Of a DNA stretch of 64,000 nt, positions 1 through 64,000 are shown piece after piece. Origin of the DNA: a virus. Within the stretch, counting starts at the first letter, position 1; each line of letters begins with the position of its first letter. A model generated the notes under the pieces. That model saw only the letters and a program-made list of their open reading frames with translations, had not been told where the DNA came from and did no database searches. Both the position numbers and the translations under genes were made by a program. The stretch is from IMG/VR virus record IMGVR_UViG_3300005613_000001, positions 192,279-256,278 of that record. One strand, given 5' to 3'.

Positions 1-1
1 T

Positions 2-214
2 TTATTGAGGCCGATTGTGAAACGTGGTCACCGGAACCTTGTCAGGATCAAGACCAGGACCATACGGTGAGGGGCAATAATCTTTAGATAGCTTATCGAT
101 CACACGATCAGCAACCTTATCTACTACAAAATCACCCACGATCATCAATCCCATAATGACAGCGAATGCACCCACAACTATTAATAACACCTGCTTACTC
201 TTTAAGTTTTTCAT
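2..214 (-). CDS. small single-pass membrane protein
   Basis: The product has 70 residues and I do not recognise it. A hydrophobic helix spans about residues 9-31, preceded by lysines, so an N-in single-pass inner-membrane topology is likely. The C-terminal half is polar and contains one Cys. An AGGAG Shine-Dalgarno sits 8 bases before the ATG. It is the most downstream gene of the minus-strand run inside this window and follows DnaJ after a 56-base gap. Confidence 0.65.
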   Translation of the reverse strand: MKNLKSKQVLLIVVGAFAVIMGLMIVGDFVVDKVADRVIDKLSKDYCPSPYGPGLDPDKVPVTTFHNRPQ

Positions 215-270
215 TCCAATTCTCCTAACTGGTTTATAGTAGTATTTATTTTATCATAATAAGTTTTAAC

Positions 271-1227
271 TTACAATAGGGCTAATTTTTTCAATAGAGA
301 CTCATGCTCTTCAGTAAGTTTATCAGGTATCAATAGATTTAAAGACACAAATAAATCGCCACGCCCCTTTTTCCCTTTCAATCCCAATCCATTTAATTTA
401 AATTTATTCATAATGCCAGTGCGGGGCGGTATCCAAAATTTCGTTTTTTGTCCATTTATTGTTGTCACTTCCATATGAGTGCCAAAAATTAAGTCCGTGT
501 ATTTCACTTCTTTTTCACAATGTAGATTTAATCCACTTCTGGTAAATTCATTGTGTGGTTTCACCCTCACATGAATGAATAGGTCGCCATTTTGAGACGG
601 TCCTGGCTGTCCTTCTCCCGAAAGTGCCATTAATTGATTGTTTTCAATGCCCGGAGGAATCTTCACATCTAATGAAGTGACTTCTGATCCACACCGACCT
701 GAGCCGTTACACTCCACACATTTATTTTTAGGGATCTTCCCCATTCCATTACAAAATGAACATCTAGCAAAAAATTTAAAAGGGGCGTTATGATATTCTT
801 GTTGTCCCGACCCTTTACAAACCTCACAGGGCACTAAATCAGCAAACCCTTTTCCGCCACACTCAACACAAGCCTGCATCTTTCTAAAAGACACAGACTT
901 AGTACACCCGTGGAATACATCTTCCAGAGTTACCGTAACATCGGTATGAACATCATTCCCACGGTTCTTTCTAAAGAAATCACCACCAAAAACACTGAAG
1001 GGATCAAAAAAACCGCGAGATGCATGACCCCGATGGTCATACACCGCACGTTTTTCTTCATTACCCAAAACCTCATAGGCTTGAGCTACTTGTTTGAATT
1101 TATCTGCTGCCTTGGGATCATCATGATTGGTGTCAGGATGAAACTCTCTGGCTTTATTCCGATAGGCAGCATTAATTTCTTCAGGCGTGGCACCTTTAGG
1201 AACGTCTAATATCTCATAGAAATCCAT
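271..1227 (-). CDS. dnaJ: DnaJ-type co-chaperone (type I Hsp40)
   Basis: DnaJ delivers unfolded clients to DnaK and stimulates its ATPase. The J domain covers residues 1-68 with the HPD motif at 30-32. A short Gly/Phe region follows, then four CxxCxGxG zinc repeats (CVECGGKG, CEVCKGSG, CSFCNGMG, CVECNGSG) and the beta-rich client-binding domains. At 318 residues it is shorter than cellular type I DnaJ (about 375), mainly in the Gly/Phe linker and C terminus. No dnaK is visible here, so it probably works with the host DnaK, as lambda and other phages use host chaperones. Its ATG overlaps the stop of the GroES-like gene by one base (TAATG), implying coupled translation of two chaperone genes. 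Confidence 0.95.
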   Translation of the reverse strand: MDFYEILDVPKGATPEEINAAYRNKAREFHPDTNHDDPKAADKFKQVAQAYEVLGNEEKRAVYDHRGHASRGFFDPFSVFGGDFFRKNRGNDVHTDVTVTLEDVFHGCTKSVSFRKMQACVECGGKGFADLVPCEVCKGSGQQEYHNAPFKFFARCSFCNGMGKIPKNKCVECNGSGRCGSEVTSLDVKIPPGIENNQLMALSGEGQPGPSQNGDLFIHVRVKPHNEFTRSGLNLHCEKEVKYTDLIFGTHMEVTTINGQKTKFWIPPRTGIMNKFKLNGLGLKGKKGRGDLFVSLNLLIPDKLTEEHESLLKKLALL

Positions 1228-1529
1228 TATTCCTCAAGAACAGCCTTTACCGAATTGGGCTCAATTGTACCGATTTGTCGCTCTGAATCGTTAAACTTTG
1301 GGGCCTCTACAAAACCACCAGAAAGCATAATGCGATTCCCCACATCAAATCCCCACTCCTCGGGCTTAACTCTCGGACCCATCGCCAAAATGTAGGCTTG
1401 TGGGGTGTCCATTACATCCTGGTTATCTACCAAATGCAACTTAGTACCAAGAACCTCATCCTTATTCAAAATCTCAACTAAAACCTGACTGCCTACAGGG
1501 GCTACACCAGTTATCTTAGGTACACTCAT
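1227..1529 (-). CDS. GroES-like co-chaperonin
   Basis: The 100-residue product fits the GroES/Cpn10 fold. It has an N-terminal strand (VGSQVLVEIL), a mobile-loop-like segment around residues 24-36 and a C-terminal strand resembling the Cpn10 end. The middle (YILAMGPRVKPEEWGFDVGNR) matches the pattern around the conserved Cpn10 glycines. It would cap a GroEL ring to fold phage proteins; no GroEL is in this window, so the host GroEL is the likely partner, as for T4 gp31. An AAAGGAG site lies upstream of the ATG. The mobile loop lacks the usual Ile-Val-Leu triplet, so GroEL binding is inferred. Confidence 0.8.
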   Translation of the reverse strand: MSVPKITGVAPVGSQVLVEILNKDEVLGTKLHLVDNQDVMDTPQAYILAMGPRVKPEEWGFDVGNRIMLSGGFVEAPKFNDSERQIGTIEPNSVKAVLEE

Positions 1530-1543
1530 CTTTCTCTCCTTTG

Positions 1544-1807
1544 TTAAGAATCACTCCAAAAATTATTTGCATGGTCATAAACTACGTTGTTATTAGCCAC
1601 AACATAGTCATTGTTAAGCGTAACATCATTCGCTCCAACAGTAGTAGTAATATAACTGCTAATTTGCTTATCTACTTTGTCTGCCAACTGGTCTTCAATT
1701 ACAGACTCCACAATGGACTCTGCCAAATCAAACGGACTAGACGCTCCCAAATGATACACTTCTAACAATAAAGACTTCAATTCTTCTCTGCTTAATCTAT
1801 AATTCAT
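1544..1807 (-). CDS. hypothetical protein, 87 residues
   Basis: I do not recognise this protein. The N-terminal half is predicted helical (LSREELKSLLLEVYHLG) and the C-terminal third is rich in Asn, Val and Thr. It follows the homing endonuclease with a 4-base overlap and precedes the GroES-like gene by 14 bases, so it looks cotranscribed with the chaperone pair. Confidence 0.55.
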   Translation of the reverse strand: MNYRLSREELKSLLLEVYHLGASSPFDLAESIVESVIEDQLADKVDKQISSYITTTVGANDVTLNNDYVVANNNVVYDHANNFWSDS

Positions 1808-2505
1808 AAAATAACACCTAAAAATTCCAAATCTGACCTGCGTAAAATTTCCAAATTTATATCAGGATTCGATTTGTATATGCACTCAAACTTTTCTTTT
1901 TGTAAATTAAAATGGTACTCATTTTTTATATCAACATAAGCATCCCACTCGTATATGTAAAAATCGGGATAATACAACCTACTACTTTCATGTATATCCA
2001 GATATGTTATCCTTCCTTTGTGTGTTTCAAACAACAAACCACTCTCATCAGCCCACTTGGCAAAAGCAAGTTCCCATGTGCCTTGACATTTAATAGTTTC
2101 TCCATTTACCTTCTTATATTCATACCACTTACACTGACCAACTCTAACTCCTTCAAATTTGCCATCAGCCCATGCTTTTTTAGTTTTCTCTGAGTAATGT
2201 TTGCGAACTTTAATATCAGCAAACATTTCTTTTCTCGCAACAGATACTTTAGTGCGAGCCTCTAATTTCTTCATCCCATTACAATCACCTAAATTAATTT
2301 TACCTTTAGTGCTTTGCTTAATTTTAAAAGCCCATTCTGGATTATTCTCTTTGGTACAATAAGTCTTACCATAAGCAGGATTATTCTTACCTGTTTGATA
2401 TTGATTTACACACTTTCTAGAACAAAACTTCTGCTTATTTCTATTTTTAAATAAGGCTTCATAATTTTGATTACAAAACAAACACTTTTTAATTACTTTT
2501 GACAT
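1804..2505 (-). CDS. homing endonuclease, zinc finger plus PD-(D/E)XK-like domain
   Basis: This is a free-standing mobile endonuclease candidate of 233 residues. It begins with a CxxC...CSxKC zinc finger (CLFCNQNY, then FCSRKCVNQ) followed by a basic linker typical of NUMOD-style modules. The C-terminal part has an E in GTWELAFAKW, then YYPDFYIY and YVDIKNEY, which fit the PD-(D/E)XK / Vsr-like nuclease pattern used by phage homing endonucleases. It overlaps the end of the sugar-nucleotide dehydrogenase by 13 bases and the next gene by 4 bases, so it is neatly wedged into the operon. The family assignment within nucleases is inferred from motif spacing. Confidence 0.75.
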   Translation of the reverse strand: MSKVIKKCLFCNQNYEALFKNRNKQKFCSRKCVNQYQTGKNNPAYGKTYCTKENNPEWAFKIKQSTKGKINLGDCNGMKKLEARTKVSVARKEMFADIKVRKHYSEKTKKAWADGKFEGVRVGQCKWYEYKKVNGETIKCQGTWELAFAKWADESGLLFETHKGRITYLDIHESSRLYYPDFYIYEWDAYVDIKNEYHFNLQKEKFECIYKSNPDINLEILRRSDLEFLGVIL

Positions 2506-3455
2506 GGATTTAGCGGCTCTTGCTTTTCTATTTTAGTTACCGCTCGACCAACTAATTTTTCCCAATCTTTTTCAGGTCTGACCTCTAAATTTTTCTCCCA
2601 AGCACCACTCATAACTTTTGGATCAACACCAATTTGTTTTGCCATAAACATTAGAGCATTTATATCTTTAACAAAACACGATCCTGAAAACCCCGGCAGT
2701 AGTTTTCCGCTACCATCGCTCGAAGGTGAAGGCCCCGGAACCATCCAGTGAGATACGCCAAGTCGTTTATCTTTAGTTGCATATTCGATTATTTTGTCAT
2801 AATCAACATCATATAATTTATCACAAATTTGTTTCATCTCATTCGCAAAACTAACTTTAACAGCAAGAAAACAATTTGTTACGTACTTAACCATCTCTGC
2901 GATGGTGGAGCTAGTTTTAGTTACAGGCACCTCTGGATATGCCGTAGAATACATCTGCTTCAAAACAGACGTACCTTCACGCGGACCACCAATAATAATG
3001 CGATCCTGATTCTTGAAATCATTTACAGCATCTCGCTCTGTTAAGAACTCAGGATTAAAACACACCACATTCATACTTGCATTATCATTAAGCTGAGCTA
3101 CTGTGCCTGGCGGAACGGTAGACTTCACTACCACTACTCGCTGAGTGTCGGAAAGCGAATCTAATTGCGTTACTACTGTCATCACAATAGAAGTGTCCGC
3201 CTCACCATTCTTTTTCATCGGTGTCGGAAGACAAACAAAAATAGGGCCATCTGTTCTCTCAAGTAAATATTCCAACCCATTTTTATCAGGAGGAATCCTA
3301 TACCCCTCTACCCTAACTTCCGCTTCGTCATTTCTCCAAACATAAATTAAATCAGGGTCTTTCTTGTCATAAGTAACAACCTCAAAGGCATGTCGCATAC
3401 CTTCTCTTACAGCACTACCAACAAAACCCTGCCCCACGACACCAATAGTATTCAT
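2493..3455 (-). CDS. UDP-glucose/GDP-mannose dehydrogenase family protein (short form)
   Basis: The NAD-binding N terminus reads VVGQGFVGSAV, and the catalytic Cys lies in GFSGSCFVKD, the family's GGSCFxKD signature. The enzyme would oxidise a UDP-hexose to the uronic acid for surface polysaccharide. It has only 320 residues; typical members run 390-450 and end in a UDP-binding Rossmann domain that is almost wholly absent here. The gene ends exactly where the endonuclease gene begins, so either it is a natural phage short form or the end was lost when the endonuclease arrived. A conserved ExxxT/K-rich central region (VVVVKSTVPPGT) supports the family call. Confidence 0.88.
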   Translation of the reverse strand: MNTIGVVGQGFVGSAVREGMRHAFEVVTYDKKDPDLIYVWRNDEAEVRVEGYRIPPDKNGLEYLLERTDGPIFVCLPTPMKKNGEADTSIVMTVVTQLDSLSDTQRVVVVKSTVPPGTVAQLNDNASMNVVCFNPEFLTERDAVNDFKNQDRIIIGGPREGTSVLKQMYSTAYPEVPVTKTSSTIAEMVKYVTNCFLAVKVSFANEMKQICDKLYDVDYDKIIEYATKDKRLGVSHWMVPGPSPSSDGSGKLLPGFSGSCFVKDINALMFMAKQIGVDPKVMSGAWEKNLEVRPEKDWEKLVGRAVTKIEKQEPLNPCQK

Positions 3456-3484
3456 AATTTACTCCATTTCTACTAATAAAATAG

Positions 3485-4675
3485 TTAATTCAACCAATAT
3501 GTTACAAAATAACATTTCCCGTCTCTCTCACCAAGCAGGATAGGGTTGATATAATTCTTTTTTATCATAAACAAATCTAAAGCCATCTTAGCTTCCGCCT
3601 CATTAGAAAATTTGACACATTTCCCATCTTCATGAAAATACCAGCGACCTTGGGATTTTTCCGGCTGGTCCAACCCAGGAACTAAAAACCACAAAGCATC
3701 AAAAATAGGCTTCTTTCCCGCATCAGGGAACGCCTCAATTAAATTAACCACCCGGCGCATATCTTCGGGCACATGTTGCGACAACACATGAAATGGATAT
3801 GCTCTCGGCTGATATTCAAAAAACGCATTGCCGCTCTTGGTTAGTTCAGGGAACAAATCATAGGGGGCGACAATTTTATAGACGGGCTTACCTGTATTTC
3901 GCACAAACAACTCAAAACCAATCGCCTTGGCTAAAATCACAGCCGCATTTGTCATTGTAATACGATTAAAACCAAAATATTTCTCCTGTTTTATTTTAAA
4001 ATCATGAAGATCAGACATGATTAGACTATAAAGATCTTTGCAACCCAATTCCAAATATCTCGCAGCTTTTCTTTCAGCGTATTCTATTTCATTTACATGA
4101 AGGGTATTAAAACGGATATATTGTTCAAGCGAATTGGGCAGAGCATGCCACAGTTCGTTCCCCCGCCTCCAAATTATTCTTAAATCTATAGATGTTGTTT
4201 TCTTTTGTTTGCGAAGATTATTACGAGCGTGCTGTCCCAACAATCTTGCGTGCATTTGACAAGAGGCGGGAAGGGACAACTTCTTAAAGACATCCTTAGC
4301 CACTTTATTTCTGGCTGCGGATTTTAGGATAGAGGGAACAACTTTGGTAAGATTCTTCTCTTTGGCAAATTTAGCAACTTCAAGAATTTCCAATACACAC
4401 TCTGAGAAGTCGCTATCACTCTTGAACGCCCCACCGAAGACATTAGTAACTTCAGGGTGGTCTATATCTACAGCAAGAGCAAAAGAAACGATCTGTTTGC
4501 CAAGATCGCCAAGCGCAAATTCAATTAAATCAGAATCATAAGATTTAGGAAGGCTTTGTTTGTGTCCCCTTGGAAGGAAGCTTCTCAAAAGATTAGATTG
4601 TTTTGGAGGCAGTGTGGAACTAGACTCCAACCGTTGAGAAACTAATTTTATAATTTCCTGAGCTTCGTAGATCAT
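3485..4675 (-). CDS. hypothetical protein, 396 residues
   Basis: I do not recognise this protein. It is predicted mostly helical, with basic patches around residues 100-165 and a more mixed C-terminal third containing ALWFLVPGLDQP. No signal peptide or membrane segment is apparent. It lies 29 bases downstream-of-run from the dehydrogenase start side and 10 bases after infC, in the same direction, so it is likely cotranscribed with IF-3. The length and composition are consistent with a nucleic-acid-binding or virion protein, but nothing decides this. Confidence 0.6.
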   Translation of the reverse strand: MIYEAQEIIKLVSQRLESSSTLPPKQSNLLRSFLPRGHKQSLPKSYDSDLIEFALGDLGKQIVSFALAVDIDHPEVTNVFGGAFKSDSDFSECVLEILEVAKFAKEKNLTKVVPSILKSAARNKVAKDVFKKLSLPASCQMHARLLGQHARNNLRKQKKTTSIDLRIIWRRGNELWHALPNSLEQYIRFNTLHVNEIEYAERKAARYLELGCKDLYSLIMSDLHDFKIKQEKYFGFNRITMTNAAVILAKAIGFELFVRNTGKPVYKIVAPYDLFPELTKSGNAFFEYQPRAYPFHVLSQHVPEDMRRVVNLIEAFPDAGKKPIFDALWFLVPGLDQPEKSQGRWYFHEDGKCVKFSNEAEAKMALDLFMIKKNYINPILLGERDGKCYFVTYWLN

Positions 4676-4685
4676 CGGGGGCTCA

Positions 4686-5201
4686 TTATTTAATGGGCTC
4701 TAATTTGCAAATAATGCGATTGCCTTCAAACTTAGGTTTTAACACAACCTTGCCCACGTTGTCAACATATTCTATTACTTTTTCTACGACCTTAAAACCT
4801 TGATCTTTGTGCGCAAACTCTCTGCTTTTAAACATCACGTTCAATTGCAGGTGCTTGCCTTGCTCTAAGAATTTTAAAGCAGCCTTAGACTTGGTTTCAA
4901 TGTCATGCTCAGCAATTTTGGGGCGGAGTCTAATTTGTTTTAGCTCCACGCCTTTTTGCTTCTTTTTATCTTTGTTCTTTGTAGATTGTTGGTACTTATA
5001 TTTCCCATAATCCATTATAGAGCAAACAGGGGGGCGGGCATGAGGAGCAACCTCAACCAAATCTAATCCCTCTTCTTGCGCCATTTTTCTGGCTTTATAG
5101 GTAGGATAAACACCAATATTTAAGCCATCCTTAACAACCCGAACTGGAGAAATCCGTATTTTCTCGTTTACACGAACGAACTGATTCTTTTCTTTTTTCA
5201 T
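4686..5201 (-). CDS. infC: translation initiation factor IF-3
   Basis: IF-3 binds the 30S subunit, blocks premature 50S joining and proofreads start codons. The 171-residue product is essentially full length (the E. coli protein has 180). The N domain contains VRVVKDGLNIGVYPTYKAR and the RPPVCSIMDYGKYKY signature, a lysine-rich linker follows, and the C domain has KQIRLRPKIAEHDIETK, the classic IF3-C pattern. The ATG overlaps the preceding stop by one base. Cellular infC usually starts with AUU for autoregulation; here the start is ATG, so that control is absent. It should bias host ribosomes toward phage mRNA together with bS21 and tmRNA. Confidence 0.95.
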   Translation of the reverse strand: MKKEKNQFVRVNEKIRISPVRVVKDGLNIGVYPTYKARKMAQEEGLDLVEVAPHARPPVCSIMDYGKYKYQQSTKNKDKKKQKGVELKQIRLRPKIAEHDIETKSKAALKFLEQGKHLQLNVMFKSREFAHKDQGFKVVEKVIEYVDNVGKVVLKPKFEGNRIICKLEPIK

Positions 5202-6154
5202 TAGAATTCTGTTGTGTAACTCTTTTCGATTTTAATTAAAAATCCTTCCCCTTGAACTGGAAATCTTCTGACCCACTTTATCCCTTCGCCCACAGTACAG
5301 CCAAAGTCAATTTCACTAATATTGCTTGGTGTCCAGCTAGGAATTACACTTGTCGCCAATGATCCATAAACTACAGAATCAACTGGTATATTACTTGGAA
5401 GAATCACTCGTTCGGCTTCTCTAAGTAGTTTAAATTCCATCCAATAACATCCAGGGAGACACGTATCTCTGGCTTCCCACTCATGAACCAAATATGTATC
5501 TGTTAATTCATCCCGAGTGGTAGAGCCATCAACATTCACCGTATCTTGCTTCACCAACTCAAAAGCGGCTGGTGAATTCAAAATCCTAAATACCCTCATA
5601 GTGGAGCCTCGGGGCCAAGCTACAGCCCTAGTGCCATTATAAGCCCTCTGCACCTTGATTAACTTATTATTTTCATCAAACCCCGTGACAAGCATATGCT
5701 CTGGGAGACGGACACGATCCATAATGATAATGTCATTTATCATTATTTGATTAAACCCAATATCATCAGCCAATCTAAAATAAGTCTCTTGATTGGTGAT
5801 CGCAGTCTTGAGTTTAGCAATTGCCCACATATTTGTTTCCACAAGCATGCGGGGAACTGTAACAATCGCATCACATCCCTCTTCGGGACAATGCCAATAA
5901 TCTGCGGTAAATCCATCTGGGACTGTAAATTCATACCCACAAGTTGGGCAGGTATATACCTCAATTTCTAATTCTAGAGGGCCATTACAGTCTTCTACTG
6001 AAACTTTGAAGTCGGGTTGTGTATCATGTCGCCTAATGGTGAAATCGGGGCATACATCATCTGAACAGCCGAAGCCATCGGGACAACTGCCCCTTGTCAC
6101 GGGCGTATCTAAAGTTGAGCCACATCCTGAGCCGAGTCTATTACAAATTGCCAT
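5201..6154 (-). CDS. Cys-rich protein with zinc-ribbon segment, possible virion protein
   Basis: The 317-residue product is unrecognised as a whole. The first 110 residues are Cys-rich, with a zinc ribbon (CPTCGYEF ... CPEEGCDAI). The central part has an LIKVQRAYNGTRAVAW segment of a type common in phage structural proteins that report position along an axis, and the rest is beta-rich with few lysines. That composition fits a tail or baseplate component. It lies between infC and the dCMP deaminase, with a 6-base gap to the latter. The virion role is inference. Confidence 0.6.
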   Translation of the reverse strand: MAICNRLGSGCGSTLDTPVTRGSCPDGFGCSDDVCPDFTIRRHDTQPDFKVSVEDCNGPLELEIEVYTCPTCGYEFTVPDGFTADYWHCPEEGCDAIVTVPRMLVETNMWAIAKLKTAITNQETYFRLADDIGFNQIMINDIIIMDRVRLPEHMLVTGFDENNKLIKVQRAYNGTRAVAWPRGSTMRVFRILNSPAAFELVKQDTVNVDGSTTRDELTDTYLVHEWEARDTCLPGCYWMEFKLLREAERVILPSNIPVDSVVYGSLATSVIPSWTPSNISEIDFGCTVGEGIKWVRRFPVQGEGFLIKIEKSYTTEF

Positions 6155-6155
6155 G

Positions 6156-6175
6156 ATACTTTATATACGCTCAAT
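6156..6175 (-). promoter_or_regulatory. TATATAAAGTAT box at a gene junction
   Basis: A 20-base segment here matches one at 37871-37890 in 18 of 20 positions. It reads ATTGAG(N2)TATATAAAGTAT on the minus strand and straddles the stop of one gene just before the ATG of the next. A close relative, TATATAAAGTA, lies at 48710. It may be a phage promoter element embedded in the end of the upstream gene. Confidence 0.35.
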
Positions 6176-6739
6176 AGGATCAAATATGCTCAAATCATCC
6201 CTAAGATGTGTATTCCAATTATCCATCCAGCTTAAATCACCCTGAAATTCTACAAGCGATACGGAACCCTTTTTGGCTATCTCATCAGTCTCAGACATAT
6301 TCTGGTCTACACACATAGAGCCGGAATCATGATGCTTGGAATCACTATAATAAATTACCCTTTTAATCCCACTTGTGACAATTTCAAGCATACAAGGAGG
6401 ACACGGCTTTCCTGTGACATATATGGTGGCTCCATCCAGAAGCTCTTCTTTTGAGTGGTTAATAGCATTCCGCTCTGCATGATTTGTGTAAGGATACTTC
6501 CTCATATACACAACACCATCAATCACCAAATCCTCTCTACCCCAATGAATTGCATTGTCGTCAATTTGATGAGGCGGGCCATTATACCCCATGCCCAGAG
6601 GCTTATTATCATGAGTCACAATAATAGCACCATGTTGTGTCTTGGGGTCTTTAGAAAAGGCAGACATTAGAAATGCCAGCCCCATATACTTTTCGTGACG
6701 AGAGGGAACTGCCCGAGGGGGGACTAAATCACTCATCAT
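6161..6739 (-). CDS. deoxycytidylate (dCMP) deaminase
   Basis: It converts dCMP to dUMP, feeding the thymidylate synthase encoded at 60593. The zinc site is clear: His-Ala-Glu in YTNHAERNAI and the two Cys in GKPCPPCMLEI. An additional early motif KDPKTQHGAIIV is typical of the family. At 192 residues it is the size of T4 gp cd. The C-terminal 40 residues beyond the deaminase fold are poorly conserved. It overlaps the next gene's stop by 11 bases. Confidence 0.93.
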   Translation of the reverse strand: MMSDLVPPRAVPSRHEKYMGLAFLMSAFSKDPKTQHGAIIVTHDNKPLGMGYNGPPHQIDDNAIHWGREDLVIDGVVYMRKYPYTNHAERNAINHSKEELLDGATIYVTGKPCPPCMLEIVTSGIKRVIYYSDSKHHDSGSMCVDQNMSETDEIAKKGSVSLVEFQGDLSWMDNWNTHLRDDLSIFDPIERI

Positions 6740-7010
6740 CCACCATTTGCTCTGCGTTGTACTTGCCGGTTAATGGGTTAAAAATACCCAAACGTACCAT
6801 CTCTGCCTCGTCATCAGTGATAACCTTAATGTATCCCCTGTTCAGCAAATCGATTACTTCTTCCAAACACTTTTCTAATCCCTGTGATGGGTCACGATCA
6901 TACACATTCTTCGCGGCCCGCCTCAAAATTAACATCAAAATCTCATGACTTAGTTCATCCTGCTCAGCAAGCTCATCCACAGTCATACTAGGTTTGGTAG
7001 GATAATACAT
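6729..7010 (-). CDS. hypothetical protein, 93 residues
   Basis: I do not recognise this small acidic helical protein. It contains VDELAEQDELSHEILMLILR and a C-terminal DDEAEMVRLGIFNPLTG. It has no membrane segment. It overlaps the dCMP deaminase by 11 bases and follows the 172-residue gene by 3 bases, so it belongs to the same operon. Confidence 0.6.
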   Translation of the reverse strand: MYYPTKPSMTVDELAEQDELSHEILMLILRRAAKNVYDRDPSQGLEKCLEEVIDLLNRGYIKVITDDEAEMVRLGIFNPLTGKYNAEQMVDDE

Positions 7011-7013
7011 TTT

Positions 7014-7532
7014 TTACCTTATTAGAATTTCTGAAAGTTTAAATTTATCCACGCTTTTTACCGCAGTAATTACCACTTTACTCTCAACGATTACCCTCGC
7101 TGGCCCTTTTGTTAGGTGAGATAAATGAAAAGGAACTTTATCATCTCCATACTTAGAACCAGGAAGTTTCAATAACTGGGAACCTCTAAACCAAACACCA
7201 AATCTCCTCAAACACCTACGAATCGCTATGTCTTGGTAATGATCCGCGTCTTGAGTTTGCTTTCTATAATCCGTGCCTGATTCCATGTCCTGTTTATTAA
7301 ATTCACACACGTCACCATAGTTTTTAACAAGTTCTTTAAATAAAGTCAAGTTGTTTCTAAAGAACGACCAGTAAGAGTCCTCATATAGTTGCATCCCTAA
7401 ATCCCAAGAGTATAGACTCTTCCCAATCTTAAAGGCCCAATACCAATTGCCTTCGCCAACTTTCTTATTCAGATATCTTTTAAATCTGTCTCTATTTTTC
7501 CCCAATGGAGGAACAGGCACCGTTTCTAACAT
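7014..7532 (-). CDS. hypothetical Trp-rich protein, 172 residues
   Basis: I do not recognise this protein. It is rich in Trp and Tyr (NWYWAFKIGKSLYSWDLGMQ), which suggests a compact alpha/beta fold or a nucleic-acid-stacking surface. The ATG overlaps the stop of the 126-residue gene by one base, so translation is coupled. Confidence 0.6.
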   Translation of the reverse strand: MLETVPVPPLGKNRDRFKRYLNKKVGEGNWYWAFKIGKSLYSWDLGMQLYEDSYWSFFRNNLTLFKELVKNYGDVCEFNKQDMESGTDYRKQTQDADHYQDIAIRRCLRRFGVWFRGSQLLKLPGSKYGDDKVPFHLSHLTKGPARVIVESKVVITAVKSVDKFKLSEILIR

Positions 7533-7912
7533 TATGCAACATGAGCTTGAATATAATCTAACTCATATTTATTAACATCAGCATACGTTTCTTTGAAATT
7601 TGTTAATAATTCTGCCTGGGTTTCTGTCAGATATGTCTCTAAAATTGGGGCGGGCATGGGAACAGCAGTCTTCCAAAATCTGCCTAAACTTAGCTCATAA
7701 GAGATAGGTATGAAGCCCAAAGCTAAGTAATCTACACATCTCACACATAAACAATCATTAGAAACATCATAAGCATATCCGCCCAATGGAATACACTTTT
7801 TACACGGAATTCTTGTTAATGTGTTCTGCTTGTCTTGCTTGTGAATAGCAACGGCCAATACATAGGTTGCATCCAAAGCACGTACTTCAAGATGTTCTAG
7901 AATGTCTCGCAT
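7532..7912 (-). CDS. hypothetical protein with four-Cys metal site
   Basis: The 126-residue product carries two CxxC pairs (PCKKCIP at about residue 37 and CLCVRC at about 59) spaced to bind one zinc. The remainder is helical. It is unrecognised. It opens a coupled set with the 172-residue gene. Small zinc proteins of this kind are frequent in large phages and often bind host polymerase or RNA, but no role is shown here. Confidence 0.6.
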   Translation of the reverse strand: MRDILEHLEVRALDATYVLAVAIHKQDKQNTLTRIPCKKCIPLGGYAYDVSNDCLCVRCVDYLALGFIPISYELSLGRFWKTAVPMPAPILETYLTETQAELLTNFKETYADVNKYELDYIQAHVA

Positions 7913-7949
7913 TGACCTAATATAACAAAATTAAAAGGAGGCGGCAAGT

Positions 7950-8888
7950 TTATATCAGGCTCCTCACAGCCAAATCTAACTCCATAGCACGATTTTTTAA
8001 TTTATCGTTATTTTGAACAAATTGCAGGACTTTCGGCCAATATTTTTTAACGGTAGGTCCAAACTTAAAAGAGAATTGAGCAAAATGCCTGTTGCTTTTA
8101 GCAAGGTATTTAACACCCTTCCCTATAGCGTCTCCAATTTCGGGAATCATTGAAATAATAGACATGGCAGCCAAGAAGTATTTCCACTGCTTTTCTCTTC
8201 CCTTAGATTTCTCTGCCTCTGCCATATACCAAGCTGCATTGGCAAAATCAGCGCCTTCGCCCAAACCAGGAATCAATCCAACAGCATCTAATCCCATATG
8301 CCCTAATTCAGCAGCACCCTCCCGCCTCAATTTCCATTCTTTGAATTTGGGTGGTATATTGGGCGGCTGTACTTTCGGAGGCTCAAAAGGAGGCGGGGGC
8401 GGCAATTCATTGATTTCATCTTCTTCGCCGGGCTCTTCTTCAGGGGGAGTTAGCTCTTGTTCCTCGTCGCCCACTTCAAGATCTCTGAAATCGTCTTCTT
8501 CCTCGCCCTCATCTTCTTCCGGGTTGAATTCTAAATCTTCGGGCTTGGGCTTATCTTCATCGTCTTCTTCATCATCCCAAAAGCCATCCAAATCCCGTTT
8601 TAGCTTATCTACAGCCTCTAGCCATTTATCTACTTCTTTATTAACCGGGGGCTGGGTTTTGCCCTCTTCCAACGCCTCTTTTATTTTCTTTTTCTTCTTT
8701 TTAGACTTCTTCTTCTTCTTCTTTTTCTTCTTTTTGTATTCAACTTCACGCGGATCGGCAGTTGATCTTGAGAAGATAGCTTGAGGAGCCATATCGGGAC
8801 CAAGACCCAGAAGCCACATATGGCGGGATCTTGTAAAGGCGCTTGATTCTTGACTATCTAAGAATTCTTTGAATCGCAATGGTTCCAT
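7950..8888 (-). CDS. virion or ejection protein candidate with CTS-like N terminus
   Basis: The 312-residue protein is strongly modular. It starts with MEPLRFKEFLDSQ, resembling T4 capsid-targeting sequences. A run of lysines (about residues 53-69) and then a Glu/Asp-rich region (100-155) and a Pro-rich linker follow. The C-terminal third has a helical hydrophobic block (GLDAVGLIPGLGEGADFANA, then SIISMIPEIGDAIGKGV). That block resembles the pre-toxin segments found before C-terminal toxin domains in polymorphic toxins and in some phage internal proteins. Low-complexity charge blocks suggest packaging inside the head with DNA. The function is inference. Confidence 0.6.
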   Translation of the reverse strand: MEPLRFKEFLDSQESSAFTRSRHMWLLGLGPDMAPQAIFSRSTADPREVEYKKKKKKKKKKSKKKKKKIKEALEEGKTQPPVNKEVDKWLEAVDKLKRDLDGFWDDEEDDEDKPKPEDLEFNPEEDEGEEEDDFRDLEVGDEEQELTPPEEEPGEEDEINELPPPPPFEPPKVQPPNIPPKFKEWKLRREGAAELGHMGLDAVGLIPGLGEGADFANAAWYMAEAEKSKGREKQWKYFLAAMSIISMIPEIGDAIGKGVKYLAKSNRHFAQFSFKFGPTVKKYWPKVLQFVQNNDKLKNRAMELDLAVRSLI

Positions 8889-8904
8889 GAAAGTTATTTA
8901 GGAT

Positions 8905-9210
8905 TCAAACTTTAAATTTACCCATTTGTATTAACTCTAGGGTAGTTAAATCCATTGTCTTCCTAGCTAGGAACTCTGCGGTTATCAATTTATCGTACCG
9001 ACTCCGCAAGCCTCGCAACCATCTTTTGCTACAAACACAGCCTGTATGTTCTACAAAACGGTCAGTCGTACCGAACTCTAGATAATACCGCAGGAACAAC
9101 TCCTGAACCTCAGTATCAAAGTATTTGAGGAGATATTGCTTATCCTTCGGGAGAACACAATCGAAGAATTTCCCTGATACTAATTTCAAATCACTCAATT
9201 CTATCCTCAC
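8905..9210 (-). CDS. hypothetical protein, 101 residues
   Basis: I do not recognise this protein. It is helical, with a GCVCSKRWLRGLRSRYDKL segment that resembles a helix-turn-helix recognition region. Its start overlaps the end of the 120-residue gene by 20 bases. A DNA-binding or packaging-related small-subunit role is possible but unproven. Confidence 0.55.
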   Translation of the reverse strand: MRIELSDLKLVSGKFFDCVLPKDKQYLLKYFDTEVQELFLRYYLEFGTTDRFVEHTGCVCSKRWLRGLRSRYDKLITAEFLARKTMDLTTLELIQMGKFKV

Positions 9211-9553
9211 AATACTGAAAATGTAGCATCATGATGCCAGGCGCAAATGGTTTTGGAATGTATAGTTGGGCACACCTATTCATAATGCTGATTATTGTCT
9301 CCGTAGATTTGGGCAATCTATCACGTTTAGAAGAGCGTCTTTTATCCACAAAACCATCAGGAATCAGAGAATGCACAGATTCAACCGCCTCAATTAACGG
9401 TGTATCAAGCACTGTATTTAAATTTTCATCGGTTAGAAGCTGCTCTTGTGGAATGCGGCCTTCAAAAAAAAGCTCCATTGATTCGGAGGCAAATTTCTTT
9501 TTTTCTTCTCGGGTTAAACCTTCAACGGCTTCATCAAATTCTTCTTCCCACAT
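9191..9553 (-). CDS. hypothetical protein, 120 residues
   Basis: I do not recognise this protein. The N-terminal half is acidic and coiled (EEEFDEAVEGLTREEKKKF) and the centre holds a basic KRRSSKRDRLPKST stretch. It overlaps the 101-residue gene by 20 bases, so the two are probably made together. Confidence 0.55.
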   Translation of the reverse strand: MWEEEFDEAVEGLTREEKKKFASESMELFFEGRIPQEQLLTDENLNTVLDTPLIEAVESVHSLIPDGFVDKRRSSKRDRLPKSTETIISIMNRCAQLYIPKPFAPGIMMLHFQYCEDRIE

Positions 9554-9581
9554 AGTTAAATCCTTTATTTAATAGGTTGGA

Positions 9582-9589
9582 TATAAATT
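9582..9589 (+). promoter_or_regulatory. TATAAATT box upstream of the lipoprotein gene
   Basis: The sequence TATAAATT lies 64 bases before the ATG at 9654. It resembles the T4 late promoter element TATAAATA and is one of several such boxes before plus-strand genes in this window. Confidence 0.35.
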
Positions 9590-9653
9590 AATATAGCCAA
9601 ATAAAATGGATGAGTCAACCGATATATAGGAATAGACATCCAAGGAGGAGAAT

Positions 9654-10157
9654 ATGAAGTATTTAATCCCACTTATTTTAGCAGGAATCTTCATTCTTCC
9701 AGGTTGCGGCAATTTATCTCCGCGTGGTGAGATTGATAATCGCCTTGATAACACCGAAGGAGAGATTGGCAGTTTGCAACAAGAGTTGAAAAACTTGCAG
9801 AATTCAATCAACGCAGAGATAGGCAATATACGCACCAACGCAGAAAAAATAGATAACATGCAGACGGGAATCCTGAATTTAAACAGAGAGAACTCTGGAA
9901 TTCAGATTCTCCAAGGCGACGGACCTCTAGTGGTGGTCTTTGCTCTGGGTGTGATATTCCTGATGCTCGCTTTCTATTACCGAGAAAAAAGCAAGAAAAG
10001 CGAGAAGGTTGCGGATATTTTGGCCGAAGAGGTTGTTAGAGAAAACAACGCAGACCTAGAAGATGAGGTATTCAGAGCAGCAATTCACGGGGGCGTGGAA
10101 AAAGAAGTCTTGAAAATGATTGTTAGAAAACAGAAGAAATACGGAATTACCAAATAA
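9654..10157 (+). CDS. lipoprotein with coiled coil and C-terminal membrane helix
   Basis: The 167-residue product has a signal peptide ending in a lipobox (FILPGCGN, Cys at about residue 18). A coiled-coil stretch follows (residues 25-75), then a second hydrophobic helix (GPLVVVFALGVIFLMLAFYY, about residues 92-112) and a charged C-terminal tail. Lipid anchor plus coiled coil plus membrane helix would allow bridging of the envelope, as spanins do, but the order differs from known u-spanins. An AAGGAGGAG Shine-Dalgarno lies just before the ATG. It is an isolated plus-strand gene among minus-strand neighbours. Confidence 0.75.
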   Translation: MKYLIPLILAGIFILPGCGNLSPRGEIDNRLDNTEGEIGSLQQELKNLQNSINAEIGNIRTNAEKIDNMQTGILNLNRENSGIQILQGDGPLVVVFALGVIFLMLAFYYREKSKKSEKVADILAEEVVRENNADLEDEVFRAAIHGGVEKEVLKMIVRKQKKYGITK

Positions 10158-10347
10158 ACTCACTATTTCTGATGAAACCTAACCAGTAGAGCTTCTCGTC
10201 TTCGCGCACGACACAAACTCTCTCCCCTACTTGGGGTGAGAGTTTGCTATTTTCTACAGGATACGCCCACTCACCAATATCTAATTTAACGGCTCTCATA
10301 CCCAATGGGTCATCTTGTACTACTTCATGGACTTCAACACCGTTCAC
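10147..10347 (-). CDS. hypothetical protein, 66 residues
   Basis: I do not recognise this small beta-rich protein (GERVCVVREDEKLYWLGFIR looks like an SH3- or Tudor-like barrel). Its end overlaps the convergent lipoprotein gene by 11 bases and its start overlaps the 91-residue gene by 4 bases. Confidence 0.5.
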   Translation of the reverse strand: MNGVEVHEVVQDDPLGMRAVKLDIGEWAYPVENSKLSPQVGERVCVVREDEKLYWLGFIRNSEFIW

Positions 10348-10619
10348 ACATCATATCCCTGTAAAACGTTTTTTAAAGTCAAGTAGCCAGTGCAGTTGTT
10401 GCCAATAGGAATGCCCTGTTTCTCAGGGTCTTTGCCTTTATCTCTCAATTTAAGCACTGCGTCTACTTCCACATCAATATCAGCCTTTTTATGAGATTTC
10501 TTCAGGCAGTAAAACTTAGAATAATCGTGATCGTCTTCTGCCAAATAGCGACATCTAAGATGACCTCCATACGGAAGGCAATGTCGTTCTAGGTGTTTTT
10601 TAGATAGCATTCTTACCAA
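10344..10619 (-). CDS. hypothetical Cys/His-containing protein, 91 residues
   Basis: I do not recognise it. Four Cys and several His in the first half (HCLPYGGHLRCRYL ... FYCLKK) could bind zinc. It overlaps the peptide deformylase by 7 bases and is likely cotranslated with it. Confidence 0.55.
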   Translation of the reverse strand: MVRMLSKKHLERHCLPYGGHLRCRYLAEDDHDYSKFYCLKKSHKKADIDVEVDAVLKLRDKGKDPEKQGIPIGNNCTGYLTLKNVLQGYDV

Positions 10620-11131
10620 ACCTCAATTTCTGTACCTATATCCGAGACTAAAATACCCGACGAACTGTGGTCAATTTCATGCTGAAACACAATAGTTGCA
10701 GGGTTTCCAACCACGAAATTCACATCTTCAATATTTAGCTCATCATCAGCTATTAATTTTTGCCCTGTCACTCTTACTTCAACGAATCTTTCCACTAAAA
10801 ACTGGCGAAATTCACCGGCTTCGTTCAATAAAGACAAACAGCCCTCTACAGAGTCCTGTTTCTTGTCCTCTGTGGGGCCGTACACACAATTTAAATAATA
10901 ATCAAACTTAGGGGCGGCTACGAGTGCGGCTGCGTTAGGAGGCGGCTCAAAGACATTTCTTTTTATTATAAAGAGGTTCCACGGAATACCCACCTGAACC
11001 GCTGATACGCCCGCCCCTTTATTTTTCTTACAAACCTCTTCCATTTGGAGACATACTTTGTATATCTCCATGAGATTATCAGGAATTGCCGCCTCGGCTA
11101 GCGGGATTTGGTCTATTGGGACAACTTCCAT
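10613..11131 (-). CDS. def: peptide deformylase
   Basis: It removes the N-formyl group from nascent peptides at the ribosome exit. All three family motifs are present: GAGVSAVQVG (motif 1), EGCLSL (motif 2) and QHEIDH (motif 3, two His metal ligands with the catalytic Glu). I choose the ATG at 11131, which overlaps the stop of the ribbon-helix-helix gene as TAATG and gives 172 residues; an upstream in-frame ATG at 11173 would overlap that gene by 43 bases. Phage deformylases are known from cyanophages, where they favour rapid turnover of photosystem proteins. Here it sits beside bS21, supporting a translation role. Confidence 0.93.
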   Translation of the reverse strand: MEVVPIDQIPLAEAAIPDNLMEIYKVCLQMEEVCKKNKGAGVSAVQVGIPWNLFIIKRNVFEPPPNAAALVAAPKFDYYLNCVYGPTEDKKQDSVEGCLSLLNEAGEFRQFLVERFVEVRVTGQKLIADDELNIEDVNFVVGNPATIVFQHEIDHSSSGILVSDIGTEIEVW

Positions 11132-11406
11132 TAAAACTTGCTGGCAATGGCATTTACTCTTACTTCCAGCCATCTCCTTAATTCGGCAGGATCAGCTTGC
11201 ACGCTCTTAGGAATTTGCAAAACGATATTTGAATATTCATTGCTTTTCTCTACGACCGTCAACTGGTCCTTGTCTACAAGATATTTTTGAATTGTATCCC
11301 TAACCAATTTAGAAACGGAAATCCCGTCTTCCTTGGCAATCCTCTTTAATTTCTCCTGCAATTCAGGTTCAATTGACAAACTCATAATGGTATGTTTCTT
11401 GGACAT
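11131..11406 (-). CDS. ribbon-helix-helix (CopG/Arc-like) protein
   Basis: The first 50 residues fit a ribbon-helix-helix fold: a short strand (HTIMSLSIEPEL), helix (QEKLKRIAKEDG), turn (IS) and helix (VSKLVRDTIQKYL). Such proteins bind DNA as dimers. The 40-residue extension may mediate oligomerisation or bind a partner. With no toxin gene next to it, a phage transcriptional regulator is more likely than an antitoxin. Its stop overlaps the deformylase start by one base. Confidence 0.8.
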   Translation of the reverse strand: MSKKHTIMSLSIEPELQEKLKRIAKEDGISVSKLVRDTIQKYLVDKDQLTVVEKSNEYSNIVLQIPKSVQADPAELRRWLEVRVNAIASKF

Positions 11407-11411
11407 ATCGT

Positions 11412-11654
11412 TTACCTTAAATCTTTCATCTTGGCTTTTTGTTTAGCTTTTTCTCTTTCACTCTCTTTGCGTTTCCTTCTTCGCTTTTCACCCTTACTTT
11501 CGAAGAACTCACGCCTCTTATATTCTGCAAGAATCCCTGTTTCATTCACTTGCCTTTTAAATAAGTTAAACAAATATTTAAATGACTTTTCTTGTTCATC
11601 CTTCCCTCTAGGGTTCTCCCTTAATTGAACCCTAACTCGGGCATGTTGTGACAT
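11412..11654 (-). CDS. rpsU: ribosomal protein bS21
   Basis: bS21 sits near the anti-Shine-Dalgarno of 16S rRNA and affects mRNA selection. The 80-residue product shows the family hallmarks: FKYLFNLFKRQVNETGIL followed by a YKRREFFES block and a very basic lysine/arginine tail. It is slightly longer than cellular bS21 (about 70). Phage bS21 homologues are a recognised feature of huge phages and are thought to replace the host copy. It lies 5 bases from the ribbon-helix-helix gene. Confidence 0.93.
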   Translation of the reverse strand: MSQHARVRVQLRENPRGKDEQEKSFKYLFNLFKRQVNETGILAEYKRREFFESKGEKRRRKRKESEREKAKQKAKMKDLR

Positions 11655-11697
11655 ATCAAGCTCCTTTAAGCGTTTTCACACCTTATAAACGCTTTGT

Positions 11698-12834
11698 TTA
11701 ATCTTGTTCAACTTTTATAAACTTCAATCCTAATCGTTTCGCTTCGCGTTTCCTTACCTTCTTATAGGGGACTCTCTCAGTTATTTCTGAACCCGTTGGT
11801 AAGGCATCTCTGTCTATTGTGGGCAAAAAAGTATTTAACCTCGCAATCACAGAATCAAAAATATTAACGTTCCACAGGGCTGGATTACCCGCCTCTAATA
11901 TAGTAGTAAAAGAGAAAATATATTGCCGTGGCAAGTCATCGTCACAGCAAAGGTCATCCAACTCATATTCTTTGGTTTTAATATACTTATTTCTCTCATT
12001 TAATGCAAGAAAAGGAGCCCTTGCAGCAATAGCAATTCTTGAAAATCCAGAGAAGAAATCCAGAACACAATCCACAGATCGCATCGTACAGGCGATTTTT
12101 GACAAATCATGATCAGCCACATATAAACATTGCTGGGCAAAGCGAGATGACAGATCATATGTAGAGTAGTTTTGAACTATAACAGGCACATAGCCTTCTT
12201 TGATAAGCCTCTCAATTAAAGCTACCCAAAAATCTTCTTTGATTGGTGAGGATGTAGGATGCTCTCGCCAAGAATTAGCCACAGTTGTTGGACACACCAA
12301 TATTTTATATCCAACCCTATTGGTCATCTTTTTATTGAATTCCGTACCTAAAGAACTAGATGATTGGACCATAGGCAAGAATCGCTCAACATGTCCAAAA
12401 TTATTTTTAAATTCGTCTGTCAAACCGCACTCATAATATTCCTTAAATTGCCCAACATCTATTACATCATCAAAAAACTGATTAAGCTTCCTAACATAGA
12501 CGACCGCCATATCAGCGTTATTGTCAAACCCTACAGCCGAAGAGTAAAAATGATTTACATTAGGATCAGAAATAGACCAATACTCATCCACATAAGGAAA
12601 TAAAAATCGATGTCCAGGCCAAGAACATAAAACAAAGTAACGAGAACCCTTCTTTTCTTCACGGTATCGTTTTAACAACAAAGAAGATAATACAAAAGAT
12701 GTTTTCAAATCCCCAAAGAACGGTAGAACCGTAATATTAGAGGGTATTGTGGGGATGTTGTCCTCTTGGAAGGTTTCTCTAACAAAACCACATTTATCAG
12801 CCGCTCTCTTTAAAAATTCAGGTACTTCAATCAT
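11698..12834 (-). CDS. GT9-like glycosyltransferase A
   Basis: The 378-residue product has the layout of GT-B glycosyltransferases of the heptosyltransferase (GT9) type. It has an N-terminal Rossmann region (VLPFFGDLKTSFVLSSLL), a linker with CPTTVANSWREH (GT9 proteins have a similar nucleotide-site start) and a C-terminal domain with DCVLDFFSGFSRIAIAARAPFLAL, which matches the GT9 'asSGpxhlAaalg.P' pattern. It would transfer a sugar to a surface glycan. It overlaps the next glycosyltransferase by 4 bases, and the two are probably distant paralogues. Donor and acceptor are unknown. Confidence 0.65.
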   Translation of the reverse strand: MIEVPEFLKRAADKCGFVRETFQEDNIPTIPSNITVLPFFGDLKTSFVLSSLLLKRYREEKKGSRYFVLCSWPGHRFLFPYVDEYWSISDPNVNHFYSSAVGFDNNADMAVVYVRKLNQFFDDVIDVGQFKEYYECGLTDEFKNNFGHVERFLPMVQSSSSLGTEFNKKMTNRVGYKILVCPTTVANSWREHPTSSPIKEDFWVALIERLIKEGYVPVIVQNYSTYDLSSRFAQQCLYVADHDLSKIACTMRSVDCVLDFFSGFSRIAIAARAPFLALNERNKYIKTKEYELDDLCCDDDLPRQYIFSFTTILEAGNPALWNVNIFDSVIARLNTFLPTIDRDALPTGSEITERVPYKKVRKREAKRLGLKFIKVEQD

Positions 12835-13970
12835 CCACCTATCCTCTTTTTGTTCATTTGCCTCAGATATTCTATATGTGACTTGTTCTCCACCATTCCA
12901 ATTATATCTTCATAATTACCCTTTTCCATTTCCTTAATACACCGCTCTATCAAAGTTAAAGCACCCTCATGATCATTTAAAACCCTCAGATAATGACAAA
13001 TCGCCATTTTCATAGGAGCCAACCCCTTCAATAAATTGAGGCGATACCCCTCTTGTCCCTCGCCCCAAATTTGCATGGGGCTTTCAAAAAGCAAATAAGG
13101 CGTACCCATCAAAGCAGACAGTCTTGTAGATGCTGTCCAAAACTGAATGGTGAATTCAAGTTTGGCAATAATAGCACAAGTTAGCTCTAAATCACGCGAC
13201 TCAGGCAGACGAGAGAAGTCCGTAACATGATCCACAGGGCATGGAAGGGTAGATTGCTTCTCGCCTAGCCAAACAGGGTTGTAGCCCCTAGACTCTAGCA
13301 ATTCAATTAATTTGACATAAAACTCCGGTTGTAAATTACGACCATAAGTTTTACGACCCCTTGCGAATATGCCAACCGACCTGGGCTTTACGTACTTGTC
13401 CGCCTCCTCTTGTTTCTCTTTCGTGGGTTTCGGAATGGGGGTATATTTGTTGCGGTAGTATTTAACATCACCAAACAGTGAGCGAGTTACATTCGTACTA
13501 TGACAACTTGGGCAATCTTCCACATATTTAAGATCAGCCCAAAAATTATTGCATCTCTTGCACTTGTTGCCCACTGCTACCTTGCCCAAATATTGGGAAG
13601 GTATAACCTTTCCTTGGGCTTGCAAAACTTCCTCCAGCTTTTTTAGATTCTTAGAATCGTGATGGAATGCTTTGCAATAATCCCGCAACCATTGGAACTC
13701 TTCTTTAATCTCCCAAAACTCATCCACTAAATGCCGATAGAAATACTCCCGACCATACCACCCTACGGCTATTTTATAGTCCCCCGCGCGCTCCTGGGCT
13801 ATCCTGGGAATACAGAACAAACATCCTATGCTTTCACACCCAAATTCAGACAAGCAAGAAATAATGCTAATCTTTCTCTTGTCATCAGGCTTTTCACGAT
13901 CATTGAACTTAAATACATTAAATTTAATATCAACAATCTTTTCCCGAGCCTTAGACCTAATTAATTTCAT
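12831..13970 (-). CDS. GT9-like glycosyltransferase B with internal zinc ribbon
   Basis: The 379-residue protein resembles its neighbour in the C-terminal half: GIFARGRKTYGRNL, then LELTCAIIAKLEFTIQFWTA and TRLSALMGTPYLLFESP fit the GT9 donor-site region. The middle carries an inserted four-Cys zinc ribbon (CKRCNNFW ... CPSCHS). The N terminus also has several Cys (CESIGCLFC). The insertion is unusual for GT9 enzymes and may mediate protein contact. It overlaps both flanking genes by 4 bases. Confidence 0.65.
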   Translation of the reverse strand: MKLIRSKAREKIVDIKFNVFKFNDREKPDDKRKISIISCLSEFGCESIGCLFCIPRIAQERAGDYKIAVGWYGREYFYRHLVDEFWEIKEEFQWLRDYCKAFHHDSKNLKKLEEVLQAQGKVIPSQYLGKVAVGNKCKRCNNFWADLKYVEDCPSCHSTNVTRSLFGDVKYYRNKYTPIPKPTKEKQEEADKYVKPRSVGIFARGRKTYGRNLQPEFYVKLIELLESRGYNPVWLGEKQSTLPCPVDHVTDFSRLPESRDLELTCAIIAKLEFTIQFWTASTRLSALMGTPYLLFESPMQIWGEGQEGYRLNLLKGLAPMKMAICHYLRVLNDHEGALTLIERCIKEMEKGNYEDIIGMVENKSHIEYLRQMNKKRIGG

Positions 13971-14161
13971 TTCTTAACCCTGAACATCTTACTGGGAGCC
14001 CCACACTTTAAACACCGGAACTTACGAAGACCACCACAAGTCTTGCAGCTTCTCTTGATTTCTCGGTCAAGAAGCCCCTGCTCCTTCAGATCGCCTTTTA
14101 TCCCAGTAGTCAAAACTTGATGTCTACACTTGGGGCATCGAATAATAAAGTTCTTGTCCAT
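13967..14161 (-). CDS. small zinc-ribbon protein, 64 residues
   Basis: It contains three CxxC pairs (CPKC, CKTC, CLKC plus further Cys), enough for one or two zinc ribbons. It overlaps the second glycosyltransferase by 4 bases and begins the coupled three-gene set. Function unknown; rubredoxin-like or RNA-binding roles are possible. Confidence 0.7.
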   Translation of the reverse strand: MDKNFIIRCPKCRHQVLTTGIKGDLKEQGLLDREIKRSCKTCGGLRKFRCLKCGAPSKMFRVKK

Positions 14162-14188
14162 ACAGAATAGTATAGTAAGATGCGAAGG

Positions 14189-15268
14189 CTAAACTTTAAT
14201 CATGCGAATAATTCGCTTGATTTCCTTCTTGTTGATCGTTTGCCACATCTCGCTCTTGATATCCTCATCCTCATCTTCCTCAATAGCAAGGCCCTCAATA
14301 CTATAGCGATAGGAGCCCTTTCCCTCTCTACCGCCTCCGCCTCCAATTTTTCTCTCTTTAAATCCGAGGCGGGCACAAATCTCATTCATATCTAAAGAGG
14401 CATTAATAGACCGTATAGAGCCAACAATTTGCCTTCCATCAACTACAGCAAAACAAACTGCTGTTTCTACCCCCACCCAAGAAATCATTTCATCTGCTAC
14501 ATCGGCAATTAAATTAAAATGCTTCTCCGGCAAAAGTCCGACACCCACTACGGCGATTCCATCCTCATCAATTACTGCCTCTTTAGAAGCTTCAGCTTTA
14601 CGGTCAATCCAAAATTTGGGGCGCTTGAACTTTATAATTTCCTTAAGGGCTTTATCATTTCTAAACTCAAACAGCCGCCAATAACCCTCAAATTCATGCT
14701 CAGTGCAAGAATCCGCTAAAAGCCCATCTGTGTCGGTGGCAATACCCACCATTAACCCTGTGGCGACTTTACTATCCGCATCGTTATCATCCTGAAATTC
14801 ATATCCATACGCCCTAATTAAACTACACACAGTACCACAACAACTACCATTTTTAAGGTTCACTGACAAACCTTTGAACCCGCCATTAGGCAGAATCTTG
14901 TGGTGGTCAATCACAACATCAAACTTAGGCTTATGACTACCCAAACCTGCATGGTCTGCTTCAGGGATACAATCCACCATAATACAATGTTGATAGTCGG
15001 TGGGGTTATACTCTTCCACTGGCTTCATATTAGGGTCTAGCAAATTGCACATTGCCCTATTTTGAGGGTGGCTAATTGTTCCCTCGTAGAATCCATCAAC
15101 TTCAACCTTTAGCTTCCCAAATAGCCACTCTAATCCCATCATTGTGCCAATGGCATCAGGATCAGGCATATGGTGTGTGAATACCGCTATCTTATCGCCA
15201 CCCTTAACGGTGCCTTGCCATGTCTTAAACTTTTCCACAAATTGTGGTGATGTTGCAATCTCAGCCAT
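14189..15268 (-). CDS. DHH-family phosphoesterase (NrnA/RecJ-like)
   Basis: The family's metal motifs are present: HHMPDPDAIG (motif I), MVDCIPEADH (motif II) and VIDHHKI (the DHH motif), with a C-terminal DHHA1 region containing GGGGREGKGSYR, the GGGHxxAxG-like substrate loop. At 359 residues it matches nanoRNases and cyclic dinucleotide phosphodiesterases. It may degrade short oligonucleotides left by RNA turnover or cleave cyclic-dinucleotide immune signals; the sequence cannot separate the two. Confidence 0.88.
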   Translation of the reverse strand: MAEIATSPQFVEKFKTWQGTVKGGDKIAVFTHHMPDPDAIGTMMGLEWLFGKLKVEVDGFYEGTISHPQNRAMCNLLDPNMKPVEEYNPTDYQHCIMVDCIPEADHAGLGSHKPKFDVVIDHHKILPNGGFKGLSVNLKNGSCCGTVCSLIRAYGYEFQDDNDADSKVATGLMVGIATDTDGLLADSCTEHEFEGYWRLFEFRNDKALKEIIKFKRPKFWIDRKAEASKEAVIDEDGIAVVGVGLLPEKHFNLIADVADEMISWVGVETAVCFAVVDGRQIVGSIRSINASLDMNEICARLGFKERKIGGGGGREGKGSYRYSIEGLAIEEDEDEDIKSEMWQTINKKEIKRIIRMIKV

Positions 15269-15295
15269 GATTCCTTTACTTTCAATTGATGAAAA

Positions 15296-16615
15296 TTAAA
15301 TTGTCCGTTCTATTTGTCCAGATTTAAAACACTTTCTTTCGTCGCTACAAACAAATTCCGGCTCATTCTCTAAATCACTATATCTCAATTCCCACCAATC
15401 ATATCCCATCCTTTTAATCTCTTTCCTTTGCCTCTTCCAATGTGAATATTTTACTTCGCTTATAATACCATCCGTTAATCTATATTTTTTTAATTCGGCT
15501 TTTTCACACGGCCAATCAATTCTAAGCTGCGATTGTATGATATCGTTAATTGACCTTTGCATAAAGATTATCAAAACATCTTTGCCTGCTAATTCTTCAA
15601 CCCTATGGGCAAGTGCAGGACATTGTAAAACTGTATTTTCTTTTAATAGTCTTTTGGCCCTTTTAAAGTTGTGAATCTTAAAGTCCCTTTCATCTACTGC
15701 CTTATAGCCCAATCTCTTAGCTATGAGATTGGTAGTAAATCTTGTACCAGATCTTTGAGGTCCACTAACTACTATTTTTGAAAATTTCCTAAAAAAAGAA
15801 AGATCAAATGTATTATTTGTAATTTCATCACATGATGATTGATTGTTTTTTTCTTTATAATGTTTCCTAGCCCAAGCCATAATCTTGTTAGATTTTAAAA
15901 CACATGACACAAACCATTCATCATGTTCTCGCAAGGGCGCAAGCTTTGCACGATCTGATTCTATAATGCTTATGGGCTGGAAGTTCTGCACGCTGAGGGG
16001 GACTTTGTATAGATTTGACAATGATCCGGCATGTTTTAAATGTGCAGAAAGTATTTTAGGATAATATGCACAAACAAATCTTCTCTTTCTTATAAAATTA
16101 TGATTAAAAACAAAACCAGCTTGATTTAAATTGCCAAGATCAGAAATATCAGAACGAATGGCGTAATTATTGCTTGAACCAAAAACATTGTGAAATGCCC
16201 CTTCACCCTTATCAAATCTAAACATCAAATGTTGCCAAAACACAACTTCCGCATTGCCAATGGCATTAGCATAATCAATCGCCTCTTTCAATGAAGGACC
16301 AAACCAATCATCATCATCAATTGGTATAATCCATTTATACTTCTTCGCCTCATCAATAGAATAACATACAGGAATTCCCGTTTTAGAAAGACATTCTTGA
16401 GATAACTCTTTTAATTTTTGTCTAAATTCTAAAAAATGAGGAAATTTTAATAAATTTGACCTGATTCTTTTATATGAATGCTCACGCCTGTTACGGGTAT
16501 GAAAAGTTGGATATTGAGGAAGATACCTCGGTAGATCTTCATACCACAAGGGATGAAGTTCACGCCAATCAACGGTTTTCCGCACAAGAATAGTGCAATC
16601 CATAATTAATCCCAA
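15296..16615 (-). CDS. glycosyltransferase-like plus sulfotransferase fusion
   Basis: This 439-residue protein has two parts. Residues about 90-235 resemble a GT-A glycosyltransferase with an acidic metal site (WIIPIDDDDWFGPSLKEA). Residues about 280-430 form a P-loop sulfotransferase: 5'-phosphosulfate loop VSGPQRSGTRFTTNLIA and 3'-phosphate region LIIFMQRSINDIIQSQLR. A sugar could be added and sulfated by one polypeptide. The likely start is the ATG at 16603 (MDCTILVRK). It overlaps the next gene by 10 bases. The split function is inferred from motifs. Confidence 0.7.
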   Translation of the reverse strand: MGLIMDCTILVRKTVDWRELHPLWYEDLPRYLPQYPTFHTRNRREHSYKRIRSNLLKFPHFLEFRQKLKELSQECLSKTGIPVCYSIDEAKKYKWIIPIDDDDWFGPSLKEAIDYANAIGNAEVVFWQHLMFRFDKGEGAFHNVFGSSNNYAIRSDISDLGNLNQAGFVFNHNFIRKRRFVCAYYPKILSAHLKHAGSLSNLYKVPLSVQNFQPISIIESDRAKLAPLREHDEWFVSCVLKSNKIMAWARKHYKEKNNQSSCDEITNNTFDLSFFRKFSKIVVSGPQRSGTRFTTNLIAKRLGYKAVDERDFKIHNFKRAKRLLKENTVLQCPALAHRVEELAGKDVLIIFMQRSINDIIQSQLRIDWPCEKAELKKYRLTDGIISEVKYSHWKRQRKEIKRMGYDWWELRYSDLENEPEFVCSDERKCFKSGQIERTI

Positions 16616-16980
16616 ACTAATTGATTACTTCGCAACCAGTCAGTCAAAGCAAAACGTTTTTTATCTTTGACAAGATATACCTCAACATCCCATGTGTGGT
16701 CACGCTTCTTAATCAAAACAACTTCGGGCTTAGAAGATGAATTTATTAATTGTATAACTTTTTTTGTTGCCTTAGATGGGGTCTTGATCTTTAACTGCCC
16801 TTTAATTCTTTGCTGATTATCAAGCACAATATCAAACTCATGCCCTTGAAGAACCTGAATCTTTGATATTTTATAGCGTTGATTTAAAAAATCACTGTAC
16901 TTGGCATAATCCATAAAAATCACAGTACCAAGAGCTATCATCATGAAAAGAAGCAACATCGTTATTCTTTTACTCTGCAT
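16606..16980 (-). CDS. membrane-anchored SNase-fold-like protein
   Basis: The 124-residue product starts with a basic N terminus and a single hydrophobic helix (residues 8-24). The rest looks like the beta-barrel of staphylococcal-nuclease-like proteins (HEFDIVLDNQQRIKGQLKI; WDVEVYLVKDKKRFALTDWL). The catalytic Arg/Glu set of active thermonucleases is not clearly conserved. It overlaps genes on both sides by about 10 bases. Family assignment is tentative. Confidence 0.5.
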   Translation of the reverse strand: MQSKRITMLLLFMMIALGTVIFMDYAKYSDFLNQRYKISKIQVLQGHEFDIVLDNQQRIKGQLKIKTPSKATKKVIQLINSSSKPEVVLIKKRDHTWDVEVYLVKDKKRFALTDWLRSNQLVWD

Positions 16981-17497
16981 CTTTTACCACCTGCAATGCG
17001 TCTAGTCCATCAATGACTTCCTTCATCCACAAATTGTATTTACGCGCATTCTCTGCAAAAACTACTAAATCTAATGGATGAACCTTCCACTTTGGATCAC
17101 CATTATCATCATATTTCACCTGATCGGAATACTGTACTCTGCCCCAGTCGTCCTTCACAACCTTTGCTTTCCCGTTGATTTCCTGGGTAAGAGGCTCATA
17201 TTCAACATCACACCTTGTCAAATGAAGATCCAAAAGAGCCTCCCTTTGAGCATCATTTAAAATCTGATACCATACATCCACACAAAGCGTTATGCAAAAA
17301 TCGTACTTAGTGCCTTGCCAAATTTTATTAAAATCAGAAAACTTGAGCACTTTTCCTAAATTTAACTTGCCCTGGGTGAAAGGCTTAGAATCAGCCATGC
17401 AAACGGCTATGTTGGCAGTCTCTAATTGGGGGTGATTAACCTTGATCTCATTCAACAAATCAATAACTGGGGGCGGGGCCTTGGTAATAATAGGCAT
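16970..17497 (-). CDS. putative phage metallopeptidase-like protein
   Basis: The 175-residue product resembles the 'putative phage metallopeptidase' family in layout, including a QREALLDLHLTRCDVEYEPL segment where the family has a zinc-binding HExxH-like motif. Here the motif is LHLTRCD, so the catalytic Glu is missing or moved. It may be an inactive or diverged version. It has no signal peptide. It overlaps the SNase-like gene by 11 bases. Confidence 0.5.
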   Translation of the reverse strand: MPIITKAPPPVIDLLNEIKVNHPQLETANIAVCMADSKPFTQGKLNLGKVLKFSDFNKIWQGTKYDFCITLCVDVWYQILNDAQREALLDLHLTRCDVEYEPLTQEINGKAKVVKDDWGRVQYSDQVKYDDNGDPKWKVHPLDLVVFAENARKYNLWMKEVIDGLDALQVVKDAE

Positions 17498-17551
17498 AGT
17501 AATCTCCTTTTCCCCGATTTTATATTAAAGTTAATCAGGTGTCAACAGAGA

Positions 17552-18142
17552 TTAGGTCAAATAAGACTTCAAGAAATCAGGCGAAATTGAATCACTTAAT
17601 GCATCTATCTGCGCCTTCATATTTTCTATTTGAGTTTGAATTTTCTTGCCCTGGTCACTCTTAGCCAAAGCATCCTTGTTGTTCAGCTTGCTTTCTAATT
17701 CATGAAGATTCACTTTCATGTCGTGAAGCTGCTCCAACTGGTTAACATCAGCCAAATTGGGCTTATAATTTTGATCTTTTCCGACAGAAGCGGGTTGAAT
17801 GGGGTTAGCAGCATTGGCAACAGTAGAAGCAACATCTCCTATTTCCTTTTTGCCAAGATCAGGCTCTATAGGTTGAGGAGCAGGCGTAATCCGATCATCT
17901 TCATTCAAATTCTCCTCGCATGCCGGGTCCACTCCAACTTGGTACTTGCACCCACTTAACTTATTCCAATATTCAACATCGCCCTCCTGAAGCAATTTGG
18001 GGGCGGGGGTATTGCTTTGCCCAAAGAAATCTTCTTTTTCTACGCCAGCCTCAGGCTTAGTGGTAGGAGACTCAATGGTGCCATCCTTTTGAGCCTTATC
18101 CCACATATCCACCCATTTATCGAATTTATTGTTGTCTGTCAT
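17552..18142 (-). CDS. hypothetical acidic coiled-coil protein, 196 residues
   Basis: I do not recognise this protein. The first 120 residues are acidic and probably disordered, and residues about 130-185 form a coiled coil (NQLEQLHDMKVNLHELESKL, then KIQTQIENMKAQIDALSDSI). Its start faces the plus-strand Cys-rich gene across a short divergent region. A scaffold or virion-associated role would fit the composition. Confidence 0.55.
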   Translation of the reverse strand: MTDNNKFDKWVDMWDKAQKDGTIESPTTKPEAGVEKEDFFGQSNTPAPKLLQEGDVEYWNKLSGCKYQVGVDPACEENLNEDDRITPAPQPIEPDLGKKEIGDVASTVANAANPIQPASVGKDQNYKPNLADVNQLEQLHDMKVNLHELESKLNNKDALAKSDQGKKIQTQIENMKAQIDALSDSISPDFLKSYLT

Positions 18143-18173
18143 AATAATTTATATATTAGTCAATTTGTCATTT

Positions 18174-18181
18174 TATAAACT
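18174..18181 (+). promoter_or_regulatory. TATAAACT box upstream of the Cys-rich gene
   Basis: TATAAACT ends 10 bases before the ATG at 18192, in the divergent gap between two genes. It resembles the TATAAATA-type boxes before other plus-strand genes, but the spacing to the ATG is very short, so an mRNA from it would have almost no leader. Confidence 0.25.
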
Positions 18182-18191
18182 AAATAGGATT

Positions 18192-19406
18192 ATGTTTAGT
18201 TGCATTAACGAATGTGGACAATGGGGGCAAAGCTCTGCGATGATCGGCCCGAGCTTTAGCAGTACAAATTTAGCACATCTCCCTGCTATCACGCTCTGCG
18301 GACATAACGTTGTAGCATCAGCAGGACAATTTACTTACAGCGTAAGAAGTTGCGCCGACTCAGCAACCATAACCGTTAATAATACAACTTATAAAGAAGA
18401 AAGACAAAGAGGCATTTACCTATTTAATCCCCCTTTTGCTACCTTGGCAGACGACGACTCGCCGCCTGTCGATCAAGTCAATGTGACTGATGCATGCCCC
18501 CAAGGAGCAATCGACTGGAAATGGGATACTTTACCAGATGGGCAATCGGCAGATTGGCAACGTGTGGATGATAGACCATGTGCTGCTGGTGCGGTGGCGG
18601 AAAAACCCGATAGAGACCCCCCAACAAACTTTCAAGGAGACCCGATACATGGAGGCACGGGTCAAACGTGTTGCGAATGCCAAAGTGGAACTGTTACTTA
18701 TAGATCAGAAGGGGATGCTTTCGGTAATAATTTTACATGGGGCGATCCCATAGAAAATTGCGAAAATAACGCAATCGCGCCATCAGGAAGCGAACCCGAA
18801 ACACCACCAACTAGACTTTTTGAAAGTGTAGAGAAGTGTTGTGTGTGTGAGTGTGGCGAAACAACATTTACCTTCCATGCCCCTACCGTGCCTACTAGTT
18901 TTGGCACTTGTAGCTGGGAATGGTCGGCCCAATTTAGACGCTGGTTGAAAACCTCAGACGACTGCACTAATCATGGAACTTGCGTTGCGCCATCTGGGAC
19001 AGGTCCGGGCACCAGAACCACATATTGTGATTCTCCTTATGGACATTGTATTTATAAATGGGTCACAAACCCATCAGAAGGATGGGTTCTTCTATATAAT
19101 GGCTGTAAGGATGGCCCCACAGGGCAGGGCACACCCACTGAGCCGCCTGAGAATAATCCTCAGGGTTTTAGAACGTACAAGACACCATGTACGCCTCCTA
19201 ATGTTGGTGGAGGATCGTGGCGATTTAGAGACAAAGACGGAAACGACGGGCGGGATTGTGATGATGGAGCCGATGTGCCCAGCACCCCCAGTAGAGAAGA
19301 CGAAGACGAAGACGGAGACATACAAGTAATATGCTGCGAGGATTGCCCAAGTGTGAGCTTGTTGTCCCCAACACCAGCAGAATTAACTCCCTTCTGGGAC
19401 TTCTGA
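18192..19406 (+). CDS. Cys-rich, proline-rich protein, possible virion fibre or adhesin
   Basis: The 404-residue product has about 30 Cys in repeated CCxC or CxxC pairs (TCCECQSG, KCCVCECGE, ICCEDCPS) separated by Pro/Thr/Asp-rich linkers. Each unit runs roughly 60-70 residues. I choose the ATG at 18192, since it follows a TAAATAGGATT context and starts the conserved part (MFSCINECGQWG). There is no signal peptide, so secretion by Sec is unlikely. A disulfide- or metal-stabilised external virion part is a reasonable guess. It overlaps the convergent 163-residue gene by 24 bases. Confidence 0.6.
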   Translation: MFSCINECGQWGQSSAMIGPSFSSTNLAHLPAITLCGHNVVASAGQFTYSVRSCADSATITVNNTTYKEERQRGIYLFNPPFATLADDDSPPVDQVNVTDACPQGAIDWKWDTLPDGQSADWQRVDDRPCAAGAVAEKPDRDPPTNFQGDPIHGGTGQTCCECQSGTVTYRSEGDAFGNNFTWGDPIENCENNAIAPSGSEPETPPTRLFESVEKCCVCECGETTFTFHAPTVPTSFGTCSWEWSAQFRRWLKTSDDCTNHGTCVAPSGTGPGTRTTYCDSPYGHCIYKWVTNPSEGWVLLYNGCKDGPTGQGTPTEPPENNPQGFRTYKTPCTPPNVGGGSWRFRDKDGNDGRDCDDGADVPSTPSREDEDEDGDIQVICCEDCPSVSLLSPTPAELTPFWDF

Positions 19407-19874
19407 TTCAGGTTCTATAACTTTCGTTTCAATCACTGTTCCATTTCCTAAATCATCTACACTATCAACAAACTGGTCAAGGTTTTTCATTTCAATGAGA
19501 CTCCAATGAGGATCATCTTCAGGGACATTCTCTGGTTTCGTCCAATAAAACTGCTCGAATTTATATTTATAGATTTTTTCAGCTACATCTTCCACCGACA
19601 TGCCGGAATGTAAATCTTCCGCCATTTCTCCACACACCCTCAATGAATCACCTTCAACAGCGCCTCCTAATTTTCTCAGCAAGATAGCACATTCTTGAGC
19701 TTTATACGTATTCACCAGCAAATTAAGAATATCGCGTTTTAAGTTGCCATCTACGAATTCAACAATAGCCGTATACTTAGCCATTGTTTGCCCTCGCTCG
19801 GGCTTATGATTTCTATTCACTTCAAAAAAGTGTTCATGAAAATTAGATTCATCAATTATCAGTTCTTCTGTCAT
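19383..19874 (-). CDS. hypothetical protein, 163 residues
   Basis: I do not recognise this protein. The central part (GNLKRDILNLLVNTYKAQEC) is helical and both ends are acidic. The ATG at 19874 is preferred because a GGGGAG site sits 6 bases upstream; an earlier in-frame start would extend further into the polymerase gene. It overlaps the DNA polymerase end by 23 bases, so it is probably translated with it. Confidence 0.6.
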   Translation of the reverse strand: MTEELIIDESNFHEHFFEVNRNHKPERGQTMAKYTAIVEFVDGNLKRDILNLLVNTYKAQECAILLRKLGGAVEGDSLRVCGEMAEDLHSGMSVEDVAEKIYKYKFEQFYWTKPENVPEDDPHWSLIEMKNLDQFVDSVDDLGNGTVIETKVIEPESEVPEGS

Positions 19875-22707
19875 TATTTTCTCCCCATTCCATAACGAAC
19901 ACACGGCTATCTCTCTCTTTGGGAGGTAGCATATGTCGCTTATGTCTTTGTGGGCTATCTAGTGTATATCCAAATTTAGTAGGCGGTTGAACCCTAATAC
20001 GTAAAAGGTTAGCGCCTGTGAATTCTTCTTCAAATCGTTCCCAATCATTGGCCCAGACAGTTACATATTGTCTTTCTCCATTACCATCTTCAACCCATAT
20101 ATTATAATTAAACCCCTTACCATTTTTCCAATCTCTTTTTTTATGAGATACAACAACCACTTCTACAGGGCCAACAGTAGCACCATCCCGCATTTCTAAC
20201 CGTAATTGAGAAAATGTGCAACCTGTATAATCTGGGCTTTTCTCTAAAGGGTGGTTCCAAATGAATCCCAGATACTTAGTCTCCGCCGATTCAGGGGAAG
20301 TATAGATTTCTTCTAATTCTTTTGGAATATAAGTATCATCACTTGTAGGATCAAATTTATCAAATGTGAATGGATTTTCGTCTGCTTCCGCCTCTTTTTT
20401 AAGATATCCTTTGATGGATCTTTCTCGTTTGCCCCATAAAGTCTTTAATCTTTTCCATTTATTCAGATTCTTCTTTTGAACTTTCCCATATTTAGGACCA
20501 GGAGTGCGACATACTTCCTCAACAATGTCATCTTCATCAAACAATTGTTGCCACAATTCTAAATTAGACTCATCAAACGTTGCCAATTCATCATGGTCAG
20601 CAAGTATTTCTTTCAACTCACTATCATACCTATCCAAAGTTTTCTGGTATCTCTTCCCACGATCTATCCTATTTTTCTCCGCAGCCTTAAAGTTTTCGTA
20701 ATATTTATACAATGTAACGGGATCGCCCTCATCAAAAAGATTAAGACCCAAAAGCGGCTTGATAACTGTGGCATCTGTACCAAAGAATCTTAAGAACTGT
20801 TCAAGAGATGCATAGGGCTGTCCTTGAACAATTTTCTCAGCATTTGACTCACCCACCCCTTTGATATTTGAAAGTCCAAAATAAATCTTATCATCAGGCG
20901 AAGGCTCTTCATTCTCTTGGATGATTGCAAATCTCACATTTGATTTACTAATATTGACTGGCTCTACGGGGATATCATGAATTACCGCCTCAGTTTTATA
21001 CTCTCTAATTTTGTCCTCTTTTGTTTCACAGCTTAGAATACCAGCGTAGAATTCAAGTGGGTAATGGGCTTTTAGCCAAAGAAGTCTTGAGCTTACATAA
21101 GTGTAGGCTACCGCGTGGCTTTTGTTAAATCCATAAGCCGCGAATGCTTCAATTTGATCCCATAGGAATCTAGTATTTGCTGCTGCGGCTGTTTGGTGGA
21201 TATTTTCTTTTGTGAGTTTGGACGGATATTGAAGTTTATACAAATAAGCAACGTATCCCAGAGATTTAGCGTAAGCATTCTCCATACCTTCATAAAATGC
21301 ATAATTCGCCACTTCTCGTTCTAATTCTTCAAATGAATCTTTATGGAGTCCAATCAGAGGCGTAACAACTTCTTTTGCATCTTTCGGGATTTCGGGCTCA
21401 CAATCACGTACTAATATTTTAGCCCCATTTTCAAGAAACATCTCTTTATACTTACCAAAAATCTCAACCTTCTTCTTACTAATAGCCTTTCTCACTTTTT
21501 CAGTGTGACTATCAGGAACCCCACCAATATATTGGAGAACCTTCATAACCTGTTCTTGATAAGCCATTACCCCGTAGGTATTCCCTAGAATACTTTCCAT
21601 AGCTGGGTGTATCGTATATGGTTCTTCTCCCTTCTTTCTTTTTACATACTTCTCCGCCATGCCCATTCCCAACGGACCAGGGCGATATAAGGCTGTGTAC
21701 GCTACCAAATCATCGAAACTTGTAACGCCTCCTTGTTTTACCAATGATCTTATTCCAGGGGAATCAAATTGGAACACGCATTTTAAATCCCCCTTGTTTG
21801 CCATTGCAATCGCTTTGGCATCATCTAGATAAGCCGTATCTGACCAATCCCGTTGTCCAGGTAATGCGCAGATTGAATCCAAACCATGACGAGCTTTCAC
21901 TAATTGACAAATTCTACCAATTTGTTCCAAGTTCGTAATTACAAGAAGATCAAATTTTACCAGACCCAATGGCCCAAGCTCCTGTGCATTCAATCCCTCA
22001 ACAAAGGCAGAGGTAATTTGTTCAGCCCTATCAACCACAAGGGGAACAAAATTACCAAGAGGTTTATTAGAAATAATCAAACCCGCAGCATGCTTGCCCA
22101 TGCTCTTATTGCGATTTGTGAGCTTTCTAGCCGCATTGTAAATATCAGGATTCGCTTCACAAAACTCTGCAAGGGCAGGATTTAATCGCAGTGCGTCTTC
22201 CCAAGTAACCGCATCACCCTCTTCATCTTTATCTACTAAATATTTGGTAATTGCCACCATTTCATCCCGACTCTTACCATAAACCTTAGCAATATCAATA
22301 AGAGAGCTACGCATACCAAACGTATTATAACTGCCGATATTGCAAACCCGTTCTGGACCGAAGGCATTAGGTGCCCATTCCTCCTTCAAATAATCTCGTA
22401 TTGTCTTGTGGAAGTCTACATCTACATCAGGCATATCCCCATCAAATTCAAAAACAGGCTTCTCATTAATATCAAAATCAGGAACCAAATTTAAAAGATA
22501 AGCTACCAAGAGATTGTTTTGATTAACAGGATAACGGATTTTCTTTTCTTGAAACTCATCGTATAAATCAACAAAATATTGAGCTTCATTCTTGGTTTTT
22601 ATAGCCTTAATCTCCTCAGACAATCGCCCCTTGTGTAGATCATCCTCTAAACCCCGCCTCTTTAAAGCGCTAGCACACAAATAAATCAGTCTATCTTGGT
22701 AGTTCAT
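19852..22707 (-). CDS. dnaE: DNA polymerase III alpha, C-terminal catalytic half
   Basis: This 951-residue protein carries the palm, thumb, fingers, helix-hairpin-helix and OB-fold parts of a C-family polymerase. The catalytic Asp pair is in MPDVDVDF (residues 92-99) and the third acid in VKFDLLVITNLEQI. The PHP domain and the GPGRGS loop are absent; they lie in the separate gene at 37876. The first 90 residues look like a degenerate second copy of the segment that ends the N-terminal half. No intein motifs are present at the junction. I choose the ATG at 22707 (MNYQDRL); an upstream ATG at 22713 is possible, and the furthest in-frame ATG would overlap the divergent metacaspase ribosome site. 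Confidence 0.92.
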   Translation of the reverse strand: MNYQDRLIYLCASALKRRGLEDDLHKGRLSEEIKAIKTKNEAQYFVDLYDEFQEKKIRYPVNQNNLLVAYLLNLVPDFDINEKPVFEFDGDMPDVDVDFHKTIRDYLKEEWAPNAFGPERVCNIGSYNTFGMRSSLIDIAKVYGKSRDEMVAITKYLVDKDEEGDAVTWEDALRLNPALAEFCEANPDIYNAARKLTNRNKSMGKHAAGLIISNKPLGNFVPLVVDRAEQITSAFVEGLNAQELGPLGLVKFDLLVITNLEQIGRICQLVKARHGLDSICALPGQRDWSDTAYLDDAKAIAMANKGDLKCVFQFDSPGIRSLVKQGGVTSFDDLVAYTALYRPGPLGMGMAEKYVKRKKGEEPYTIHPAMESILGNTYGVMAYQEQVMKVLQYIGGVPDSHTEKVRKAISKKKVEIFGKYKEMFLENGAKILVRDCEPEIPKDAKEVVTPLIGLHKDSFEELEREVANYAFYEGMENAYAKSLGYVAYLYKLQYPSKLTKENIHQTAAAANTRFLWDQIEAFAAYGFNKSHAVAYTYVSSRLLWLKAHYPLEFYAGILSCETKEDKIREYKTEAVIHDIPVEPVNISKSNVRFAIIQENEEPSPDDKIYFGLSNIKGVGESNAEKIVQGQPYASLEQFLRFFGTDATVIKPLLGLNLFDEGDPVTLYKYYENFKAAEKNRIDRGKRYQKTLDRYDSELKEILADHDELATFDESNLELWQQLFDEDDIVEEVCRTPGPKYGKVQKKNLNKWKRLKTLWGKRERSIKGYLKKEAEADENPFTFDKFDPTSDDTYIPKELEEIYTSPESAETKYLGFIWNHPLEKSPDYTGCTFSQLRLEMRDGATVGPVEVVVVSHKKRDWKNGKGFNYNIWVEDGNGERQYVTVWANDWERFEEEFTGANLLRIRVQPPTKFGYTLDSPQRHKRHMLPPKERDSRVFVMEWGENNDRRTDN

Positions 22708-22730
22708 AAGCATAAATATAATTGATTCTC

Positions 22731-22738
22731 TATAAATC
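22731..22738 (+). promoter_or_regulatory. TATAAATC box upstream of the metacaspase gene
   Basis: TATAAATC lies 15 bases before the metacaspase ATG, in the 46-base divergent gap next to the polymerase start. It resembles the T4-late-like boxes seen before other plus-strand genes. Confidence 0.35.
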
Positions 22739-22753
22739 GTCAAGGGAGACAAT

Positions 22754-23515
22754 ATGAAACGAGCATTATTAGTTGGTATAAATAATTACCAGGAACCAGG
22801 AAGTGATTTGTCAGGCTGTTTAAACGATGTGGCATTCATGCAAGCCCATATTCGCAAATATGGATTTGAAGAAATGCAAACGCTTAAAAACAGCCAAGCA
22901 ACTAAGAACAATATATTGACCGCACTCACCAATTTAGTTGATAGTTCCGAGGCGGGAGATAAAATTCTATATTACCACAGCGGTCACGGAACTCGCGTGG
23001 TAGATGGCTTTGATGGAGATGAAACAGACAGCATGGATGAATGCCTTGTCTCCTACGATCACGATTGGATGGAACCGCTTCGTGACGACCTTATTGCCAA
23101 AGCAATCAGTGGCATCCACCCAAAAGCACGCCTCTATTTAATTATAGACACCTGCCACAGCGGGACTATCACTGATATTATATCAAATGGGAAAATAAAA
23201 TCTATCCCAATGCCACCAGAAATGGAAGAATATGCTTTACGAAAGGAATTAAAAGTCAAAAGAGATGTTCGCCCTAAAACATTAAACCATATTCTTTTAT
23301 CAGGATGCAAACCCCATGAATACAGCTATGAAGCAGTAGTAGATGGGAAAATCAGAGGATTAATGACATGGGGTTTTATTAAAACCACACAGCGAAGAAA
23401 GCCCTGGAATAGAGTGATTTCAGCCGTTAGAAAACAAGTTACCAGACAACAACCAGGACAGCATCCTGTGTTGGCGGGGAAACCTAGACTTAGAAAAGAA
23501 TTAATATTTAAGTAA
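22754..23515 (+). CDS. metacaspase (caspase-family C14 peptidase)
   Basis: The 253-residue protein is a single-domain type, with the caspase p20 catalytic dyad intact: His78 in YYHSGHGT and Cys134 in IDTCHSG. It also shows the early MKRALLVGINNY strand and acidic residues (DGFDGDE, residues 84-90) typical of metacaspase substrate pockets, which cut after Arg or Lys. There is no separate p10 domain beyond about 90 residues. A GGGAG site precedes the ATG. It heads a plus-strand island with a glycosyltransferase and a methyltransferase. Metacaspases drive suicide in bacteria and eukaryotes; on a phage it might process phage proteins, kill the host on cue or counter a defence protease. Confidence 0.93.
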   Translation: MKRALLVGINNYQEPGSDLSGCLNDVAFMQAHIRKYGFEEMQTLKNSQATKNNILTALTNLVDSSEAGDKILYYHSGHGTRVVDGFDGDETDSMDECLVSYDHDWMEPLRDDLIAKAISGIHPKARLYLIIDTCHSGTITDIISNGKIKSIPMPPEMEEYALRKELKVKRDVRPKTLNHILLSGCKPHEYSYEAVVDGKIRGLMTWGFIKTTQRRKPWNRVISAVRKQVTRQQPGQHPVLAGKPRLRKELIFK

Positions 23516-23529
23516 CCCTAAATTAAGTT

Positions 23530-24183
23530 ATGATTGTAGCTACGTATTTAACAGATTCTCACAAACAACTCTACGAGGAGTTTTTTGAACCGTCTGCTAC
23601 TAAAAATGGGTGGGAAATCTACAAAGTGGAAGGGCCGCAGGTTGGGTGCGGGCACTTTGGCGAGCCAGATTGGCCGGAAATGATGAGGCGGAAAGCTCGG
23701 GCAATGTATGATGCTATATGTACTTACCCAAATGAAATCATACTATATGCCGATTGCGACATATATTTTGCCCGAGACTTCAACTGTAAGAAGCTTCTGG
23801 GAGATAACCTCTTGGCAGCCCAGGTAAGCGACAGAAGAGAAATGTGTGCAGGCTTAATGATAATTAATTGCACGCAAGAAATTAAAAGGATGTATAGAAA
23901 AATATATCGCTCTAAGAGATTCTATCAGCCAGGGAATCTAATGAGCGATCAAGATGCATTAAATCACTTTGTAAAAAAAGATAAAATCCCTCGCAAACTC
24001 ATACCTAGACATCTATTTTGGTGTCCAGCTATTGTGAAGCGATGGGAGAGATGGCAAGAAGTGGATTCAATTGAACAAATTCAACCTATACCTAAAACTA
24101 TACTAGCTGCCCATGCTAATTGGTGTAGGGGTCTTGAATTAAAAAAGGAAATTTTAAACTACGTGAAACAATGCATAAATTAA
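23530..24183 (+). CDS. nucleotide-sugar glycosyltransferase (GT-A, GT77/GT8-like)
   Basis: The 217-residue product has a GT-A acidic metal motif (IILYADCDIYFAR), followed by a MCAGLMIINC segment and a late MSDQDALNHFV that matches the donor-acceptor region of GT8/GT77-type enzymes. It is cytoplasmic. It follows the metacaspase by 14 bases and overlaps the methyltransferase by 13 bases. The sugar and acceptor are unknown. Confidence 0.75.
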   Translation: MIVATYLTDSHKQLYEEFFEPSATKNGWEIYKVEGPQVGCGHFGEPDWPEMMRRKARAMYDAICTYPNEIILYADCDIYFARDFNCKKLLGDNLLAAQVSDRREMCAGLMIINCTQEIKRMYRKIYRSKRFYQPGNLMSDQDALNHFVKKDKIPRKLIPRHLFWCPAIVKRWERWQEVDSIEQIQPIPKTILAAHANWCRGLELKKEILNYVKQCIN

Positions 24184-24764
24184 AACACACTCACATGAGA
24201 ACTAAAAGGAATTCGCCAGGACTCCATAAGCTCTGTAATTCGATCCCAGAAAAACACAGAAATCTTCTTGTAGAAATTGGAAGTTTCTACGGAGAATCCA
24301 CAGCAATCTTTGCAGGGCACTTTAAACAAGTAATCGCAATTGATCCTTGGGATTTCAAAGGCTGCAACGAATTAAATAAGGGTTCAAAGAATAGCAGCGA
24401 GAAGCTAATCACAGGAAAAATGGCTGAGGAGCGATTTGACGAAAATGTAGGCAAAATAGAAAATATTAAAAAAATCAAAGCATACGACCATGATGTAGTT
24501 GACTCTTTTGAAGACAACTCCATCGATTGCATCTATATTGACAGCATACACACTTTTGAAGCGTGTGGGCTCACGATATTAAGATGGTGGCCCAAAGTTA
24601 AAAACTATGGATACATAGCGGGACACGATTTTACGCCAATGTGGCCGGGTATCCAAAAAGTGGTAAAAATAATAGCACAAATGACAAAACAAAGAATGCG
24701 CCGATTTAAAGGGGATTGTAGTTGGCTACTACAAAAAAGAGTTTTCACCCCGCATCAAGTATAA
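24171..24764 (+). CDS. class I SAM-dependent methyltransferase
   Basis: The 197-residue product has the SAM-binding motif I (LLVEIGSFYGESTAIFA), motif II acidic end (VIAIDPWD) and a catalytic-loop pattern (CIYIDSIHTFEACGLTILRW) of the Methyltransf_24 type, often used on sugars. The start could be 24171 or the in-frame ATG at 24195 (MRTKRNSP). It is the last gene of the metacaspase island and overlaps the convergent receiver-like gene by 20 bases. Confidence 0.8.
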   Translation: MHKLKHTHMRTKRNSPGLHKLCNSIPEKHRNLLVEIGSFYGESTAIFAGHFKQVIAIDPWDFKGCNELNKGSKNSSEKLITGKMAEERFDENVGKIENIKKIKAYDHDVVDSFEDNSIDCIYIDSIHTFEACGLTILRWWPKVKNYGYIAGHDFTPMWPGIQKVVKIIAQMTKQRMRRFKGDCSWLLQKRVFTPHQV

Positions 24765-25146
24765 CTTCTAACAAATTCTTATCTCCCACCTTCTCATAAA
24801 CCAAACTTGTAATTGCCATTCTCTGAACCTCATATCCCACCTTTGCTAAATCTTCAGTCATGTATTGTGCAGCGACACTATTGCAAGAATGTACCACCAC
24901 CTTTTTAACATCGGGCTTATTTACCGCCATCCATCTAACAACTTCGCTACCTGTATTCGGATGAGCAGGATCAACATAGACCTCCCCACCTAAATCATGG
25001 TCCAAAAAAACAATGTCCCACGGTTCCTCAGCCGCCTCTAATACTTCAATACATTCAGAGGCGGTTGAGGTAACCGTGGCGTATGGCGCAAAGCTGCGGA
25101 ATAACCTTGTTCTCTCAGGCGAATCATCAAGCCATAACACATTCAT
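24745..25146 (-). CDS. receiver-domain-like protein
   Basis: The 133-residue product resembles a response-regulator receiver: acidic pair in VLWLDDSPERTRL, phosphoacceptor-like Asp in DIVFLDHDLGG and a final VVVHSCNSV strand. The spacing and the HD in LDHDLGG are like the 'cyclic-phosphate processing receiver' family found next to RNA ligase or repair genes. No histidine kinase or output domain is attached. It abuts the PEP-CTERM gene with a 4-base overlap. Confidence 0.65.
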   Translation of the reverse strand: MNVLWLDDSPERTRLFRSFAPYATVTSTASECIEVLEAAEEPWDIVFLDHDLGGEVYVDPAHPNTGSEVVRWMAVNKPDVKKVVVHSCNSVAAQYMTEDLAKVGYEVQRMAITSLVYEKVGDKNLLEVILDAG

Positions 25147-25952
25147 TCTTTTCTATTCCTTCTCTTAAACAACATCATACCAAAAAATGCCGTCAAAAGC
25201 AAAGCGATCTGGGATGGTTCCGGCACTCTACCCATCAAGTTATCATTTCCACATTCCATTGTGAAGTGCGTATAAAACTCATCGCCCGCTGACGCCAAGT
25301 ATGGCCCATCATCCATGAATCCCAAATCAATACCTCTAATTCGATAGTGCCAAGTATGGTGACCATCTGCGCCTGTGAAGCCTGTCTCGGCATCAGTTAA
25401 ATTACTCTCGTACAAGAAAGCCCCTTCATCTATTGCCTGTCCACCGGAAACATAGCGGACAGGATTCGCTATATCCATCTCCGGTCGTGTTGCTAAACTT
25501 AGAATTGAATCGGAACCAATTTCATAAACTGTGTATTGGTTGCTATCAAAATTCAATCTAATGGCATAATTATAACCAAAGATGTTTGGCATTGTGCCAC
25601 TACCTGTTCCCGCCGCTGCATCACCATAAATTGGTTTCTGACGAGCGATAAAAATGTCGCCCGAATCGTACCCCTCATAGCCCGTCGCAAAGTTAAAACC
25701 CCCAACCATACCAAGTTGTCGCCCTTCTAGGAAGACTGACTCTAAATCATACTTTTGTGTGCCGTGACTATCAGGTTCTACTTCCTGATCTTCGTGAATC
25801 CCCTCTCTGGCATCATCGCCAGCCCACCAGGGATCGTGGGGGCGGGCACCATAGGCAATTGAGTCATCAAAGATAGTAATGTCAGTGGCTTCGCCAAGTG
25901 CGTAGCCCGAGGCCATTGCCCAACACACCACAAAAATTGTAAAGAACCTCAT
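25143..25952 (-). CDS. PEP-CTERM sorted extracellular protein
   Basis: The 269-residue product begins with a Sec signal peptide (residues 1-20, cleavage near GYA-LGEA). It ends in a PEP-CTERM tripartite signal: VPEPS, hydrophobic helix QIALLLTAFFGMMLF, basic tail KRRNRK. Exosortase in the host would cut at the PEP motif and tether the protein to the outer surface. The body is beta-rich and Asp/Gly-rich. I use the ATG at 25952 after a GGAGG site. PEP-CTERM proteins are a bacterial surface feature and not usual phage cargo. Confidence 0.85.
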   Translation of the reverse strand: MRFFTIFVVCWAMASGYALGEATDITIFDDSIAYGARPHDPWWAGDDAREGIHEDQEVEPDSHGTQKYDLESVFLEGRQLGMVGGFNFATGYEGYDSGDIFIARQKPIYGDAAAGTGSGTMPNIFGYNYAIRLNFDSNQYTVYEIGSDSILSLATRPEMDIANPVRYVSGGQAIDEGAFLYESNLTDAETGFTGADGHHTWHYRIRGIDLGFMDDGPYLASAGDEFYTHFTMECGNDNLMGRVPEPSQIALLLTAFFGMMLFKRRNRKE

Positions 25953-26023
25953 CACACACCTCCATTCGAGTAGTGGAAGAAAAAACGATCCATTTTTACA
26001 TCATACCACAAATAGGCTGACTG

Positions 26024-26878
26024 TTAAGCAAATTTCTTGCGAAGCCACCATCTTTTGAGTTGCTGCAATGGATGGCGATTACCCCCCCATAGAAAGCCCC
26101 TCTTTAACATGTGGCGGTAGGCGTCAAACTGAAAATAATAGGGGGCTTGCGACACTTCACCCCGCCCCAAAAGAATTTTAAGAGCCTCAGCCGAAGCGAC
26201 TCCGCTACACAACTGACAAGCTAGAGAAGCTGAGGGGCCTTTGCCGGTATCAGGTTCTACCTTATCAAAATCTAAATAGGTAATATGAGTATGCGAAGGT
26301 GCAAGTCCTACAGCAAATGCCACAAGTTTATCCATATGATCCATTGAATCATTTAAATCAAAGTAATCATCAAATGACATACCTGTTGGGTGGAATGAAA
26401 GCCAGGCTGTACTAAAGCCCACGGGGCCTGCTGTGACTGCCCAGATGCCCCTTTCACGCGCGGTGGCGAACAACAAGCGTCTAGCGTCAATAGAAAAGAA
26501 ATCAATACCATCAACAAATAAATCGGCATCATCAAGGAATCTAGAAACGTTGTCTTGCGAGATGGGTTCATGAAAAATGCGAAAATCAATATTAGGATTG
26601 ATAGCCAGGGCCATATCAACCATTGATTCAACTTTACTATGACCTATCGTAGCTGTTGTTGCTCCACACTGACGATTGAAATTAGCAACTTCAAATGTAT
26701 CAGGATCAGCAATTGTAAATTTGCCAACCCCCAGGCGAGTCAAGGTAAGCAAATGAATACCCCCGACACCACCCATGCCAGCAATTGCTACCCGACTATT
26801 GCGAACAACACTCTGTTCATCTGAGGCGATCAAGCCCTGATTGCGGGCAAAAGCCTCTTCGTAAGACCAAGAATCCAT
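26024..26878 (-). CDS. ThiF/E1-like adenylyltransferase
   Basis: The 284-residue enzyme has a nucleotide-binding loop (AIAGMGGVGGIHLLTLTRLG), an acidic NxxR-type site (FEVANFNRQCG) and a lid-like CQLCSGV zinc/Cys pair. It belongs to the ThiF-MoeB-E1 superfamily that activates a C-terminal glycine of a ubiquitin-like protein as an adenylate. The catalytic Cys of E1 is not obvious. I prefer the ATG at 26878 to the upstream TTG. No ubiquitin-like, E2 or JAB gene is adjacent. It overlaps the end of the 123-residue membrane protein by 49 bases. Confidence 0.88.
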   Translation of the reverse strand: MDSWSYEEAFARNQGLIASDEQSVVRNSRVAIAGMGGVGGIHLLTLTRLGVGKFTIADPDTFEVANFNRQCGATTATIGHSKVESMVDMALAINPNIDFRIFHEPISQDNVSRFLDDADLFVDGIDFFSIDARRLLFATARERGIWAVTAGPVGFSTAWLSFHPTGMSFDDYFDLNDSMDHMDKLVAFAVGLAPSHTHITYLDFDKVEPDTGKGPSASLACQLCSGVASAEALKILLGRGEVSQAPYYFQFDAYRHMLKRGFLWGGNRHPLQQLKRWWLRKKFA

Positions 26879-27201
26879 TTTAAGATTATCCAAATACTAA
26901 GCCCGGTAATGTATACTAAGAACACCGGCCACCAAAAGAAAACAGCTTTTAGTAAAACGGGCAAATCGTACCTTATAAAATCACATGGGATATCTCGGGT
27001 GTCATAGAGAAACACGCCGGTAAAAAACAAAATGAATACCGGCCACCAGAAAACGTAAGTCGTAAATGTTTGCCACGCTATGCTTGGCATTTCTCTGACG
27101 GTCTGCCAAAATCCTTTTCTATAGACAGACACTTGCCGATAGGCAAATGGGAACAGGAGTTGGTCGCCGTCTTTCTTGCGTTCCACGGTAATCCAGGGCA
27201 T
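26830..27201 (-). CDS. membrane protein, 123 residues
   Basis: Two hydrophobic helices are visible (about residues 48-66 and 88-110), both rich in Trp and Phe, with a charged N-terminal cytosolic region. It is unrecognised. It shares 124 bases with the preceding 180-residue gene in another frame, so either the start is further inside or a frameshift joins the two. It may be an envelope partner for the nearby ThiF-like enzyme. Confidence 0.55.
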   Translation of the reverse strand: MPWITVERKKDGDQLLFPFAYRQVSVYRKGFWQTVREMPSIAWQTFTTYVFWWPVFILFFTGVFLYDTRDIPCDFIRYDLPVLLKAVFFWWPVFLVYITGLSIWIILKWILGLTKRLLPAIRA

Positions 27202-27620
27202 TCCTTAAACCACCATTTTAGATTCCAATAGATAGGAAACAAAAACCAACCAACCGTCCAGGGTATGAAAAGCACAAGCCAAATCAGATGCCAAATAATA
27301 ATGGCAATCCACACCTTGTCTGTATCAAAGCAAATTCTTTTGTTGTTTTCCTTTAATGCTTGATCTTGCTTACCCTTAGATATCCCTTCCCACCTTCCTA
27401 AAAACCACCACGGCGCAGTTTTATTTTCTTCATGAGGCAAAACATGATTAAAATGTAAAGCATGACCTTTTTCATTTCTTACAATAAAGTGATAAGGCCA
27501 TATTGGAGAATCTGAATTTACTCCAACAAGACTTTTTACTTTGCCCTTCATGAAAAGATAAAAAGTAGCAAAGAAACAATTACCATAAAATTCCTTTGGT
27601 ATCTGCACGGCTCCCTCCAA
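27078..27620 (-). CDS. membrane protein, 180 residues
   Basis: The N-terminal half is soluble (FYGNCFFATFYLFMKGK ... HFIVRNEKGHALHFNHVLPH), and a Trp-rich hydrophobic helix follows at about residues 103-125. The last 41 residues are encoded over the start of the next gene and look like a low-quality tail (Ser, Cys and Pro-rich), so the true end may be earlier in a corrected frame. Unrecognised. Confidence 0.5.
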   Translation of the reverse strand: MEGAVQIPKEFYGNCFFATFYLFMKGKVKSLVGVNSDSPIWPYHFIVRNEKGHALHFNHVLPHEENKTAPWWFLGRWEGISKGKQDQALKENNKRICFDTDKVWIAIIIWHLIWLVLFIPWTVGWFLFPIYWNLKWWFKECPGLPWNARKTATNSCSHLPIGKCLSIEKDFGRPSEKCQA

Positions 27621-27653
27621 TGTGTACAGATATCTACCGTTATTAACGGCATT

Positions 27654-28727
27654 TTATACAACATTGGAGTTTGCATTCTTTTCAGCTTTTAACCTGAGAT
27701 GACGCTGCCTCTTTCTTTCTAAATCATGCTTACGACGGCACGATTCTCCACACAACTTGGCATATCTTCTTTTGGGTGTAAACTTCTTGCCACACCACAC
27801 ACAAATCTTCACTGCTGGTTCTGATTTCTGCTTCTGCCAATTATATTTTTCACGACACTTAACCGAACAATATTTTTGGTGACCTATGTGATTCTGGGCT
27901 GGTAAAAACTTGCTGCCGCAATACAAACACTCGTAGTATGGATCGTAGTCGGGATCATAATAATTTTTGAGATCCTGAATTGCTAATAGCAAAGCATAGC
28001 TTATGCTTCCCTCCGAGGTCTGCATTTCCTTGGCAAGCTTTCTTGTTCCTGTTTTCTCTTCTCCACACAATCCATAATGCATACAAAATATTTCCCGACG
28101 AGCTTCATCAGGAATAGAATGTTTTATATTCCTCTCTACCTCAGCTAAACAAGGGAAAATATCATTACCAAGAGGAAATTGGTTTGTAGACTCCACTTGT
28201 TGTTTTACCGCATGTAACGCAGGGAACCCTAATTCAATCTCACCAACCTGTTTAGCAGCCAACAAAAAGAGTATTCGTTTCTTGCTAAGAAACAACATCT
28301 CTGCCAGTTCATCAACAGTGAAGTGGTACTCGCCAAGATTTTCAGTATCAATTAACTTTCTAAGATTCCTCCAAACATTTCGTGGAATGACAATAAGATT
28401 GGAAGCGCGGATGGTCTCAATAACCGCACGACGGGCAAGGGAATAAGCATATCCCTGAAGAGATCGCGCCTTATCTTCAGACCATGTATCTACAGCCTGA
28501 ATGACGGCGCATTGAGCAGTTTGAACTAGATCTTCAAAATCTGCTTTACAATGCTTTGAGCGATATTTATACGCAACTCTATAAGCGAGTCGCATAAGAG
28601 ACTTAATGAGCCGCTGTCTTGCTTGCTCGTCGCCGGATTTCGCTTGGAAGAAATATTCTAGTGTCTGCCCGTTAAGAGACTCACAATCAGGGTCATTTAA
28701 GTATCCGAATACATTCGGATAAGCCAT
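27654..28727 (-). CDS. sigma-70-family factor with two C-terminal zinc fingers
   Basis: Residues about 35-115 match sigma region 2, with LMRLAYRVAYKYRSK and ARSLQGYAYSLARRAVIETIR resembling the -10 recognition helix. Region 3-like (VDELAEMLFLSKKRI) and region 4 helix-turn-helix (GTRKLAKEMQTSEGSISYAL) follow. The C-terminal 90 residues add two CxxC...C(x)2-4C fingers (CLYCGSKF/YCSVKC and CVWCGKKF/LCGESC), a type seen in homing endonucleases of this same window. At 357 residues it is longer than ECF factors. It may direct host RNA polymerase to phage promoters such as the TATAAATA boxes. Confidence 0.82.
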   Translation of the reverse strand: MAYPNVFGYLNDPDCESLNGQTLEYFFQAKSGDEQARQRLIKSLMRLAYRVAYKYRSKHCKADFEDLVQTAQCAVIQAVDTWSEDKARSLQGYAYSLARRAVIETIRASNLIVIPRNVWRNLRKLIDTENLGEYHFTVDELAEMLFLSKKRILFLLAAKQVGEIELGFPALHAVKQQVESTNQFPLGNDIFPCLAEVERNIKHSIPDEARREIFCMHYGLCGEEKTGTRKLAKEMQTSEGSISYALLLAIQDLKNYYDPDYDPYYECLYCGSKFLPAQNHIGHQKYCSVKCREKYNWQKQKSEPAVKICVWCGKKFTPKRRYAKLCGESCRRKHDLERKRQRHLRLKAEKNANSNVV

Positions 28728-28823
28728 TGTACCACGCTCTCCTTACGGTACATTTTTGACCTCCCACAATAAGTTGCCAATCCATTGATGTTAATTCCAT
28801 TGTAAGAGATGTAGTGGGTTATG

Positions 28824-29066
28824 TCAAGTAGGCCCATCATACGGATAATCAGGGCCATATAAATAAACTGGGTAATAAATCACAAATCCAACAATCAGGA
28901 AGCCAACGCCCAAGCCCACCAACACCCAGTCATACCATATAAATGCCCAATCATGTGCCTTCCAAATCTCTACAAGAGTGGGGGATATTTGAAGAAAAAA
29001 ACGGAAAACAAATCCAAGCAAACAAACTAAACCAATGTACCGTAGATAGCGGCCAAATCTCTGCAT
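28824..29066 (-). CDS. small two-helix membrane protein, 80 residues
   Basis: Two hydrophobic helices (about residues 10-30 and 48-68) connected by a short polar stretch. Unrecognised. It follows the RNA ligase gene by 4 bases and lies 96 bases from the sigma factor start; that gap has no gene. A holin-like size and layout are noted, but evidence is thin. Confidence 0.55.
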   Translation of the reverse strand: MQRFGRYLRYIGLVCLLGFVFRFFLQISPTLVEIWKAHDWAFIWYDWVLVGLGVGFLIVGFVIYYPVYLYGPDYPYDGPT

Positions 29067-29070
29067 TGAT

Positions 29071-29706
29071 TTACCTAAGTTTATTTGGAACCACCGGCTG
29101 GTTCATCCACAATTGATCGGTTTGAACATGGTGAGGACGAACCCACTTGCCAACGTGATTTTGGAAATCGTTATAGCCAAAACCTTCAACAGTCCTAATC
29201 ACATAGCCTTCCTTCGTATCACCAAAAGCCGAAGCTTCTGTCAACGGGTTTAATCTACTAAATTTTTCTTTCGACCACAACCCCACAAATTCTACAGGCA
29301 CAACTTCTAACCCTAAGTCGCTAGCCATTTGTACAGTATCCGGCCAAGAAAGGCAAAAGTTGTGTTCATTATAAACTGCAAAAACGTAAAAGTACGCAGT
29401 TAGCCGATCATAAAAAATACTGTGCTTGGCGAACATGTTTTCTCCACAAATTCGCCAACCTTGAGGAATTAAATGCGCAATACCACCCCATAATCCCTTC
29501 ACTAAATTCCTTGATGGGTGATTTCTAGAATCTAGGCTGCGGGCATGGAAATGGTCACGATACATAGACGTATTTTCACCGTCCAGTTTTTCAGTTAAGA
29601 CAACCTCTTTACCTTGAAACTGCTGGGTGCTTTCCAATATCCGATCTGCCGAGCTTGTCCCCGGTGACCACGGAAAGTGAAACGTCTTAGGGTATTTGAA
29701 TAACAT
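29071..29706 (-). CDS. RNA ligase (Rnl2-like)
   Basis: The nucleotidyltransferase motifs are present in order: KLDGENTS with the adenylated Lys40, RICGENMFAKHS (motif III), KEGYVIR (motif IV) and VGKWVRP (motif V). At 211 residues it is compact, close to small phage and Rnl5/Rnl2-type ligases. It would seal RNA breaks, for example tRNA or tmRNA nicks made by host defence nucleases. It has no attached kinase-phosphatase here. Confidence 0.9.
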   Translation of the reverse strand: MLFKYPKTFHFPWSPGTSSADRILESTQQFQGKEVVLTEKLDGENTSMYRDHFHARSLDSRNHPSRNLVKGLWGGIAHLIPQGWRICGENMFAKHSIFYDRLTAYFYVFAVYNEHNFCLSWPDTVQMASDLGLEVVPVEFVGLWSKEKFSRLNPLTEASAFGDTKEGYVIRTVEGFGYNDFQNHVGKWVRPHHVQTDQLWMNQPVVPNKLR

Positions 29707-29763
29707 GACAAACCTAAACTAATAAGAATAAATATTTTTAAAGGATTTTATGCAAGGAGTGCC

Positions 29764-30447
29764 GTGATAGTAAGTAGGACACATAAATTTATCTTTCTTA
29801 AAAGCGTTAAAACAGCAGGGACTAGTATTCAAGTGGCTTTGTCTCCCTTTTTAGTCCCAGGAGTAGATTGTGGATGTGGGGCTAGATGGTGTTCAACAAA
29901 ATGCCCCTTTGTGGGAGGGAACTGCTATCAACTTCTCAATCCAAAGAAGACCCCGCCGACACGCGAACAACTGCCGGGACACTATCGCAGAACACAATTC
30001 TTTTCTCCCCACGAAAGTTTAAAAAGCCTAGTAGCGACTCTACCTCAAGATGAAATTAAACAATACTTTAAATTTGTGTTTGTAAGAAACCCTTTTGATA
30101 GATTAGTCTCTCGTTATTGGCATCTTGGAGGGCCTAAAAAATATGATAGCTTTAACCAATTTGTTTTAAAATACCCATGTCTGCCTGGGAATTTCATATA
30201 TCGTACATGGTGTAGATACAATGAAATAAAAGTTGATTTCATTGGGAGATATGAAAACTTAAAGACAGATTTTAATTATATTTGTGATACTATCGGCTTG
30301 CCGAGAACTGAACTTCCCAGATGTAGAGGCCAGCACCGGAAGGATAAAAAACATTACACAGAATATTATACAAAAGAATTGCGGGAATTAGTAGAAAGTT
30401 ACTGTGCTGAGGATTTAAAACAATTTAATTATAAATTTGGGGACTAA
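29764..30447 (+). CDS. sulfotransferase
   Basis: The 227-residue product is a soluble P-loop sulfotransferase. The 5'-phosphosulfate loop is FLKSVKTAGTSIQVAL and the 3'-phosphate site VFVRNPFDRLVSRYW. A Cys-rich segment (CGCGARWCSTKCPF) is inserted early. It starts with GTG after an AAGGAG site 6 bases upstream. PAPS supplied by the host would be the donor. It is a single plus-strand gene flanked by minus-strand genes. Confidence 0.88.
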   Translation: MIVSRTHKFIFLKSVKTAGTSIQVALSPFLVPGVDCGCGARWCSTKCPFVGGNCYQLLNPKKTPPTREQLPGHYRRTQFFSPHESLKSLVATLPQDEIKQYFKFVFVRNPFDRLVSRYWHLGGPKKYDSFNQFVLKYPCLPGNFIYRTWCRYNEIKVDFIGRYENLKTDFNYICDTIGLPRTELPRCRGQHRKDKKHYTEYYTKELRELVESYCAEDLKQFNYKFGD

Positions 30448-31229
30448 ATATCAAGACCCGGCTCTTGCGGAAGTTCTAATCCAAGCACTTCCTTGAAAGA
30501 TTCCTTCCATCTAACCTTGGGCTCATTCTTTAATTGCTCATATATTTCTTTAATTCGTTCGTCTGTCTGTCCAACTTCAATTCTGGCAATCGCTTCTTCA
30601 CTTGTATCTGGCTGAACACGGTTGCGAACATCATTCATCTTTCCAATCCAAATACTGTCCGTTACAATAGGCTCAAGCCTATAAAATAAAGCAGCCACAT
30701 TATCAGAATCTAACATCGGCTCTGCACTAACACTGGTCCTGAAACCGTTGCCAAATGCTAACGCCAAAGAAGCCAATCGTTCCTCAAACTTTGGGGCTAC
30801 CGGCTCCCAATAAGATAAAATCTCATCATCCATTGCCCCAATGGTGAACCTAAAGAGGATTTGATCCTTGTATTCTTTAAACTTTGTACATATCTCCGCG
30901 ATGCATTCCAGGTGAGGTTTGCTCACTATTAAAACATCATTGCCCGCCTCAAAAAGATTTTCTAGAACAGCCATACACGCATCAAAACCTTTAGGCGTAA
31001 TATCATGCGTGGTGGGGAACATTACAGTTCCATCAAATTTCTTTCTTTTCTTACGTACTTCTTTTGCACGAACCCTATGGTACGTAGTTCCCCATTCTTC
31101 TAAATTATTGATAAGTTTGAACTTTTTCGCTTTAGCTCTTGCATAACAATACCTACAGCGATGGGGACACCCCAACACGCAATTAATGCTTGCAACAGCC
31201 CACTCACGGGTTCCGCTAATCATTGCCAT
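30444..31229 (-). CDS. radical SAM protein
   Basis: The 261-residue product has the 4Fe-4S cluster motif CPHRCRYC (Cys at about 21, 25 and 28) and a partial TIM-barrel. The pattern resembles spore-photoproduct-lyase-like and DUF5131 proteins rather than anaerobic ribonucleotide-reductase activases. It would use SAM and one electron to start radical chemistry on an unknown substrate. It overlaps the convergent sulfotransferase by 4 bases and lies next to the 50-residue zinc protein. Confidence 0.85.
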   Translation of the reverse strand: MAMISGTREWAVASINCVLGCPHRCRYCYARAKAKKFKLINNLEEWGTTYHRVRAKEVRKKRKKFDGTVMFPTTHDITPKGFDACMAVLENLFEAGNDVLIVSKPHLECIAEICTKFKEYKDQILFRFTIGAMDDEILSYWEPVAPKFEERLASLALAFGNGFRTSVSAEPMLDSDNVAALFYRLEPIVTDSIWIGKMNDVRNRVQPDTSEEAIARIEVGQTDERIKEIYEQLKNEPKVRWKESFKEVLGLELPQEPGLDI

Positions 31230-31241
31230 TTTAGAATCCCT

Positions 31242-31394
31242 TTAGGCGGCTTCTTCTTGTTGATCTTGAGCCGAAATGACTTTAGAAATGTCACACGATT
31301 CTATAGCTTGGTGACATTGAACACAATGAACTTTAGTTCTTTGAACGATGAAAAGCAGACCGCCACAATTTGGACATCTCATGTCAGAATCCAT
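31242..31394 (-). CDS. small zinc-ribbon protein, 50 residues
   Basis: A 50-codon frame opens with ATG at 31394 and ends at 31242. It encodes CPNCGG and CVQCHQ, a classic two-knuckle zinc ribbon, with a Gln/Glu-rich tail. It lies 12 bases downstream-of-run before the radical SAM gene and is short enough to be missed by automatic callers. The Cys placement supports a real gene. Confidence 0.65.
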   Translation of the reverse strand: MDSDMRCPNCGGLLFIVQRTKVHCVQCHQAIESCDISKVISAQDQQEEAA

Positions 31395-31498
31395 AATTTA
31401 TCCTTTCTTGCTTTCGGTACAATTCCTCTAATATAGATAGTAACAAAAGAGGCGAATTTTGACAACATTTGTTGTTATATATTACAATGCTTATGGCA

Positions 31499-32062
31499 TT
31501 AGTAGGGATTATTATGTTCTACCACCGCTTCACAAAATTCTATAAGTTCATTGCCATCCCAAGTATTTTTAGCATATTGAGCCATTAAAGATACAAATTG
31601 AATATTATCTTTAGTGTAAGGTTTAGACGAATCAATTCGATCTAAACTTGCTCGCTTTGGATGATACATTTTAATCTTTTCAGCTTTTGCAGAACGAGAT
31701 TGTGCCCTAATATCTAAATCCCAGCCAGTGTAAGGGCATTTTCCTCCTTGTTCGTCCCATTGATTCACTAAATCCTCAACCGACAAATCAAAACCATCAT
31801 TTCTACCTTTATCAGAAAATTGACGACGTTTGGCAGAGCGAAAAAAATTACGAAATGGAGTTAGTGAATTTTTTCGGGTGTGAGAGACAAGATTGGGATG
31901 CACAACACCCTTGGGCGGCTTCTCTAACTGATTAAAATTATCTTTTCCAACACACTTTCTACTACAATACGATCTCATTCCTCTTTTTTTTCGAAATTCA
32001 ACTACCGATTTTTCTCTTTCAAAATAATTTCCACAATGAGAACATTTAACTTTAACATTCAT
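31499..32062 (-). CDS. HNH homing endonuclease with N-terminal zinc finger
   Basis: The 187-residue product begins with a CSHCGNYF ... YCSRKCVG zinc finger (same type as in the sigma factor and the endonuclease at 1804). The HNH-like core is GGKCPYTGWDL ... ASLDRIDSSKPYTKDNIQFV. It is a free-standing mobile endonuclease. It lies between the zinc-ribbon gene and the tmRNA, which is a typical landing zone. Confidence 0.85.
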   Translation of the reverse strand: MNVKVKCSHCGNYFEREKSVVEFRKKRGMRSYCSRKCVGKDNFNQLEKPPKGVVHPNLVSHTRKNSLTPFRNFFRSAKRRQFSDKGRNDGFDLSVEDLVNQWDEQGGKCPYTGWDLDIRAQSRSAKAEKIKMYHPKRASLDRIDSSKPYTKDNIQFVSLMAQYAKNTWDGNELIEFCEAVVEHNNPY

Positions 32063-32109
32063 ATATTTACCCAGCCATTACATTTTAATTTTATATATGG
32101 CTGGATAAT

Positions 32110-32140
32110 AAAAAATCCACCAATAATTTTGGTGGATTTT
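32110..32140 (-). terminator. rho-independent terminator after tmRNA
   Basis: On the minus strand AAATCCACCA and TGGTGGATTT form a 10-bp stem with a 7-base loop, followed by a run of T. It begins right after the tmRNA 3' end and before the HNH gene, so tmRNA is probably transcribed as its own unit or ends the upstream operon. Confidence 0.85.
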
Positions 32141-32142
32141 AG

Positions 32143-32494
32143 TGGAGAGGATGGGACTCGAACCCATGTCCACGACGAACTCACACAGGGGCATCTACGT
32201 GTGTAGTTTATTGTTCATTTTCTCGCATCATTACACTACAACAAACAAAAGTGTAAATCAACCAGCAACAAATCTTACTTGAGATCGTCGTTGCATGAAC
32301 TCAAGAGTAGCCAACTTTTATGGCGAGACTTCAGACTCCGTTAGCTAAGGATTCTTTGTCTCGGGCTGCTTACGCAGCCATTTGAAGCGGAGCTTCGACA
32401 AATAAAGTTTTAATCGACTTTTAAAGTGGCCTGTCGATCAACCACTACACGCCACCCAAGCGCTTGTTTGTGTGTCGAAACCAAATTCCTCCCC
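32143..32494 (-). ncRNA. ssrA: transfer-messenger RNA (tmRNA)
   Basis: The 5' end GGGGAGG pairs with CCTCTCC at the 3' end to make a 7-bp acceptor stem with one G-U. The tRNA-like domain follows the model: TTTGGTTTCGACA near the 5' end, and a T arm ATGGG-TTCGAGT-CCCAT before the 3' acceptor strand. The tag reading frame ends ...EAPLQMAA with its UAA in the loop of a GGCUGC/GCAGCC hairpin at 32370. The length is about 352 bases. The genomic end after the discriminator reads CTA, not CCA, so CCA must be added or is altered. The 5' 57 bases overlap the end of the coding sequence at 32438. The resume codon is unresolved. Confidence 0.93.
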
Positions 32495-32698
32495 TTTTTT
32501 AAGGTTCTTTATGTATGCTTCTGTTTCCTCCTTTGCTGTGCCCATTTTAGCCAGCCAAACCTTCAACCGATCCAGCACTGTAGGATCACGGTCATATTCA
32601 GCCGCTATAAACATACGCAAGATAACAAATATTTGATTTGAAGTATAGTCTGAACTGTCTTCAAAATCAAATATTTCTTTGGAAGTAGGATGTATCAC
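32438..32698 (-). CDS. hypothetical protein, 86 residues, 3' end within tmRNA
   Basis: I do not recognise it. The protein is helical and basic-acidic mixed (DRLKVWLAKMGTAKEETEAY). It starts with GTG overlapping the stop of the 80-residue gene. Its last 18 codons and stop are the same bases as the tmRNA 5' acceptor and D-like region, so the C terminus is dictated by the RNA. Either the gene is real and shares the sequence, or tmRNA landed in it. Confidence 0.55.
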   Translation of the reverse strand: MIHPTSKEIFDFEDSSDYTSNQIFVILRMFIAAEYDRDPTVLDRLKVWLAKMGTAKEETEAYIKNLKKGEEFGFDTQTSAWVACSG

Positions 32699-32937
32699 AG
32701 CAACTTTCTTGCTCTCGCAGACCTTGCTTTCAAATCTTTTACTGCATCTCCCGGTACAATTTGAGGTTTTGGGGCGGCTCCACCTTCCTGTAATACCAAC
32801 CCACCATTTGCATCCTTACCTACATGGAATGCATGCCCGCCAGGGCCTATTTGTCTGACATTTTCTACGCCCATTTCTTTGAGCCAATCTACAACTTGTT
32901 GGTCTGTTTTACCAGCAATATCATCCATCTTTTCCAT
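32695..32937 (-). CDS. hypothetical protein, 80 residues
   Basis: I do not recognise it. It contains a DQQVVDWLKEMGVENVRQIG helix-hairpin-like segment, then a Gly-rich turn and a basic end. It overlaps the 105-residue gene by 17 bases. Confidence 0.55.
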   Translation of the reverse strand: MEKMDDIAGKTDQQVVDWLKEMGVENVRQIGPGGHAFHVGKDANGGLVLQEGGAAPKPQIVPGDAVKDLKARSARARKLL

Positions 32938-33238
32938 CTTTTTTCTCCTCTGATTCGACCAATTTTCTTAATTCATCAAAAGCCTCAGAATCAGGAAATT
33001 TTCCCAATCTCATTGTCGGGTGACTTCCTACACCATTAAACATATCAGCAAACAACTGCCAATTACCGTCTTCTACTTCTCGTCCCCCCGAGCTATTCCC
33101 CCCTTTATCACACCACTCCCAATAAAGGCGGTGACCAAATCCACCATCAACTCTTTTTTCTTCAACAAGAATACGCCAACGGGGCAGCAAACAATGCTTC
33201 AATAATTGTTCATCGGTCATTTTATTACTCCCATACAA
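32921..33238 (-). CDS. hypothetical protein, 105 residues
   Basis: I do not recognise it. It has several Trp and a WEWCDKGGNSSGGREVEDG segment, with an acidic-basic C terminus (LVESEEKKDGKDG). It overlaps genes on both sides by 14-17 bases. Confidence 0.5.
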   Translation of the reverse strand: MYGSNKMTDEQLLKHCLLPRWRILVEEKRVDGGFGHRLYWEWCDKGGNSSGGREVEDGNWQLFADMFNGVGSHPTMRLGKFPDSEAFDELRKLVESEEKKDGKDG

Positions 33239-33449
33239 AATCTACTTCAGTGGAAAACTCATCACAGTGAGAACAATAACCACCACACACACCACCTTGA
33301 CCGCGATGTAGAGTTTTAATCCCAGAACAATCTCTTCCACACTTCTCACAAACCACCATGAATTTAACATACTCAAGAGATGAATTTTGCACTTCATCTA
33401 TAATTCTGGCTTTGCCTTTTACTAATCTAGCAGCCATTTTAATCACCAT
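33225..33449 (-). CDS. zinc-ribbon protein, 74 residues
   Basis: Two Cys pairs (CEKCGRDC and CSHCDEF) and a central GGYCSHC form a zinc ribbon. The start may be the first ATG or the one four codons later (MAARLVKG). It overlaps the next gene by 14 bases. Function unknown. Confidence 0.6.
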   Translation of the reverse strand: MVIKMAARLVKGKARIIDEVQNSSLEYVKFMVVCEKCGRDCSGIKTLHRGQGGVCGGYCSHCDEFSTEVDFVWE

Positions 33450-33509
33450 TGGGCTAGGAAGAAATGAGCCACTTCACCGGCTGAGTGGTGGTCATCCGGG
33501 TTATCATCA

Positions 33510-33647
33510 TCATTTGTCACTTGCCAAATAGTTGCCGTTCGTTGCCGTTACAATAGGGTCAATATCTGTTTTTCTCTCCCATGCTTCAATAGGCGCAAGG
33601 ACATTGAAAACATTAAAGAGTTTCAGTTGTTTTACTTCTTGAAACTG
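33510..33647 (-). pseudogene. gene remnant, open 45-codon frame without a start
   Basis: A 45-codon open frame encodes a protein-like stretch (VLAPIEAWERKTDIDPIV, then TNGNYLASDK and stop) but has no ATG, GTG or TTG at a plausible position. Its upstream side runs into the GC-rich structured stretch, so it looks like the end of a gene whose beginning was lost or moved. Confidence 0.4.
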
Positions 33648-33675
33648 TCATGACGACCTACAGCTTGTAAAAATT

Positions 33676-33820
33676 GCGGGCTCTTTTTCAGAACCGTTAT
33701 TTGAACCCGCTGATAGGAGGGCAGGCGGCGCGATTGAGTTTGCTTTGCCTACCGCCAGCAGTGCCGCTAAGGACGGTTCTAGCCTACGGAATACTGGCTC
33801 CAGTTATGGCGTGCTTCCGC
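33676..33820. other. GC-rich structured non-coding stretch
   Basis: The 33450-33855 gap has no gene other than the remnant. Its right part is GC-rich and can fold: GCGGG (33676) pairs with CCCGC (33706), and AGAACCGT (33690) inside that helix pairs with ACGGTTCT (33773) outside it, which makes a pseudoknot. CGGAA (33787) pairs with TTCCG (33815). The pairing suggests a structured RNA or intron remnant on either strand; the family is unknown. Confidence 0.4.
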
Positions 33821-33855
33821 ACAGACCACACCCACGACAACGACAAGCGTTGCTC

Positions 33856-34323
33856 CTACTTTTCCCTAAGTTTTCTGTAATGTTTCCAGCGATGATCGAA
33901 CTTATCCCGTAATCGCAAATATTCACGGTATTCGGGATCATCTGTCAATTTTTTGAGGCGTTTCTTTACTTCAGCAGGAGTACGACTATTTCCTTTACTG
34001 AAGTCTGCTTTTTCTATTACCCGCCTCAATTTGACTTCAACTTCAACTAAGCCACACCCTTTATGTCCTGGTACGGCTTCGGGATCGGGATAAACGATGG
34101 TGCCTAATCTATCGCCACCAATTTCGTAATCCCACTCTACTTGCTCCATAAACCCTACTACAATGCCATCCTTGTCCCCCCATAGTGGGGTGTCAAATGT
34201 GCCGTCTTCGTGCCTCATGATTGAGCGGGTCGTCCCCGCGATTGCTAGTGGTCCTATCCTAATCATACCATAGAAAAAAGGAACGTCAACTGGCTTGGGA
34301 AATTGTTCATAACAATAATACAT
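33856..34323 (-). CDS. hypothetical gamma-glutamyl-cyclotransferase-like protein, 155 residues
   Basis: The N-terminal part (PFFYGMIRIGPLAIAG ... DGTFDTPLWGDKDGIVVGFM) resembles the small YxxLxxG beta-barrel of gamma-glutamyl-cyclotransferase-like proteins, with a long charged C-terminal helix. The call is weak. I choose the ATG at 34323; there is no clear Shine-Dalgarno for it and a later start (MIRIGPL) is possible. The start faces the PspC gene across 25 bases. Confidence 0.4.
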   Translation of the reverse strand: MYYCYEQFPKPVDVPFFYGMIRIGPLAIAGTTRSIMRHEDGTFDTPLWGDKDGIVVGFMEQVEWDYEIGGDRLGTIVYPDPEAVPGHKGCGLVEVEVKLRRVIEKADFSKGNSRTPAEVKKRLKKLTDDPEYREYLRLRDKFDHRWKHYRKLREK

Positions 34324-34326
34324 AAC

Positions 34327-34345
34327 AGTATCACAGGAGGATACT
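34327..34345 (+). promoter_or_regulatory. hairpin sequestering the PspC ribosome site
   Basis: AGTATC (34327-34332) and GATACT (34340-34345) can pair around the loop ACAGGAG, which holds most of the Shine-Dalgarno ACAGGAGG of the PspC gene. The ATG follows 4 bases later. Pairing would limit translation; it could also be an operator. It is symmetric, so it might serve the divergent gene too. Confidence 0.4.
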
Positions 34346-34348
34346 ATT

Positions 34349-34747
34349 ATGTATAGAGACAAAGAAAATGCCATTATCGGCGGTGTTTGTGCTGGATTAG
34401 CGAATGCAGTTGGAATGCCAATCTTAGTTATGAGATTGATCTTCCTTATTGCGATTTTGTGGGTGGGCGTTTCCATTTGGATTTACCCAATTTTATGGTT
34501 ACTAATGCCCGTAGCAAAAGACAAAAAGGAATTCCTTGATGGTTTAAAGCAATTGAAACTTGACAAGGAAAACAGAGTGCTTGCCGGTGTGTGCGCCGGA
34601 ATTGCCAACATGATGGGGCTACCGCATATTGTAGTCCGGTTGGCGTGGATAATCTTCAGCTTGTGGTTCGGTTTCGGTATTATTGCTTATTTAATCATGT
34701 GGATGCTAATGGCTTGTAATACAAAAGACGAAAAAGCAGAAGAATAA
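34349..34747 (+). CDS. tandem PspC-domain membrane protein
   Basis: The 132-residue protein holds two PspC domains in tandem, each with IxGVCAGLA/I ... VMRLIFLI...WVGVSI hydrophobic helices (about residues 10-52 and 77-122). PspC proteins sense or stabilise the inner membrane and activate the phage-shock response. Carried on a phage, it may protect the host membrane during infection. It opens a plus-strand island. Confidence 0.9.
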   Translation: MYRDKENAIIGGVCAGLANAVGMPILVMRLIFLIAILWVGVSIWIYPILWLLMPVAKDKKEFLDGLKQLKLDKENRVLAGVCAGIANMMGLPHIVVRLAWIIFSLWFGFGIIAYLIMWMLMACNTKDEKAEE

Positions 34748-34752
34748 TTAAA

Positions 34753-34760
34753 TATAAAGG
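34753..34760 (+). promoter_or_regulatory. TATAAAGG box
   Basis: TATAAAGG lies 38 bases before the ATG at 34799 and resembles the late-promoter-like boxes before other plus-strand genes. Confidence 0.3.
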
Positions 34761-34798
34761 CTAGATAAAGTAATAAAACAAGCTAGAGGTATCAGATT

Positions 34799-35818
34799 AT
34801 GGCTTATGCATCATTTCAAGATTATTTAGAAGTTAAGAAAAATTGCAAATGCAAAATGGCTGTTGAGAAACCGCCCGTTGAAGAAGTGCCCGATTATCAC
34901 GGTGACACTAATAAAGCAGGTGAAGAGGGTAAAGAAAAACGAAAAGGCATCAAAAATCACCAAGTTCAAGAACGTGCCCGCACGTTTCAAGAATACCTAA
35001 ATGCTAAAGGTAGCATGCAGGATAAGCCTGGAAGTGGCATGGGTGATGACCATTTCACCGATGAAAAAGCACCCCCAAAGGGTTCAATTCCTCCAGCCAA
35101 TGTAAGTGGCGGAAAGCCTCACCCTTATAAAGCCGCATCTATGTCCACTGGGGACAAAGCCTTTGGCGATATGGGTGTTGATCCACCGTATGAGCCAAAA
35201 ACTGATACCTCTAAGCTTGAAACTAAGCCTACTATGCCCAAAAGTGAAAAGGGTGTTCCACAAGCCGAATCATTGATTTCCAACAAAAGTCTAATTTCTG
35301 TTACCCAACTAATGTCGGAACTAAATGATAAAGTTGTGGATTATGATATCCCCTCCATTACCGTTGGTAGGGACAAATTTCATCCGAACCCCTTGGAAGC
35401 CGTAGAATATGTCGCATATCTCGTAGGTGAAAATAGAAACCTACTCGATGTATTCCTCAGAATTCTTAAAAAAAGAGGCGTTAAATTAATGGAAGCCATC
35501 GCCCCGCCTATCGGATTTGAAGGCGATGAAACCGAAGCTGAAGTTCTTAAAAAAAAGAAACCCGACTTAGGGGACTTTGAGGACGAAGAAGAAGAAACGC
35601 CAGCAGAAGATGAATTTGGGGCGGAAGATGAGGAAGATCCTGACGATGGGTTTGGAGCAGGTGACGAAGAAGATGAATTTGGTGGCGAAGAAGAAGCCCC
35701 CGAAGATGAAATGGGACCGCCCGAGATGGAACGCCCAAGGCGACATAAAAATCGCAAAAGAGGGTTCGGACCAGAAATAGAAGGCCCCGGAATGGGTGCT
35801 GGACCAGAAATGGCGTAA
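34799..35818 (+). CDS. acidic phage protein with two CTS-like motifs
   Basis: The 339-residue product starts with MAYASFQDYLEVKK and repeats a similar motif, RTFQEYLNAK, at about residue 60. Both resemble T4 capsid-targeting sequences. The middle has a helical domain (LISVTQLMSELNDKVVDYDI ... LDVFLRILKKRG) and the last 90 residues are Glu/Asp-rich, ending in Pro/Gly/Met. The composition fits a head-core, scaffold or internal protein. Unrecognised. Confidence 0.6.
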   Translation: MAYASFQDYLEVKKNCKCKMAVEKPPVEEVPDYHGDTNKAGEEGKEKRKGIKNHQVQERARTFQEYLNAKGSMQDKPGSGMGDDHFTDEKAPPKGSIPPANVSGGKPHPYKAASMSTGDKAFGDMGVDPPYEPKTDTSKLETKPTMPKSEKGVPQAESLISNKSLISVTQLMSELNDKVVDYDIPSITVGRDKFHPNPLEAVEYVAYLVGENRNLLDVFLRILKKRGVKLMEAIAPPIGFEGDETEAEVLKKKKPDLGDFEDEEEETPAEDEFGAEDEEDPDDGFGAGDEEDEFGGEEEAPEDEMGPPEMERPRRHKNRKRGFGPEIEGPGMGAGPEMA

Positions 35819-35835
35819 CATTGCTTAATTAGGAT

Positions 35836-36966
35836 ATGAAGGTACTAGTATCAGGCTGCTTCGATCTAATCCACAGCGGCCATATCCAATTTCTTAAAGA
35901 AGCCGCTGAATACGGCGATCTATATGTCTCCATTGGATCAGATCAAACAATCCAAGAACTAAAAAATAGAACTCCCATCTATAACGAGCAAGAACGCCTC
36001 TTTATTATGGAGTCTATCAAATATATTAAAAAAGCTTTTATCGCTCAGGGGTCTGGGACACTAGATTTCTTAAACGAATTAAAACAATTAAAGCCAGGGG
36101 CGTTTGTGGTCAATTCTGATGGTCATTCCCAAGAAAAGGAAGACCTGTGCAAAGAGCTAAAAATTAAATATATTGTCCTCAATCGGTCCCCCTACAAAAC
36201 TCTTCCCGCTCGCAGTACATCAAAATTGCTTGGCGAAATAGAAATGCCCTATCGTATTGATTTGGCAGGAGGCTGGCTGGATCAACCGTGGGTTTCCAAT
36301 ATGGGGCACGGGCCTGTTATCACCATCTCATTAGAAGCCTCACATATTTTCTTTAGAAGAAGCGGAATGGCTACCTCCACCAGAGAAAAAGCCATTAAAT
36401 TATGGGGCTCTGGGATTCCTTATGGTGACTACGAAGAAAATGCAAAACTCCTATTTTCTTATGATAATTTCCCCGATAAAGAGTTTGTTTCTGGTTCTCA
36501 AGATACATTGGGAATTGTCATGCCAGGAGTTAATAAATTAGACTATTCCGGTAAGTATTGGCCGGAAGCTATAGAGTCTATTGTAGATGATGACACTGCG
36601 CGTTGGTTAGAAGACCACATTCGCTTAGTCCCCTTATATCCAAGACCAAAAGACTATTCTGTGCTGTCCAATACCAATATTAAAGAAGAATATGTTAGAG
36701 GTTTAGCCTTCAATGCCCACAAAGTTTGGAAAGCAATTGAATTAAAACATGCCAGCATGTTAGGGCTACACGTAGAAAAGTGTTTCGGTGCCCAAGTGGC
36801 TATGTTCCCCAATATGATAACTCATAGAATAGCCAAAATAATCAAAAAATACAGAAATAAAATATTGGGAGTTAAAATATCAGGGGCGGGTGGGGGCGGA
36901 TATCTAATCTTCATCACCGATCAAGATATAGAAAATTCAATTAAAATTAAAGTGAGAACTCAATAA
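35836..36966 (+). CDS. nucleotidyltransferase-GHMP kinase fusion
   Basis: Residues 1-135 are a cytidylyltransferase-like domain with HSGH (FDLIHSGHIQF) and an ISxxR-like end. Residues about 140-376 are a GHMP kinase: substrate-region EMPYRIDLAGGWLDQP and motif 3 VKISGAGGGGYLIF. The order is activation enzyme then kinase. It resembles the pair that makes GDP- or ADP-heptose (HddA/HddC, HldE), so it may phosphorylate and activate a heptose or fucose. It is 17 bases from the acidic protein and overlaps a convergent gene by 7 bases. Confidence 0.82.
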   Translation: MKVLVSGCFDLIHSGHIQFLKEAAEYGDLYVSIGSDQTIQELKNRTPIYNEQERLFIMESIKYIKKAFIAQGSGTLDFLNELKQLKPGAFVVNSDGHSQEKEDLCKELKIKYIVLNRSPYKTLPARSTSKLLGEIEMPYRIDLAGGWLDQPWVSNMGHGPVITISLEASHIFFRRSGMATSTREKAIKLWGSGIPYGDYEENAKLLFSYDNFPDKEFVSGSQDTLGIVMPGVNKLDYSGKYWPEAIESIVDDDTARWLEDHIRLVPLYPRPKDYSVLSNTNIKEEYVRGLAFNAHKVWKAIELKHASMLGLHVEKCFGAQVAMFPNMITHRIAKIIKKYRNKILGVKISGAGGGGYLIFITDQDIENSIKIKVRTQ

Positions 36967-37412
36967 ATCACTGCCGTAGCGTAAGAAAGCTCTACTTTAC
37001 ACCCATAATCCATCAACTTAAGCTGCCACAGTCTAGCCACATCTAAACTATCAAAATCCCTAATCCGATCTCTTCCTTGTACGGTCCAATACTGAACATG
37101 GAAATCAAACCCTACAGATGACATTTGCGTTTCAAACCCCATCTCCTTCATTATATGATTGAAAGACCTTGCATTAGCCTCAAAATCAGTATGTGGGTCA
37201 CGCTCAAACCGCCTCGTTATTTTATATCCATTAGTATTGTATTTTAATGTATATGTTGGTGCGGGAGGTTCTGGTTTAGCTTCAGGTAGAGATGCTTTTG
37301 GACATGGAACGGGAACAACGGGACGTGTAGGTTTTTCGCGGCGGGAACATGAAATTAATATTATGGGAACACCTATAACAATTGACAGTATTAAAATATT
37401 AATGAATCGCAT
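36960..37412 (-). CDS. lipoprotein, paralogue of the adjacent gene
   Basis: The 150-residue product has a signal peptide and lipobox (PIILISCSRR, Cys near residue 22). The mature part has a repeat-like region (YWTVQGRDRIRDF ... LWQLKLMDYGCKV) that matches the neighbour (37399) in order and sequence. I prefer the ATG at 37412 with a GAGG site 7 bases upstream. Likely outer-membrane or periplasmic. Confidence 0.7.
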   Translation of the reverse strand: MRFINILILSIVIGVPIILISCSRREKPTRPVVPVPCPKASLPEAKPEPPAPTYTLKYNTNGYKITRRFERDPHTDFEANARSFNHIMKEMGFETQMSSVGFDFHVQYWTVQGRDRIRDFDSLDVARLWQLKLMDYGCKVELSYATAVIY

Positions 37413-37872
37413 TTTCAACCTCACAACCATATTCTGTTAATTTAAGCATCCACAAATCTGCTGTTTCTTTGTCGGTGAATTCCCGCCTCTGTTTATTTGC
37501 CCAATATACTACAGCCCACATATGTATTGTGGTTCCATCATGAAAAAGATTAGCCATATCATTAGGGTTATAGGGCAATTCGTAAGTCAAAGGATATGGC
37601 GGCTTGTTTTTGTGAATTTCTGTTTTAAAACCAAAATCATGCAACACTTTACAGAAATTATCAGCACTGCCTTGGGTATCAAATCTCTTAATCTTCTTCT
37701 CACAACTGTATTCTAAAACAACCTTAGGTTTAACAGTAGGAGAAATAGAATTAAAAGGAGGCGTCGGTTGTAAATCCATTACGCGGGCGGTACGCGGGAA
37801 TAGCCAAACCCCTAGAATAACACCTAAAAGGGTTCCAACAATCGCACAAAGAACTAAACGTTTATCCACCAT
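37399..37872 (-). CDS. membrane-anchored paralogue of the adjacent lipoprotein
   Basis: The 157-residue product has one N-terminal hydrophobic helix (about residues 8-25) but no lipobox. The C-terminal region (YWANKQRREF ... LWMLKLTEYGCEV) matches the lipoprotein at 36960. The two look like tandem duplicates sent to different places in the envelope. It starts 3 bases after the polymerase N-half. Confidence 0.7.
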   Translation of the reverse strand: MVDKRLVLCAIVGTLLGVILGVWLFPRTARVMDLQPTPPFNSISPTVKPKVVLEYSCEKKIKRFDTQGSADNFCKVLHDFGFKTEIHKNKPPYPLTYELPYNPNDMANLFHDGTTIHMWAVVYWANKQRREFTDKETADLWMLKLTEYGCEVENAIH

Positions 37873-37875
37873 ACT

Positions 37876-39261
37876 TTATATATCCTCAATGGGCACAGGA
37901 TCAATATTATTAAACCTTAACTTCATTGAGCGACCGCCCCTTGATTCACTAAGGAAACGCGAGAAAAGAAGATCGTGCTTAATGGGATCAACGTCGGTAA
38001 TACCCAAACAATAACAGGTCAATGCCCCTACGGCTGATCCTCTTCCGGGGCCAACTGCCTCTGATCCATCTCCCCAGCCTAGTAATCTAGGGAAGGCAAT
38101 TCTAGCCTCATCTGTCATCTGTTTTTGCATTAAGAAGTAAGTAGAGAATCCTTTTCGGCATATCAATTCATATTCTTCCTTAATCCGATTTAAATACCTA
38201 TTTTCCGTGGGCAACCTTCTAGCTTTAACTCCCTCTATGATTACCTCTTTGAACATTTCATCAGCATCAGGAAACTGGGGAAGTTTAATACTACGGTCTA
38301 ATTGTACGCCTTTTGCTTTCTCGCATATTACAACCGTATTTTGTTTAGCTTGTCTAAAGAGATCGTCAGGGATTACTTGGCTATACTTCTTGAGCCACAT
38401 TTGGTTGAGTTCATCTTCTGACTTCATCCAAAGGTTAGTATCCTGTAGTTCAAAGAAATCCGCATCAGGATTGGCTCTCATTTTCTCTTCAATTTCAGCC
38501 ATTGTTGTGTTGGTTTGAAGCATCAACATCAATCGCTGCATCAAAGCATCTTCTTCACGGCAATAGTGACAATCATTTGTGACAACGAGAGGAATGCCAT
38601 ACCTGTCGTGTGCTTTAATAATAAATTTATCAAAAGGTGTTTGTTTGTCAAAATCCAAAAGCATCATTTCCAAGTAAAAATTATCTGGAAACATCTGCTG
38701 ATATTTTTCAACCATTGCAAATCCAGCTTCATCCCCACCCTCGCAATGAAAGCCATCAAATGCTTGTCCTATCTCGCCATTATAACAGCCTGACGAGAAT
38801 ACGATTCCCTCTTTGTATTTCAGTAATTGCTCATGATTCACACGGGGTCGCTTTGGACGACCGCCCTGACCATTAATCCAAGCCCAAGAACTTAAATTAA
38901 CCAGATTTGCGTATCCAATCTCATTATAAGCTATAGCTAATAAATGGAAGCTTTTACGAAGATAAAGCTTTTCATTCTCAGTGAGGTTAGATTGGAAATC
39001 AGCATACTCATCCTTATTCCTTACACCGGGTTGCATTGGGTTGAGATATAATTCACATGCGAAAACAGGATGAATGTCGTGTTTTTCACAAGTCTTAATC
39101 TGACGGGGGATAACCCCCATTTGCCCGTGGTCCGATATACAAAGAAACTTCTGATTTACCTGCTGAGAGTATTCTGCGTACTCTTCAGGGTGAGCGTAGC
39201 CATCAAGAAGTGAGAAGTGGCTATGGCGGTGAAGGTGCTCAAAACCCACAATATCAATCAC
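37876..39261 (-). CDS. dnaE: DNA polymerase III alpha, N-terminal PHP half
   Basis: The 461-residue product contains the PHP domain (FEHLHRHSHFSLLDG, FLCISDHGQMGV, VTNDCHYC) and the first part of the palm. It ends with the GPGRGSAVGALTCYCLGITD loop and LLFSRFLSESR, exactly where the catalytic Asp motif (PDxDxDF) would follow in an intact DnaE. After that come 20 residues with no resemblance to the family or to an intein. The catalytic half lies about 15 kb away at 19852. The start is GTG at 39261, with an AAAGGA site 9 bases upstream. The halves must assemble without intein splicing. Confidence 0.92.
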   Translation of the reverse strand: MIDIVGFEHLHRHSHFSLLDGYAHPEEYAEYSQQVNQKFLCISDHGQMGVIPRQIKTCEKHDIHPVFACELYLNPMQPGVRNKDEYADFQSNLTENEKLYLRKSFHLLAIAYNEIGYANLVNLSSWAWINGQGGRPKRPRVNHEQLLKYKEGIVFSSGCYNGEIGQAFDGFHCEGGDEAGFAMVEKYQQMFPDNFYLEMMLLDFDKQTPFDKFIIKAHDRYGIPLVVTNDCHYCREEDALMQRLMLMLQTNTTMAEIEEKMRANPDADFFELQDTNLWMKSEDELNQMWLKKYSQVIPDDLFRQAKQNTVVICEKAKGVQLDRSIKLPQFPDADEMFKEVIIEGVKARRLPTENRYLNRIKEEYELICRKGFSTYFLMQKQMTDEARIAFPRLLGWGDGSEAVGPGRGSAVGALTCYCLGITDVDPIKHDLLFSRFLSESRGGRSMKLRFNNIDPVPIEDI

Positions 39262-39461
39262 AAATACTATCCTTTATTTAACATAACACTAACCTAATGT
39301 CCAGCATGTCAAAATCTACATACCACTATGAAAGAAAAATGGTGGCATTCAATTTGGAAATGGTGGGTACTCATTCACTCAGCGGACATCATGACTACGG
39401 AAGGTATGTTGGATGTAATCAACCACATGGAAGAACAACCTCATGCGGAAGAAGAACAACC

Positions 39462-39686
39462 TCATTTAGTTTCAGATTTAGCAGCCGTTTCTGCTGACTT
39501 CTTCCACTCTTCAAAGGCCGCGACTATCTTTCTAGCCTCATCATCCATAGTTTTTAGTTCTTTATTAAATGCTTCAAACTTAGCCTTGAATTCATCCTTC
39601 ATGGCTTTCTTTTTAGTGTGAATTTCAGCTATCTTCTGCGAAAATTCTACGTACTTGTCTGATAGGAAAATATCAATGTCTGACAT
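39462..39686 (-). CDS. coiled-coil protein, 74 residues
   Basis: The product is almost wholly helical and charged (AEIHTKKKAMKDEFKAKF, then EEWKKSAETAAKSE). It abuts ClpP with no gap and could be a small adaptor or virion part. The 200 bases between it and the polymerase start hold a 15-base direct repeat but no convincing gene. Confidence 0.6.
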   Translation of the reverse strand: MSDIDIFLSDKYVEFSQKIAEIHTKKKAMKDEFKAKFEAFNKELKTMDDEARKIVAAFEEWKKSAETAAKSETK

Positions 39687-40406
39687 TTATCTCTCCAATC
39701 TTACTTTCTTGTTAATTCTAATCTTGTCTAACGTCTCATAACCGGGCCAGCCCAAAACACAATCTGCGAAGCCGTAATAAACAGCTTTCTCGGCATCCAA
39801 CCACCAATCGCCACGCTCTTGCATCTTCCTTGCCAAAAATGCCATCACTTTATCTTCAGTAAGTGTTTTATAGCGATTCTGAAAGTGTTCCCCATTTATA
39901 CACCTTTTCGCATAAATACGCAACATTCTTTCTGCTGCTTTTTTAGAAGCTTCTGCTGCGGACATATATGCTAAATAATGATCTTCATTTCCCTCAGAAC
40001 CATAATGAATCATAAAATCCGAGTCAGGCATCATCACTCTTTTGCTAGCCGCCTGTAAAATTAAACTACTCATTGAACGAGCATGAGCATATGCTAGGAT
40101 AGTCACAGGTGATTTAGCGAATTCAATCGCATTATACATCCCCATCCCATCATTCCAGTTGCCGCCGAAGGTATGCATGTGGACGAGAATATTGGCTTGC
40201 CCCTCTTGATCCAGAATACGCATGTTCTTTTCAAAAGTCGTCGCCATTCTGTATTCAACGCCAGGCTCTTCACTATCACCTGATCCGTAGTACCCGTGGA
40301 GAAAAATCTCCCTGGTAAATACGTTGACATTATGATGGTGAGCATCTGTTAAAATCTGCTCGATCTTAGACCCAGAGTGTTTCGGAGTTAATTTAGGGGG
40401 AGCCAT
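39687..40406 (-). CDS. ClpP-family serine protease
   Basis: The 239-residue product has the ClpP catalytic Ser in ARSMSSL, His in FMIHYGS and the alpha/beta fold order (ILVHMHTFGGNWNDGMGMYN). The N terminus carries a longer lead than housekeeping ClpP. Phage ClpP-like proteins often act as prohead proteases or with host Clp ATPases. It begins the downstream end of the SpoVR-DUF444-PrkA run; the gap to SpoVR is 64 bases. I prefer the ATG at 40406 over the one two codons upstream. Confidence 0.85.
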   Translation of the reverse strand: MAPPKLTPKHSGSKIEQILTDAHHHNVNVFTREIFLHGYYGSGDSEEPGVEYRMATTFEKNMRILDQEGQANILVHMHTFGGNWNDGMGMYNAIEFAKSPVTILAYAHARSMSSLILQAASKRVMMPDSDFMIHYGSEGNEDHYLAYMSAAEASKKAAERMLRIYAKRCINGEHFQNRYKTLTEDKVMAFLARKMQERGDWWLDAEKAVYYGFADCVLGWPGYETLDKIRINKKVRLER

Positions 40407-40470
40407 AATCACCTTTAAATAGAACCTATTTAATGTAGTAGAGCCGCCCCAAAAGATTGCCTGACTTTAC

Positions 40471-42105
40471 CTATGTATTGGCTATGAAACGACTTACATT
40501 CGGCTCAGCCCATTTATTTTCGTACTCATCACGCGACATTACACGCACATTGTCTTCAGACTTGGGATCGTCACATATATAAACAATCTCCTGATTGTCA
40601 CCGTCTCTTGTGGATAATAAAACAGAGTTCTTCCAAATATTACAAATTGAAACCATAACGGCTCTTGCATAAGGCTCATGTAGTGGTCTGCCGTCCCATG
40701 TGTGTTCTAACAAAAATGTTCCACGACCACGATGGTTTGGATCAACCAAACGAATATGAGGCTGTCCACCATTCAAATAACTCTTAAGAAGCTTCTTTTT
40801 AATTTGTTGATAATCCTTACTGACTATGACATACTCGCCCTTTGGGGTTTTTTCCCACTCAAAGAATTCATTCTCATTACAAAAATCTTCTGTAAAGAAT
40901 TCGGAAATAGCCATAAAGTCATCATAGCACTTTCTGACTTCAAAAATCTTCTCTTTCCCTAAACCCAACTCTTTATCCCAATCTTCTCTTTCTTTTAAAT
41001 TGTCACATGATTCGTACTCTTCTCCAAACCTTCCTTTATTCCACCTATCTTCTATATCTTGGAATATTTGGAATCCTAATTTGTATGGATTCAAAGAATA
41101 CTTGCCACCCATAACCATCATTCTAGCCTTGGCATATTCTACTATACCGCAGTCTTCACCTTCCTGCCCCAAAGCTGCCATTCCGTTGCAAGCCAAAACT
41201 TCATAATCAACCTTAGAAGCCCAGCCCTCATTCATCATCTTGGTTCTAATTTGGGGAGAAAAATACTCCGCCTCCTCATGAAGCATGGCAATAATATCCG
41301 CCTGCCATTGTTTAAGGGGCGCATTGTCTCTGAGATAGCCTAAAATATCTCGGGAAGGAGAAGTAAACAATTCTAATTGTTCGGCAATTTCAGCCTTCTT
41401 TATTCTCTCTTGCTCCTTCTTCTTCCACGCCTCCGTATTAATCCAATCTTCCATATAATCCCGTTCCTCATCAACTTTGAGGCGGCGGGCGTTATGGTAT
41501 CTCCTTTTGTCTTTAAATTCTGTCTTCTTTTTATGCGTTTGCTTAGTTTTAGCAGGATCAATTAGATTCTCTAGCCTTAGAACATGATCAATAAACTCCA
41601 TCACTCGTTCTTTGCCCCACCGAGCCATATACTTTCTAATTCTCATACCATTATTTGCCATTTTGTTCATCATATTAGTATCGGTATGAGAAAAATAAAC
41701 ATTGTTCTTGAAGAAGTCATTATGTCCTAGAGCATGTGCAACCACCATCACATTATCAACAAAAGTATTACTGCTAAGACAATAGATGTAGCAAGGGTTG
41801 GTATTAATAACCAACTCCGCGATACGGCGACTTCCAATGTCATATCCTCTTTGGAGTTCTTCGTATTCCATTCCAAATTTCCAGTGAGGATACCTAACAG
41901 GGAACCCATAATATGCTGCAATTTCACTAATTTCGTCATCTCGCAACACTTCAACTACGGCAGGATAAAAGTCACAACCGTAATCCCTAACCCCTTGAAA
42001 AATCTTAGGGAGTTGTTTTTTAAGCTCTTCCGGCAAGCTTGCACCAGGAACAGTATTGTCCCCGATAAGCAATGACGATCCCATCAATGATCTTAAACTT
42101 GGCAT
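40471..42105 (-). CDS. SpoVR-family protein
   Basis: The 544-residue product shows the family features: PVRYPHWKFGMEYEEL and INTNPCYIYCLSSNTF followed by VVAHALGHNDFFKNN, and LEHTWDGRPLHEPYA near the end. SpoVR (YcgB in E. coli) works with PrkA and DUF444 in stress and sporulation. Its biochemical activity is unknown. The stop-start overlap with DUF444 is one base (TAATG), showing tight coupling. It follows DUF444 in the usual order. Confidence 0.92.
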   Translation of the reverse strand: MPSLRSLMGSSLLIGDNTVPGASLPEELKKQLPKIFQGVRDYGCDFYPAVVEVLRDDEISEIAAYYGFPVRYPHWKFGMEYEELQRGYDIGSRRIAELVINTNPCYIYCLSSNTFVDNVMVVAHALGHNDFFKNNVYFSHTDTNMMNKMANNGMRIRKYMARWGKERVMEFIDHVLRLENLIDPAKTKQTHKKKTEFKDKRRYHNARRLKVDEERDYMEDWINTEAWKKKEQERIKKAEIAEQLELFTSPSRDILGYLRDNAPLKQWQADIIAMLHEEAEYFSPQIRTKMMNEGWASKVDYEVLACNGMAALGQEGEDCGIVEYAKARMMVMGGKYSLNPYKLGFQIFQDIEDRWNKGRFGEEYESCDNLKEREDWDKELGLGKEKIFEVRKCYDDFMAISEFFTEDFCNENEFFEWEKTPKGEYVIVSKDYQQIKKKLLKSYLNGGQPHIRLVDPNHRGRGTFLLEHTWDGRPLHEPYARAVMVSICNIWKNSVLLSTRDGDNQEIVYICDDPKSEDNVRVMSRDEYENKWAEPNVSRFIANT

Positions 42106-43334
42106 TATAATCCCTGAACTTGAACTTTAATTTTTTGTCTCCCCAGAAGGTCTTTGATTGCCTTCTGGATTCCTTCATTTCTCTCATCTTCACTCATAGA
42201 TGGAGAACCATACCCGAGCGTAAAGCCCTTCTGTTTTTCTTCAGGGCCGACTCCTGTAAGCCTCACTTGCTCCCCGTCTAAATAACCTTCTTCAACCTTC
42301 TTGTGTACAAACTGTTTTAAGCTGCCCTCGTAATTCCAAGGTAGAACTTGGGTTATTCCTACAAAATTGGCTATATTGGGAGGAAACTTCTCTTTGATAA
42401 CTTGACAAAACCTATCATTATCATTATCCCAATTTTCACCATCAGAAAAGTAAAATAGGTAAATGTTCCACTTCTCGGGAGGAAAACGATATTTTAATTG
42501 TTTAGCAATCAAACTTAATGCTGATGAGCATTTAGTCCCGCCTCCATAACGATACTTATAGAATTTCTCCTCATCTACCTCTTGAGCTTCTGTATCATGT
42601 ACGAAGTAACACCGTTCTGTTTTCTTATAGAAACTACGAATCCAAACATCAATCCACCAAGACATATCAGATACAATATCACATTTAAAATCATTCATTG
42701 AGTATGAACAATCTCTTGCAAAAAAGATAACCGCATTGCTAGATGGCTTCTTCAACACTTTGTATTGCCTATACCTAAAATCGCTGTTTATAGGCGTAAT
42801 CATCCTTACCTTTTCGACCATTCCAGGTATTGCGTGCAGCTTATCCGCCTCCCCTACTTGCACCAGCCTTTGATAAGCCTTCATGAGTGTGCGTTTCATA
42901 TGTCGTAGAGAATGGGGGCCTGTTAATGAAATGTCATTATACTTATACTCAGTTTCCTCAAAGGTCTGATTTTCCTTTGGTTTAAGATTAGGAAGCTGAA
43001 GCTCATCTTGCATGAATTTTAAGATGTGTTCCAAATCAATTTGGAGTTCAATTCCTTCATTGTGTTGATCTCCTGGCTTGTTGCCTTTCCCTGGCTGTGG
43101 GTCACGACCAATCACATCTCCTGGTTTGCCGGGGCCTCTCCCAACCCCTATTTTATTATCCCCGTATTTAAACCGAGGAATAGCAATCCTATCGATTGGG
43201 ATGCCAATTTTACCACCCTTAGCCCTTTGGCGAAATATTGTGCCTTTTGACATGTATTTGCGTATAGCTTTGCGGGCGCGACCTTCCACAACATCCCTAA
43301 AGTGTTTGTGGTCTTCTTCTACTCTTCTTGGCAT
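42105..43334 (-). CDS. DUF444 (YeaH/YhbH) von Willebrand A-like protein
   Basis: The 409-residue product has the YeaH layout: basic N terminus (KAIRKYMSKGTIF), then GDxIGRGxGxGKG-like low-complexity (HKNEGIELQI region) and a vWA metal site ARDCSYSMND. It is usually an adaptor between PrkA and SpoVR. It lies after a strong terminator that separates it from PrkA, and overlaps SpoVR by one base. Confidence 0.92.
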   Translation of the reverse strand: MPRRVEEDHKHFRDVVEGRARKAIRKYMSKGTIFRQRAKGGKIGIPIDRIAIPRFKYGDNKIGVGRGPGKPGDVIGRDPQPGKGNKPGDQHNEGIELQIDLEHILKFMQDELQLPNLKPKENQTFEETEYKYNDISLTGPHSLRHMKRTLMKAYQRLVQVGEADKLHAIPGMVEKVRMITPINSDFRYRQYKVLKKPSSNAVIFFARDCSYSMNDFKCDIVSDMSWWIDVWIRSFYKKTERCYFVHDTEAQEVDEEKFYKYRYGGGTKCSSALSLIAKQLKYRFPPEKWNIYLFYFSDGENWDNDNDRFCQVIKEKFPPNIANFVGITQVLPWNYEGSLKQFVHKKVEEGYLDGEQVRLTGVGPEEKQKGFTLGYGSPSMSEDERNEGIQKAIKDLLGRQKIKVQVQGL

Positions 43335-43348
43335 TTCCTTGTCCTTTT

Positions 43349-43412
43349 AAAAAAAGGGCGTGATCTCTCTGTATAATCAAGGATGAAATATAAAAATCGA
43401 GAGACCACGCCC
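43349..43412 (-). terminator. long-stem terminator between PrkA and DUF444
   Basis: GGGCGTGGTCTCTC and GAGAGATCACGCCC pair over 14 bp (one G-U), with a loop of about 29 bases, followed on the minus strand by a run of T. It lies 9 bases after the PrkA stop and just before the DUF444 ribosome site. It may end most PrkA mRNA, with DUF444-SpoVR made by readthrough or from a separate start. Confidence 0.75.
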
Positions 43413-43421
43413 AAACCCTAT

Positions 43422-45509
43422 CTATTCATCTTCTTCCGCTAAATTTCCCCTCGCAAAAATACTCCCAACATGATCCAATACATCGGAGGCAGACTTTTCA
43501 TTGTAACCAAAATCTTTAATGAGCCTCGTCTTAATAGCATCGATCTTCTCTTGTAGGTCAGGATCAACAACAGCAGCACCGCTAACATTTAATGCACTCA
43601 ACTTAATGTGATCCTTTGTATCCTCAAACAATTTAGCTTGAAGTGCTTTCTTGAGTTCGGGGTTGGAGTCCCAAGTGAATTTCTTCCCTTTATTCGCCAA
43701 ATCACCCATGAACGCTGCTAATGTAACTCTGAAGTCCTCAGCACCCGTACCTGGAATATTGATCTTCTCTTCAATGCTTCTCATCAACTGCTCATTGGGC
43801 TCTTCCTCCCTACCAGTATAAGGATTTAACACCTTTGATTCATTAATGGAAGCCATCATATTATCAATATAATTGCTGCACAATCTGACAATTGCAGTCT
43901 TATCCGACACAAGGGCTTTCTGAACTTCATTCTTCAATATATCATCCAATTCTTTAATAGCTAAATCAGCACATTCTACATATCGCTTCAACCTCTCTTT
44001 ATCACTATACAAAGAATTGTGCTTCAAGCCTGATTTGAGTTCATTCATCACCATAAAGGGATTTACATAATCGTAATTATCACTCAGGCAATTGGAAATC
44101 TTATCCTGAACGTATCGGGCACTAATCCCACCAACCATACCCTCTTCGTCCTGCTTCTCCTTAATTTCCTTAACCTTATCCTCAGTCCATCCAGGCATAG
44201 CCCGACCGTCGTATAATTTGACCTTCTTGACCAAATCGCCAATCTCCTCATTATCTTTGAGGCGGCTTAAAATGGCGAATAAGCCCGCAATTTCCAAGGT
44301 ATGTGGAGCCACATGCTGCTTTACTTTGCCTTCGCCATAATCCTGTTCATAGACCTTCATCTCCTGTGACCATTCAAGCAGATAAGGCACATCAATCTTA
44401 AAGGTTCGGTCACGCAACGCCTCCATAAATTGATCTTCCTGCAATTTAACAAATTCAGGATTATTGGTGTGCCCAAGAAGAACTGTATCAATACCAATCT
44501 GGGGGAATTTCTTAGGCTTGATTTGCTGCTCTTGGGTAGCACCTAACAAGTCATAAAGGAATTCTTTTTGAAGCTTTAAGATTTCAATGAACTCCACCAT
44601 TCCCCTAGAACCAACACAAAATTCCCCATCAAAATTAAATGCTCGGGGATCGGAGTCACTACCAAAGTGGGCAATCTTGCTCCAATTGATATCTCCGGTT
44701 AGTTCCGTGGAGTCTTGATTTTTTTCATCCTTGGGCTGGAAGGTTGCAATGCCCACACGATCAGCTTCCGAGTGTACCTTTCTAATCACCCTAATGTGAC
44801 CGTCTAACACTTTTTGAAGATCGCCATTGTAACGGTTCAATAATTCCTTCATGTACTTCTTACACCGGGGATTTAACGAACCCATAATCCTCAAACCATA
44901 AAGCCCAATCCTGTCTTCCTCAGGGGTTAATTCATGCAAGCGATTATTCAATCCACCCAAAACCTCTTGTTGTAATTCCGCAGGGAGCAACTTCAAAGGT
45001 TCATCGTTCATTGGGCATTCATCTACATCATTTGTAGCAATGCCCTTCTGTCCCGTAGGAAGATCAACCCACTTAAATGTATACCAAGCCCCATCATCCG
45101 TGCGGGAGTATCTTTCTAACCCTCTTTTTAAGAGGCGGCAGATAGTGGATTTTGAAGACCCAACAGGTCCGTGGAAAAGTAAAATTCTTTTCTCAGGACC
45201 ATACCCCCCAGCAGCACCACGAATGAATCTAACAAAATTATTTAAAGTTTCCTCAAGTCCAAAAATGGGGATCTCTGGATCGTCAAAGAAGTGATAATTG
45301 GTATATGTGTGACGATACTTCTGAAACTTAGAAGTCCCCCCTGCCATTATCATGTCGTATATTCTTTGGTAGGCTGTGCGGATAAGGCGGGGTCGGTCAT
45401 TCACCCGATTAAGGTACTCAGAGAATGACATCTCCTCATTCAACGCACAAAACTGTTCTCGATTAAATTTGCCAAGTAGTTGCGAATAGCTGTTATTTTC
45501 AGGTTCCAT
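43422..45509 (-). CDS. PrkA-family serine/AAA+ protein kinase (YeaG-like)
   Basis: The 695-residue product has the AAA+ Walker A GPVGSSKS at residues 114-121, Walker B-like acidic run (DVDECPMNDEPLKLLP) and the C-terminal PrkA region. It is longer than E. coli YeaG (644). PrkA phosphorylates or unfolds clients and acts with YeaH and YcgB. The phage form keeps the GTxKFxxYRHTY-like early motif. Its start overlaps a TATAAATA-like sequence. Confidence 0.92.
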   Translation of the reverse strand: MEPENNSYSQLLGKFNREQFCALNEEMSFSEYLNRVNDRPRLIRTAYQRIYDMIMAGGTSKFQKYRHTYTNYHFFDDPEIPIFGLEETLNNFVRFIRGAAGGYGPEKRILLFHGPVGSSKSTICRLLKRGLERYSRTDDGAWYTFKWVDLPTGQKGIATNDVDECPMNDEPLKLLPAELQQEVLGGLNNRLHELTPEEDRIGLYGLRIMGSLNPRCKKYMKELLNRYNGDLQKVLDGHIRVIRKVHSEADRVGIATFQPKDEKNQDSTELTGDINWSKIAHFGSDSDPRAFNFDGEFCVGSRGMVEFIEILKLQKEFLYDLLGATQEQQIKPKKFPQIGIDTVLLGHTNNPEFVKLQEDQFMEALRDRTFKIDVPYLLEWSQEMKVYEQDYGEGKVKQHVAPHTLEIAGLFAILSRLKDNEEIGDLVKKVKLYDGRAMPGWTEDKVKEIKEKQDEEGMVGGISARYVQDKISNCLSDNYDYVNPFMVMNELKSGLKHNSLYSDKERLKRYVECADLAIKELDDILKNEVQKALVSDKTAIVRLCSNYIDNMMASINESKVLNPYTGREEEPNEQLMRSIEEKINIPGTGAEDFRVTLAAFMGDLANKGKKFTWDSNPELKKALQAKLFEDTKDHIKLSALNVSGAAVVDPDLQEKIDAIKTRLIKDFGYNEKSASDVLDHVGSIFARGNLAEEDE

Positions 45510-45578
45510 ATTTATATCCTTGTTAGTGGGGCTTCAACAACCGGATTATATTAAAATAATAGGGTTAGGTCAAGAATA

Positions 45579-45917
45579 TTATTTAACTTCTCCAAAATGT
45601 TTGCCGCTGGAGATGTCATCTATGTTGTTATATGGGGTTGGACCTACGTGTGACAACTCTTCGGCCATTTTTCGTTGATCTCTTACACCACCATCTTTTT
45701 CCATTTGGTGATGGTAACGAAGATCATGAGAAGCTGCGTATTTTTTAGTGCCTTCGGGGTTGGTGAAGGTCATCGTACACGCAGAAACCTTAAGAATTTT
45801 TGCTTTAGAATTACATTCAGGACAACAAACTTTAGAATACTTGCCAGTTTCATCATAAGCAGCCAACTCTTCATAGTCATTGTCGCATTTCTTGCATTTA
45901 AACTCATACATCGGCAT
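45579..45917 (-). CDS. FmdB-like zinc-ribbon protein
   Basis: The 112-residue product begins MPMYEFKCKKCDNDYEEL and has CCPEC, matching FmdB-type zinc ribbons (two CxxC). The rest is charged and unstructured. FmdB-like proteins act as small regulators. It overlaps the next gene by 14 bases. Confidence 0.75.
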   Translation of the reverse strand: MPMYEFKCKKCDNDYEELAAYDETGKYSKVCCPECNSKAKILKVSACTMTFTNPEGTKKYAASHDLRYHHQMEKDGGVRDQRKMAEELSHVGPTPYNNIDDISSGKHFGEVK

Positions 45918-46215
45918 TTTTCTTGTCCTTTTCCTTCACTTCTATAAGCAATTTATCAAACACCATATACGCCTTGCCAATCATTCTTAACTTGGTTTTA
46001 AAAGAGTAGAATCTCCACCAAATAGACTTCTCTAACATTTTAATTGATGTTTGAAGTAGCTTTAAATTCAAATTATTTTCCTCTATCTCTAGCTGCATCG
46101 CGTGGAGAAGTTCTTCTTTATACCCTTCTTCATCTAAAAATTCCCCCTCATCATCAAAAAACCTATCAACCTCATGCCTAAATTCATCATTATCTTCATA
46201 ATCAAAATTTCTCAT
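45904..46215 (-). CDS. hypothetical helical protein, 103 residues
   Basis: I do not recognise this protein. The N-terminal half is acidic (FFDDEGEFLDEEGYKEELL) and the C-terminal half basic. I choose the ATG at 46215, preceded by an AGGA site and 3 bases after the stop of the 165-residue gene; an earlier in-frame ATG would overlap that gene by 58 bases. Confidence 0.55.
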   Translation of the reverse strand: MRNFDYEDNDEFRHEVDRFFDDEGEFLDEEGYKEELLHAMQLEIEENNLNLKLLQTSIKMLEKSIWWRFYSFKTKLRMIGKAYMVFDKLLIEVKEKDKKNADV

Positions 46216-46217
46216 GT

Positions 46218-46715
46218 TTATCCTATCATTGAATAGATGGGGTACAACTTTCTCCACAATTCTAATATCTTCCATTCATTCACTGCCATGCTTTCCTTCC
46301 GAAAGTTCGCCACCCGGATAAAGGGAGCCTCAATGCTATTTATCCATTCGGCTAATATAAAATTACCGCATCTCTCATTATAACGCGCAAAGGTAGCAAC
46401 CTCATCAGATGTGGCTTCACAAACCTCAAACCCCCTCCACTCCCTCACGGCCATCGTATCACAATTTATTTCATAGTCATATTCATGAGTGGCAGTAGGA
46501 TTAACATAATAAAATTCTAACTCAAGCTTGACACACCATTTAAACAATTCTATTGGAGAAGATTTTGATTTATCACACAAAATCATAAACTTGGCATCAG
46601 GAAGGTTTTTTAATAAAGAATACCACGACGCCATAACCATCCAGTTATGATGGGGTAAATAGTTACACTTAATCGCAATGGTAACACCATCCCCTGTCGG
46701 GCTAATTTGCTTCAT
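46218..46715 (-). CDS. hypothetical protein, 165 residues
   Basis: I do not recognise it. The layout (MASWYSLLKNLPDAKFMILC, later FIRVANFRKESMAVNEWK) suggests an alpha/beta nucleotide- or sugar-binding fold similar to small GT-A proteins, but no DxD is obvious. It is followed by the 103-residue gene after 2 bases. Confidence 0.5.
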   Translation of the reverse strand: MKQISPTGDGVTIAIKCNYLPHHNWMVMASWYSLLKNLPDAKFMILCDKSKSSPIELFKWCVKLELEFYYVNPTATHEYDYEINCDTMAVREWRGFEVCEATSDEVATFARYNERCGNFILAEWINSIEAPFIRVANFRKESMAVNEWKILELWRKLYPIYSMIG

Positions 46716-46716
46716 A

Positions 46717-46926
46717 CTACAGCATTACTTCCTCGCCGGTTTCAGAATCAACAATGATAAAATTATCTTTGAAATCATACCAGCCTTTTAATTTCAAATA
46801 TTCATGGAAATCTTCCATTGATGCTTTTAAGTCCTTTATATTGTTACCAACAACATACGGAACGCCAGTTTGAGGGTGGCTTAAAGTCTGTCCCGTTTCC
46901 CTATTAAATAAAATATAAGTGGTCAT
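46717..46926 (-). CDS. hypothetical protein, 69 residues
   Basis: I do not recognise it. It begins MTTYILFNRETGQTLSHPQ, a form common in small phage beta proteins, and ends acidic. It abuts the 165-residue gene by one base and overlaps the 71-residue gene by 4 bases. Confidence 0.5.
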   Translation of the reverse strand: MTTYILFNRETGQTLSHPQTGVPYVVGNNIKDLKASMEDFHEYLKLKGWYDFKDNFIIVDSETGEEVML

Positions 46927-47138
46927 TTGCTTATATCTAAAGTAGTGTTGGGCGGGCGTTTTACCTTATAGAGAACGCCTGGTTTGCCAGAAATGGGATT
47001 AGGATTAGGCATAGCAGCCTTGGGGCTAACCGGCCCAGAGGGGTTGGCAGGCTTGAGAGTGACAGGGCTAGTAAGAGATATGTTCCTCTTACCGCCTCTA
47101 TTATCTTTTTCTAAGAGAAATTGCCGAAATGTCTTCAT
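46923..47138 (-). CDS. small protein with CTS-like N terminus, 71 residues
   Basis: It starts MKTFRQFLLEKD, closely like T4 internal-protein targeting sequences (MKTYxEFIxE). The rest is basic, Pro/Lys-rich and disordered. It may be a head-internal peptide. It overlaps the 104-residue gene by 4 bases. Confidence 0.6.
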   Translation of the reverse strand: MKTFRQFLLEKDNRGGKRNISLTSPVTLKPANPSGPVSPKAAMPNPNPISGKPGVLYKVKRPPNTTLDISK

Positions 47139-47449
47139 TTTACCTTCATCTTCTTCATCTTTTTCTTCATCATCATGCGGTCGCCCTCTTCCTCTTCAGC
47201 GGTTTTAGCAATAGCAGAAACAGCCTGTTTGGGAGCCACTGTTCCACCTGTATTATCCACTGCTACTTTAGCGGCTTTTGCTACTACCGTAGGATCTTGC
47301 AGCTTATCTGCCACTGTTTGTCCGGGGTTAAGATTTTTGCCTGTCAGAACCGAGTTCACCGCACCCGCCGCTGCTTTATTGGCTTGACGAGTCACTAATG
47401 GAGACATATTCTCTAATTTCTCTTTATACCACTCTCTAAATGTTTTCAT
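47135..47449 (-). CDS. protein with CTS-like N terminus, 104 residues
   Basis: The product begins MKTFREWYKEKLEN, another CTS-like motif, and continues with Ala/Val-rich helices and a basic end (MMMKKKMKKMKVK). I use the ATG at 47449, 8 bases after the HNH stop. It is adjacent to the 71-residue protein with the same start. A role inside the capsid is inferred. Confidence 0.55.
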   Translation of the reverse strand: MKTFREWYKEKLENMSPLVTRQANKAAAGAVNSVLTGKNLNPGQTVADKLQDPTVVAKAAKVAVDNTGGTVAPKQAVSAIAKTAEEEEGDRMMMKKKMKKMKVK

Positions 47450-47457
47450 ATTTCTAT

Positions 47458-47721
47458 TTAGCACTCTATAAGCTGTTCTTCTCCATCAATCTCACACAAA
47501 AGGACATGACACCCGGCAGTCGTGAAATGCTTGCCAAATATCTTAATTCTCCCAGAATGGCACTTTCTATGGCATGTGGCGCAAGCGGTCACCGTATTCC
47601 CTTTCGTATATTTACCGCCTTCTTCGCCAGGAATAATTCTATGCGTGTCAAGCAGATTATAGTCATCCTCGCCACAAAAGCAGCACTCTTTATCCACTCT
47701 CTTTTTGCTTTTCTTATCCAC
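47458..47721 (-). CDS. small HNH endonuclease
   Basis: The 87-residue product is a compact HNH/His-Me finger: CCFCGEDD, THRIIPGEEGG and VTACATCHRKCHSG, with the four zinc Cys in place. It is the third free-standing nuclease gene in the window. It lies next to the divergent 141-residue gene. Confidence 0.85.
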   Translation of the reverse strand: MDKKSKKRVDKECCFCGEDDYNLLDTHRIIPGEEGGKYTKGNTVTACATCHRKCHSGRIKIFGKHFTTAGCHVLLCEIDGEEQLIEC

Positions 47722-47759
47722 ATCTCTAATATAGTTACTTTTATAATATGGAGGTAAAA

Positions 47760-48185
47760 ATGACTGTTACATTTAAGAAAAAATTCGTATGGAAAGTAAA
47801 TGCAAAAAAAGAGGGCAAAGTCCTTTTTAAAGAATTTTGTAAAGTGCTAGCACGGCCAAATATCAAAATTGAAGAAGTAGAAATTAATGATGAATGGATT
47901 CCAGGCAAAGCAGAATGGGAACATATCAGCATCAAAATTCAAGATATCCCTCCCGACCATGATTCACACTTAACTAGCGAATTAAAAAATGCAGATGAAG
48001 TAGAATTGGAAATGTATGGCGGAGATGGCTCCCTGTTTGAAAAATGGAGTCTTAAAAATGATCTAGAAATAATTGATTGTCAATACACTCCCTATCTTGA
48101 TGATATTGATGATCGAGGCGAGATAACATATACTATTAAATACAACGACTGTTCTTACATACATAAAAATGGGTTTAAGACATGA
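47760..48185 (+). CDS. hypothetical protein, 141 residues
   Basis: I do not recognise it. The sequence is acidic-aromatic with EWEHISIKIQDIPPDHD and DIDDRGEITYTIKYNDCS. A GGAGG site is 6 bases before the ATG at 47760. It overlaps the methyltransferase by 4 bases. Confidence 0.6.
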   Translation: MTVTFKKKFVWKVNAKKEGKVLFKEFCKVLARPNIKIEEVEINDEWIPGKAEWEHISIKIQDIPPDHDSHLTSELKNADEVELEMYGGDGSLFEKWSLKNDLEIIDCQYTPYLDDIDDRGEITYTIKYNDCSYIHKNGFKT

Positions 48186-48706
48186 AATTGCATTTAGGAT
48201 GTGGAAGAAAGCATTTAGAGGGATGGGCAAATGTTGATGTGAACCCTAAAGCCAATCCCGACATTTGTTTAGATTTAAATGATGAATGGCCGTGGGATGA
48301 TAATAGCGTAGATGAAGTCTATTGCAATCATGTTTTAGAACACTTCACTCCCAGAGAATATCTTAAAATACTAGGCAAGATGTATAGAGTGTGCAAACAT
48401 GCAGCCATTTTAAGAATCAATGTCCCATATGTGTCTAATTCTAGATATAATCAAGTCAATCCCTATCACCTAACACATTTCAATGAATTCTCTTTTCATT
48501 TCTTCGATAGTAAAAAAATGAAAAAGGGACCATATCACTCTCAAACAGAAATAGAACTTAAAGAAAAGTCAATAGAACTTGTTTATTTCCCAGAGTGGAG
48601 AAACAAACCAGAAGATAAGAAAACCCACGCACGCAAACACTACTGGAATGTGGTTAAAGAAATAAAATTTGTCTTAGAAGTGGTAAAGAATTTTGGTGAT
48701 AAATAA
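48182..48706 (+). CDS. class I SAM-dependent methyltransferase
   Basis: The 174-residue product has LHLGCGRKHLEGWANVDVNP (motif I and II) and WPWDDNSVDEVYCNHVLEHF (motifs III and IV) of the Methyltransf_11 type, plus a later ILRINVPY strand. Target unknown; the neighbours suggest a glycan or protein. It is coupled to the 141-residue gene. Confidence 0.88.
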   Translation: MKLHLGCGRKHLEGWANVDVNPKANPDICLDLNDEWPWDDNSVDEVYCNHVLEHFTPREYLKILGKMYRVCKHAAILRINVPYVSNSRYNQVNPYHLTHFNEFSFHFFDSKKMKKGPYHSQTEIELKEKSIELVYFPEWRNKPEDKKTHARKHYWNVVKEIKFVLEVVKNFGDK

Positions 48707-48709
48707 CCA

Positions 48710-48717
48710 TATATAAA
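48710..48717 (+). promoter_or_regulatory. TATATAAA box upstream of the lipoprotein gene
   Basis: TATATAAA with GTA after it lies 25 bases before the ATG at 48743, leaving room for an AGGAAAGGAG ribosome site. Its spacing fits a T4-like late start about 12 bases downstream. Confidence 0.4.
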
Positions 48718-48742
48718 GTAGAACTTTAGGAAAGGAGTTTCC

Positions 48743-48940
48743 ATGTATAAAAGTTTAATTGCTTGTATAGGCGCAATGGCTCTAGTTGTAGCCATCGGTT
48801 GTTGCCCCGCCACTCAAACCTCCGTGTTTGAAGAAGAGGGTGTCAATGAAGGGCAAACCAGTGAAATTGAAAAACAATTTAAACCGGAATTCTGCCCGGA
48901 TGATAGAGAAGATTGTGAAAGAGATTGCTGCCCTAAGTAG
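48743..48940 (+). CDS. small lipoprotein, 65 residues
   Basis: A signal peptide ends in a lipobox (VVAIGCCPA, Cys at about residue 19). The mature part is acidic, ending ERDCCPK with six Cys in all. It is probably anchored in the outer or inner membrane and could act in superinfection exclusion or entry. An AAGGAG site precedes the ATG. Confidence 0.75.
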   Translation: MYKSLIACIGAMALVVAIGCCPATQTSVFEEEGVNEGQTSEIEKQFKPEFCPDDREDCERDCCPK

Positions 48941-48971
48941 TCTTAAAAACGTTTTCTAATAAATGCTGGTG

Positions 48972-49220
48972 TTAGGGAGTTCCCTCATCAGCATTTTCCG
49001 TTTCTAGCCACTCTCTAAAGGCTAATTGTGCAAACATATTGAGCGATCTATTGGGATTATCAAGAAGCTTCTTCATTTCCTTTTGTCCTGCCGTCCCTGA
49101 AAGCTTTTTCCATGCTTTCTTCCGTGCAGCGCGACTATACCTCTTAAATGAAGGCTTTAAGGCATGTGCCATATCTAAGATAGCACTGCGGATATTGGTG
49201 TCTACGCTTTTACGTTTCAT
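48972..49220 (-). CDS. hypothetical helical protein, 82 residues
   Basis: I do not recognise it. It is basic in the first two thirds (RAARKKAWKKLSG) and acidic at the end. It converges on the lipoprotein and diverges from the sulfotransferase at 49239. Confidence 0.5.
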   Translation of the reverse strand: MKRKSVDTNIRSAILDMAHALKPSFKRYSRAARKKAWKKLSGTAGQKEMKKLLDNPNRSLNMFAQLAFREWLETENADEGTP

Positions 49221-49238
49221 AATACCCTATATACTAAA

Positions 49239-49919
49239 ATGGAATTAAATTTAAATAAATCTGACTTCCAAGTTATTGGAATGCGAAGGAGCGGTCACCA
49301 CGCTATTATTCATTGGCTAATTCCCAACCTGGGTTGTGAGGTTTATTTCTCTAATAACTGTCATATAACAAAAAATAAACAAATCACAACAAACCACAAA
49401 GCCAACATAAACATCCCAGAAAACGCTCATAGGCTTGTAAATTTTGAGGACAAACTATTAACTCTAATTGAAACAATCATTCGAGGAAAACGCATACTTG
49501 TTTTAAGAGACCCTTTCAACTGTATAGCAAGTAGAATCTGTAAGCGTCTTGATAACAAACGACCATTAACTCCACGTTGCTTAAAATTTGACATGAATCT
49601 TTGGTATCAATACGCAATGGAATTCACGGGGAAAACAAATTATCTTGGGGGATGTGTTAAAATTAATTACAACAAGTGGTTTGTAGATAAAGAATATAGA
49701 AACCAAATTGCAGATAAATTCGGAGGCTTGAAAAAAGACCTAAAAAGTAAAGTATGTACTTTTAGTAGCTTTGATGGGAAAAAATATCAAGACAGAGCAG
49801 AAGAAATGCAAGTTTTACATAGATGGAAACAAATAAAACACCCACTCTTTCAAAAGGTTCTAGCCAATAAAAAATTACGCGAACTATCCAACTCAATATT
49901 TGGAGATGTGTTGAAATAA
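49239..49919 (+). CDS. sulfotransferase
   Basis: The 226-residue product has a P-loop sulfotransferase start (VIGMRRSGHHAIIHWLI) and the 3'-phosphate site (ILVLRDPFNCIASRIC). It is AT-rich like the sulfotransferases at 29764 and 55962. It is a single plus-strand gene followed by a strong terminator. Confidence 0.85.
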   Translation: MELNLNKSDFQVIGMRRSGHHAIIHWLIPNLGCEVYFSNNCHITKNKQITTNHKANINIPENAHRLVNFEDKLLTLIETIIRGKRILVLRDPFNCIASRICKRLDNKRPLTPRCLKFDMNLWYQYAMEFTGKTNYLGGCVKINYNKWFVDKEYRNQIADKFGGLKKDLKSKVCTFSSFDGKKYQDRAEEMQVLHRWKQIKHPLFQKVLANKKLRELSNSIFGDVLK

Positions 49920-49920
49920 A

Positions 49921-49947
49921 AAAACCCCGCCAAAATGGCGGGGTTTT
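49921..49947. terminator. bidirectional terminator
   Basis: AAAACCCCGCC and GGCGGGGTTTT form an 11-bp stem with loop AAAAT, flanked by A and T runs, between convergent genes. It can terminate both strands. Confidence 0.9.
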
Positions 49948-49962
49948 AGCACAATTTTTAAT

Positions 49963-50187
49963 TCACATATAGGCTGGACGACCAGTTGCCTTGGCAACCA
50001 CCCGTTCATGGGGCCAATTGGGATTTCGGCGGGCATAACTTTTCACCAGCCTACCGATTACACGCCCGCTACGAGCGGGATTCCTGCCTAAGCACAGCGC
50101 CATCTGCTGGTAGGTGCCCGACCAGCCGCCATCCAAAATAGCCTTACAACGATGGTAGGTTTCCGACAATTGAGATTCAGGTTTCAT
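49963..50187 (-). CDS. alkyltransferase-like (ATL/Ada C-terminal) protein
   Basis: The 74-residue product resembles the MGMT DNA-binding region: TYQQMALCLGRNPARSGRVI, then RNPNWPHERVV. The reactive Cys position (PCHRV in MGMT) is replaced by PHERV, as in ATL proteins that flag O6-alkylguanine for repair. It has a promoter and repeated elements directly upstream. Confidence 0.7.
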   Translation of the reverse strand: MKPESQLSETYHRCKAILDGGWSGTYQQMALCLGRNPARSGRVIGRLVKSYARRNPNWPHERVVAKATGRPAYM

Positions 50188-50194
50188 CCCAAAA

Positions 50195-50328
50195 CTCCCT
50201 GTATGAGAGAACCGCAGGGGGACGGCACTCCCTGTATGAGAGCTAAAACCGGCCTGCTTTTCCCATTATAGCACAGGTTTGCTCCCTGTATAGTGGGAAA
50301 ATTCGAGAAAAATCACCCTGTATCAAAT
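50195..50328. repeat. four copies of CTCCCTGTAT element
   Basis: CTCCCTGTATGAGAG occurs at 50195-50209 and 50228-50242; CTCCCTGTATAGTGG at 50282-50296; and CACCCTGTATCAAAT at 50314-50328. Steps are 33, 54 and 32 bases, about three or five helical turns. They surround the ATL promoter and could be operator sites. The fourth copy lies inside the end of the 76-residue gene. Confidence 0.6.
50265..50293 (-). promoter_or_regulatory. sigma-70-like promoter for the ATL gene
   Basis: A perfect TATAAT (50265-50270) lies on the minus strand, with a 17-base spacer to a weak -35 (CTATAC at 50288-50293) overlapping the third repeat. Transcription would start near 50257 and read the ATL gene through two repeats. 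Confidence 0.55.
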
Positions 50329-50553
50329 TTCCCGCTGTGGGACGTAGGGCGCGTAGAAATAGCCCATATCAAGATAAGATGGACCCCTATAACTCCCAAA
50401 TAGCCCAGGATAGCTATGTACGCCACATTCACGACTGCTCTCGCCCCACGTCGGCCAAACGCCACATTGGGGCACGCGGGTAAGATTAGGAAGATCCTCA
50501 GGATTAAATTGCATCATAGATGCAACATATAATTTAGCTGGCTTCTTCGACAT
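50323..50553 (-). CDS. hypothetical protein, 76 residues
   Basis: I do not recognise it. It is Pro/Tyr/Trp-rich (LFGSYRGPSYLDMGYFYA). Its start overlaps the YhaM-like gene by 20 bases, and its last codons overlap the repeat region. Confidence 0.5.
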   Translation of the reverse strand: MSKKPAKLYVASMMQFNPEDLPNLTRVPQCGVWPTWGESSRECGVHSYPGLFGSYRGPSYLDMGYFYAPYVPQREI

Positions 50554-51523
50554 AATGTTTCATCCCAATACTAGCGAAATACCAATCCTTATAGATATCA
50601 AAAGAATCTCTAAGCGGCTGGCCTAATTTCACATTTTCTTTGAGGCGAGCTTCTATTTTACCATTCCTGCTACTTATCAAATCTACGGCGCTCAAAATAG
50701 TCGCCTCTTGTGATTGTGTCGGCTTATAGCTTCCCCATTCAATTTTACCATGATGAGATGCTATCAAATGAATAACTTCATTAATGAAATCTTGTTCTAA
50801 ACCCTCACTCTCACCTACACTCTTAACCAATTCCATTCCATAGAAAATGTGACCAATGGACTGCTCAGTAGCCAATTGATCTGCTAATCCCGCCTCTGTA
50901 ATAAAATAGGTTTCAACTTTACCTATATCGTGCAATATAGCTCCTGCGTATAGGACATCCCTATTGATGAAGCCATATGGTTCCTTACAACTTTCGTAAA
51001 TCACCCTACATAAATCTAAAACCTCAGCGGTGTGGACCAACAAACCGCCTGAATAATTATGATGAATTGTAGAGGCGGCGGGGCAGGACATCAACTTCTT
51101 TCTGTCCAGTTTAGAAAGGCATTTATTCACAAAGTTATAGTGTTTCTCATCATCCCACAGGCTCTTATCAGAAATCAACTTCAAAGCCCATTTAAGCCGT
51201 TCAGGGTCAGCTTTTGGGAATTCGCAAAGTTCTTTCTCATCTTCAGGCAAGTCTTCTTTTGATATCCTATCAAAGCCAAGCGGAGAAATTACAATACTCT
51301 TATGGGTGGCTAGTTGATCTTTGAATTTGTTAATTCTGATTACATCATTCACATGGGGATAGTCGGGGTCTTTAGCCGCCTCTTTGTGTGCATCCCACAT
51401 GTTTGCTTTAATTTGACCAGAATTAGTCTTTATAAGCAAAGCATAGTAAAATCTATCCCCAGCTTTAGTAGGGCGAATACCTGTCTCTAACACCAGGGCA
51501 TATAAGGGAGTTGGTAGAGCCAT
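50534..51523 (-). CDS. YhaM-like 3'-5' exoribonuclease (OB-fold plus HD)
   Basis: The 329-residue product has an N-terminal OB-fold region (about 1-95) and a C-terminal HD domain: HHNYSGGLLVHTAEVL, then AGAILHDIGKVE and a late SHHGKIEWG. YhaM degrades RNA or short DNA from the 3' end. It is near-cognate in length (about 314). Its ATG overlaps the stop of the interrupted 71-codon gene by one base, so it was coupled to that gene before the IS607 insertion; the transposon's end now sits 64 bases upstream. Confidence 0.88.
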   Translation of the reverse strand: MALPTPLYALVLETGIRPTKAGDRFYYALLIKTNSGQIKANMWDAHKEAAKDPDYPHVNDVIRINKFKDQLATHKSIVISPLGFDRISKEDLPEDEKELCEFPKADPERLKWALKLISDKSLWDDEKHYNFVNKCLSKLDRKKLMSCPAASTIHHNYSGGLLVHTAEVLDLCRVIYESCKEPYGFINRDVLYAGAILHDIGKVETYFITEAGLADQLATEQSIGHIFYGMELVKSVGESEGLEQDFINEVIHLIASHHGKIEWGSYKPTQSQEATILSAVDLISSRNGKIEARLKENVKLGQPLRDSFDIYKDWYFASIGMKHYVEEAS

Positions 51524-51588
51524 TATTTCTTTTCCATGAATACCTTGTTAAAATCAATCCACGTTTCTTGTAACGCTTTTTGCCCGTT
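51523..51588 (-). pseudogene. C-terminal part of a gene interrupted by IS607
   Basis: Twenty-one codons plus stop read NGQKALQETWIDFNKVF then MEKK and end as TAATG over the YhaM start. They lie directly outside the transposon's right end and continue the frame of the fragment at 53440-53591 (see finding). Confidence 0.8.
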
Positions 51589-51720
51589 CCTCAAAACCTA
51601 CCAAAATCTAACAGTGCTAAATTTTGCGTTTGATTCTCACTTCTCCGACGACCACCTGTTGTCAAAACAACATGAACCTTATCATCTCCATGAGCGTTGA
51701 TTTCCGTCGAACTGACGGTA
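51568..51720 (-). ncRNA. predicted TnpB guide RNA (reRNA/omega RNA)
   Basis: By family knowledge, TnpB guide RNA covers the end of tnpB and the transposon right end, and its guide is the adjacent flank. Here the element ends at 51589, so the guide would begin AACGGGCAAAAAGCGTTAC in the interrupted gene. No structure was computed; boundaries are approximate. Confidence 0.35.
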
Positions 51721-52784
51721 TTTTTTAGATTACATGCAGCATTTAAGTCTCGATCCATCTCAAGACCACAGCTACACTTGTATGTTCTCTCGGATAGTTT
51801 CAAGTCTTTCTTGACCTTGCCACAACCCGAACACATCTTACTTGAAGGAAAGAACCGATCCACAAACCTAACCTCAATACCAGACCAACCAGCCTTGTAT
51901 TCCACCTGCCTACGAAACTCTCGCATGTTGGCATCGTGAATAGCTTTTGCTAAATTATGGTTTTTGGTCATGCCGCTTACATTCAGATTTTCCATCACAA
52001 TGATCTGAGGTTGCTTGGTTTTTACAATCTCTGAACTTGCTTTGTGAGTGGCATCTTTCCTAATGTTCACGACCCGTCGCCACAACCTTGCGATCTTCGT
52101 TCGTAGTTTCTTTCTTCGCTTGCTTTTCTTGTCTATCTTCTTTGCCAGCCTTCGCTGAAAGTATTTGATCTTGCTTTCCAGCTTGGATAATGCTTTGGGA
52201 TTATCATATTGGCTTCCATCAGAAGTGGTTGCCAACGTCTTGATGCCCAAGTCGATCCCCAATACATCACCTGTATTTTTATGTTCTTCAACTTCCTCAC
52301 GAACCAGAACCGAGACATACCAGCGACCCGCTTGCTCGCTCACCGTTACTGACAAAATGTGTTGGTCAGTTGGGATATATCCCACTTCTTTCAATCTAAG
52401 CCAACCGAGTCTCGGTAACTTGATTCGTTTGTTTTCAACTTTGATTGATCCAGTCAAACGGAAAGAGCCGATGCCTTTGTTTCTGGACTTGAACTTAGGG
52501 AATCCTGCTCGCTTCTCAAAGAAGTTCTTGAACGCCGTCTGTAAGTCTCTGAGGCTTTCCTGCATCGCACACTTGGAAACCTCATACATGAAGGCAAATT
52601 GTCCCTTTTTCTCCACATTGAGTTCTCGGTGCAGTTGCATGGCGTTTGGCTTAGACTCTTTCTCTTGGATGCGTCCTAACGCCCAATTCCAAGCCTTTCT
52701 CGCACAACCAGCGTTCTTCATCAGCAAAGTGCGTTGCTTATTATTTGGATCAAGTTCTGTTTTGTAAGCCTTCTGGATCAACAT
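51591..52784 (-). CDS. tnpB: TnpB RNA-guided nuclease (IS607 family)
   Basis: The 397-residue product has the full RuvC triad: Asp178 in LGIDLGIKTLAT, Glu265 in VMENLNVSG and the final Asp in MDRDLNAACNL. The zinc finger is complete (CSGCG ... CSCG). It would cut the excised target site using a guide RNA, keeping the element present. It begins MLIQKAYKTEL, a typical TnpB start. The stop is one base from the transposon end. Confidence 0.95.
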   Translation of the reverse strand: MLIQKAYKTELDPNNKQRTLLMKNAGCARKAWNWALGRIQEKESKPNAMQLHRELNVEKKGQFAFMYEVSKCAMQESLRDLQTAFKNFFEKRAGFPKFKSRNKGIGSFRLTGSIKVENKRIKLPRLGWLRLKEVGYIPTDQHILSVTVSEQAGRWYVSVLVREEVEEHKNTGDVLGIDLGIKTLATTSDGSQYDNPKALSKLESKIKYFQRRLAKKIDKKSKRRKKLRTKIARLWRRVVNIRKDATHKASSEIVKTKQPQIIVMENLNVSGMTKNHNLAKAIHDANMREFRRQVEYKAGWSGIEVRFVDRFFPSSKMCSGCGKVKKDLKLSERTYKCSCGLEMDRDLNAACNLKNTVSSTEINAHGDDKVHVVLTTGGRRRSENQTQNLALLDFGRF

Positions 52785-53425
52785 GCAGCCTCCTGCTGTT
52801 GTTGTTCCAGCAACTTCTTTTGCTTTCTTATCTCGGCTGAACGTCTCCCGTATATGCGATTACTGAATGAAGACATGAGCGAAAGCATATCTTCAACAAG
52901 TTCTGCCTCATAACTCTTGCCTAAGACTTCGCCAATCCATTCGATCTCAACATCATGGCTGGAAAAGAACTGATTGAGAAAGTCAAAGTTGAAACGAGTC
53001 AAACGGTCTTTATGCTCAACTACAACCTTGTCAATTTCTCTTTTGGAAACCAGCTTGAATAGTTGCTTGAGTTTAGATCGGGTATCACACATGCCCGATC
53101 CCACTTCCTCAAACGATTTTACAACATGGTATCCTTGTTTCGCACAATAGGTCAGGACTCGCCCGTTCTGTCGTTCTAGGTCGCCCTTCTGCTTTTGTTC
53201 GTGAGAACTGACTCTGCAATAGCTGGCTACTCGAATTATATCTTTCTTTTTCTGTTTTTGGTATTCACCACAGAGTTTTTGAATGTCGGTCAAGCGATAC
53301 CTGCGGTGATTTCCACAGGTCTTGACTGCTTCCAGTTTACCTTCTTCATCCCAAGTTCTCAGAGTATTGATATGGACTCCGAGTAAGTCTGCGGCTTTAC
53401 CGATGCTCAATAGTTTCTGGTTCAT
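52778..53425 (-). CDS. tnpA: IS607 transposase TnpA (MerR-type HTH plus serine recombinase)
   Basis: The 215-residue product starts with a MerR-like helix-turn-helix (LSIGKAADLLGVHINTLRTW; GNHRRYR wing) followed by the serine recombinase domain with the nucleophile in YCRVSSHEQ (Ser73). It ends in an E-helix and short basic tail. A GGAG site precedes the ATG at 53425, and the element's left end is only 14 bases further. A longer in-frame start outside the element exists but would be read from the target gene. Confidence 0.93.
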   Translation of the reverse strand: MNQKLLSIGKAADLLGVHINTLRTWDEEGKLEAVKTCGNHRRYRLTDIQKLCGEYQKQKKKDIIRVASYCRVSSHEQKQKGDLERQNGRVLTYCAKQGYHVVKSFEEVGSGMCDTRSKLKQLFKLVSKREIDKVVVEHKDRLTRFNFDFLNQFFSSHDVEIEWIGEVLGKSYEAELVEDMLSLMSSFSNRIYGRRSAEIRKQKKLLEQQQQEAAC

Positions 53426-53439
53426 TCTCCAATAGTTCC

Positions 53440-53591
53440 TTTTCACGGAACACATGGAGCCATTCATCGTATTGTTTCTGAAACTCCTCAACTGTGGGAA
53501 CTTCATCAAGTTCAAACATCATAGGATGGACAGTGCCATCTGCTGTTTCAAACTCAGTTTTGGTTACTTTGACGATTTTTCGGCTCAACAT
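53440..53591 (-). pseudogene. N-terminal part of a gene interrupted by IS607
   Basis: Fifty codons read from ATG at 53591 (MLSRKIVKVTKTEFE ... VEEFQKQYDEWLHVFRE) and then run into the transposon, which adds 14 foreign residues before a stop. Joined to the fragment at 51523-51588 across the AA core, it gives a 71-residue protein. The original function is unknown. Confidence 0.8.
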
Positions 53592-53678
53592 AATGTGTTT
53601 CCTCTCTTTATATGTAGTATCATACCTACAATTTTCATTTAGAAAAAGTCAGATTTTGTGAGATTTTCTGGCAACTGT

Positions 53679-54332
53679 TCACAACCCTTCCAATGGCGGC
53701 TTTTTTGCCATTGTAATTTTTCGCTTGCTTATTGATTCGGGTGAGGGCTTTTTGCCTAAATGAGACAATCTAATTTTATTTTTAGTTTCTTCAGAAAACA
53801 CCTTCCCTAAATGCCTTAATCTAATTCTTTCTTTAGTCTCTTTTGAATGTTTTCGCCCGAGTTGGCATTGTCTCCTTCGCTCTCTTACACTGCATGGGGT
53901 TCCAAACTCTTTAAATCTCTTTTTTTGAGAATTGCTTTGTTTTAATTTAGATTCAGTTGTCCAAACTCGTTTTTTATTCGCATTGCCTATTTTAATCTTT
54001 GTTTCATCACTTCGCTTCATGCCAAGACAACTACCGCCTGCGGTTGGTTGCATATTATAACAATTCCCCCAAACTTCATTAATCCAATATTGTTCTCGAT
54101 CATCTAGCTCCCCAATATCACAAACTTCTTCTAATATAAAAAACTCAAAATTATCACCACCATATTTATTCCAAGCTCTTTGTAGGTGTTTGTTGTAATG
54201 AGAGCCCTTAATCAATAATCTTTTATGTTCCAAAAAACGACCCTCCACTCCCTTTTTGCCATTCACCTGCCCAACGTACATCTTATTATTTACTTTGTTT
54301 TTTATCCCGTATATTCCCTGTGTCTTTTTCAT
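53679..54332 (-). CDS. GIY-YIG homing endonuclease with NUMOD3 repeats
   Basis: The 217-residue product has GIY (QGIYGIKNK) and YVG (MYVGQVNGK) strands, the catalytic Arg in EGRFLEHKR and the Glu in the helix-turn (QYWINEVWGN). The C-terminal half contains three NUMOD3-like repeats (KHSKETKERIRLRHLGK and relatives), which bind DNA. The ATG lies inside the end of the upstream DNA-binding gene (overlap 47 bases), so the two are coupled. It is next to the IS607 element. Confidence 0.88.
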   Translation of the reverse strand: MKKTQGIYGIKNKVNNKMYVGQVNGKKGVEGRFLEHKRLLIKGSHYNKHLQRAWNKYGGDNFEFFILEEVCDIGELDDREQYWINEVWGNCYNMQPTAGGSCLGMKRSDETKIKIGNANKKRVWTTESKLKQSNSQKKRFKEFGTPCSVRERRRQCQLGRKHSKETKERIRLRHLGKVFSEETKNKIRLSHLGKKPSPESISKRKITMAKKPPLEGL

Positions 54333-54483
54333 AAATCATCTCCAGATCAGAAACCCTATATCTTCTGTGCCCTCCGATTGTGCGAAGTGGGGCGAGTTTG
54401 CCATTCTTATCCCAATTTCTCAAAGTGGTCGTAGTGACTCCTAACATTGAAGCCGCTTTTTTTATAGACACAATTTCTTCCAT
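54286..54483 (-). CDS. MerR-type DNA-binding domain like IS607 TnpA, stand-alone
   Basis: The 65-residue product (SIKKAASMLGVTTTTLRNWD, then GGHRRYRVSDLEMI) is about half identical by eye to the first 50 residues of the IS607 TnpA nearby. It has no recombinase domain. It overlaps the GIY-YIG gene by 47 bases. Either it is a TnpA remnant or it has been reused to target or regulate the endonuclease. Confidence 0.75.
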   Translation of the reverse strand: MEEIVSIKKAASMLGVTTTTLRNWDKNGKLAPLRTIGGHRRYRVSDLEMIYEKDTGNIRDKKQSK

Positions 54484-54502
54484 AATATTATATAGTAACA
54501 CT

Positions 54503-55885
54503 TTATAGGTTTTTATAAGATTTTACAACTTTTTCAATAATTTGGGTTGTAGAAACACCTTCCACTAATGGGGCATAATAGAACTCCTTAGCCAATTCAG
54601 CAGAGCGGGGTCGTTTTATACCTTCACCCTTTACGAGCACATCAGGCTGAATTTCCTTATACAAGTTATAAGGACTTTCAGTTTTAAAAGGAAGTACAAA
54701 ATCTACACACTCTAAGGAAGCAATTAAATTTAATCTCTGTTCTAAAGGTACAACAGGTCGATTTTCGCCCTTTAGCTTTTTAACACTTTCATCAGAATTT
54801 ATTAAAACAGCCAACTTATCCCCTTTTGATTTAGCAAATTGAAAAGAAGCAACATGCCCATAATGCATAAGATCAAATACGCCATTCGAACACACTAATT
54901 TAAAATCTCTATTCATCAGATCGTGGGGGTCCACAAATTTTGTTTCAACAAGCTCATAAGGATATATGGGCTTATTGTATTCCATCTGGACATAAACAGC
55001 ACCAGCCCTATAGGCAATTTCAACAGCTTCAACTAAAGAGAAATTATGAGCTATTGCTAGAGCTAAATGGGACACAAATGAGTCTCCCGCCCCAATTACA
55101 CTGGTTACTTCTGTGGAGAGATTGGGGCGGTATGAAAATGTCTTTCCATCTATTGACATCCCCATCACACCACACCCGCCATAAGTTGTTACAATATTAC
55201 TTCCACCTAACTTTTCAGCCAATCTCTGACATTGGAAATCAGGGTCTTTTACATCTGTAAATCGTTCTGCTTCGACAGAATTAGGCTTAAAAACCGAACA
55301 CCCTATCCATTTCTCAATAGGTTCATCTTTGGGATCAACTATAGTTTTAACGCCATGCGTATGACAAATTGTAATGATCTCTTGTGTAAACTTAAAATCA
55401 TTAAAAAGCCCCTTGCCATAATCACTTAAAATTGCTAATTCAAACGCATTTTTCCTAATCCCCTCTTCAAAAACCTCAAGCAACCGCCTGCGGTCATCAT
55501 GATCTATCACAAATTGACTTGTTTCAATATCCCATCTAATTAAATTTTGACCATCTTGAAATCGTTTTTTGATTGGAATTCTATTAGATGTGATAACAGG
55601 ATCAATATTTAGATGATGTAAAACATTTAAATCCTTCTGGGAGAGCAACCCAAATAATGTGTATTCCACATTCCAGTTCTTAAACTGGTGTGCTACATTT
55701 GCCGCACCACCAGGAACTACTTGAATGGGTTCGTCATCATTTGACCGCATAACGGGGATTGGGGCCTCGGGTGAAATCCTTTTTACATCCACCTTGTAAT
55801 ACTCATCAATCATTAGGTCGCCCAAAATGGCTATACGAGGCGATCTTAAACGGTTATCTGTAAGGTATTGTGCTATTATGCTCAT
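54503..55885 (-). CDS. HldE-like bifunctional kinase-nucleotidyltransferase
   Basis: The 460-residue product has a PfkB-type sugar kinase domain (about residues 15-320; NVAHQFKNW after PGGAA and the GAGDSF anion hole) and a cytidylyltransferase domain (about 330-460; FDLMHYGHVASF with HYGH and VLVKGEG). HldE makes ADP-heptose in two steps. It is similar in length to E. coli HldE (477). It may supply NDP-heptose for glycosyltransferases encoded here. Confidence 0.88.
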   Translation of the reverse strand: MSIIAQYLTDNRLRSPRIAILGDLMIDEYYKVDVKRISPEAPIPVMRSNDDEPIQVVPGGAANVAHQFKNWNVEYTLFGLLSQKDLNVLHHLNIDPVITSNRIPIKKRFQDGQNLIRWDIETSQFVIDHDDRRRLLEVFEEGIRKNAFELAILSDYGKGLFNDFKFTQEIITICHTHGVKTIVDPKDEPIEKWIGCSVFKPNSVEAERFTDVKDPDFQCQRLAEKLGGSNIVTTYGGCGVMGMSIDGKTFSYRPNLSTEVTSVIGAGDSFVSHLALAIAHNFSLVEAVEIAYRAGAVYVQMEYNKPIYPYELVETKFVDPHDLMNRDFKLVCSNGVFDLMHYGHVASFQFAKSKGDKLAVLINSDESVKKLKGENRPVVPLEQRLNLIASLECVDFVLPFKTESPYNLYKEIQPDVLVKGEGIKRPRSAELAKEFYYAPLVEGVSTTQIIEKVVKSYKNL

Positions 55886-55918
55886 AACATAATGAGAGTA
55901 AAATCATACAATATTAAA

Positions 55919-55926
55919 TATAAATA
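55919..55926 (+). promoter_or_regulatory. TATAAATA late-promoter-like box
   Basis: A perfect TATAAATA, the T4 late promoter consensus, lies 35 bases before the ATG at 55962. It has an A/T-rich flank and an AGG site further down. Confidence 0.5.
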
Positions 55927-55961
55927 AGGCAAAGGACATTCCGTAAATACAAGGTGGTATT

Positions 55962-56657
55962 ATGATACACAATCAGAGAATTTATCAAATAATAATTCGA
56001 GGAGAAAGAAACACAGGAACACACTGGTTGCATTCCCTATGCCGAGAGAATATTAAGAACGTGAAAATAGGCAATAAGGCATACTTATGGAAGCACGGAT
56101 TTTTTCTAGGAAAAGAACCTAAAAAAACAACACATTTAATTTTAGTGATTACAAAAGATGTATATGCATGGGTTTATTCATTGTATAAGCGCCCATATCA
56201 TGTGAAAAGAACTTCAAATTTAAATCACTTCATAAGAAGGCCATACCAATCATTCTGCACTACTAAATGGTTCGTCAAACACATGAAGCAAACTATGTAT
56301 AAGGAGTTAACCTTTGAGAAAAAACCAAATGGTAAATTATACGAAAACATCATACAACTAAGAAATGCAAAACATCGCCAATGGCTATCATTAAGAGGAG
56401 AGAGAAAAGTTGAATTTATAAAATACGAAGACCTATTTGCAACTCCTGAGAAAGTTATTGATACAATATGTCAAAAATACAAGTTACAGACCAAAAGATT
56501 CACAAACAAAATGGGTTGGCGAAGTCAGTGGTCATCTCCTAAAACATATAAAGAAAATGATCCCAAAGCTCGCTTTAATAAAAAACAAATCCAATTTATA
56601 GCCGCTGAAAATGATTGGGAAACAGAGGCTCTCATAGATCAAATCGCCATTAAATAA
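55962..56657 (+). CDS. sulfotransferase-like protein
   Basis: The 231-residue product begins with a P-loop (RGERNTGTHWLHSLC) and has a 3'-phosphate region (LVITKDVYAWVYSLYKRPY). It ends with a basic helical tail. It is AT-rich. It converges on a GT32-like gene. The sulfotransferase fold is inferred from these two motifs. Confidence 0.72.
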   Translation: MIHNQRIYQIIIRGERNTGTHWLHSLCRENIKNVKIGNKAYLWKHGFFLGKEPKKTTHLILVITKDVYAWVYSLYKRPYHVKRTSNLNHFIRRPYQSFCTTKWFVKHMKQTMYKELTFEKKPNGKLYENIIQLRNAKHRQWLSLRGERKVEFIKYEDLFATPEKVIDTICQKYKLQTKRFTNKMGWRSQWSSPKTYKENDPKARFNKKQIQFIAAENDWETEALIDQIAIK

Positions 56658-56658
56658 C

Positions 56659-57444
56659 CTACATAGTTATCTTGGGTAAATCTTCCATTCCTAACGCATA
56701 TCGGAAAGCGCTAGATATCATAAAATTACTATTAAGCCAATCATTTGGAGTGAATTGGAAACAATGTCTTGGAGCATCTTTCTTAAAATGCGATCCAAAA
56801 CAAATAGCCCAGATAACAGGCGCGGGGAATTTCTTTCTGATGAACTTAGACCAATGTTTATTAGAAAGAAATGCAGCAGCAGCCTCACTTATGGGACATG
56901 GACGCTGATAGTGTAACCCATAAACATCACCAGATACCCTGCTTTTATTTAACATTACGGCCCCAATAGCGTGCCAACTAGGAACCTTAAATTTAGTTTT
57001 TTTTAATAGCTTATATTGCTTACGTAAGTATCTTTTTAATGTTGGACTATTAGGCTTTGCAATCATTAAATTTACAGATAGCCACTTTGTTGTCCCTGGC
57101 GAAAGCTCATCAGCCATAAATGTGGCCTTAGATTTCTCAAGACGATCAGTTAAAAGAGATAAATTATTCAAACAAATTACATCTACATCTACAAAAACCC
57201 CGCCATATTTAGTCAGAATTCTTGGCTTAACATAATCTGTCTTGTGTGCCCATTTCCTAATTTTCTCCCAATTTTCCGTCAAATCCGGCAAATACTCTCT
57301 GATGTTTTTGCTGTTTAATAAATGAAAATCAAAGTCTTGAGAATTATGAAGCAGTGTTTTGAGTCCCAACTCACAAAGCGGGGGCATAGGGGGTCCATCC
57401 CAAAAACACCAAAGATTTTTTAGTTTGGGTTCAACTTCTTGCAT
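56659..57444 (-). CDS. GT32-like glycosyltransferase
   Basis: The 261-residue product has the GT32 (OCH1/capsular polysaccharide synthesis) signature: start LWCFWDGPPMPP, DYVKPRILTKYGGVFVDVDV with the DxD metal site and HAIGAVMLNKSR. It would add a hexose to a surface glycan. It lies 12 bases from GMP reductase and 1 base from the convergent sulfotransferase. Confidence 0.85.
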   Translation of the reverse strand: MQEVEPKLKNLWCFWDGPPMPPLCELGLKTLLHNSQDFDFHLLNSKNIREYLPDLTENWEKIRKWAHKTDYVKPRILTKYGGVFVDVDVICLNNLSLLTDRLEKSKATFMADELSPGTTKWLSVNLMIAKPNSPTLKRYLRKQYKLLKKTKFKVPSWHAIGAVMLNKSRVSGDVYGLHYQRPCPISEAAAAFLSNKHWSKFIRKKFPAPVIWAICFGSHFKKDAPRHCFQFTPNDWLNSNFMISSAFRYALGMEDLPKITM

Positions 57445-57456
57445 AATCTATATATA

Positions 57457-58515
57457 TCAACCATAAACCGTATTATGCGTCCGGTTAACCCTTACAAACG
57501 TGGTACATTTAGATAGATCTCTTAATTTATCAGTACCTACATAGGCGCAAGCTGATCTCAAGCCTCCTGTAATTTCCTGTATGATATTCCTAACTGTCCC
57601 TTTATATGGCACAGTGACGCATTTCCCTTCTGCTGCACGGTACTTCTTTAGCCCGCCTGAATATTTCTCATTTGCCCTCTTGGAAGACATGCCATAGAAA
57701 ACTAATTCTCTACGACTATGTTCATATTCAGTTCGCACACCATCTTTATCCAACCAATCTCCCTCACATTCGGCTGTCCCTGCTAACATTCCACCCAGCA
57801 TCACAAAATCTGCTCCCGCTGCAAATGCCTTCACTACGTCACTGGGCTCTCTACACCCTCCATCTGCGCATATGTGCCCACCATGCCCATGAGCAGCATC
57901 GGCACATTCAATAATAGCACTCAATTGTGGGTAGCCAACACCCGTCACACGCCTCGTTGTACAAACACTTCCTGGCCCTATGCCTACCTTAACAATGTCT
58001 GCCGCCCCAGAAATTAACAATTCAGAAACCATCTCGGGAGTACAAACATTCCCCGCCATAATTACTGCATCGCTGCCAACAGCCTCTCTAAGTCTTTTTG
58101 CTCTATCTTGGAAAAATTCCGTATAGCCATTGGCCGCGTCCATGCAAAAATATTTAATTGGATAACAATTACCCATTACAGCCCTAACATCAGAGAGTTT
58201 GGCAAAATCTTCATCCTTGATGCCCATTGTGTAAAACATTGCTTGCTGGTCAAAGTGCTCTGCCAAAGATTCGAACTCATAATGCTTATGCAAACAAGTT
58301 AACATCCCTTCAGATGATAATGCCTCGGCCATCGCAAAAGTGCCAGTAGAATCCATGTTCGCCGCAATAATGGGAACGCCCGTCCATGTCGCAGTGGAAT
58401 TCAAAAACTTGTAAGTCTTTGTCAAATCTACCTTTGAACGACTCACTGTTTTAGATCGCTTCGGACGAATTAGAACATCCTGAAAATCCAACTTGATATC
58501 ATTAATAATTTGCAT
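57457..58515 (-). CDS. guaC: GMP reductase
   Basis: It turns GMP into IMP with NADPH, helping rebalance purine pools. The 352-residue product has the GuaC start (DIKLDFQDVLIRPKRSKTVS), IIAANMDSTGTFAMA and the catalytic Cys in GPGSVCTTRRVTG. No CBS domains are present, which separates it from IMP dehydrogenase. The late AYVGTDKLRDL part is GuaC-like. Confidence 0.92.
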   Translation of the reverse strand: MQIINDIKLDFQDVLIRPKRSKTVSRSKVDLTKTYKFLNSTATWTGVPIIAANMDSTGTFAMAEALSSEGMLTCLHKHYEFESLAEHFDQQAMFYTMGIKDEDFAKLSDVRAVMGNCYPIKYFCMDAANGYTEFFQDRAKRLREAVGSDAVIMAGNVCTPEMVSELLISGAADIVKVGIGPGSVCTTRRVTGVGYPQLSAIIECADAAHGHGGHICADGGCREPSDVVKAFAAGADFVMLGGMLAGTAECEGDWLDKDGVRTEYEHSRRELVFYGMSSKRANEKYSGGLKKYRAAEGKCVTVPYKGTVRNIIQEITGGLRSACAYVGTDKLRDLSKCTTFVRVNRTHNTVYG

Positions 58516-58564
58516 TATAATTCCTCTATTAAAGACAAATTAACATACTTGGGCATACTTGTCA

Positions 58565-59971
58565 ATGATAGATGTAGCACTAGCCACCAAAAATCGCACC
58601 GAACAATTCAAAAGCACTGTCATTAACCTAAATGAGCAAGCTGTTGCTCATAAAATATTTCTATACGTTCTAGATGGAAATAATAACAATGAAATATCAG
58701 ATTTTATAAAATCTAAACAGTGGAACTTTGCCAAAATACAAATCAATCAAGATCAACAAATCTTTCCCGATACAAAAGATTTAAACTGGCCTAAACTCTA
58801 TAACTGGATAATCAATCAAGGCAACTCTCCATATGTCACATATTGGAGCGATGATATCATTGCAGACAAAGACTGCCTTAAACTTGCCCGTGAAAAATTA
58901 GAATCTAATGAAAAATATGGGGCGGTTGTTTTCGGAGGCTACAAAGACAGCCGATGGGAAAAAATAGGCCATCTAACTACGCCTCTGCAAACAATCCCAT
59001 GCATCAATTATGGGCTTATCAAAAGAAAAGCGTTTGTAGACATTGATGATAAATACCAATTCTATCATGCAGATAGCGACCTGTCCCTTAAAATACTCTC
59101 CGAAGGATGGACAATCTACGTTGAAAATAAATGCAAAATAGATCACAAACGAGGCGAATGGGAAAACCCAGCCTCATTAGAAGAAGGCCAAAAGAAAGAC
59201 AGGCAACGCTTTCTCGGCAAATGGGCCAATTACTTTCCTGAGCATCTTTTTGAGTATCTAGATGACCCCTCAGACGCAGATGAATACCTCGCTAAAATCA
59301 AATTAGGACACGAAAGGATGTATAACAGCAAAGCGGTTATTTGCACAATATTAAAACATCGTGATCCAATATTATTTAAACGCCTAGACAATTTAGCTAA
59401 GCTATTTAAATCTGCTCAAGTTATTGTGGTGACAAAAGATTTTTACCTGGAAAGAAGGATAAAATTAGAAGGTTATGACTTCCAGGTTTTTTGTGCTAGA
59501 GAAAGCCTCGCAAATATGAGAAATATCTACATGAGCGCCATGGAATTGCTAACTCCTAAACCTCAATATTGTCTTGTGGTAAACCCAGAAGTCTGCATCA
59601 GTCAAAACGGAATAGCACATACAATTGGAAGCGGAGGGTGGCACGCTGTTGGTTCTAACTCTAGACTTCTAGGTAATTCAAATGAATTTTATTTCAGAGG
59701 GCCTAGCACCTATACAGATAATACAGGGGGGCGTATGAAAAAACATGATGCATGGATTGAAGACACACATCAAAAAACACCACAAAGAACAAAAAGACTG
59801 ATTCCAGCCGCAAACTGCTTTGGAGACTTAATTATTTATAAATACTCTGCCATTGAAGGGTTGCGATATAACAAAGATGGTCACACAGGGTTTAACAAAA
59901 TGATGAAAAGCCGAGGGTATAGAAGTATTAAAGTGAATCCAAATCAATTTACATTCAACTGGTACAAGTAA
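58565..59971 (+). CDS. glycosyltransferase, GT-A/GT2-like, 468 residues
   Basis: The product begins MIDVALATKNRTEQF, a GT2-type nucleotide-sugar start, with SPYVTYWSDDIIADKD as the acidic metal site. A second segment (residues about 265-430) has ICTILKHRDPILFKRL and may be another sugar-binding or glycosyltransferase part. I use the ATG at 58565. It overlaps the convergent DHFR by 17 bases. No membrane helices. Confidence 0.75.
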   Translation: MIDVALATKNRTEQFKSTVINLNEQAVAHKIFLYVLDGNNNNEISDFIKSKQWNFAKIQINQDQQIFPDTKDLNWPKLYNWIINQGNSPYVTYWSDDIIADKDCLKLAREKLESNEKYGAVVFGGYKDSRWEKIGHLTTPLQTIPCINYGLIKRKAFVDIDDKYQFYHADSDLSLKILSEGWTIYVENKCKIDHKRGEWENPASLEEGQKKDRQRFLGKWANYFPEHLFEYLDDPSDADEYLAKIKLGHERMYNSKAVICTILKHRDPILFKRLDNLAKLFKSAQVIVVTKDFYLERRIKLEGYDFQVFCARESLANMRNIYMSAMELLTPKPQYCLVVNPEVCISQNGIAHTIGSGGWHAVGSNSRLLGNSNEFYFRGPSTYTDNTGGRMKKHDAWIEDTHQKTPQRTKRLIPAANCFGDLIIYKYSAIEGLRYNKDGHTGFNKMMKSRGYRSIKVNPNQFTFNWYK

Positions 59972-60455
59972 ACTCAATCACATCAAATCCATCACACGCC
60001 TCAATTAATTTAGATTTCCATTCATCCCCCAATTGAGGAAAGAATACATCCCCTTTATGTTTCCCCTTCACTTTGCTGACAATGATCTTATCTACTAAGC
60101 CCTCTTTGAGAGCCGAAGCGTAGATTTGTCCTCCTCCAATAATGAAGATTTCCCTATCGGGCATATTATCCTCAGCATATTGGATAGCGGATTGAAGATT
60201 AGAGCAAACAAAAGGTGCGCCTCTCTCTAGTTGCGACTTCAACCATGAAACATCTACCATTCTTGTCGAAACAATTATATTTTGACGATTGGGTAGGGGC
60301 CTTACGGGCAGGGATTGCCAAGTTCCCCGACCCATAATGACCACTTGCCCAACAGTCAATTCCTTAAAACGTTTTAAGTCGTGAGGAAGATACCAAGGTA
60401 TTCTTCCATCACAACCTATTACATAATCTTCGTCATGTGCTACTAGAATCGTCTT
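59955..60455 (-). CDS. folA: dihydrofolate reductase
   Basis: The 166-residue product has the DHFR start (VAHDEDYVIGCDGRIPWYLP), catalytic acid region (DLKRFKELT), nucleotide-binding MGRGTWQSLP and IFIIGGGQIYA. It restores tetrahydrofolate used up by ThyA next door. I choose the GTG at 60455; the frame extends upstream to 60503 but that part lies inside the 49-residue gene, whose end it overlaps by 23 bases. Confidence 0.9.
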   Translation of the reverse strand, partial: KTILVAHDEDYVIGCDGRIPWYLPHDLKRFKELTVGQVVIMGRGTWQSLPVRPLPNRQNIIVSTRMVDVSWLKSQLERGAPFVCSNLQSAIQYAEDNMPDREIFIIGGGQIYASALKEGLVDKIIVSKVKGKHKGDVFFPQLGDEWKSKLIEACDGFDVIEFTCTS

Positions 60456-60582
60456 CACAGCATTTCTTCTTTTCTGGACAGGTACATTCTTCCTCAGGGA
60501 CACAATCCGTCTTCTCTGGCTCTGGGCACTTATCTGTTTGCTCGCAGCACTGATCGTCTTTCTTCTCAGGACAACAACTCAT
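60433..60582 (-). CDS. Cys-rich micropeptide, 49 residues
   Basis: An ATG at 60582 with a perfect AGGAGG site opens a 49-codon frame: MSCCPEKKDDQCC ... CTCPEKKKCCEDD. It holds eleven Cys and many Lys/Glu, like a metal- or disulfide-rich peptide. It lies between ThyA and DHFR and overlaps the latter's start. Short and easily missed. Confidence 0.7.
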   Translation of the reverse strand: MSCCPEKKDDQCCEQTDKCPEPEKTDCVPEEECTCPEKKKCCEDDSSST

Positions 60583-60592
60583 ATTAGCCTCC

Positions 60593-61519
60593 TTAAACGG
60601 CTACAGGGATTTTAATGACAGGTTGGGGGTTATAATCTGTTATCTTAAAATTATCCATCGTATAGGAATCAATATCCGAGGCGGGTTCTACTTCTAATTT
60701 TGGACAATCCACTTTAGGTCTTGAGAGGTATTCTTCTACCGCCTCAATTTGATCTACATAAATATGTGAATCTATTGTATGGTGAACAAATTCATATGGT
60801 TTATATCCAGTTTGTTGAGAAAGCATATGAATAAGTGCCGAATAAAAACAAATGTTATATGGAACACCTACAGGGAAATCACAGCTTCTTTGTGTAAGAA
60901 CACCACTTAATTTATCTTCATGCACAAACACTTGGAACGTGTAGTGGCAGGGTGCTAATCTCATCATATCAATTTGCTTAGGATTCCACAGGGAGAATAA
61001 ATTGCGGCGACTGTTGGGATTGGTTTTTAATTGTTCTATCATCCAAGCAAGTTGATCGAAGCCACCCAAGCCATAAGTTTTGTATTCATAAGTTTGTTCC
61101 ATTTCAAGTTTCAATCCAATACAATAATCTCTAGGAGAATTTCTTGAGCCTCCAATCCCATTACCATAGTCTCCACCAAAATGCCTCAATTGAAATCCAT
61201 AAACCGGACCTAATGAGGCGGGGGCATAACCGTGTTTCTTTTCAAACTCTTCATCTACCCACGGAGTCCAGAAATCCGCCCCTAATTTTTTAAGGTCATT
61301 ATTATTGGTAGAGCCACTTATGAACCAGAGCAATTCTGCAAACACTGCCTTGGGCCATATTTTGCGACGGGTAAGCAAAGGAAAGTATTTGTCTATTTTA
61401 TAGCGAGATTGGATGCAAAATACAGCAAGGGAATCTACACCCGTTCTATTCTCTTTTTTAACGCCCTCATTCAAAATGAGTTCTAGGGCTGCATCATAAT
61501 CATCAAGCAGGTAGGTCAT
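60593..61519 (-). CDS. thyA: thymidylate synthase
   Basis: It methylates dUMP to dTMP. The 308-residue product has the catalytic Cys in LAPCHYTFQVF, RSCDFPVGVPYNICFYSALI and the terminal VHHTIDSHIYVDQIEAV. It belongs to the ThyA (not ThyX) family. It forms a dTMP unit with the DHFR and the dCMP deaminase. Its ATG overlaps the 107-residue gene by 4 bases. Confidence 0.95.
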   Translation of the reverse strand: MTYLLDDYDAALELILNEGVKKENRTGVDSLAVFCIQSRYKIDKYFPLLTRRKIWPKAVFAELLWFISGSTNNNDLKKLGADFWTPWVDEEFEKKHGYAPASLGPVYGFQLRHFGGDYGNGIGGSRNSPRDYCIGLKLEMEQTYEYKTYGLGGFDQLAWMIEQLKTNPNSRRNLFSLWNPKQIDMMRLAPCHYTFQVFVHEDKLSGVLTQRSCDFPVGVPYNICFYSALIHMLSQQTGYKPYEFVHHTIDSHIYVDQIEAVEEYLSRPKVDCPKLEVEPASDIDSYTMDNFKITDYNPQPVIKIPVAV

Positions 61520-61839
61520 ACGTATTGCTTACATTCGCTAAAGGGCAATATTTCTACAAAGTGGTATGGCACAGTAGAATCATCATCATATTCTTCCGGT
61601 TTTCCCTCAATCTTATACACGGCCATGCGGGCATCATCGGGGGTGTGTTTTATTTTCCAAAGATCCATCACCTTTTGACCTAATGTTTTATCTTCTTGAT
61701 CTTCAGTCAATTTTGCAATATGCATCTTCGGAGGGAGGGGAGAACTAAGGGATACAACCGAACTGGTCAACCCGTCTAGCGGACCACCATAATGAATTGT
61801 GTCAAATTCGTAGCCGTATCCATCAATATCAATTTTCAT
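61516..61839 (-). CDS. hypothetical protein, 107 residues
   Basis: I do not recognise it. It begins MKIDIDGYGYEFDTIHYGGP, a form seen in small phage beta proteins, and is acidic. It overlaps ThyA by 4 bases. The tRNA-like segment lies directly upstream of its start. Confidence 0.6.
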   Translation of the reverse strand: MKIDIDGYGYEFDTIHYGGPLDGLTSSVVSLSSPLPPKMHIAKLTEDQEDKTLGQKVMDLWKIKHTPDDARMAVYKIEGKPEEYDDDSTVPYHFVEILPFSECKQYV

Positions 61840-61843
61840 TTAG

Positions 61844-61888
61844 GACGGCGACCAGGATTCGAACCTGTTAGCCCAAACGCTCACCGTC
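61844..61888 (-). other. tRNA-like 3' fragment
   Basis: On the minus strand GACGGTG can pair with CGCCGTC (7 bp, one G-U). Between them are a short stretch and a T-arm-like helix CAGG-TTCGAAT-CCTG with the invariant TTCGAAT loop. D and anticodon arms are missing or unrecognisable. It may be a decayed tRNA or a tRNA-like mimic; the 215-base gap holds no gene. Confidence 0.4.
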
Positions 61889-62055
61889 AAAGGCGGAATT
61901 TTATCGAAGTAGAGCCGGAGGTAATCATTAATCTCTAACATTAAAATTCTTCACCATGCTGTCATATATCCGGGTACAAACAGTTGGAAATTCCGCAAAC
62001 CATCGGCGTTGTAGCGCCTGCATTAACAATAATATAGATATATTGCGGTTAAAAG

Positions 62056-63042
62056 TCAACAAGATAAAACAGACTCTAAAATTGAATCGCTTAACACCCT
62101 TAATTCGGGGTGACACGGAAAGCATATTATTCGGTTATAGATGTCATTCGCCACCGAAGAATCATCTATTGGCTGATAATACCTGTGTAATTTAATATAG
62201 GCATTATCTAAAGAAGGTGGGCAATTGCTTAACAAGGGCACGCAATGTGGAATGTGCTTTATCTTACGAGTGATTAGGGGAGTTTTCCCAAACTTAACCC
62301 CTATTCTCACAACTCTTTCATATTGCTCTATGTAATCTCGTCGCATTTGATCTACAGTAGCCAATCTCTGCAAAATAAAAGAGGCGGCGGGGTCGGACAT
62401 CTTGCCATTAAAGGCAGTATTTTTTATAGATTGCGTCTTCCACTTACCAAAATTAATAATAGCTCTAAACAATTCATAATACTTCTTCTCTATAACAGCA
62501 CAGCCTCCTTCTCCAAACCCCCAAGGCTTCGTGTGATGAAGACTAATAACTTCATTAACATCATGATCCGGCAAGGCGTCAAACGCAGAGCATGAATCAC
62601 AAATTACAATCTTGCCTTTTTTTTTGTATTTCTTTACCGAATCCACTACACCAAATGGATTTGTAATCAAAATAGCGTCATACTCATCGTCACCAATTAA
62701 ATCAAGATTTATCATCCCTTTTTGATCGCAGTCAATTACCTTTGCTTTTTTTAAAGGGCCTTGCTTTGCACAATGAAAATTGAAACTTGAGACTACCCAA
62801 CGTAATTCTTTCCCTGCTAGGTGGTTATGCATTTCAACAAGGGCAAAAAGCGCCAAAGTACCACTCGCACAAGCAACCACAGCACTCTTGTCTTGATTAA
62901 TATTTAAAATATCAGCTAATCTTTCCTCCAATAGTATAGACACGGGGCCAAAGTTGGTCCAATGATTAGATAATACACTCCGGTTGAGTGTATTTTCTAT
63001 AAAATCCCAATTTACAGGCTTGTTTTCTACGAAAGAAATCAT
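62056..63042 (-). CDS. DegT/DnrJ/EryC1-type aminotransferase
   Basis: The 328-residue product has the PLP Lys in SLHHTKPWGFGEGG and ACASGTLALFALVE near the cofactor phosphate site. The N-terminal HWTNFGPVSILLEERLADIL is the usual DegT start. It would form an amino sugar from a keto-sugar nucleotide. Its start codon directly abuts that of the divergent ATP-grasp gene with no bases between. It is slightly shorter than usual (360-380). Confidence 0.88.
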   Translation of the reverse strand: MISFVENKPVNWDFIENTLNRSVLSNHWTNFGPVSILLEERLADILNINQDKSAVVACASGTLALFALVEMHNHLAGKELRWVVSSFNFHCAKQGPLKKAKVIDCDQKGMINLDLIGDDEYDAILITNPFGVVDSVKKYKKKGKIVICDSCSAFDALPDHDVNEVISLHHTKPWGFGEGGCAVIEKKYYELFRAIINFGKWKTQSIKNTAFNGKMSDPAASFILQRLATVDQMRRDYIEQYERVVRIGVKFGKTPLITRKIKHIPHCVPLLSNCPPSLDNAYIKLHRYYQPIDDSSVANDIYNRIICFPCHPELRVLSDSILESVLSC

Positions 63043-64000
63043 ATGGATAAAATTGCTGTTTTCCCTTGCGGATCAGAAATCGGACTGGAAATTGCTAGAT
63101 CTTTTCAGGGGATTAAAAATGTAAAACTTGTTGGCATCTCCTCAGTACCTAATCATGGTAAATTTATATACAATGATTATATTGAAATTGATGGTTCAGT
63201 AGACGACCCTAATTTCATCTCTCAATTCTCTAACCTTATCAGAGAAAACGATATAGATTTTATTTTCCCTGCCCACGATGATGTCGTTTTATCATTTGCA
63301 CAACATTTTGACACAAAAACCATAGGCTCGCCCCATAAAACGTGTTTGATTACTCGCTATAAAAGCCAAACATATCGACACTTTAACAAAATCATAAGAA
63401 CCCCCAAATATTGCGATATGAACTATCCGCTTTTTATAAAACCAGATAAAGGGCAAGGCTCAAAAGGGTGTCACATCGTTAGAAACGCTAAAGAACTAAA
63501 ATTCTATTTAACTCCCGAAGTGCTCGCATTGGAATATTTACCAGGAGAAGAATACACCGTAGAATGTTTCACGGATTATAAAGGACAACTCTTATACTGC
63601 GCCCCGAGACAAAGAAGAAGAATAAGCAATGGCATCAGTGTGAATACAAACAATGTTTCTTTGTCGCCTGATATAGAAGCTATGGCAAATGCTATTAATG
63701 ATAATTTAACATTAAACGGGGCATGGTTTTTTCAAGCTAAATACAGTAGAACTGATGAATTGACTCTAATGGAGATCGCCCCAAGGATCGGAGGTTCTTC
63801 AGGATTAAGCAGAATCAAAGGAGTAAATCTTCCTGTCTTAAGTTATTTCAATCATCTAAAACAACCCGTGACCGTAGCCCCTAATGAATTTAATGTAGAA
63901 CTAGACAGGGCTTGGAGTAATAAATATAAATTAAATATTGATTATAGCCACCTGTATGTTGATTTTGATGATTGCTTATACATAGATGGCAAAATAAACA
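63043..64000 (+). CDS. ATP-grasp ligase, with a HAD-like domain beginning at the edge (partial)
   Basis: The frame starts with ATG at 63043 and is still open at the window end after 319 codons. A preATP-grasp Rossmann (KIAVFPCGSEIGLEIARSF) and ATP-grasp domain (FIKPDKGQGSKGCHIV; ALEYLPGEEYTVECF; LMEIAPRIGGSSG) are complete. The last 15 residues (LYVDFDDCLYIDGKI) fit the HAD motif I DxD, so a phosphatase-like domain seems to follow. It would join an amino or carboxyl group to a sugar or peptide. It pairs divergently with the DegT gene. Confidence 0.88.
   Translation, partial: MDKIAVFPCGSEIGLEIARSFQGIKNVKLVGISSVPNHGKFIYNDYIEIDGSVDDPNFISQFSNLIRENDIDFIFPAHDDVVLSFAQHFDTKTIGSPHKTCLITRYKSQTYRHFNKIIRTPKYCDMNYPLFIKPDKGQGSKGCHIVRNAKELKFYLTPEVLALEYLPGEEYTVECFTDYKGQLLYCAPRQRRRISNGISVNTNNVSLSPDIEAMANAINDNLTLNGAWFFQAKYSRTDELTLMEIAPRIGGSSGLSRIKGVNLPVLSYFNHLKQPVTVAPNEFNVELDRAWSNKYKLNIDYSHLYVDFDDCLYIDGKIN

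What the first reader, a model, noticed from the sequence alone, without database searches (positions are those of the whole stretch)
19852..39261. DNA polymerase III alpha split in two genes 15 kb apart, with a duplicated junction segment and no intein
The PHP half ends right after GPGRGS...LLFSRFL, where intact DnaE continues with the catalytic PDxDxDF. The catalytic half begins with about 90 residues that mirror the same region (EEIKAIKTKN.AQYFVDLYDEF ~ EEYELICRKG.STYFLMQKQM; NNLLVAYLLNLVPDFDINE ~ GALTCYCLGITDVDPIKHD) but have lost the GPGRGS loop. So the two proteins overlap in fold, which suggests the split arose by partial duplication and may allow strand-swapped assembly. No intein or splicing motif is visible at either end.
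Basis: partly seen in the sequence, partly recalled or inferred. Interest (0 to 1): 0.75.

Follow-up and report, generated by a model that had tools for sequence, protein, structure and literature searches.

The report
Two-gene phage replicase, duplicated palm
A giant phage and dozens of its relatives encode their bacterial-type replicase (DNA polymerase III alpha) as two separate proteins that each carry a copy of the same piece of the active-site domain; a second group of large phages keeps both copies in one protein, so the gene broke between two copies that may already have been there, and no intein rejoins them.

Summary
The 527-kb virus record encodes one DnaE-type Pol III alpha in two genes 15 kb apart. 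The PHP protein carries the palm subdomain with GPGRGS (copy A). The catalytic protein starts with about 90 residues homologous to that subdomain but without the GS loop (copy B): profile comparison 94.9%, E 4e-8, score 46 against at most 19 for shuffles. It then runs into PDVDVDF.

This is a family trait. 57 further close-family IMG/VR contigs (not all independent) have both halves as separate genes on one strand, PHP first, 0.3-14 kb apart. Copy B keeps R28, E32, N62 and N65 in 35/35 sequences; copy A keeps G404, R407, G408 and S409 in 33/33. Inteins occur inside halves of some relatives, never at the break.

Twenty contigs of another phage group encode PHP-A-B-catalytic core as one chain, so copy B does not need the split; the break falls between the copies. 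Four intact single-copy relatives sit inside or beside the split clade.

Most likely mechanism (inferred): a non-covalent two-protein polymerase in which copy A supplies the GS loop and the catalytic protein the three aspartates. The complex was not modelled. A split PHP-less Pol III is already published (PMC7824862); this is a new variant.

The parts
37876..39261 (-). PHP half of DNA polymerase III alpha (461 aa): PHP domain, palm copy A with GPGRGS, conserved tail
38272..39261 (-). PHP domain and linker; metal-site residues D20, H45, E70, H106, C159, D230, H232 are invariant in 33 sequences, HLHRH motif present (predicted active proofreading nuclease)
   Evidence: criterion from PMC12926913
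37942..38259 (-). palm copy A (residues 335-440) with GPGRGS; G404, R407, G408, S409 in 33/33 sequences
37879..37941 (-). conserved C-terminal tail (within SESRGGRSMKLRFNNIDP...); stands where intact DnaE has the catalytic PDxDxDF strand, without the aspartates; low pLDDT alone
19852..22707 (-). catalytic half of DNA polymerase III alpha (951 aa from ATG 22707; ATG 22713 also possible)
22435..22707 (-). palm copy B (residues 1-91), no GS loop; R28, E32, N62, N65 in 35/35 sequences
22411..22431 (-). catalytic strand PDVDVDF (D94, D96 = E. coli D401, D403 by alignment and general knowledge), 35/35
21949..21951 (-). third catalytic aspartate D253 in KFD (equivalent to E. coli D555), 35/35
21424..21921 (-). 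fingers domain (PF17657)
20731..20973 (-). HHH_6 helix-hairpin-helix DNA-binding motif

Best explanation
The two genes encode the two polypeptides of one C-family (DnaE-type) replicase. Shown: the break lies between two copies of the palm's nucleotide-binding subdomain; copy A, with the GS loop, ends the PHP protein, and copy B, without it, begins the catalytic protein just before the PDxDxD strand; this layout, without an intein at the break, is conserved in a large phage family, and the same order PHP-A-B-catalytic core exists as one chain in another phage group. Inferred: copy B is a module inserted between copy A and the catalytic strand, the gene broke in the linker between A and B, and the enzyme works as a non-covalent heterodimer in which copy A's GPGRGS loop completes the active site whose three aspartates (D94, D96, D253) sit in the catalytic protein, with proofreading by the PHP protein. 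Copy B would be a conserved docking or place-holding module. The direction of the history (split first and re-fused later, or the reverse) is not settled.
For: Duplication significant and specific. Reciprocal conservation: GS loop invariant only in the PHP protein, Asp triad invariant only in the catalytic protein, which is hard to explain unless they meet. 55 close-family contigs with both halves on one strand, PHP first, plus G016 and G017. Single-chain tandem-palm DnaE in 20 contigs, GS-to-DxD distance about 147 instead of about 37 residues; copy B profile matches the second copy there better than the first (4e-7 against 1e-3; copy B to copy B prob 96, E 1e-9). Intact relatives join copy A directly to PDxDxDF, showing the functional topology. 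No intein at the break; inteins only inside halves of relatives. The isolated catalytic-half model has low confidence around both aspartate strands (residues 89-95 and 253-255 below 50).
Against: No complex was modelled and nothing biochemical exists. Copy B is conserved and covalently attached to the catalytic strand, so it could itself fill the palm position. In the single-chain family, copies A and B are not significantly similar to each other directly (score 18.9 against 18.3 for shuffles); the link runs through the window family. Deep tree branches are weak. A few long contigs show only one half (G015 catalytic only in 430 kb, G023 PHP only in 106 kb).
Confidence: 0.64

Rival explanations
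1. Two separate enzymes: the catalytic protein is a self-sufficient PHP-less polymerase whose palm is built with copy B (N62/N65 loop replacing GPGRGS), and the PHP protein is a free proofreading nuclease with a vestigial palm used only for docking.
For: Copy B has its own invariant residues R28, E32, N62, N65 and sits in cis before the catalytic strand; AlphaFold folds its helices with high confidence.
Against: The GS loop stays invariant in a protein without catalytic aspartates, which a vestigial palm would not need; intact relatives use copy A, not B.
Confidence: 0.22
2. One reading: the split arose in one step by partial duplication of the junction, and the duplicate segments swap strands on assembly.
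For: Duplicated segment at the junction is real; in intact relatives the tmRNA lies upstream of the fused gene but between the halves in split genomes, as a duplicative relocation of the 5' part would give.
Against: Tandem A-B palms exist in unsplit genes and share the N-x-x-N-L feature and profile similarity with copy B of the window family.
Confidence: 0.12
3. The two products are rejoined (split intein or other trans-splicing) into one chain.
For: Inteins are common inside these genes in relatives and cyanobacterial DnaE is split by an intein (cited in PMC3919608).
Against: No intein domain at or near either end, the only one in the record is at 430.9 kb; a joined product would carry both palm copies and the PHP tail; conserved tail and copy B are not intein-like.
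Confidence: 0.02

Closest known systems
Minimal split Pol III alpha of group 2.2 jumbo phages (Iyer et al. 2021, PMC7824862)
   Same: Pol III alpha catalytic module in two distant genes, broken between the NTP-binding and the Mg-binding parts; jumbo phages
   Different: That version is described as lacking the other Pol III domains and accompanies a family B polymerase; here PHP, fingers and HHH are present, no family B polymerase was found in the record, and the palm subdomain is duplicated
Cyanobacterial split DnaE (split intein)
   Same: DnaE in two genes
   Different: No intein here; the break lies before the first catalytic aspartates and the halves overlap in fold
Intact DnaE of huge phage LR756511.1 and IMG/VR contigs L179, L203, L205
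   Same: Closest full-length relatives of both halves (PHP part 54.6%, catalytic part about 37% identity for LR756511.1)
   Different: One chain, single palm copy (A) joined directly to PDVDVDF
Tandem-palm single-chain DnaE (L222, L231, L248-L267)
   Same: Same order PHP, copy A with RGS, RFLNPGRG tail, copy B without GS loop, PDVDTDID
   Different: One gene; distant lineage; not found described in the papers searched

Membership tests
C-family DNA polymerase (DnaE-type Pol III alpha) | PHP domain with metal-site residues | tested here: met
   PF02811 6.6e-32; D20, H45, E70, H106, C159, D230, H232 33/33
C-family DNA polymerase (DnaE-type Pol III alpha) | Palm with GS motif and three catalytic aspartates | tested here: met
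   Met only across the two proteins: GPGRGS in one, D94, D96, D253 in the other
C-family DNA polymerase (DnaE-type Pol III alpha) | Fingers and helix-hairpin-helix domains | tested here: met
   PF17657 4.3e-42, PF14579 2.7e-11; Foldseek top hits Pol III alpha 7pu7, 2hpi
C-family DNA polymerase (DnaE-type Pol III alpha) | Polymerase activity | not testable with these tools
   needs protein
Split-intein DnaE | N- and C-intein halves at the break | tested here: not met
   Only Intein_splicing hit in the record is at 430.9 kb; ends read directly
Minimal split Pol III alpha of group 2.2 jumbo phages | Break between NTP-binding and Mg-binding parts, distant genes | tested here: met
   compared with text of PMC7824862
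Minimal split Pol III alpha of group 2.2 jumbo phages | No PHP or other Pol III domains, with a family B polymerase in the genome | tested here: not met
   PHP and HHH present; no DNA_pol_B match in the record

The most novel reading that the evidence does not exclude
A distinct kind of replicase with two palm nucleotide-binding subdomains, in cis in one phage group and in trans in another, in which copy B (N-x-x-N loop) holds or caps the catalytic palm until copy A from the PHP protein takes its place, so that assembly with the proofreading subunit switches polymerisation on.
Probability: 0.18. Interest if true: 0.78.

Novelty: new variant of a known kind. Interest (0 to 1): 0.63.

Why it matters
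Replicative polymerases are rarely broken inside the active-site domain. Here the nucleotide-binding loop and the catalytic aspartates of one active site are predicted to sit on two proteins throughout a widespread phage family, with natural fused and tandem single-chain versions as built-in controls. That makes it testable how a replicase active site can be shared between subunits, whether proofreading and polymerisation are coupled by assembly, and how a duplicated subdomain can precede or permit gene fission.

Tried and rejected
Split intein or other splicing at the break: rejected. Host-like intact DnaE elsewhere in the record: none. Direct BLASTP of the two halves: no signal, hence profiles. 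Copy B alone against PDB sequences: no DnaE hit; with the full catalytic profile the alignment starts at profile position 21 on E. coli residue 315. Re-fusion of the four intact genes (intact nested in split): favoured by some trees but one clade of split genes is not rejected (p 0.099, 0.32, 0.164), so left open. Common origin of all copy-B bearers: not rejected (p 0.367); the test (p 2.9e-9) left the window row out by mistake and is void. An index slip was corrected (three of 14 stems are still undercounted there; one search shows them whole). Complex modelling was not possible with the structure tool; Foldseek output gives no residue map, so the placement of copy B in the palm could not be read from it. 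Tandem-palm genes in 84,980 bacterial and archaeal genomes: two hits only.

Full report
What is there. The window is bases 192,279-256,278 of a 527,112-base virus record. On the minus strand the PHP gene (37876-39261, 461 aa) lies upstream of the catalytic gene (19852 to ATG 22707), about 15 kb away. Pfam assigns PHP and the first third of DNA_pol3_alpha to the first, and DNA_pol3_alpha from position 21 on, fingers and HHH_6 to the second. PHROGs phrog_405, a 1190-position DNA polymerase family, is covered by the two proteins in turn: positions 44-439 by the first and 441-1052 by the second. No third DNA_pol3_alpha place exists in the record.

The duplicated segment. Alignments of 35 catalytic halves (A5) and 33 PHP halves (A6) were compared as profiles. 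Residues 1-92 of the catalytic half match residues 335-461 of the PHP half with probability 94.9, E 4.4e-8, score 46.2. Column-shuffled profiles reach at most 19.3, other regions of either protein at most 12.3. The aligned stretch is RL..E..EI......YF..L...(gap where GPGRGS stands) NNLLV.YLLGI against R...EE..LI..KGF.SYF......GPGRGS..G.LV.Y.LGIT. AlphaFold gives helices 3-17, 23-38, 42-55 and 67-71 in the catalytic half and 333-347, 354-369, 373-394 and 414-419 in the PHP half.

Not decay. In copy A, G404, R407, G408 and S409 are identical in 33/33; in copy B, R28, E32, N62 and N65 are identical in 35/35, and D94, D96, D98, K251 and D253 likewise. The GS loop is therefore kept in the protein without aspartates, and the aspartates in the protein without a GS loop. 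The PHP half also has a conserved tail after LLFSRFL, S-x-[AS]-R-G-G-[KR], at the place where intact DnaE has its aspartate strand.

A family trait. Scans of IMG/VR gave 55 contigs of the window's family with both halves on separate ORFs, always on the same strand with PHP first, gap 0.33-14.5 kb by stop-to-stop ORFs, plus two more with 10.6 kb gaps. Several contigs are near-copies from different samples, so these are not independent events. A divergent pair (G026) has a gap of about 16.5 kb. Many halves in relatives contain inteins (for example L007, L008, L031, L075, L160) but none lies at the break. The INPHARED collection shows no such pair among its listed hits; its best hit, LR756511.1, is intact, and records close to the window's own genome may be left out by the tool.

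Single-chain tandem palms. L222 and L231-L235, and 20 contigs found with L231 (which include those loci), encode DnaE with PHP, copy A (GIRGSGVGSL...LMFERFLNPGRGTQYKI), then copy B (KEIWVLENQGLASYICDL...NDSNLWTAHILGI) and then LPDVDTDID. The distance from the GS motif to the aspartates is 146-148 residues in all 20, against about 37 in ordinary DnaE. The window's copy B profile matches the second copy (iE 4e-7) better than the first (1e-3), and, unlike most matches to ordinary palms, the match runs through the loopless N-x-x-N-L part. Copy B to copy B gives probability 96.5, E 1e-9. A distant split pair, G010 (PHP 440 aa, catalytic 1223 aa with inteins, PF07733 matched from position 16 in the catalytic half), groups with these single-chain genes in both trees, outside the window clade (SH-aLRT 90 and 92; the placement is open). 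So the same break may have happened twice.

History. Both halves have the same four closest intact relatives (LR756511.1, L179, L203, L205), which carry copy A only and join it directly to PDxDxDF. Thus the two genes come from one DnaE lineage. Some trees place the intact genes inside the split clade (97/95 support for excluding the window pair), which would mean re-fusion with loss of copy B, but a single clade of split genes is not rejected. A tmRNA gene lies between the halves in the window (32140-32494 minus) and in seven relatives, and just upstream of the fused gene in all four intact ones, so the catalytic locus has kept its place and the PHP part has moved or stayed apart.

Mechanism. 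From established knowledge of Pol III alpha, the GS loop binds the incoming nucleotide's phosphates and the three aspartates the metals. With these on different proteins, the simplest reading is an active site completed in trans, with the PHP protein also supplying proofreading; its metal-site residues are complete by the criterion of PMC12926913. The isolated catalytic model is least confident around the aspartate strands, which fits but does not prove this. What copy B does is not known; its conservation and its presence in cis and in trans suggest docking or place-holding. No complex model could be run, and I mark the assembly as inferred.

Comparison. Iyer et al. 2021 (PMC7824862) described a PHP-less minimal Pol III alpha in two distant genes in T4-like jumbo phages, so a break at this boundary has a precedent. 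The present enzyme differs by full domain content, absence of a family B polymerase in the record (a PolA-like ORF is at 286,869-287,525 of the record) and the duplicated palm. I found no description of the tandem palm in the papers searched.

Noticed in passing
Relatives' PHP genes: L127 8861-9130, L147, L157, L159, L134, L146, L101, L111, L130, L109, L120, L090, L108, L112, L182, L210: Right after the HLHLH codons of the PHP metal site these genes have a 5-8 nt insert beginning with a stop (TAG, once TGA) that mostly shifts the frame, preceded by a perfect or near-perfect 12-14 bp hairpin (loop 14 nt) pairing the start-codon region with the HLHLH codons. 16 of 18 genes with such short inserts have it; 33 uninterrupted genes on the whole do not (mean fold energy -20.7 against -10.1, p 4.7e-7), and paired bases change on both sides between phages. 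The layout recalls T4 gene 60 bypassing; not present in the window's own gene. This may deserve its own study.
   Followed up: partly
L094, L099, L131, L132, L135, L161 near the PHP gene start: Inserts of 40-54 nt with a strong GC hairpin at the same place, between HLH[TS]D and FSLLDG, frame-breaking or stop-containing.
   Followed up: partly
L115 8831-9056, L136 8764-8991, L160 (similar size): Small ORF-less group I introns (Rfam RF00028, 90.7 and 102.4 bits in L115 and L136) interrupt the PHP gene at the same motif.
   Followed up: partly
window 32140-32494 (-): tmRNA gene (RF00023, 127 bits) that ARAGORN did not report; tmRNA also lies between the halves in L092, L099, L110, L115, L131, L135, L136 and upstream of the fused dnaE in L071, L179, L203, L205.
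   Followed up: partly
L007, L008, L031, L075, L160: Several relatives carry inteins inside one or both halves (PHP half near residue 231 or at the GS loop; catalytic half near residues 395-436), some with LAGLIDADG domains.
   Followed up: partly
L006 10376-10378: In contig 3300031885_000006 the catalytic half has an in-frame TAA at codon ~127 in an otherwise intact gene.
   Followed up: no
L224, L225, L229, L230, L236: Other, distant phage DnaEs are split into two adjacent or overlapping ORFs at the same place, just before the PDxDxDF strand, without an evident copy B: the boundary looks like a recurrent break point.
   Followed up: partly
L272 (JAFDWS010000002.1, 1.36 Mb contig of an Armatimonadetes MAG): Tandem-palm DnaE 56% identical to the phage family on a contig filed as bacterial; could be a phage region or misbinning.
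   Followed up: no
window 19855-22707 (-), residues about 434-510: The window and L003 share a 70-80-residue insertion absent from most relatives, at the site where other relatives carry inteins.
   Followed up: no

Follow-up and report, generated by a model that had tools for sequence, protein, structure and literature searches.

Metacaspases form a protease family that cleaves after Arg or Lys. The caspase-type proteases of bacteria have so far been discussed as enzymes of host death or defence, and caspase-like peptidases are known as effectors in bacterial immunity (PMC8195603). Metacaspases in general require calcium, and the presence of the catalytic dyad alone is no proof of activity (PMC5756287). 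A connection between metacaspases and lysis has been hinted at in print, since phage-related metacaspase operons were noted in Clostridium botulinum by Asplund-Samuelsson et al. in 2012, and a metacaspase operon of Geobacter sulfurreducens, its metacaspase not necessarily GSU0716, holds an N-acetylmuramoyl-L-alanine amidase (PMC3501461). In the literature searched on viral and phage metacaspases no paper on a phage enzyme was found, and caspase was absent from the best-ranked papers when it was searched together with lysis terms. Phage lysis is known to proceed by holins, endolysins and spanins, and to our knowledge no cysteine protease is a standard part of it.

The gene described here is located in a window of 64,000 nucleotides, i.e. 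the whole stretch of DNA analysed, which belongs to a virus record of 527,112 bp (G000). The ORF at 22754..23515 on the plus strand codes for 253 amino acids plus the stop, and its product matched Pfam Peptidase_C14 (PF00656) over residues 2-240, scoring 91.9 bits where the cut-off is 21.4 (E=6.4e-26). Its membership in the metacaspase (C14B) family is secure, and it is the single caspase of the record. Sequence matches in the PDB were to plant, fungal and trypanosomal metacaspases and to the Geobacter caspase homologue GSU0716, with a best E-value of 4.8e-21.

The codons of the catalytic residues were located at 22985..22987 (His78, in the motif YHSGHG) and at 23153..23155 (Cys134, in DTCHSG), both on the plus strand. 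A first, sequence-only reading of this DNA had reported a 253-residue protein with intact HSGHG and DTCHSG motifs and acidic pocket residues, and had looked to relatives for conservation of the dyad. All of this was borne out, as H78 and C134 were invariant in an alignment of 39 viral homologues, together with C22, D25, S76 and D132, and with further core residues that include a few glycines. By our assignment, the four pocket residues correspond to those which in Trypanosoma brucei MCA2 form the S1 pocket receiving Arg or Lys. Invariance of dyad, S1 pocket and core motifs across very divergent homologues points to selection for catalysis. The window protein is thus probably an active protease, and Arg/Lys specificity of the MEROPS C14B type is the most likely prediction from its acidic S1 pocket. 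With regard to a possible calcium dependence, an acidic GDE-D-DE loop was seen at about residues 84-96.

An AlphaFold2 model computed on the viral alignment (pLDDT 87.6, pTM 0.87) took a metacaspase fold in which both a p20 and a p10 region are present, the latter with strands at 179-202 and helices at 203-232. Certainty was lowest in the segment after Cys134 and the linker to p10 (about residues 137-175, with many Lys and Arg). In sequence comparison, residues 170-240 aligned to the C-terminal part of Yca1 and Candida glabrata Mca1, in alignments that are weak when taken alone. Foldseek queries against the PDB returned Arabidopsis metacaspases 4 and 9 first and GSU0716 next, with E-values of 1e-17 to 1e-15 for metacaspases. 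Among the viral models of BFVD, the confident named matches were caspases and metacaspases of eukaryotic viruses, and no protein under a phage name was returned at E=0.001. The protein begins directly at the caspase domain, without an N-terminal anchor. The model fits a compact type I-like metacaspase, an assignment made because a p20 region is followed by a p10-like region without a prodomain (definitions in PMC5756287). An orthocaspase, which consists of p20 only, was rejected by the p10-like region, and a type III metacaspase, in which p10 is N-terminal to p20, by the p20-p10 order.

That the gene is phage-encoded, as the sequence-only reading had it, is confirmed by the content of the record, in which a terminase (G000 437184-438656), a T4-type S77 prohead protease near it (G000 426292-426744) and, by PHROG annotation, tape measure and tail fibre proteins were identified. 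One protein of the record also weakly matched a T4 gp55-like late sigma factor. The metacaspase itself was rejected as an S77 or S78 prohead protease, as it matches only PF00656 and S77 is a separate gene. About 20 G000 proteins share a T4-like N-terminal tag, M-[KQ]-[TF]-F-[KR]-[EQ]-[WFY]-[LIM] (e.g. window 46923-47464, minus strand), with examples such as MKTFRQFL and MKFREWL, and these resemble capsid-targeting sequences. The window further contains consecutive genes for a PrkA kinase, a DUF444 (YeaH-like) protein and SpoVR (40471-45509, minus strand), which is a bacterial stress and sporulation operon in a phage; SpoVR and PrkA have been mentioned for a Ralstonia jumbo phage too (PMC8504454).

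The sequence-only reading had stated that few such peptidases are described from phages. For GenBank this stood, since queries with the window protein and four other family members found a homologue in only one of 50,697 phage records, but it understates how often they occur in nature: IMG/VR yielded no relative when scanned with the window protein as the single query, yet a narrow profile scan gave 44 loci, mostly of 245-320 amino acids. A terminase match was obtained in 18 of the 44 caspase records tested, the window record included. Bacterial relatives are common: scanning one genome per species confirmed 481 of them, and the best 80 were mostly compact. A tree built from 101 sequences placed the window protein with the caspases of loci L008, L133 and L009 in an all-viral set (SH-aLRT 98), and the viral label required 6 changes against 31 in shuffles; only the local grouping is to be trusted, because the bacterial sequences were picked by query similarity, tree inference was quick and the window copy sits on a long branch (1.55 changes per column). 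The window metacaspase is one of the compact caspases that make up a phage lineage.

Many phage copies carry N-terminal extensions. True transmembrane segments followed by KKRK-like charges were found at the N-termini of L008, L041, L133, L011 and L012, and the charge pattern of these anchored copies would place the caspase on the cytoplasmic side of the inner membrane. In 13 other phage caspases the N-terminus begins with Met-Cys followed by an aromatic and basic stretch, e.g. MCKLCNWFFKPDP and MCWKKKPP, although 4 of the 13 have this Met-Cys inside the listed ORF, as an internal start. This stretch is perhaps a membrane anchor; none of the 14 bacterial caspase extensions of at least 10 residues has a Met-Cys start. 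The Met-Cys caspases (e.g. L013, L019, L040, L047) often have a Pro-rich linker and fall into two different caspase clades.

Two kinds of rearranged caspase genes were observed among the viral loci. An intein that carries an HNH homing endonuclease (PF14890, PF13392) splits the caspases at L043:6450-8594 and L044:4801-6795, its insertion point lying directly after the SGHG of the catalytic His, and the spliced sequences would read ...SGHG-SQV.... At L048:1837-2748, L049:5427-6239 and L051:7716-8582, the catalytic-His segment no longer lies mid-protein but has been relocated behind p10, at the C-terminus, so that the order is N-terminal part, Cys part, p10 and His part, which is not a circular permutation. 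The moved His segment formed a strand in an AlphaFold2 model, a weak one built on three sequences (pLDDT 62).

Time and again, the genes around the phage caspases were lysis genes, confirmed by profile, and the endolysins among them belong to unrelated families. In L008 a GH24 endolysin is located directly downstream of the caspase, and in L133, the caspase of which is 68% identical, an Amidase_3 endolysin is two genes downstream, so that different enzymes occupy the same place. Both fall, with the window protein, into the supported set of the tree; L009, also of this set, has no endolysin alongside. Elsewhere, an N-acetylmuramidase is directly downstream of the caspase in L016, an Amidase_2 directly upstream in L019, and M15-type endolysins precede the caspase in L040, in L045 and in L046, the last one recognized by its homology to the L040 endolysin. 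DUF5675 genes upstream of the caspase in L036, L047, L048, L049 and L051 were excluded from the lysis count. Small membrane proteins with weak PHROG holin matches follow the caspase in L036, L040 and L046. Near the L008 caspase, genes for NAD synthase, nicotinate phosphoribosyltransferase and an isochorismatase-type nicotinamidase were found (L008:7103-11949, minus strand), a possible NAD+ salvage set.

Bias from inspecting only the vicinity of the caspase was avoided by scanning whole caspase records with six endolysin families at the curated Pfam cut-offs. Nine records gave an endolysin match, and in five of them the endolysin was within 1 kb of the caspase, 110-904 bp away from its domain, where 0.35 would be expected under uniform placement; the tail probability was 6e-6, or 8e-5 without one of two sister records, and the combined p about 3e-5, numbers to be read as a guide because the records are fragments and the lineages not fully independent. 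In the remaining records the distances were 6 kb (G005), 16 kb (G024), 5 kb (G029) and 123 kb (G022, the huge phage LR745208). The lysis cases are partly clustered phylogenetically. No lysis-type neighbour was found at any of 80 bacterial caspase loci, a soft control as the search was by the less sensitive single-sequence phmmer only.

The window copy itself has no adjoining endolysin, its neighbours being a DNA polymerase, a glycosyltransferase and a methyltransferase, and no endolysin of the six scanned families was found in the whole 527-kb record. A nucleotide-diphospho-sugar transferase-like (glycosyltransferase-like) gene follows 14 bp past the caspase at 23530..24183 on the plus strand (PF03407, E=1.1e-6) and is overlapped by a methyltransferase-like gene at 24171..24764, likewise on the plus strand (PF13578, E=4e-13). 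The plus-strand island led by the caspase was thus correctly recognized in the earlier reading, and its three genes are probably on one transcript. Divergently, on the minus strand, a DNA polymerase III alpha-like gene was located at 19852..22752 with a listed TTG start, the real start being probably an ATG downstream of it; the nearest relative of this polymerase is in the huge phage LR756511.1 (595 kb), at 38%. Close to the island, the minus strand also codes for a protein with a cyclic-phosphate processing receiver (cREC) domain (24745-25146) and a ThiF/E1-like protein (26024-26893). In two viral contigs of 67 and 211 kb, a peptide deformylase is directly downstream of the caspase (L018:8970-9581, L026:8865-9365), and the peptide deformylase of G000 is at window 10613-11173 (minus strand), about 11.6 kb from the caspase.

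Upstream of the caspase, on the plus strand, a candidate T4-type late promoter box, CATAAATA, was found at 22711..22718, 35 bp before the ATG, and AGGGAGA at 22743..22749 is by inspection a probable ribosome-binding site. The box named in the sequence-only reading, TATAAATC, is present at 22731..22738, and as a promoter on its own it was set aside, since its upstream enrichment was not clear (2 against 0.9 expected). The pattern [CT]ATAAATA occurred in 17 of 603 upstream gene windows of G000, against 8 in antisense and 5.8 in shuffles, though a count of 15 was attained in one shuffle out of 200. The tape-measure gene, too, is preceded by this pattern, and among ten genes with the late box, PHROG annotation identified only the tape measure, a tail fibre and the weak late-sigma match. 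As a late promoter CATAAATA is suggestive only; late expression of the metacaspase is nevertheless plausible because of this box, its genome-wide excess, the tape-measure precedent and the weak late-sigma match.

The intact active site and the repeated endolysin adjacency suggest that phages employ the fold of the bacterial caspase-type proteases for terminating an infection. We therefore propose, with a probability of roughly 0.4, that the window metacaspase is a lysis-stage demolition or lysis-control enzyme, which would be made late and would cut after Arg or Lys during cell dismantling. Made late in infection, the protease would stay silent at low cytosolic calcium, either in the cytosol or bound to the membrane. 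Once the inner membrane is breached, inflowing calcium would switch it on, a trigger borrowed from known metacaspases, and the active enzyme would cut proteins after Arg or Lys as the cell is dismantled. Such a calcium switch would explain both the endolysin adjacency and the anchors. We infer late expression, the calcium trigger, the substrates and the retention of its relatives' role by the window copy, the last from kinship and the weak late-promoter signal, because its gene has no endolysin neighbour and its protein no anchor. The wider proposal, that tailed phages have turned metacaspases, whether soluble or anchored in the membrane, into calcium-switched proteases that stay inactive in a low-calcium cytoplasm, act when holins open the membrane and ensure timely lysis by Arg/Lys-directed cleavage of host proteins or lysis regulators, is more speculative and should be held as a tentative idea. 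Of the roles suggested in the sequence-only reading, the triggering of death is nearest to the pattern of the relatives, but in the form of lysis, as these sit beside endolysins. A block of host caspase-type defences, another role named there, may be considered as well.

The main rival to a lysis-stage role is a host-directed protease acting earlier, in early or mid infection, and cutting host proteins such as defence effectors or transcription factors after Arg or Lys with no link to lysis. For patchily distributed peptidases of jumbo phages, host proteins have been suggested as targets (PMC7824862), and the patchy distribution and varied neighbourhoods of the caspases would fit accessory genes of this kind, as would a window copy that adjoins a polymerase gene and lacks a membrane anchor. 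The relatives, however, cluster with endolysins and not with known counter-defence genes, and we regard host takeover as a possible but less probable function than one in lysis. Maturation of virions, by trimming of head or tail proteins at Arg/Lys sites, had also been suggested for this gene and could be read from the L037 caspase directly upstream of a terminase, and from the caspase of LR745208, which is followed by a VWA protein that is conserved in L006. This suggestion was weakened by the S77 prohead protease of G000 and the approximately 20 tagged proteins of the kind that S77 would handle; S77 was present in two other caspase phages and S78 in two. A head-maturation role is therefore improbable in a phage with its own prohead protease.

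Slightly less probable still is a superinfection or abortive-infection effector against competitors, similar to bacterial caspase defence modules, since the window protein does match the PADLOC caspase profile but has no sensor, NTPase, TPR or gasdermin partner beside it. The EACC1-associated caspase family (NF047832) was rejected as a class (34 bits against a cut-off of 140). Least probable, and quite unlikely, is that the gene is acquired cargo with no role under selection, or that its product binds without proteolysis. The long branch of 1.55 changes per column and the insufficiency of a dyad as proof of activity (PMC5756287) would speak for this, the invariant dyad, S1 pocket and core motifs against it.

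Repeated tags, e.g. RLIRLAH or ELLKIAK, were observed on several proteins per phage in L006, L002, L009 and L043. They follow the amphipathic patterns RxxLIRLAHxxPxLRxxLxPLLK or xxELxKIAKxL on unrelated proteins (L006:6752-7060, L006:12271-12762, L002:14776-15135, and in L009 and L043) and look like a sorting signal. Shared N-terminal tags were considered as caspase substrates and rejected, as the pattern of the relatives was not found in the window phage, which has MKTFR tags instead.

As far as the literature was searched, no description exists of a family of phage metacaspases whose active site is invariant and whose genes are placed in lysis regions. The lysis idea is testable, as candidates are available in fragments of approximately 45-60 kb with identifiable endolysins. 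An earlier mention of caspase homologues in phage-like clusters is that of the C. botulinum operons. The sole GenBank phage match, the caspase of LR745208.1 (485 kb; IMGVR_UViG_3300025030_000038), is likewise compact, with 28.7% identity over 97%, but has a VWA-protein neighbourhood and falls into another phage group in the tree. The metacaspases of giant viruses (Fadolivirus, Clandestinovirus, Medusavirus and others) are also virus-encoded, share the caspase fold and were the best BFVD matches, although they belong to viruses of eukaryotes and were 22-26% identical among the best. Arabidopsis metacaspases 4 and 9, Yca1, C. glabrata Mca1 and T. brucei MCA2 share the dyad, the S1-type residues, the p20-p10 order and the fold, whereas their type II linker or type I prodomain is absent from the window protein. 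GSU0716 of Geobacter sulfurreducens (PDB 3bij, 285 amino acids) is, like the window protein, a compact single-domain caspase homologue of similar length and the same fold (TM 0.75/0.72), but it is 23% identical and encoded by a chromosomal bacterial gene.

Follow-up and report, generated by a model that had tools for sequence, protein, structure and literature searches.

The window analyzed here is a stretch of 64,000 nucleotides (positions 192279-256278) of a virus record of 527,112 bases (G000). Positions 40471 to 45509 of the window are occupied by three tightly packed genes, all on the minus strand, that encode PrkA, a DUF444 protein and SpoVR, in this order. PrkA (43422..45509; 695 aa) is an AAA+ ATPase with the PrkA C-terminal domain, matching Pfam PF08298 (E 1.6e-78, 264.7 bits) and PF06798 (E 6.6e-68, 229.6 bits) against cut-offs of 25 bits. 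The next gene (42105..43334; 409 aa) encodes a DUF444, or YeaH-type, VWA protein (PF04285, E 1.7e-65; 222 bits against a cut-off of 27), and its stop overlaps by one base the start of the gene for SpoVR (40471..42105; 544 aa; PF04293, E 1.1e-107, 360.8 bits; SpoVR_C, PF24755, E 7.5e-7, 29.5 bits). All three ORFs are intact and all the motifs are present. Thus the sequence-only reading of this DNA, which had recognized a complete, ordered trio with intact motifs, is borne out by the ORFs, the Pfam matches and the invariant motif residues.

The AAA+ domain is the most strongly conserved portion of PrkA. The Walker A motif GPVGSSKS (residues 114-121; 45147..45170, minus strand) contains five residues, G114, P115, G117, K120 and S121, that are invariant in 11 aligned phage PrkAs, as are N349 and R368 which, on our own reading of the sequence, might represent a sensor-like Asn and an Arg-finger-like position, respectively. 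With a Pfam threshold of E 0.01, the AAA+ protein is matched by AAA_PrkA and by no MoxR profile; a solved homologue, 9xip, was identified by sequence match (E 1e-207), and no solved structure was matched by sequence for DUF444 or SpoVR. The DUF444 protein carries the MIDAS motif DxSxS (D208-S212; 42699..42713, minus strand) within a full MIDAS, D208xS210xS212...T267...D298, all five residues of which are invariant across 61 phage and bacterial proteins. Its AlphaFold model (pLDDT 82.8) adopts a VWA fold, with Foldseek E-values down to 5.8e-8 and, in VIA, a Z of 16.4 (rmsd 2.9 over 163 residues); the NorQD complex is among the Foldseek matches (E 7.8e-6).

Genomic context of the trio

SpoVR is followed by a 241-aa ClpP-like serine protease (39687..40412, minus strand; PF00574, CLP_protease, E 3.8e-19), which is also matched by ClpP sequences from the PDB (E 1.7e-8) and, in PHROGs, by head maturation proteases. 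Of its putative triad, S113 and H136 align with ClpP and D202 was assigned by eye. A ClpP gene lies within 4 kb downstream of the trio in 24 of 43 distinct loci of the window clade (24 among 54 in the neighbour survey), compared to 2 of 40 and 0 of 17 loci in two further viral sets and none of the 44 loci from bacteria. Because ClpP adjoins the trio mainly in the window clade and nearly nowhere else, we place it outside the unit and reject it as a core member: the pairing of ClpP with the trio that had been read from the sequence stands as far as the neighbourhood is concerned but does not extend to membership in the unit.

G000 has a gene for a major capsid protein of the T4 type (E 1.7e-83) and contains a terminase match (E 3e-6); the Terminase_6C and tail-sheath families have no match in this record. 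Among the trio-bearing records, a capsid family was matched in 22 of 33 and a terminase family in 20 of 34, and each of the large-phage groups tested yielded such matches. Neither family matches in the Thermus phages, which are, however, named phage records. The surroundings of the trio are conserved as well. Upstream, an FmdB-like zinc-ribbon protein (45579..45917, minus strand; Zn_ribbon_8, E 3.6e-8) is kept in 49 of 54 distinct loci, and a 123-aa protein (45904..46275, minus strand) in 50 of 54; a second small ORF (41/54) and an HNH protein (29/54 distinct related loci) are found mostly just upstream of the trio. Downstream, 32 of the 54 window-clade loci keep a 74-aa probable coiled-coil ORF (39462..39686, minus strand), and 33 contain the N-terminal half of DNA polymerase III alpha.

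A bacterial contig or an assembly chimera had been named at the outset as the finding that would overturn the viral assignment, and the trio could also be passive host DNA. Some observations point that way: certain IMG/VR prophage calls have yeaH at their extreme end, which is probably host flank, and the phage record LAU1 starts exactly at YeaG-YeaH. Such edge prophage calls (L525-L560) and LAU1 were set aside, both being probable host flank. However, the capsid and terminase genes on G000 and other records, together with the conserved viral neighbours on both sides, rule out a bacterial contig or chimera; given that conserved genes flank the trio in 54 distinct loci, there is no chimera at the trio, and the window is phage DNA. 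The strong purifying selection described below also argues against passive host DNA, and so does the divergence from bacteria, the closest bacterial PrkA being just ~53% identical to that of the window. For the window clade, this reading is already refuted, and we consider it extremely improbable.

Trio retention across phage lineages

A survey of huge phages for the trio, as proposed in the sequence-only reading, revealed full trios in several phage groups; altogether, the trio is present in at least 4 separated phage lineages. The huge phage LR756511 (595 kb, unannotated) resembles the window in the gene order, the FmdB-like upstream neighbour and the sequences of the three proteins (64, 54 and 54% identity, the first value for PrkA), but no ClpP was seen directly after its SpoVR. 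Full trios were also found in the huge phages LR745206 and LR756504. In LR756502, a 642-kb phage, PrkA and DUF444 are adjacent and SpoVR lies ~240 kb away, yet is kept. In the Ralstonia jumbo phage RsoM2USA, SpoVR (ORF28) and PrkA (ORF30) are two ORFs apart (PMC8504454).

The Thermus phages phiYS40, YS40_Isch, MN1, phiLo and Lalka27a also encode full trios, as do, by search matches, TMA and Lalka8/27b. In these cultured phages, like in the window, all three proteins are encoded in one gene cluster, but the order is DUF444-SpoVR-PrkA, some of the clusters lie near terminase or portal genes, the proteins are only ~20-33% identical to those of the window, and there is no annotated ClpP neighbour. 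The Thermus phage proteins are annotated as SpoVR, as a serine kinase or AAA ATPase, and as a conserved, vWA or hypothetical protein. Thus, the presence of the trio on phages is not new and has been annotated piecemeal; no trio-wide survey of phages was found among the open-licence PMC papers searched. Everywhere outside the Thermus phages, the viral gene order is PrkA-DUF444-SpoVR. Most phages have the three genes in one run, unlike E. coli, in which ycgB sits elsewhere in the genome.

Profile scans of IMG/VR yielded overlapping sets of 434, 285, 365, 358, 190 and 252 relatives, of which the best 80 of each were retained. The trio is complete in 75/80, 76/76, 71/80, 73/76, 74/77 and 37/39 loci of these partly overlapping viral sets, counts that cover the best matches per scan, so that weaker relatives could differ. 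Nearly all of the incomplete viral loci result from contig ends that fall inside the cluster. Had relatives carried only single members, the trio could not have been regarded as a unit, but it is complete in nearly all uncut viral loci. Among the exceptions, the IMG/VR loci L267 and L272 lack SpoVR in the examined DNA, although the L272 contig may be enterobacterial host flank, and in Bacillus phage CM1 a DUF444-like VWA protein, which matches weakly, stands alone.

In a PrkA tree, the viral sequences occupy separated places, namely, the window clade, the Thermus-phage group, the L337-type clade and a YeaG-like group. This tree was built quickly, some of its branches are long, and the bacteria sampled in it are those with relatives of the window PrkA, so that it does not settle how many acquisitions there were. 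Between the three proteins, pairwise distances are correlated, with r of 0.91-0.94 overall and 0.80-0.85 within the window clade, a correlation that in part reflects shared phage ancestry. For close phage pairs with unsaturated dS, dN/dS is about 0.02-0.09 in all three genes, indicative of strong purifying selection; the trio genes are therefore in use. The trio is complete in nearly every uncut viral locus and LR756502 keeps even a distant SpoVR, and hence the view that the trio is one working unit kept by viruses, already advanced from the sequence, is well supported, with near-universal co-retention, correlated distances and purifying selection all in its favour.

SpoVR fold, candidate metal site and inteins

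Several SpoVR motifs are invariant or nearly so among the phage relatives. In a comparison of 67 proteins, H124 and H128 of the motif H124-A-L-G-H128 (41722..41736, minus strand), the proposed metal-ligand helix, are invariant, as are N292, E293, G294 and A296 of N292-E-G-W-A-S297 (41215..41232, minus strand), where E293 is the proposed third ligand, and N101 and P104 of N101-T-N-P-C105 (41791..41805, minus strand); an N339PY motif is present as well. The AlphaFold model of SpoVR (pLDDT 86.3) places H124 and H128 in one helix (115-134) and E293 in another (266-306), a two-helix layout typical of gluzincins. By Foldseek alone, the best match of this model (E 0.56) is below significance. The best VIA neighbours are mostly zincin metallopeptidases and include the putative lipoprotein 3o0y (Z 10.3), the putative hydrolase 3cmn (9.5), LTA4H (8.9), M32 carboxypeptidase (7.3), IRAP (7.3) and ACE (6.6), most of these Z values being within the range of chance arrangements.

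The predicted fold of SpoVR may resemble that of the gluzincins, such as M1 LTA4H and the M32 carboxypeptidases, which also have a similar NEG.A-type downstream Glu motif, but have HExxH where SpoVR has H[A/V]xGH. Position 125 of SpoVR is A in 39 and V in 28 of the 67 proteins, and never E. The general-base Glu that defines a catalytic gluzincin peptidase is thus missing in 67/67, which casts doubt on ordinary peptidase activity of SpoVR. In the YcgB-type lineage, the conserved His pair is spaced by five residues (H114, H119), compared to four in the window SpoVR, which weakens the ligand assignment. Taken together, the model suggests for SpoVR a fold like that of zinc peptidases, in which the putative metal site, formed by H[A/V]xGH and NEGWA, is degenerate. 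Given the missing Glu and the YcgB-type His spacing, we attach moderate weight to SpoVR being a metal-binding protein that is probably a non-peptidase or is specially activated.

Several of the phage SpoVR ORFs are enlarged to 860-1375 aa, and the extra parts are intein-splicing and LAGLIDADG domains. In the cases that were read, the first residue of the intein is Cys, the last residues are HN, and the next residue of SpoVR is Thr or Ser. In the window numbering, the inteins of the relatives are inserted at N101|T102 (site A) and at A296|S297 (site B); LR756504 SpoVR contains a shorter intein at G294|C295. In the set of 69 distinct SpoVRs from the window clade, 10 carry an intein at site A and 9 at site B, with 4 of these carrying both. 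Site B is occupied by an intein in 5 of 57 bacterial SpoVRs as well (from Chloroflexota and one planctomycete), and the intein of Oscillochloris SpoVR is up to 43-44% identical to the phage site-B inteins over ~410 residues. The insertions, which are repeated in phages, coincide precisely with two motifs that rank among the best conserved in SpoVR. Inteins prefer essential, slowly changing active-site motifs, so these insertions mark the N101 and N292 regions of SpoVR. No paper in open-licence PMC was found that treats SpoVR and inteins together.

A putative remodelling machine and alternative readings

The same three protein families that make up the phage trio are represented in bacteria by yeaG-yeaH plus ycgB and, in Bacillus, by prkA, yhbH and spoVR; their joint conservation as a triplet was recognized in 2007 (PMC2375023). 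Bacteria employ these genes in surviving starvation or in sporulation. The trio is shared by a very wide range of bacteria, and its molecular role has been read as that of a kinase, a protease or neither. In nitrogen-starved E. coli, YeaG and YeaH act jointly as a metabolic brake (PMC10954441; starvation work on yeaG/yeaH is also in PMC4664914). Mutants of yeaH and of ycgB show sensitivity to antimicrobial peptides, the ycgB result being cited as unpublished data (PMC2375023). NorQD, an AAA+ and VWA pair, is a remodelling chaperone (PMC13036017) and, like NorQ/NorD, Mg-chelatase, RavA/ViaA and CbbQ/CbbO, the trio combines an AAA+ motor, a MIDAS-bearing VWA adaptor and a third protein, the presumed target (PMC13036017). 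However, PrkA is a separate AAA+ family, not of the MoxR type, and remodelling by PrkA-DUF444 is what the likeness would imply; since a 2026 study placed PrkA in AAA+ clade III (PMC13001217), the analogy with NorQD is by type of partner and not by family.

That several phage lineages have retained the whole trio, with strong selection acting on it, speaks for one minimal machine. We propose that the trio is an ATP-driven remodelling machine that was taken from bacteria and kept by large phages, a reading whose truth we consider roughly an even call. PrkA would be the AAA+ motor and DUF444 the VWA adaptor, with its MIDAS gripping a partner, and SpoVR, with its zinc-peptidase-like fold and conserved H...GH plus Glu site, would be the third component and the probable working end. 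By analogy with NorQ/NorD and Mg-chelatase, PrkA and DUF444 might remodel SpoVR, for example, by loading the metal or switching it on, or else might bring substrates to SpoVR. In an infected cell, the trio would quiet metabolism and protect the cell or the envelope under nutrient or envelope stress, such that the quieted, protected host could remain productive through a long infection. The physical complex, the metal in SpoVR, the remodelling activity and the benefit to the phage are what we infer here; the benefit in starved or stressed hosts that was suggested from the sequence, in particular, would carry over from the E. coli work and from the peptide sensitivity of the yeaH and ycgB mutants. 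The same role in phages as in bacteria appears the most economical assumption, with the cell kept quiet and intact. A bolder and rather speculative version is that SpoVR founds a class of zincins with a degenerate site that is loaded or switched on by PrkA-DUF444, that phages use the trio to hold the host in a quiet, protected state, and that, in phages as well as in bacteria, the inteins home to the codons of its active site. The cultured Thermus phages that carry the trio offer a direct genetic test, and the proposed metal site of SpoVR and the intein positions name the exact residues to mutate.

The proposal that SpoVR is the working end of such a machine can be set against the possibility that this protein serves as a scaffold or adaptor with no enzymatic activity and simply shares the zincin arrangement, with the His and Glu residues playing a structural role or binding a nucleotide or peptide. 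The universal absence of the catalytic Glu, the weak Foldseek scores and the different His spacing in the YcgB-type lineage all are compatible with a scaffold, but the repeated inteins at conserved motifs, as often seen at active sites, and the predominance of metallopeptidases among the structural neighbours speak against it, and we consider this possibility rather unlikely. Historically, PrkA has been annotated as a serine/threonine kinase, and the trio accordingly could act in signalling by phosphorylation and thereby reprogram the host; in E. coli, the growth recovery that YeaG brings about is not seen with the variant pBAD-yeaG(K426A) (PMC10954441). Nevertheless, the strongest conservation in PrkA is in the AAA+ domain, in purified B. 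anthracis PrkA kinase activity was undetected, both kinase and protease activities being negligible after stringent purification (PMC13001217), and a kinase leaves the constant retention of the VWA protein and SpoVR unexplained, which makes signalling by phosphorylation improbable.

The same purification weighs against a proteolytic module in which PrkA would unfold proteins and hand them to its own protease or to the adjacent phage ClpP. This scenario draws on the ClpP with a plausible triad directly downstream of the trio in many window-clade phages and on a 2022 report of protease activity of B. subtilis PrkA, as cited in PMC13001217; the scarcity of ClpP next to the trio outside the window clade is another argument against it, and we find it unlikely. 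Even less probable, in our view, is that the trio is a chaperone machine for virion assembly or DNA packaging. In the Thermus phages, genes for terminase, portal and minor head proteins are found in the vicinity of the trio, but in the window clade it is next to the DNA polymerase III alpha half, in G000 it is ~190 kb away from the capsid gene, and bacteria employ the same trio without any phage assembly.

Inteins in SpoVR genes

The SpoVR gene is interrupted by inteins in viral relatives (loci L023, L025, L027, L028, L031, L039, L049, L062, L064, L071, L072, L073, L077, L084 and L141), in phage L010 and in several bacteria (L184, L186, L191, L192 and L246). The insertions occupy two or three positions, every one within highly conserved motifs, and most of the inteins scanned contain LAGLIDADG domains. 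At site B (A296|S297 in the numbering of the window SpoVR), the phage and Chloroflexota inteins are homologous.

DNA polymerase III alpha and other neighbors of the trio

DNA polymerase III alpha of the window appears to be encoded by two genes about 15 kb apart, both on the minus strand: one (37876-39261; 461 aa) encompasses the PHP domain and the start of the polymerase domain, and the other (19852-22752; 966 aa) the remainder, including the fingers and HHH. No intein ends were seen within the window. In most relatives the N-terminal half adjoining the PrkA-DUF444-SpoVR trio is about 400-500 aa long; a few (L045, L065, L083 and L084) have a longer version of about 850-890 aa.

In huge phage LR756511 (L002, 945-4509), large, repeated proteins that by eye resemble glycosyltransferases adjoin the trio. 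Many predicted prophages (L525-L560), as well as phage LAU1 (L007), start exactly with yeaH or YeaG-YeaH; these starts are probably a host-flank artefact, with the prophage boundary adjoining enterobacterial yeaGH.

Other genes of the window and the complete record

Two genes of the window may serve sugar-nucleotide synthesis: one (54503-55885, minus strand) encodes an HldE-like fusion of a PfkB kinase and a cytidylyltransferase, the other (35836-36966, plus strand) a cytidylyltransferase that weakly matches GHMP kinase. The window also encodes a TnpB/OrfB_IS605 protein with a Cas12f1-like TNB domain (51591-52784, minus strand). In the complete virus record (G000), the main match to the T4 major capsid family lies at 423769-424998, with additional partial matches at 289880-290362 and 120883-121092.
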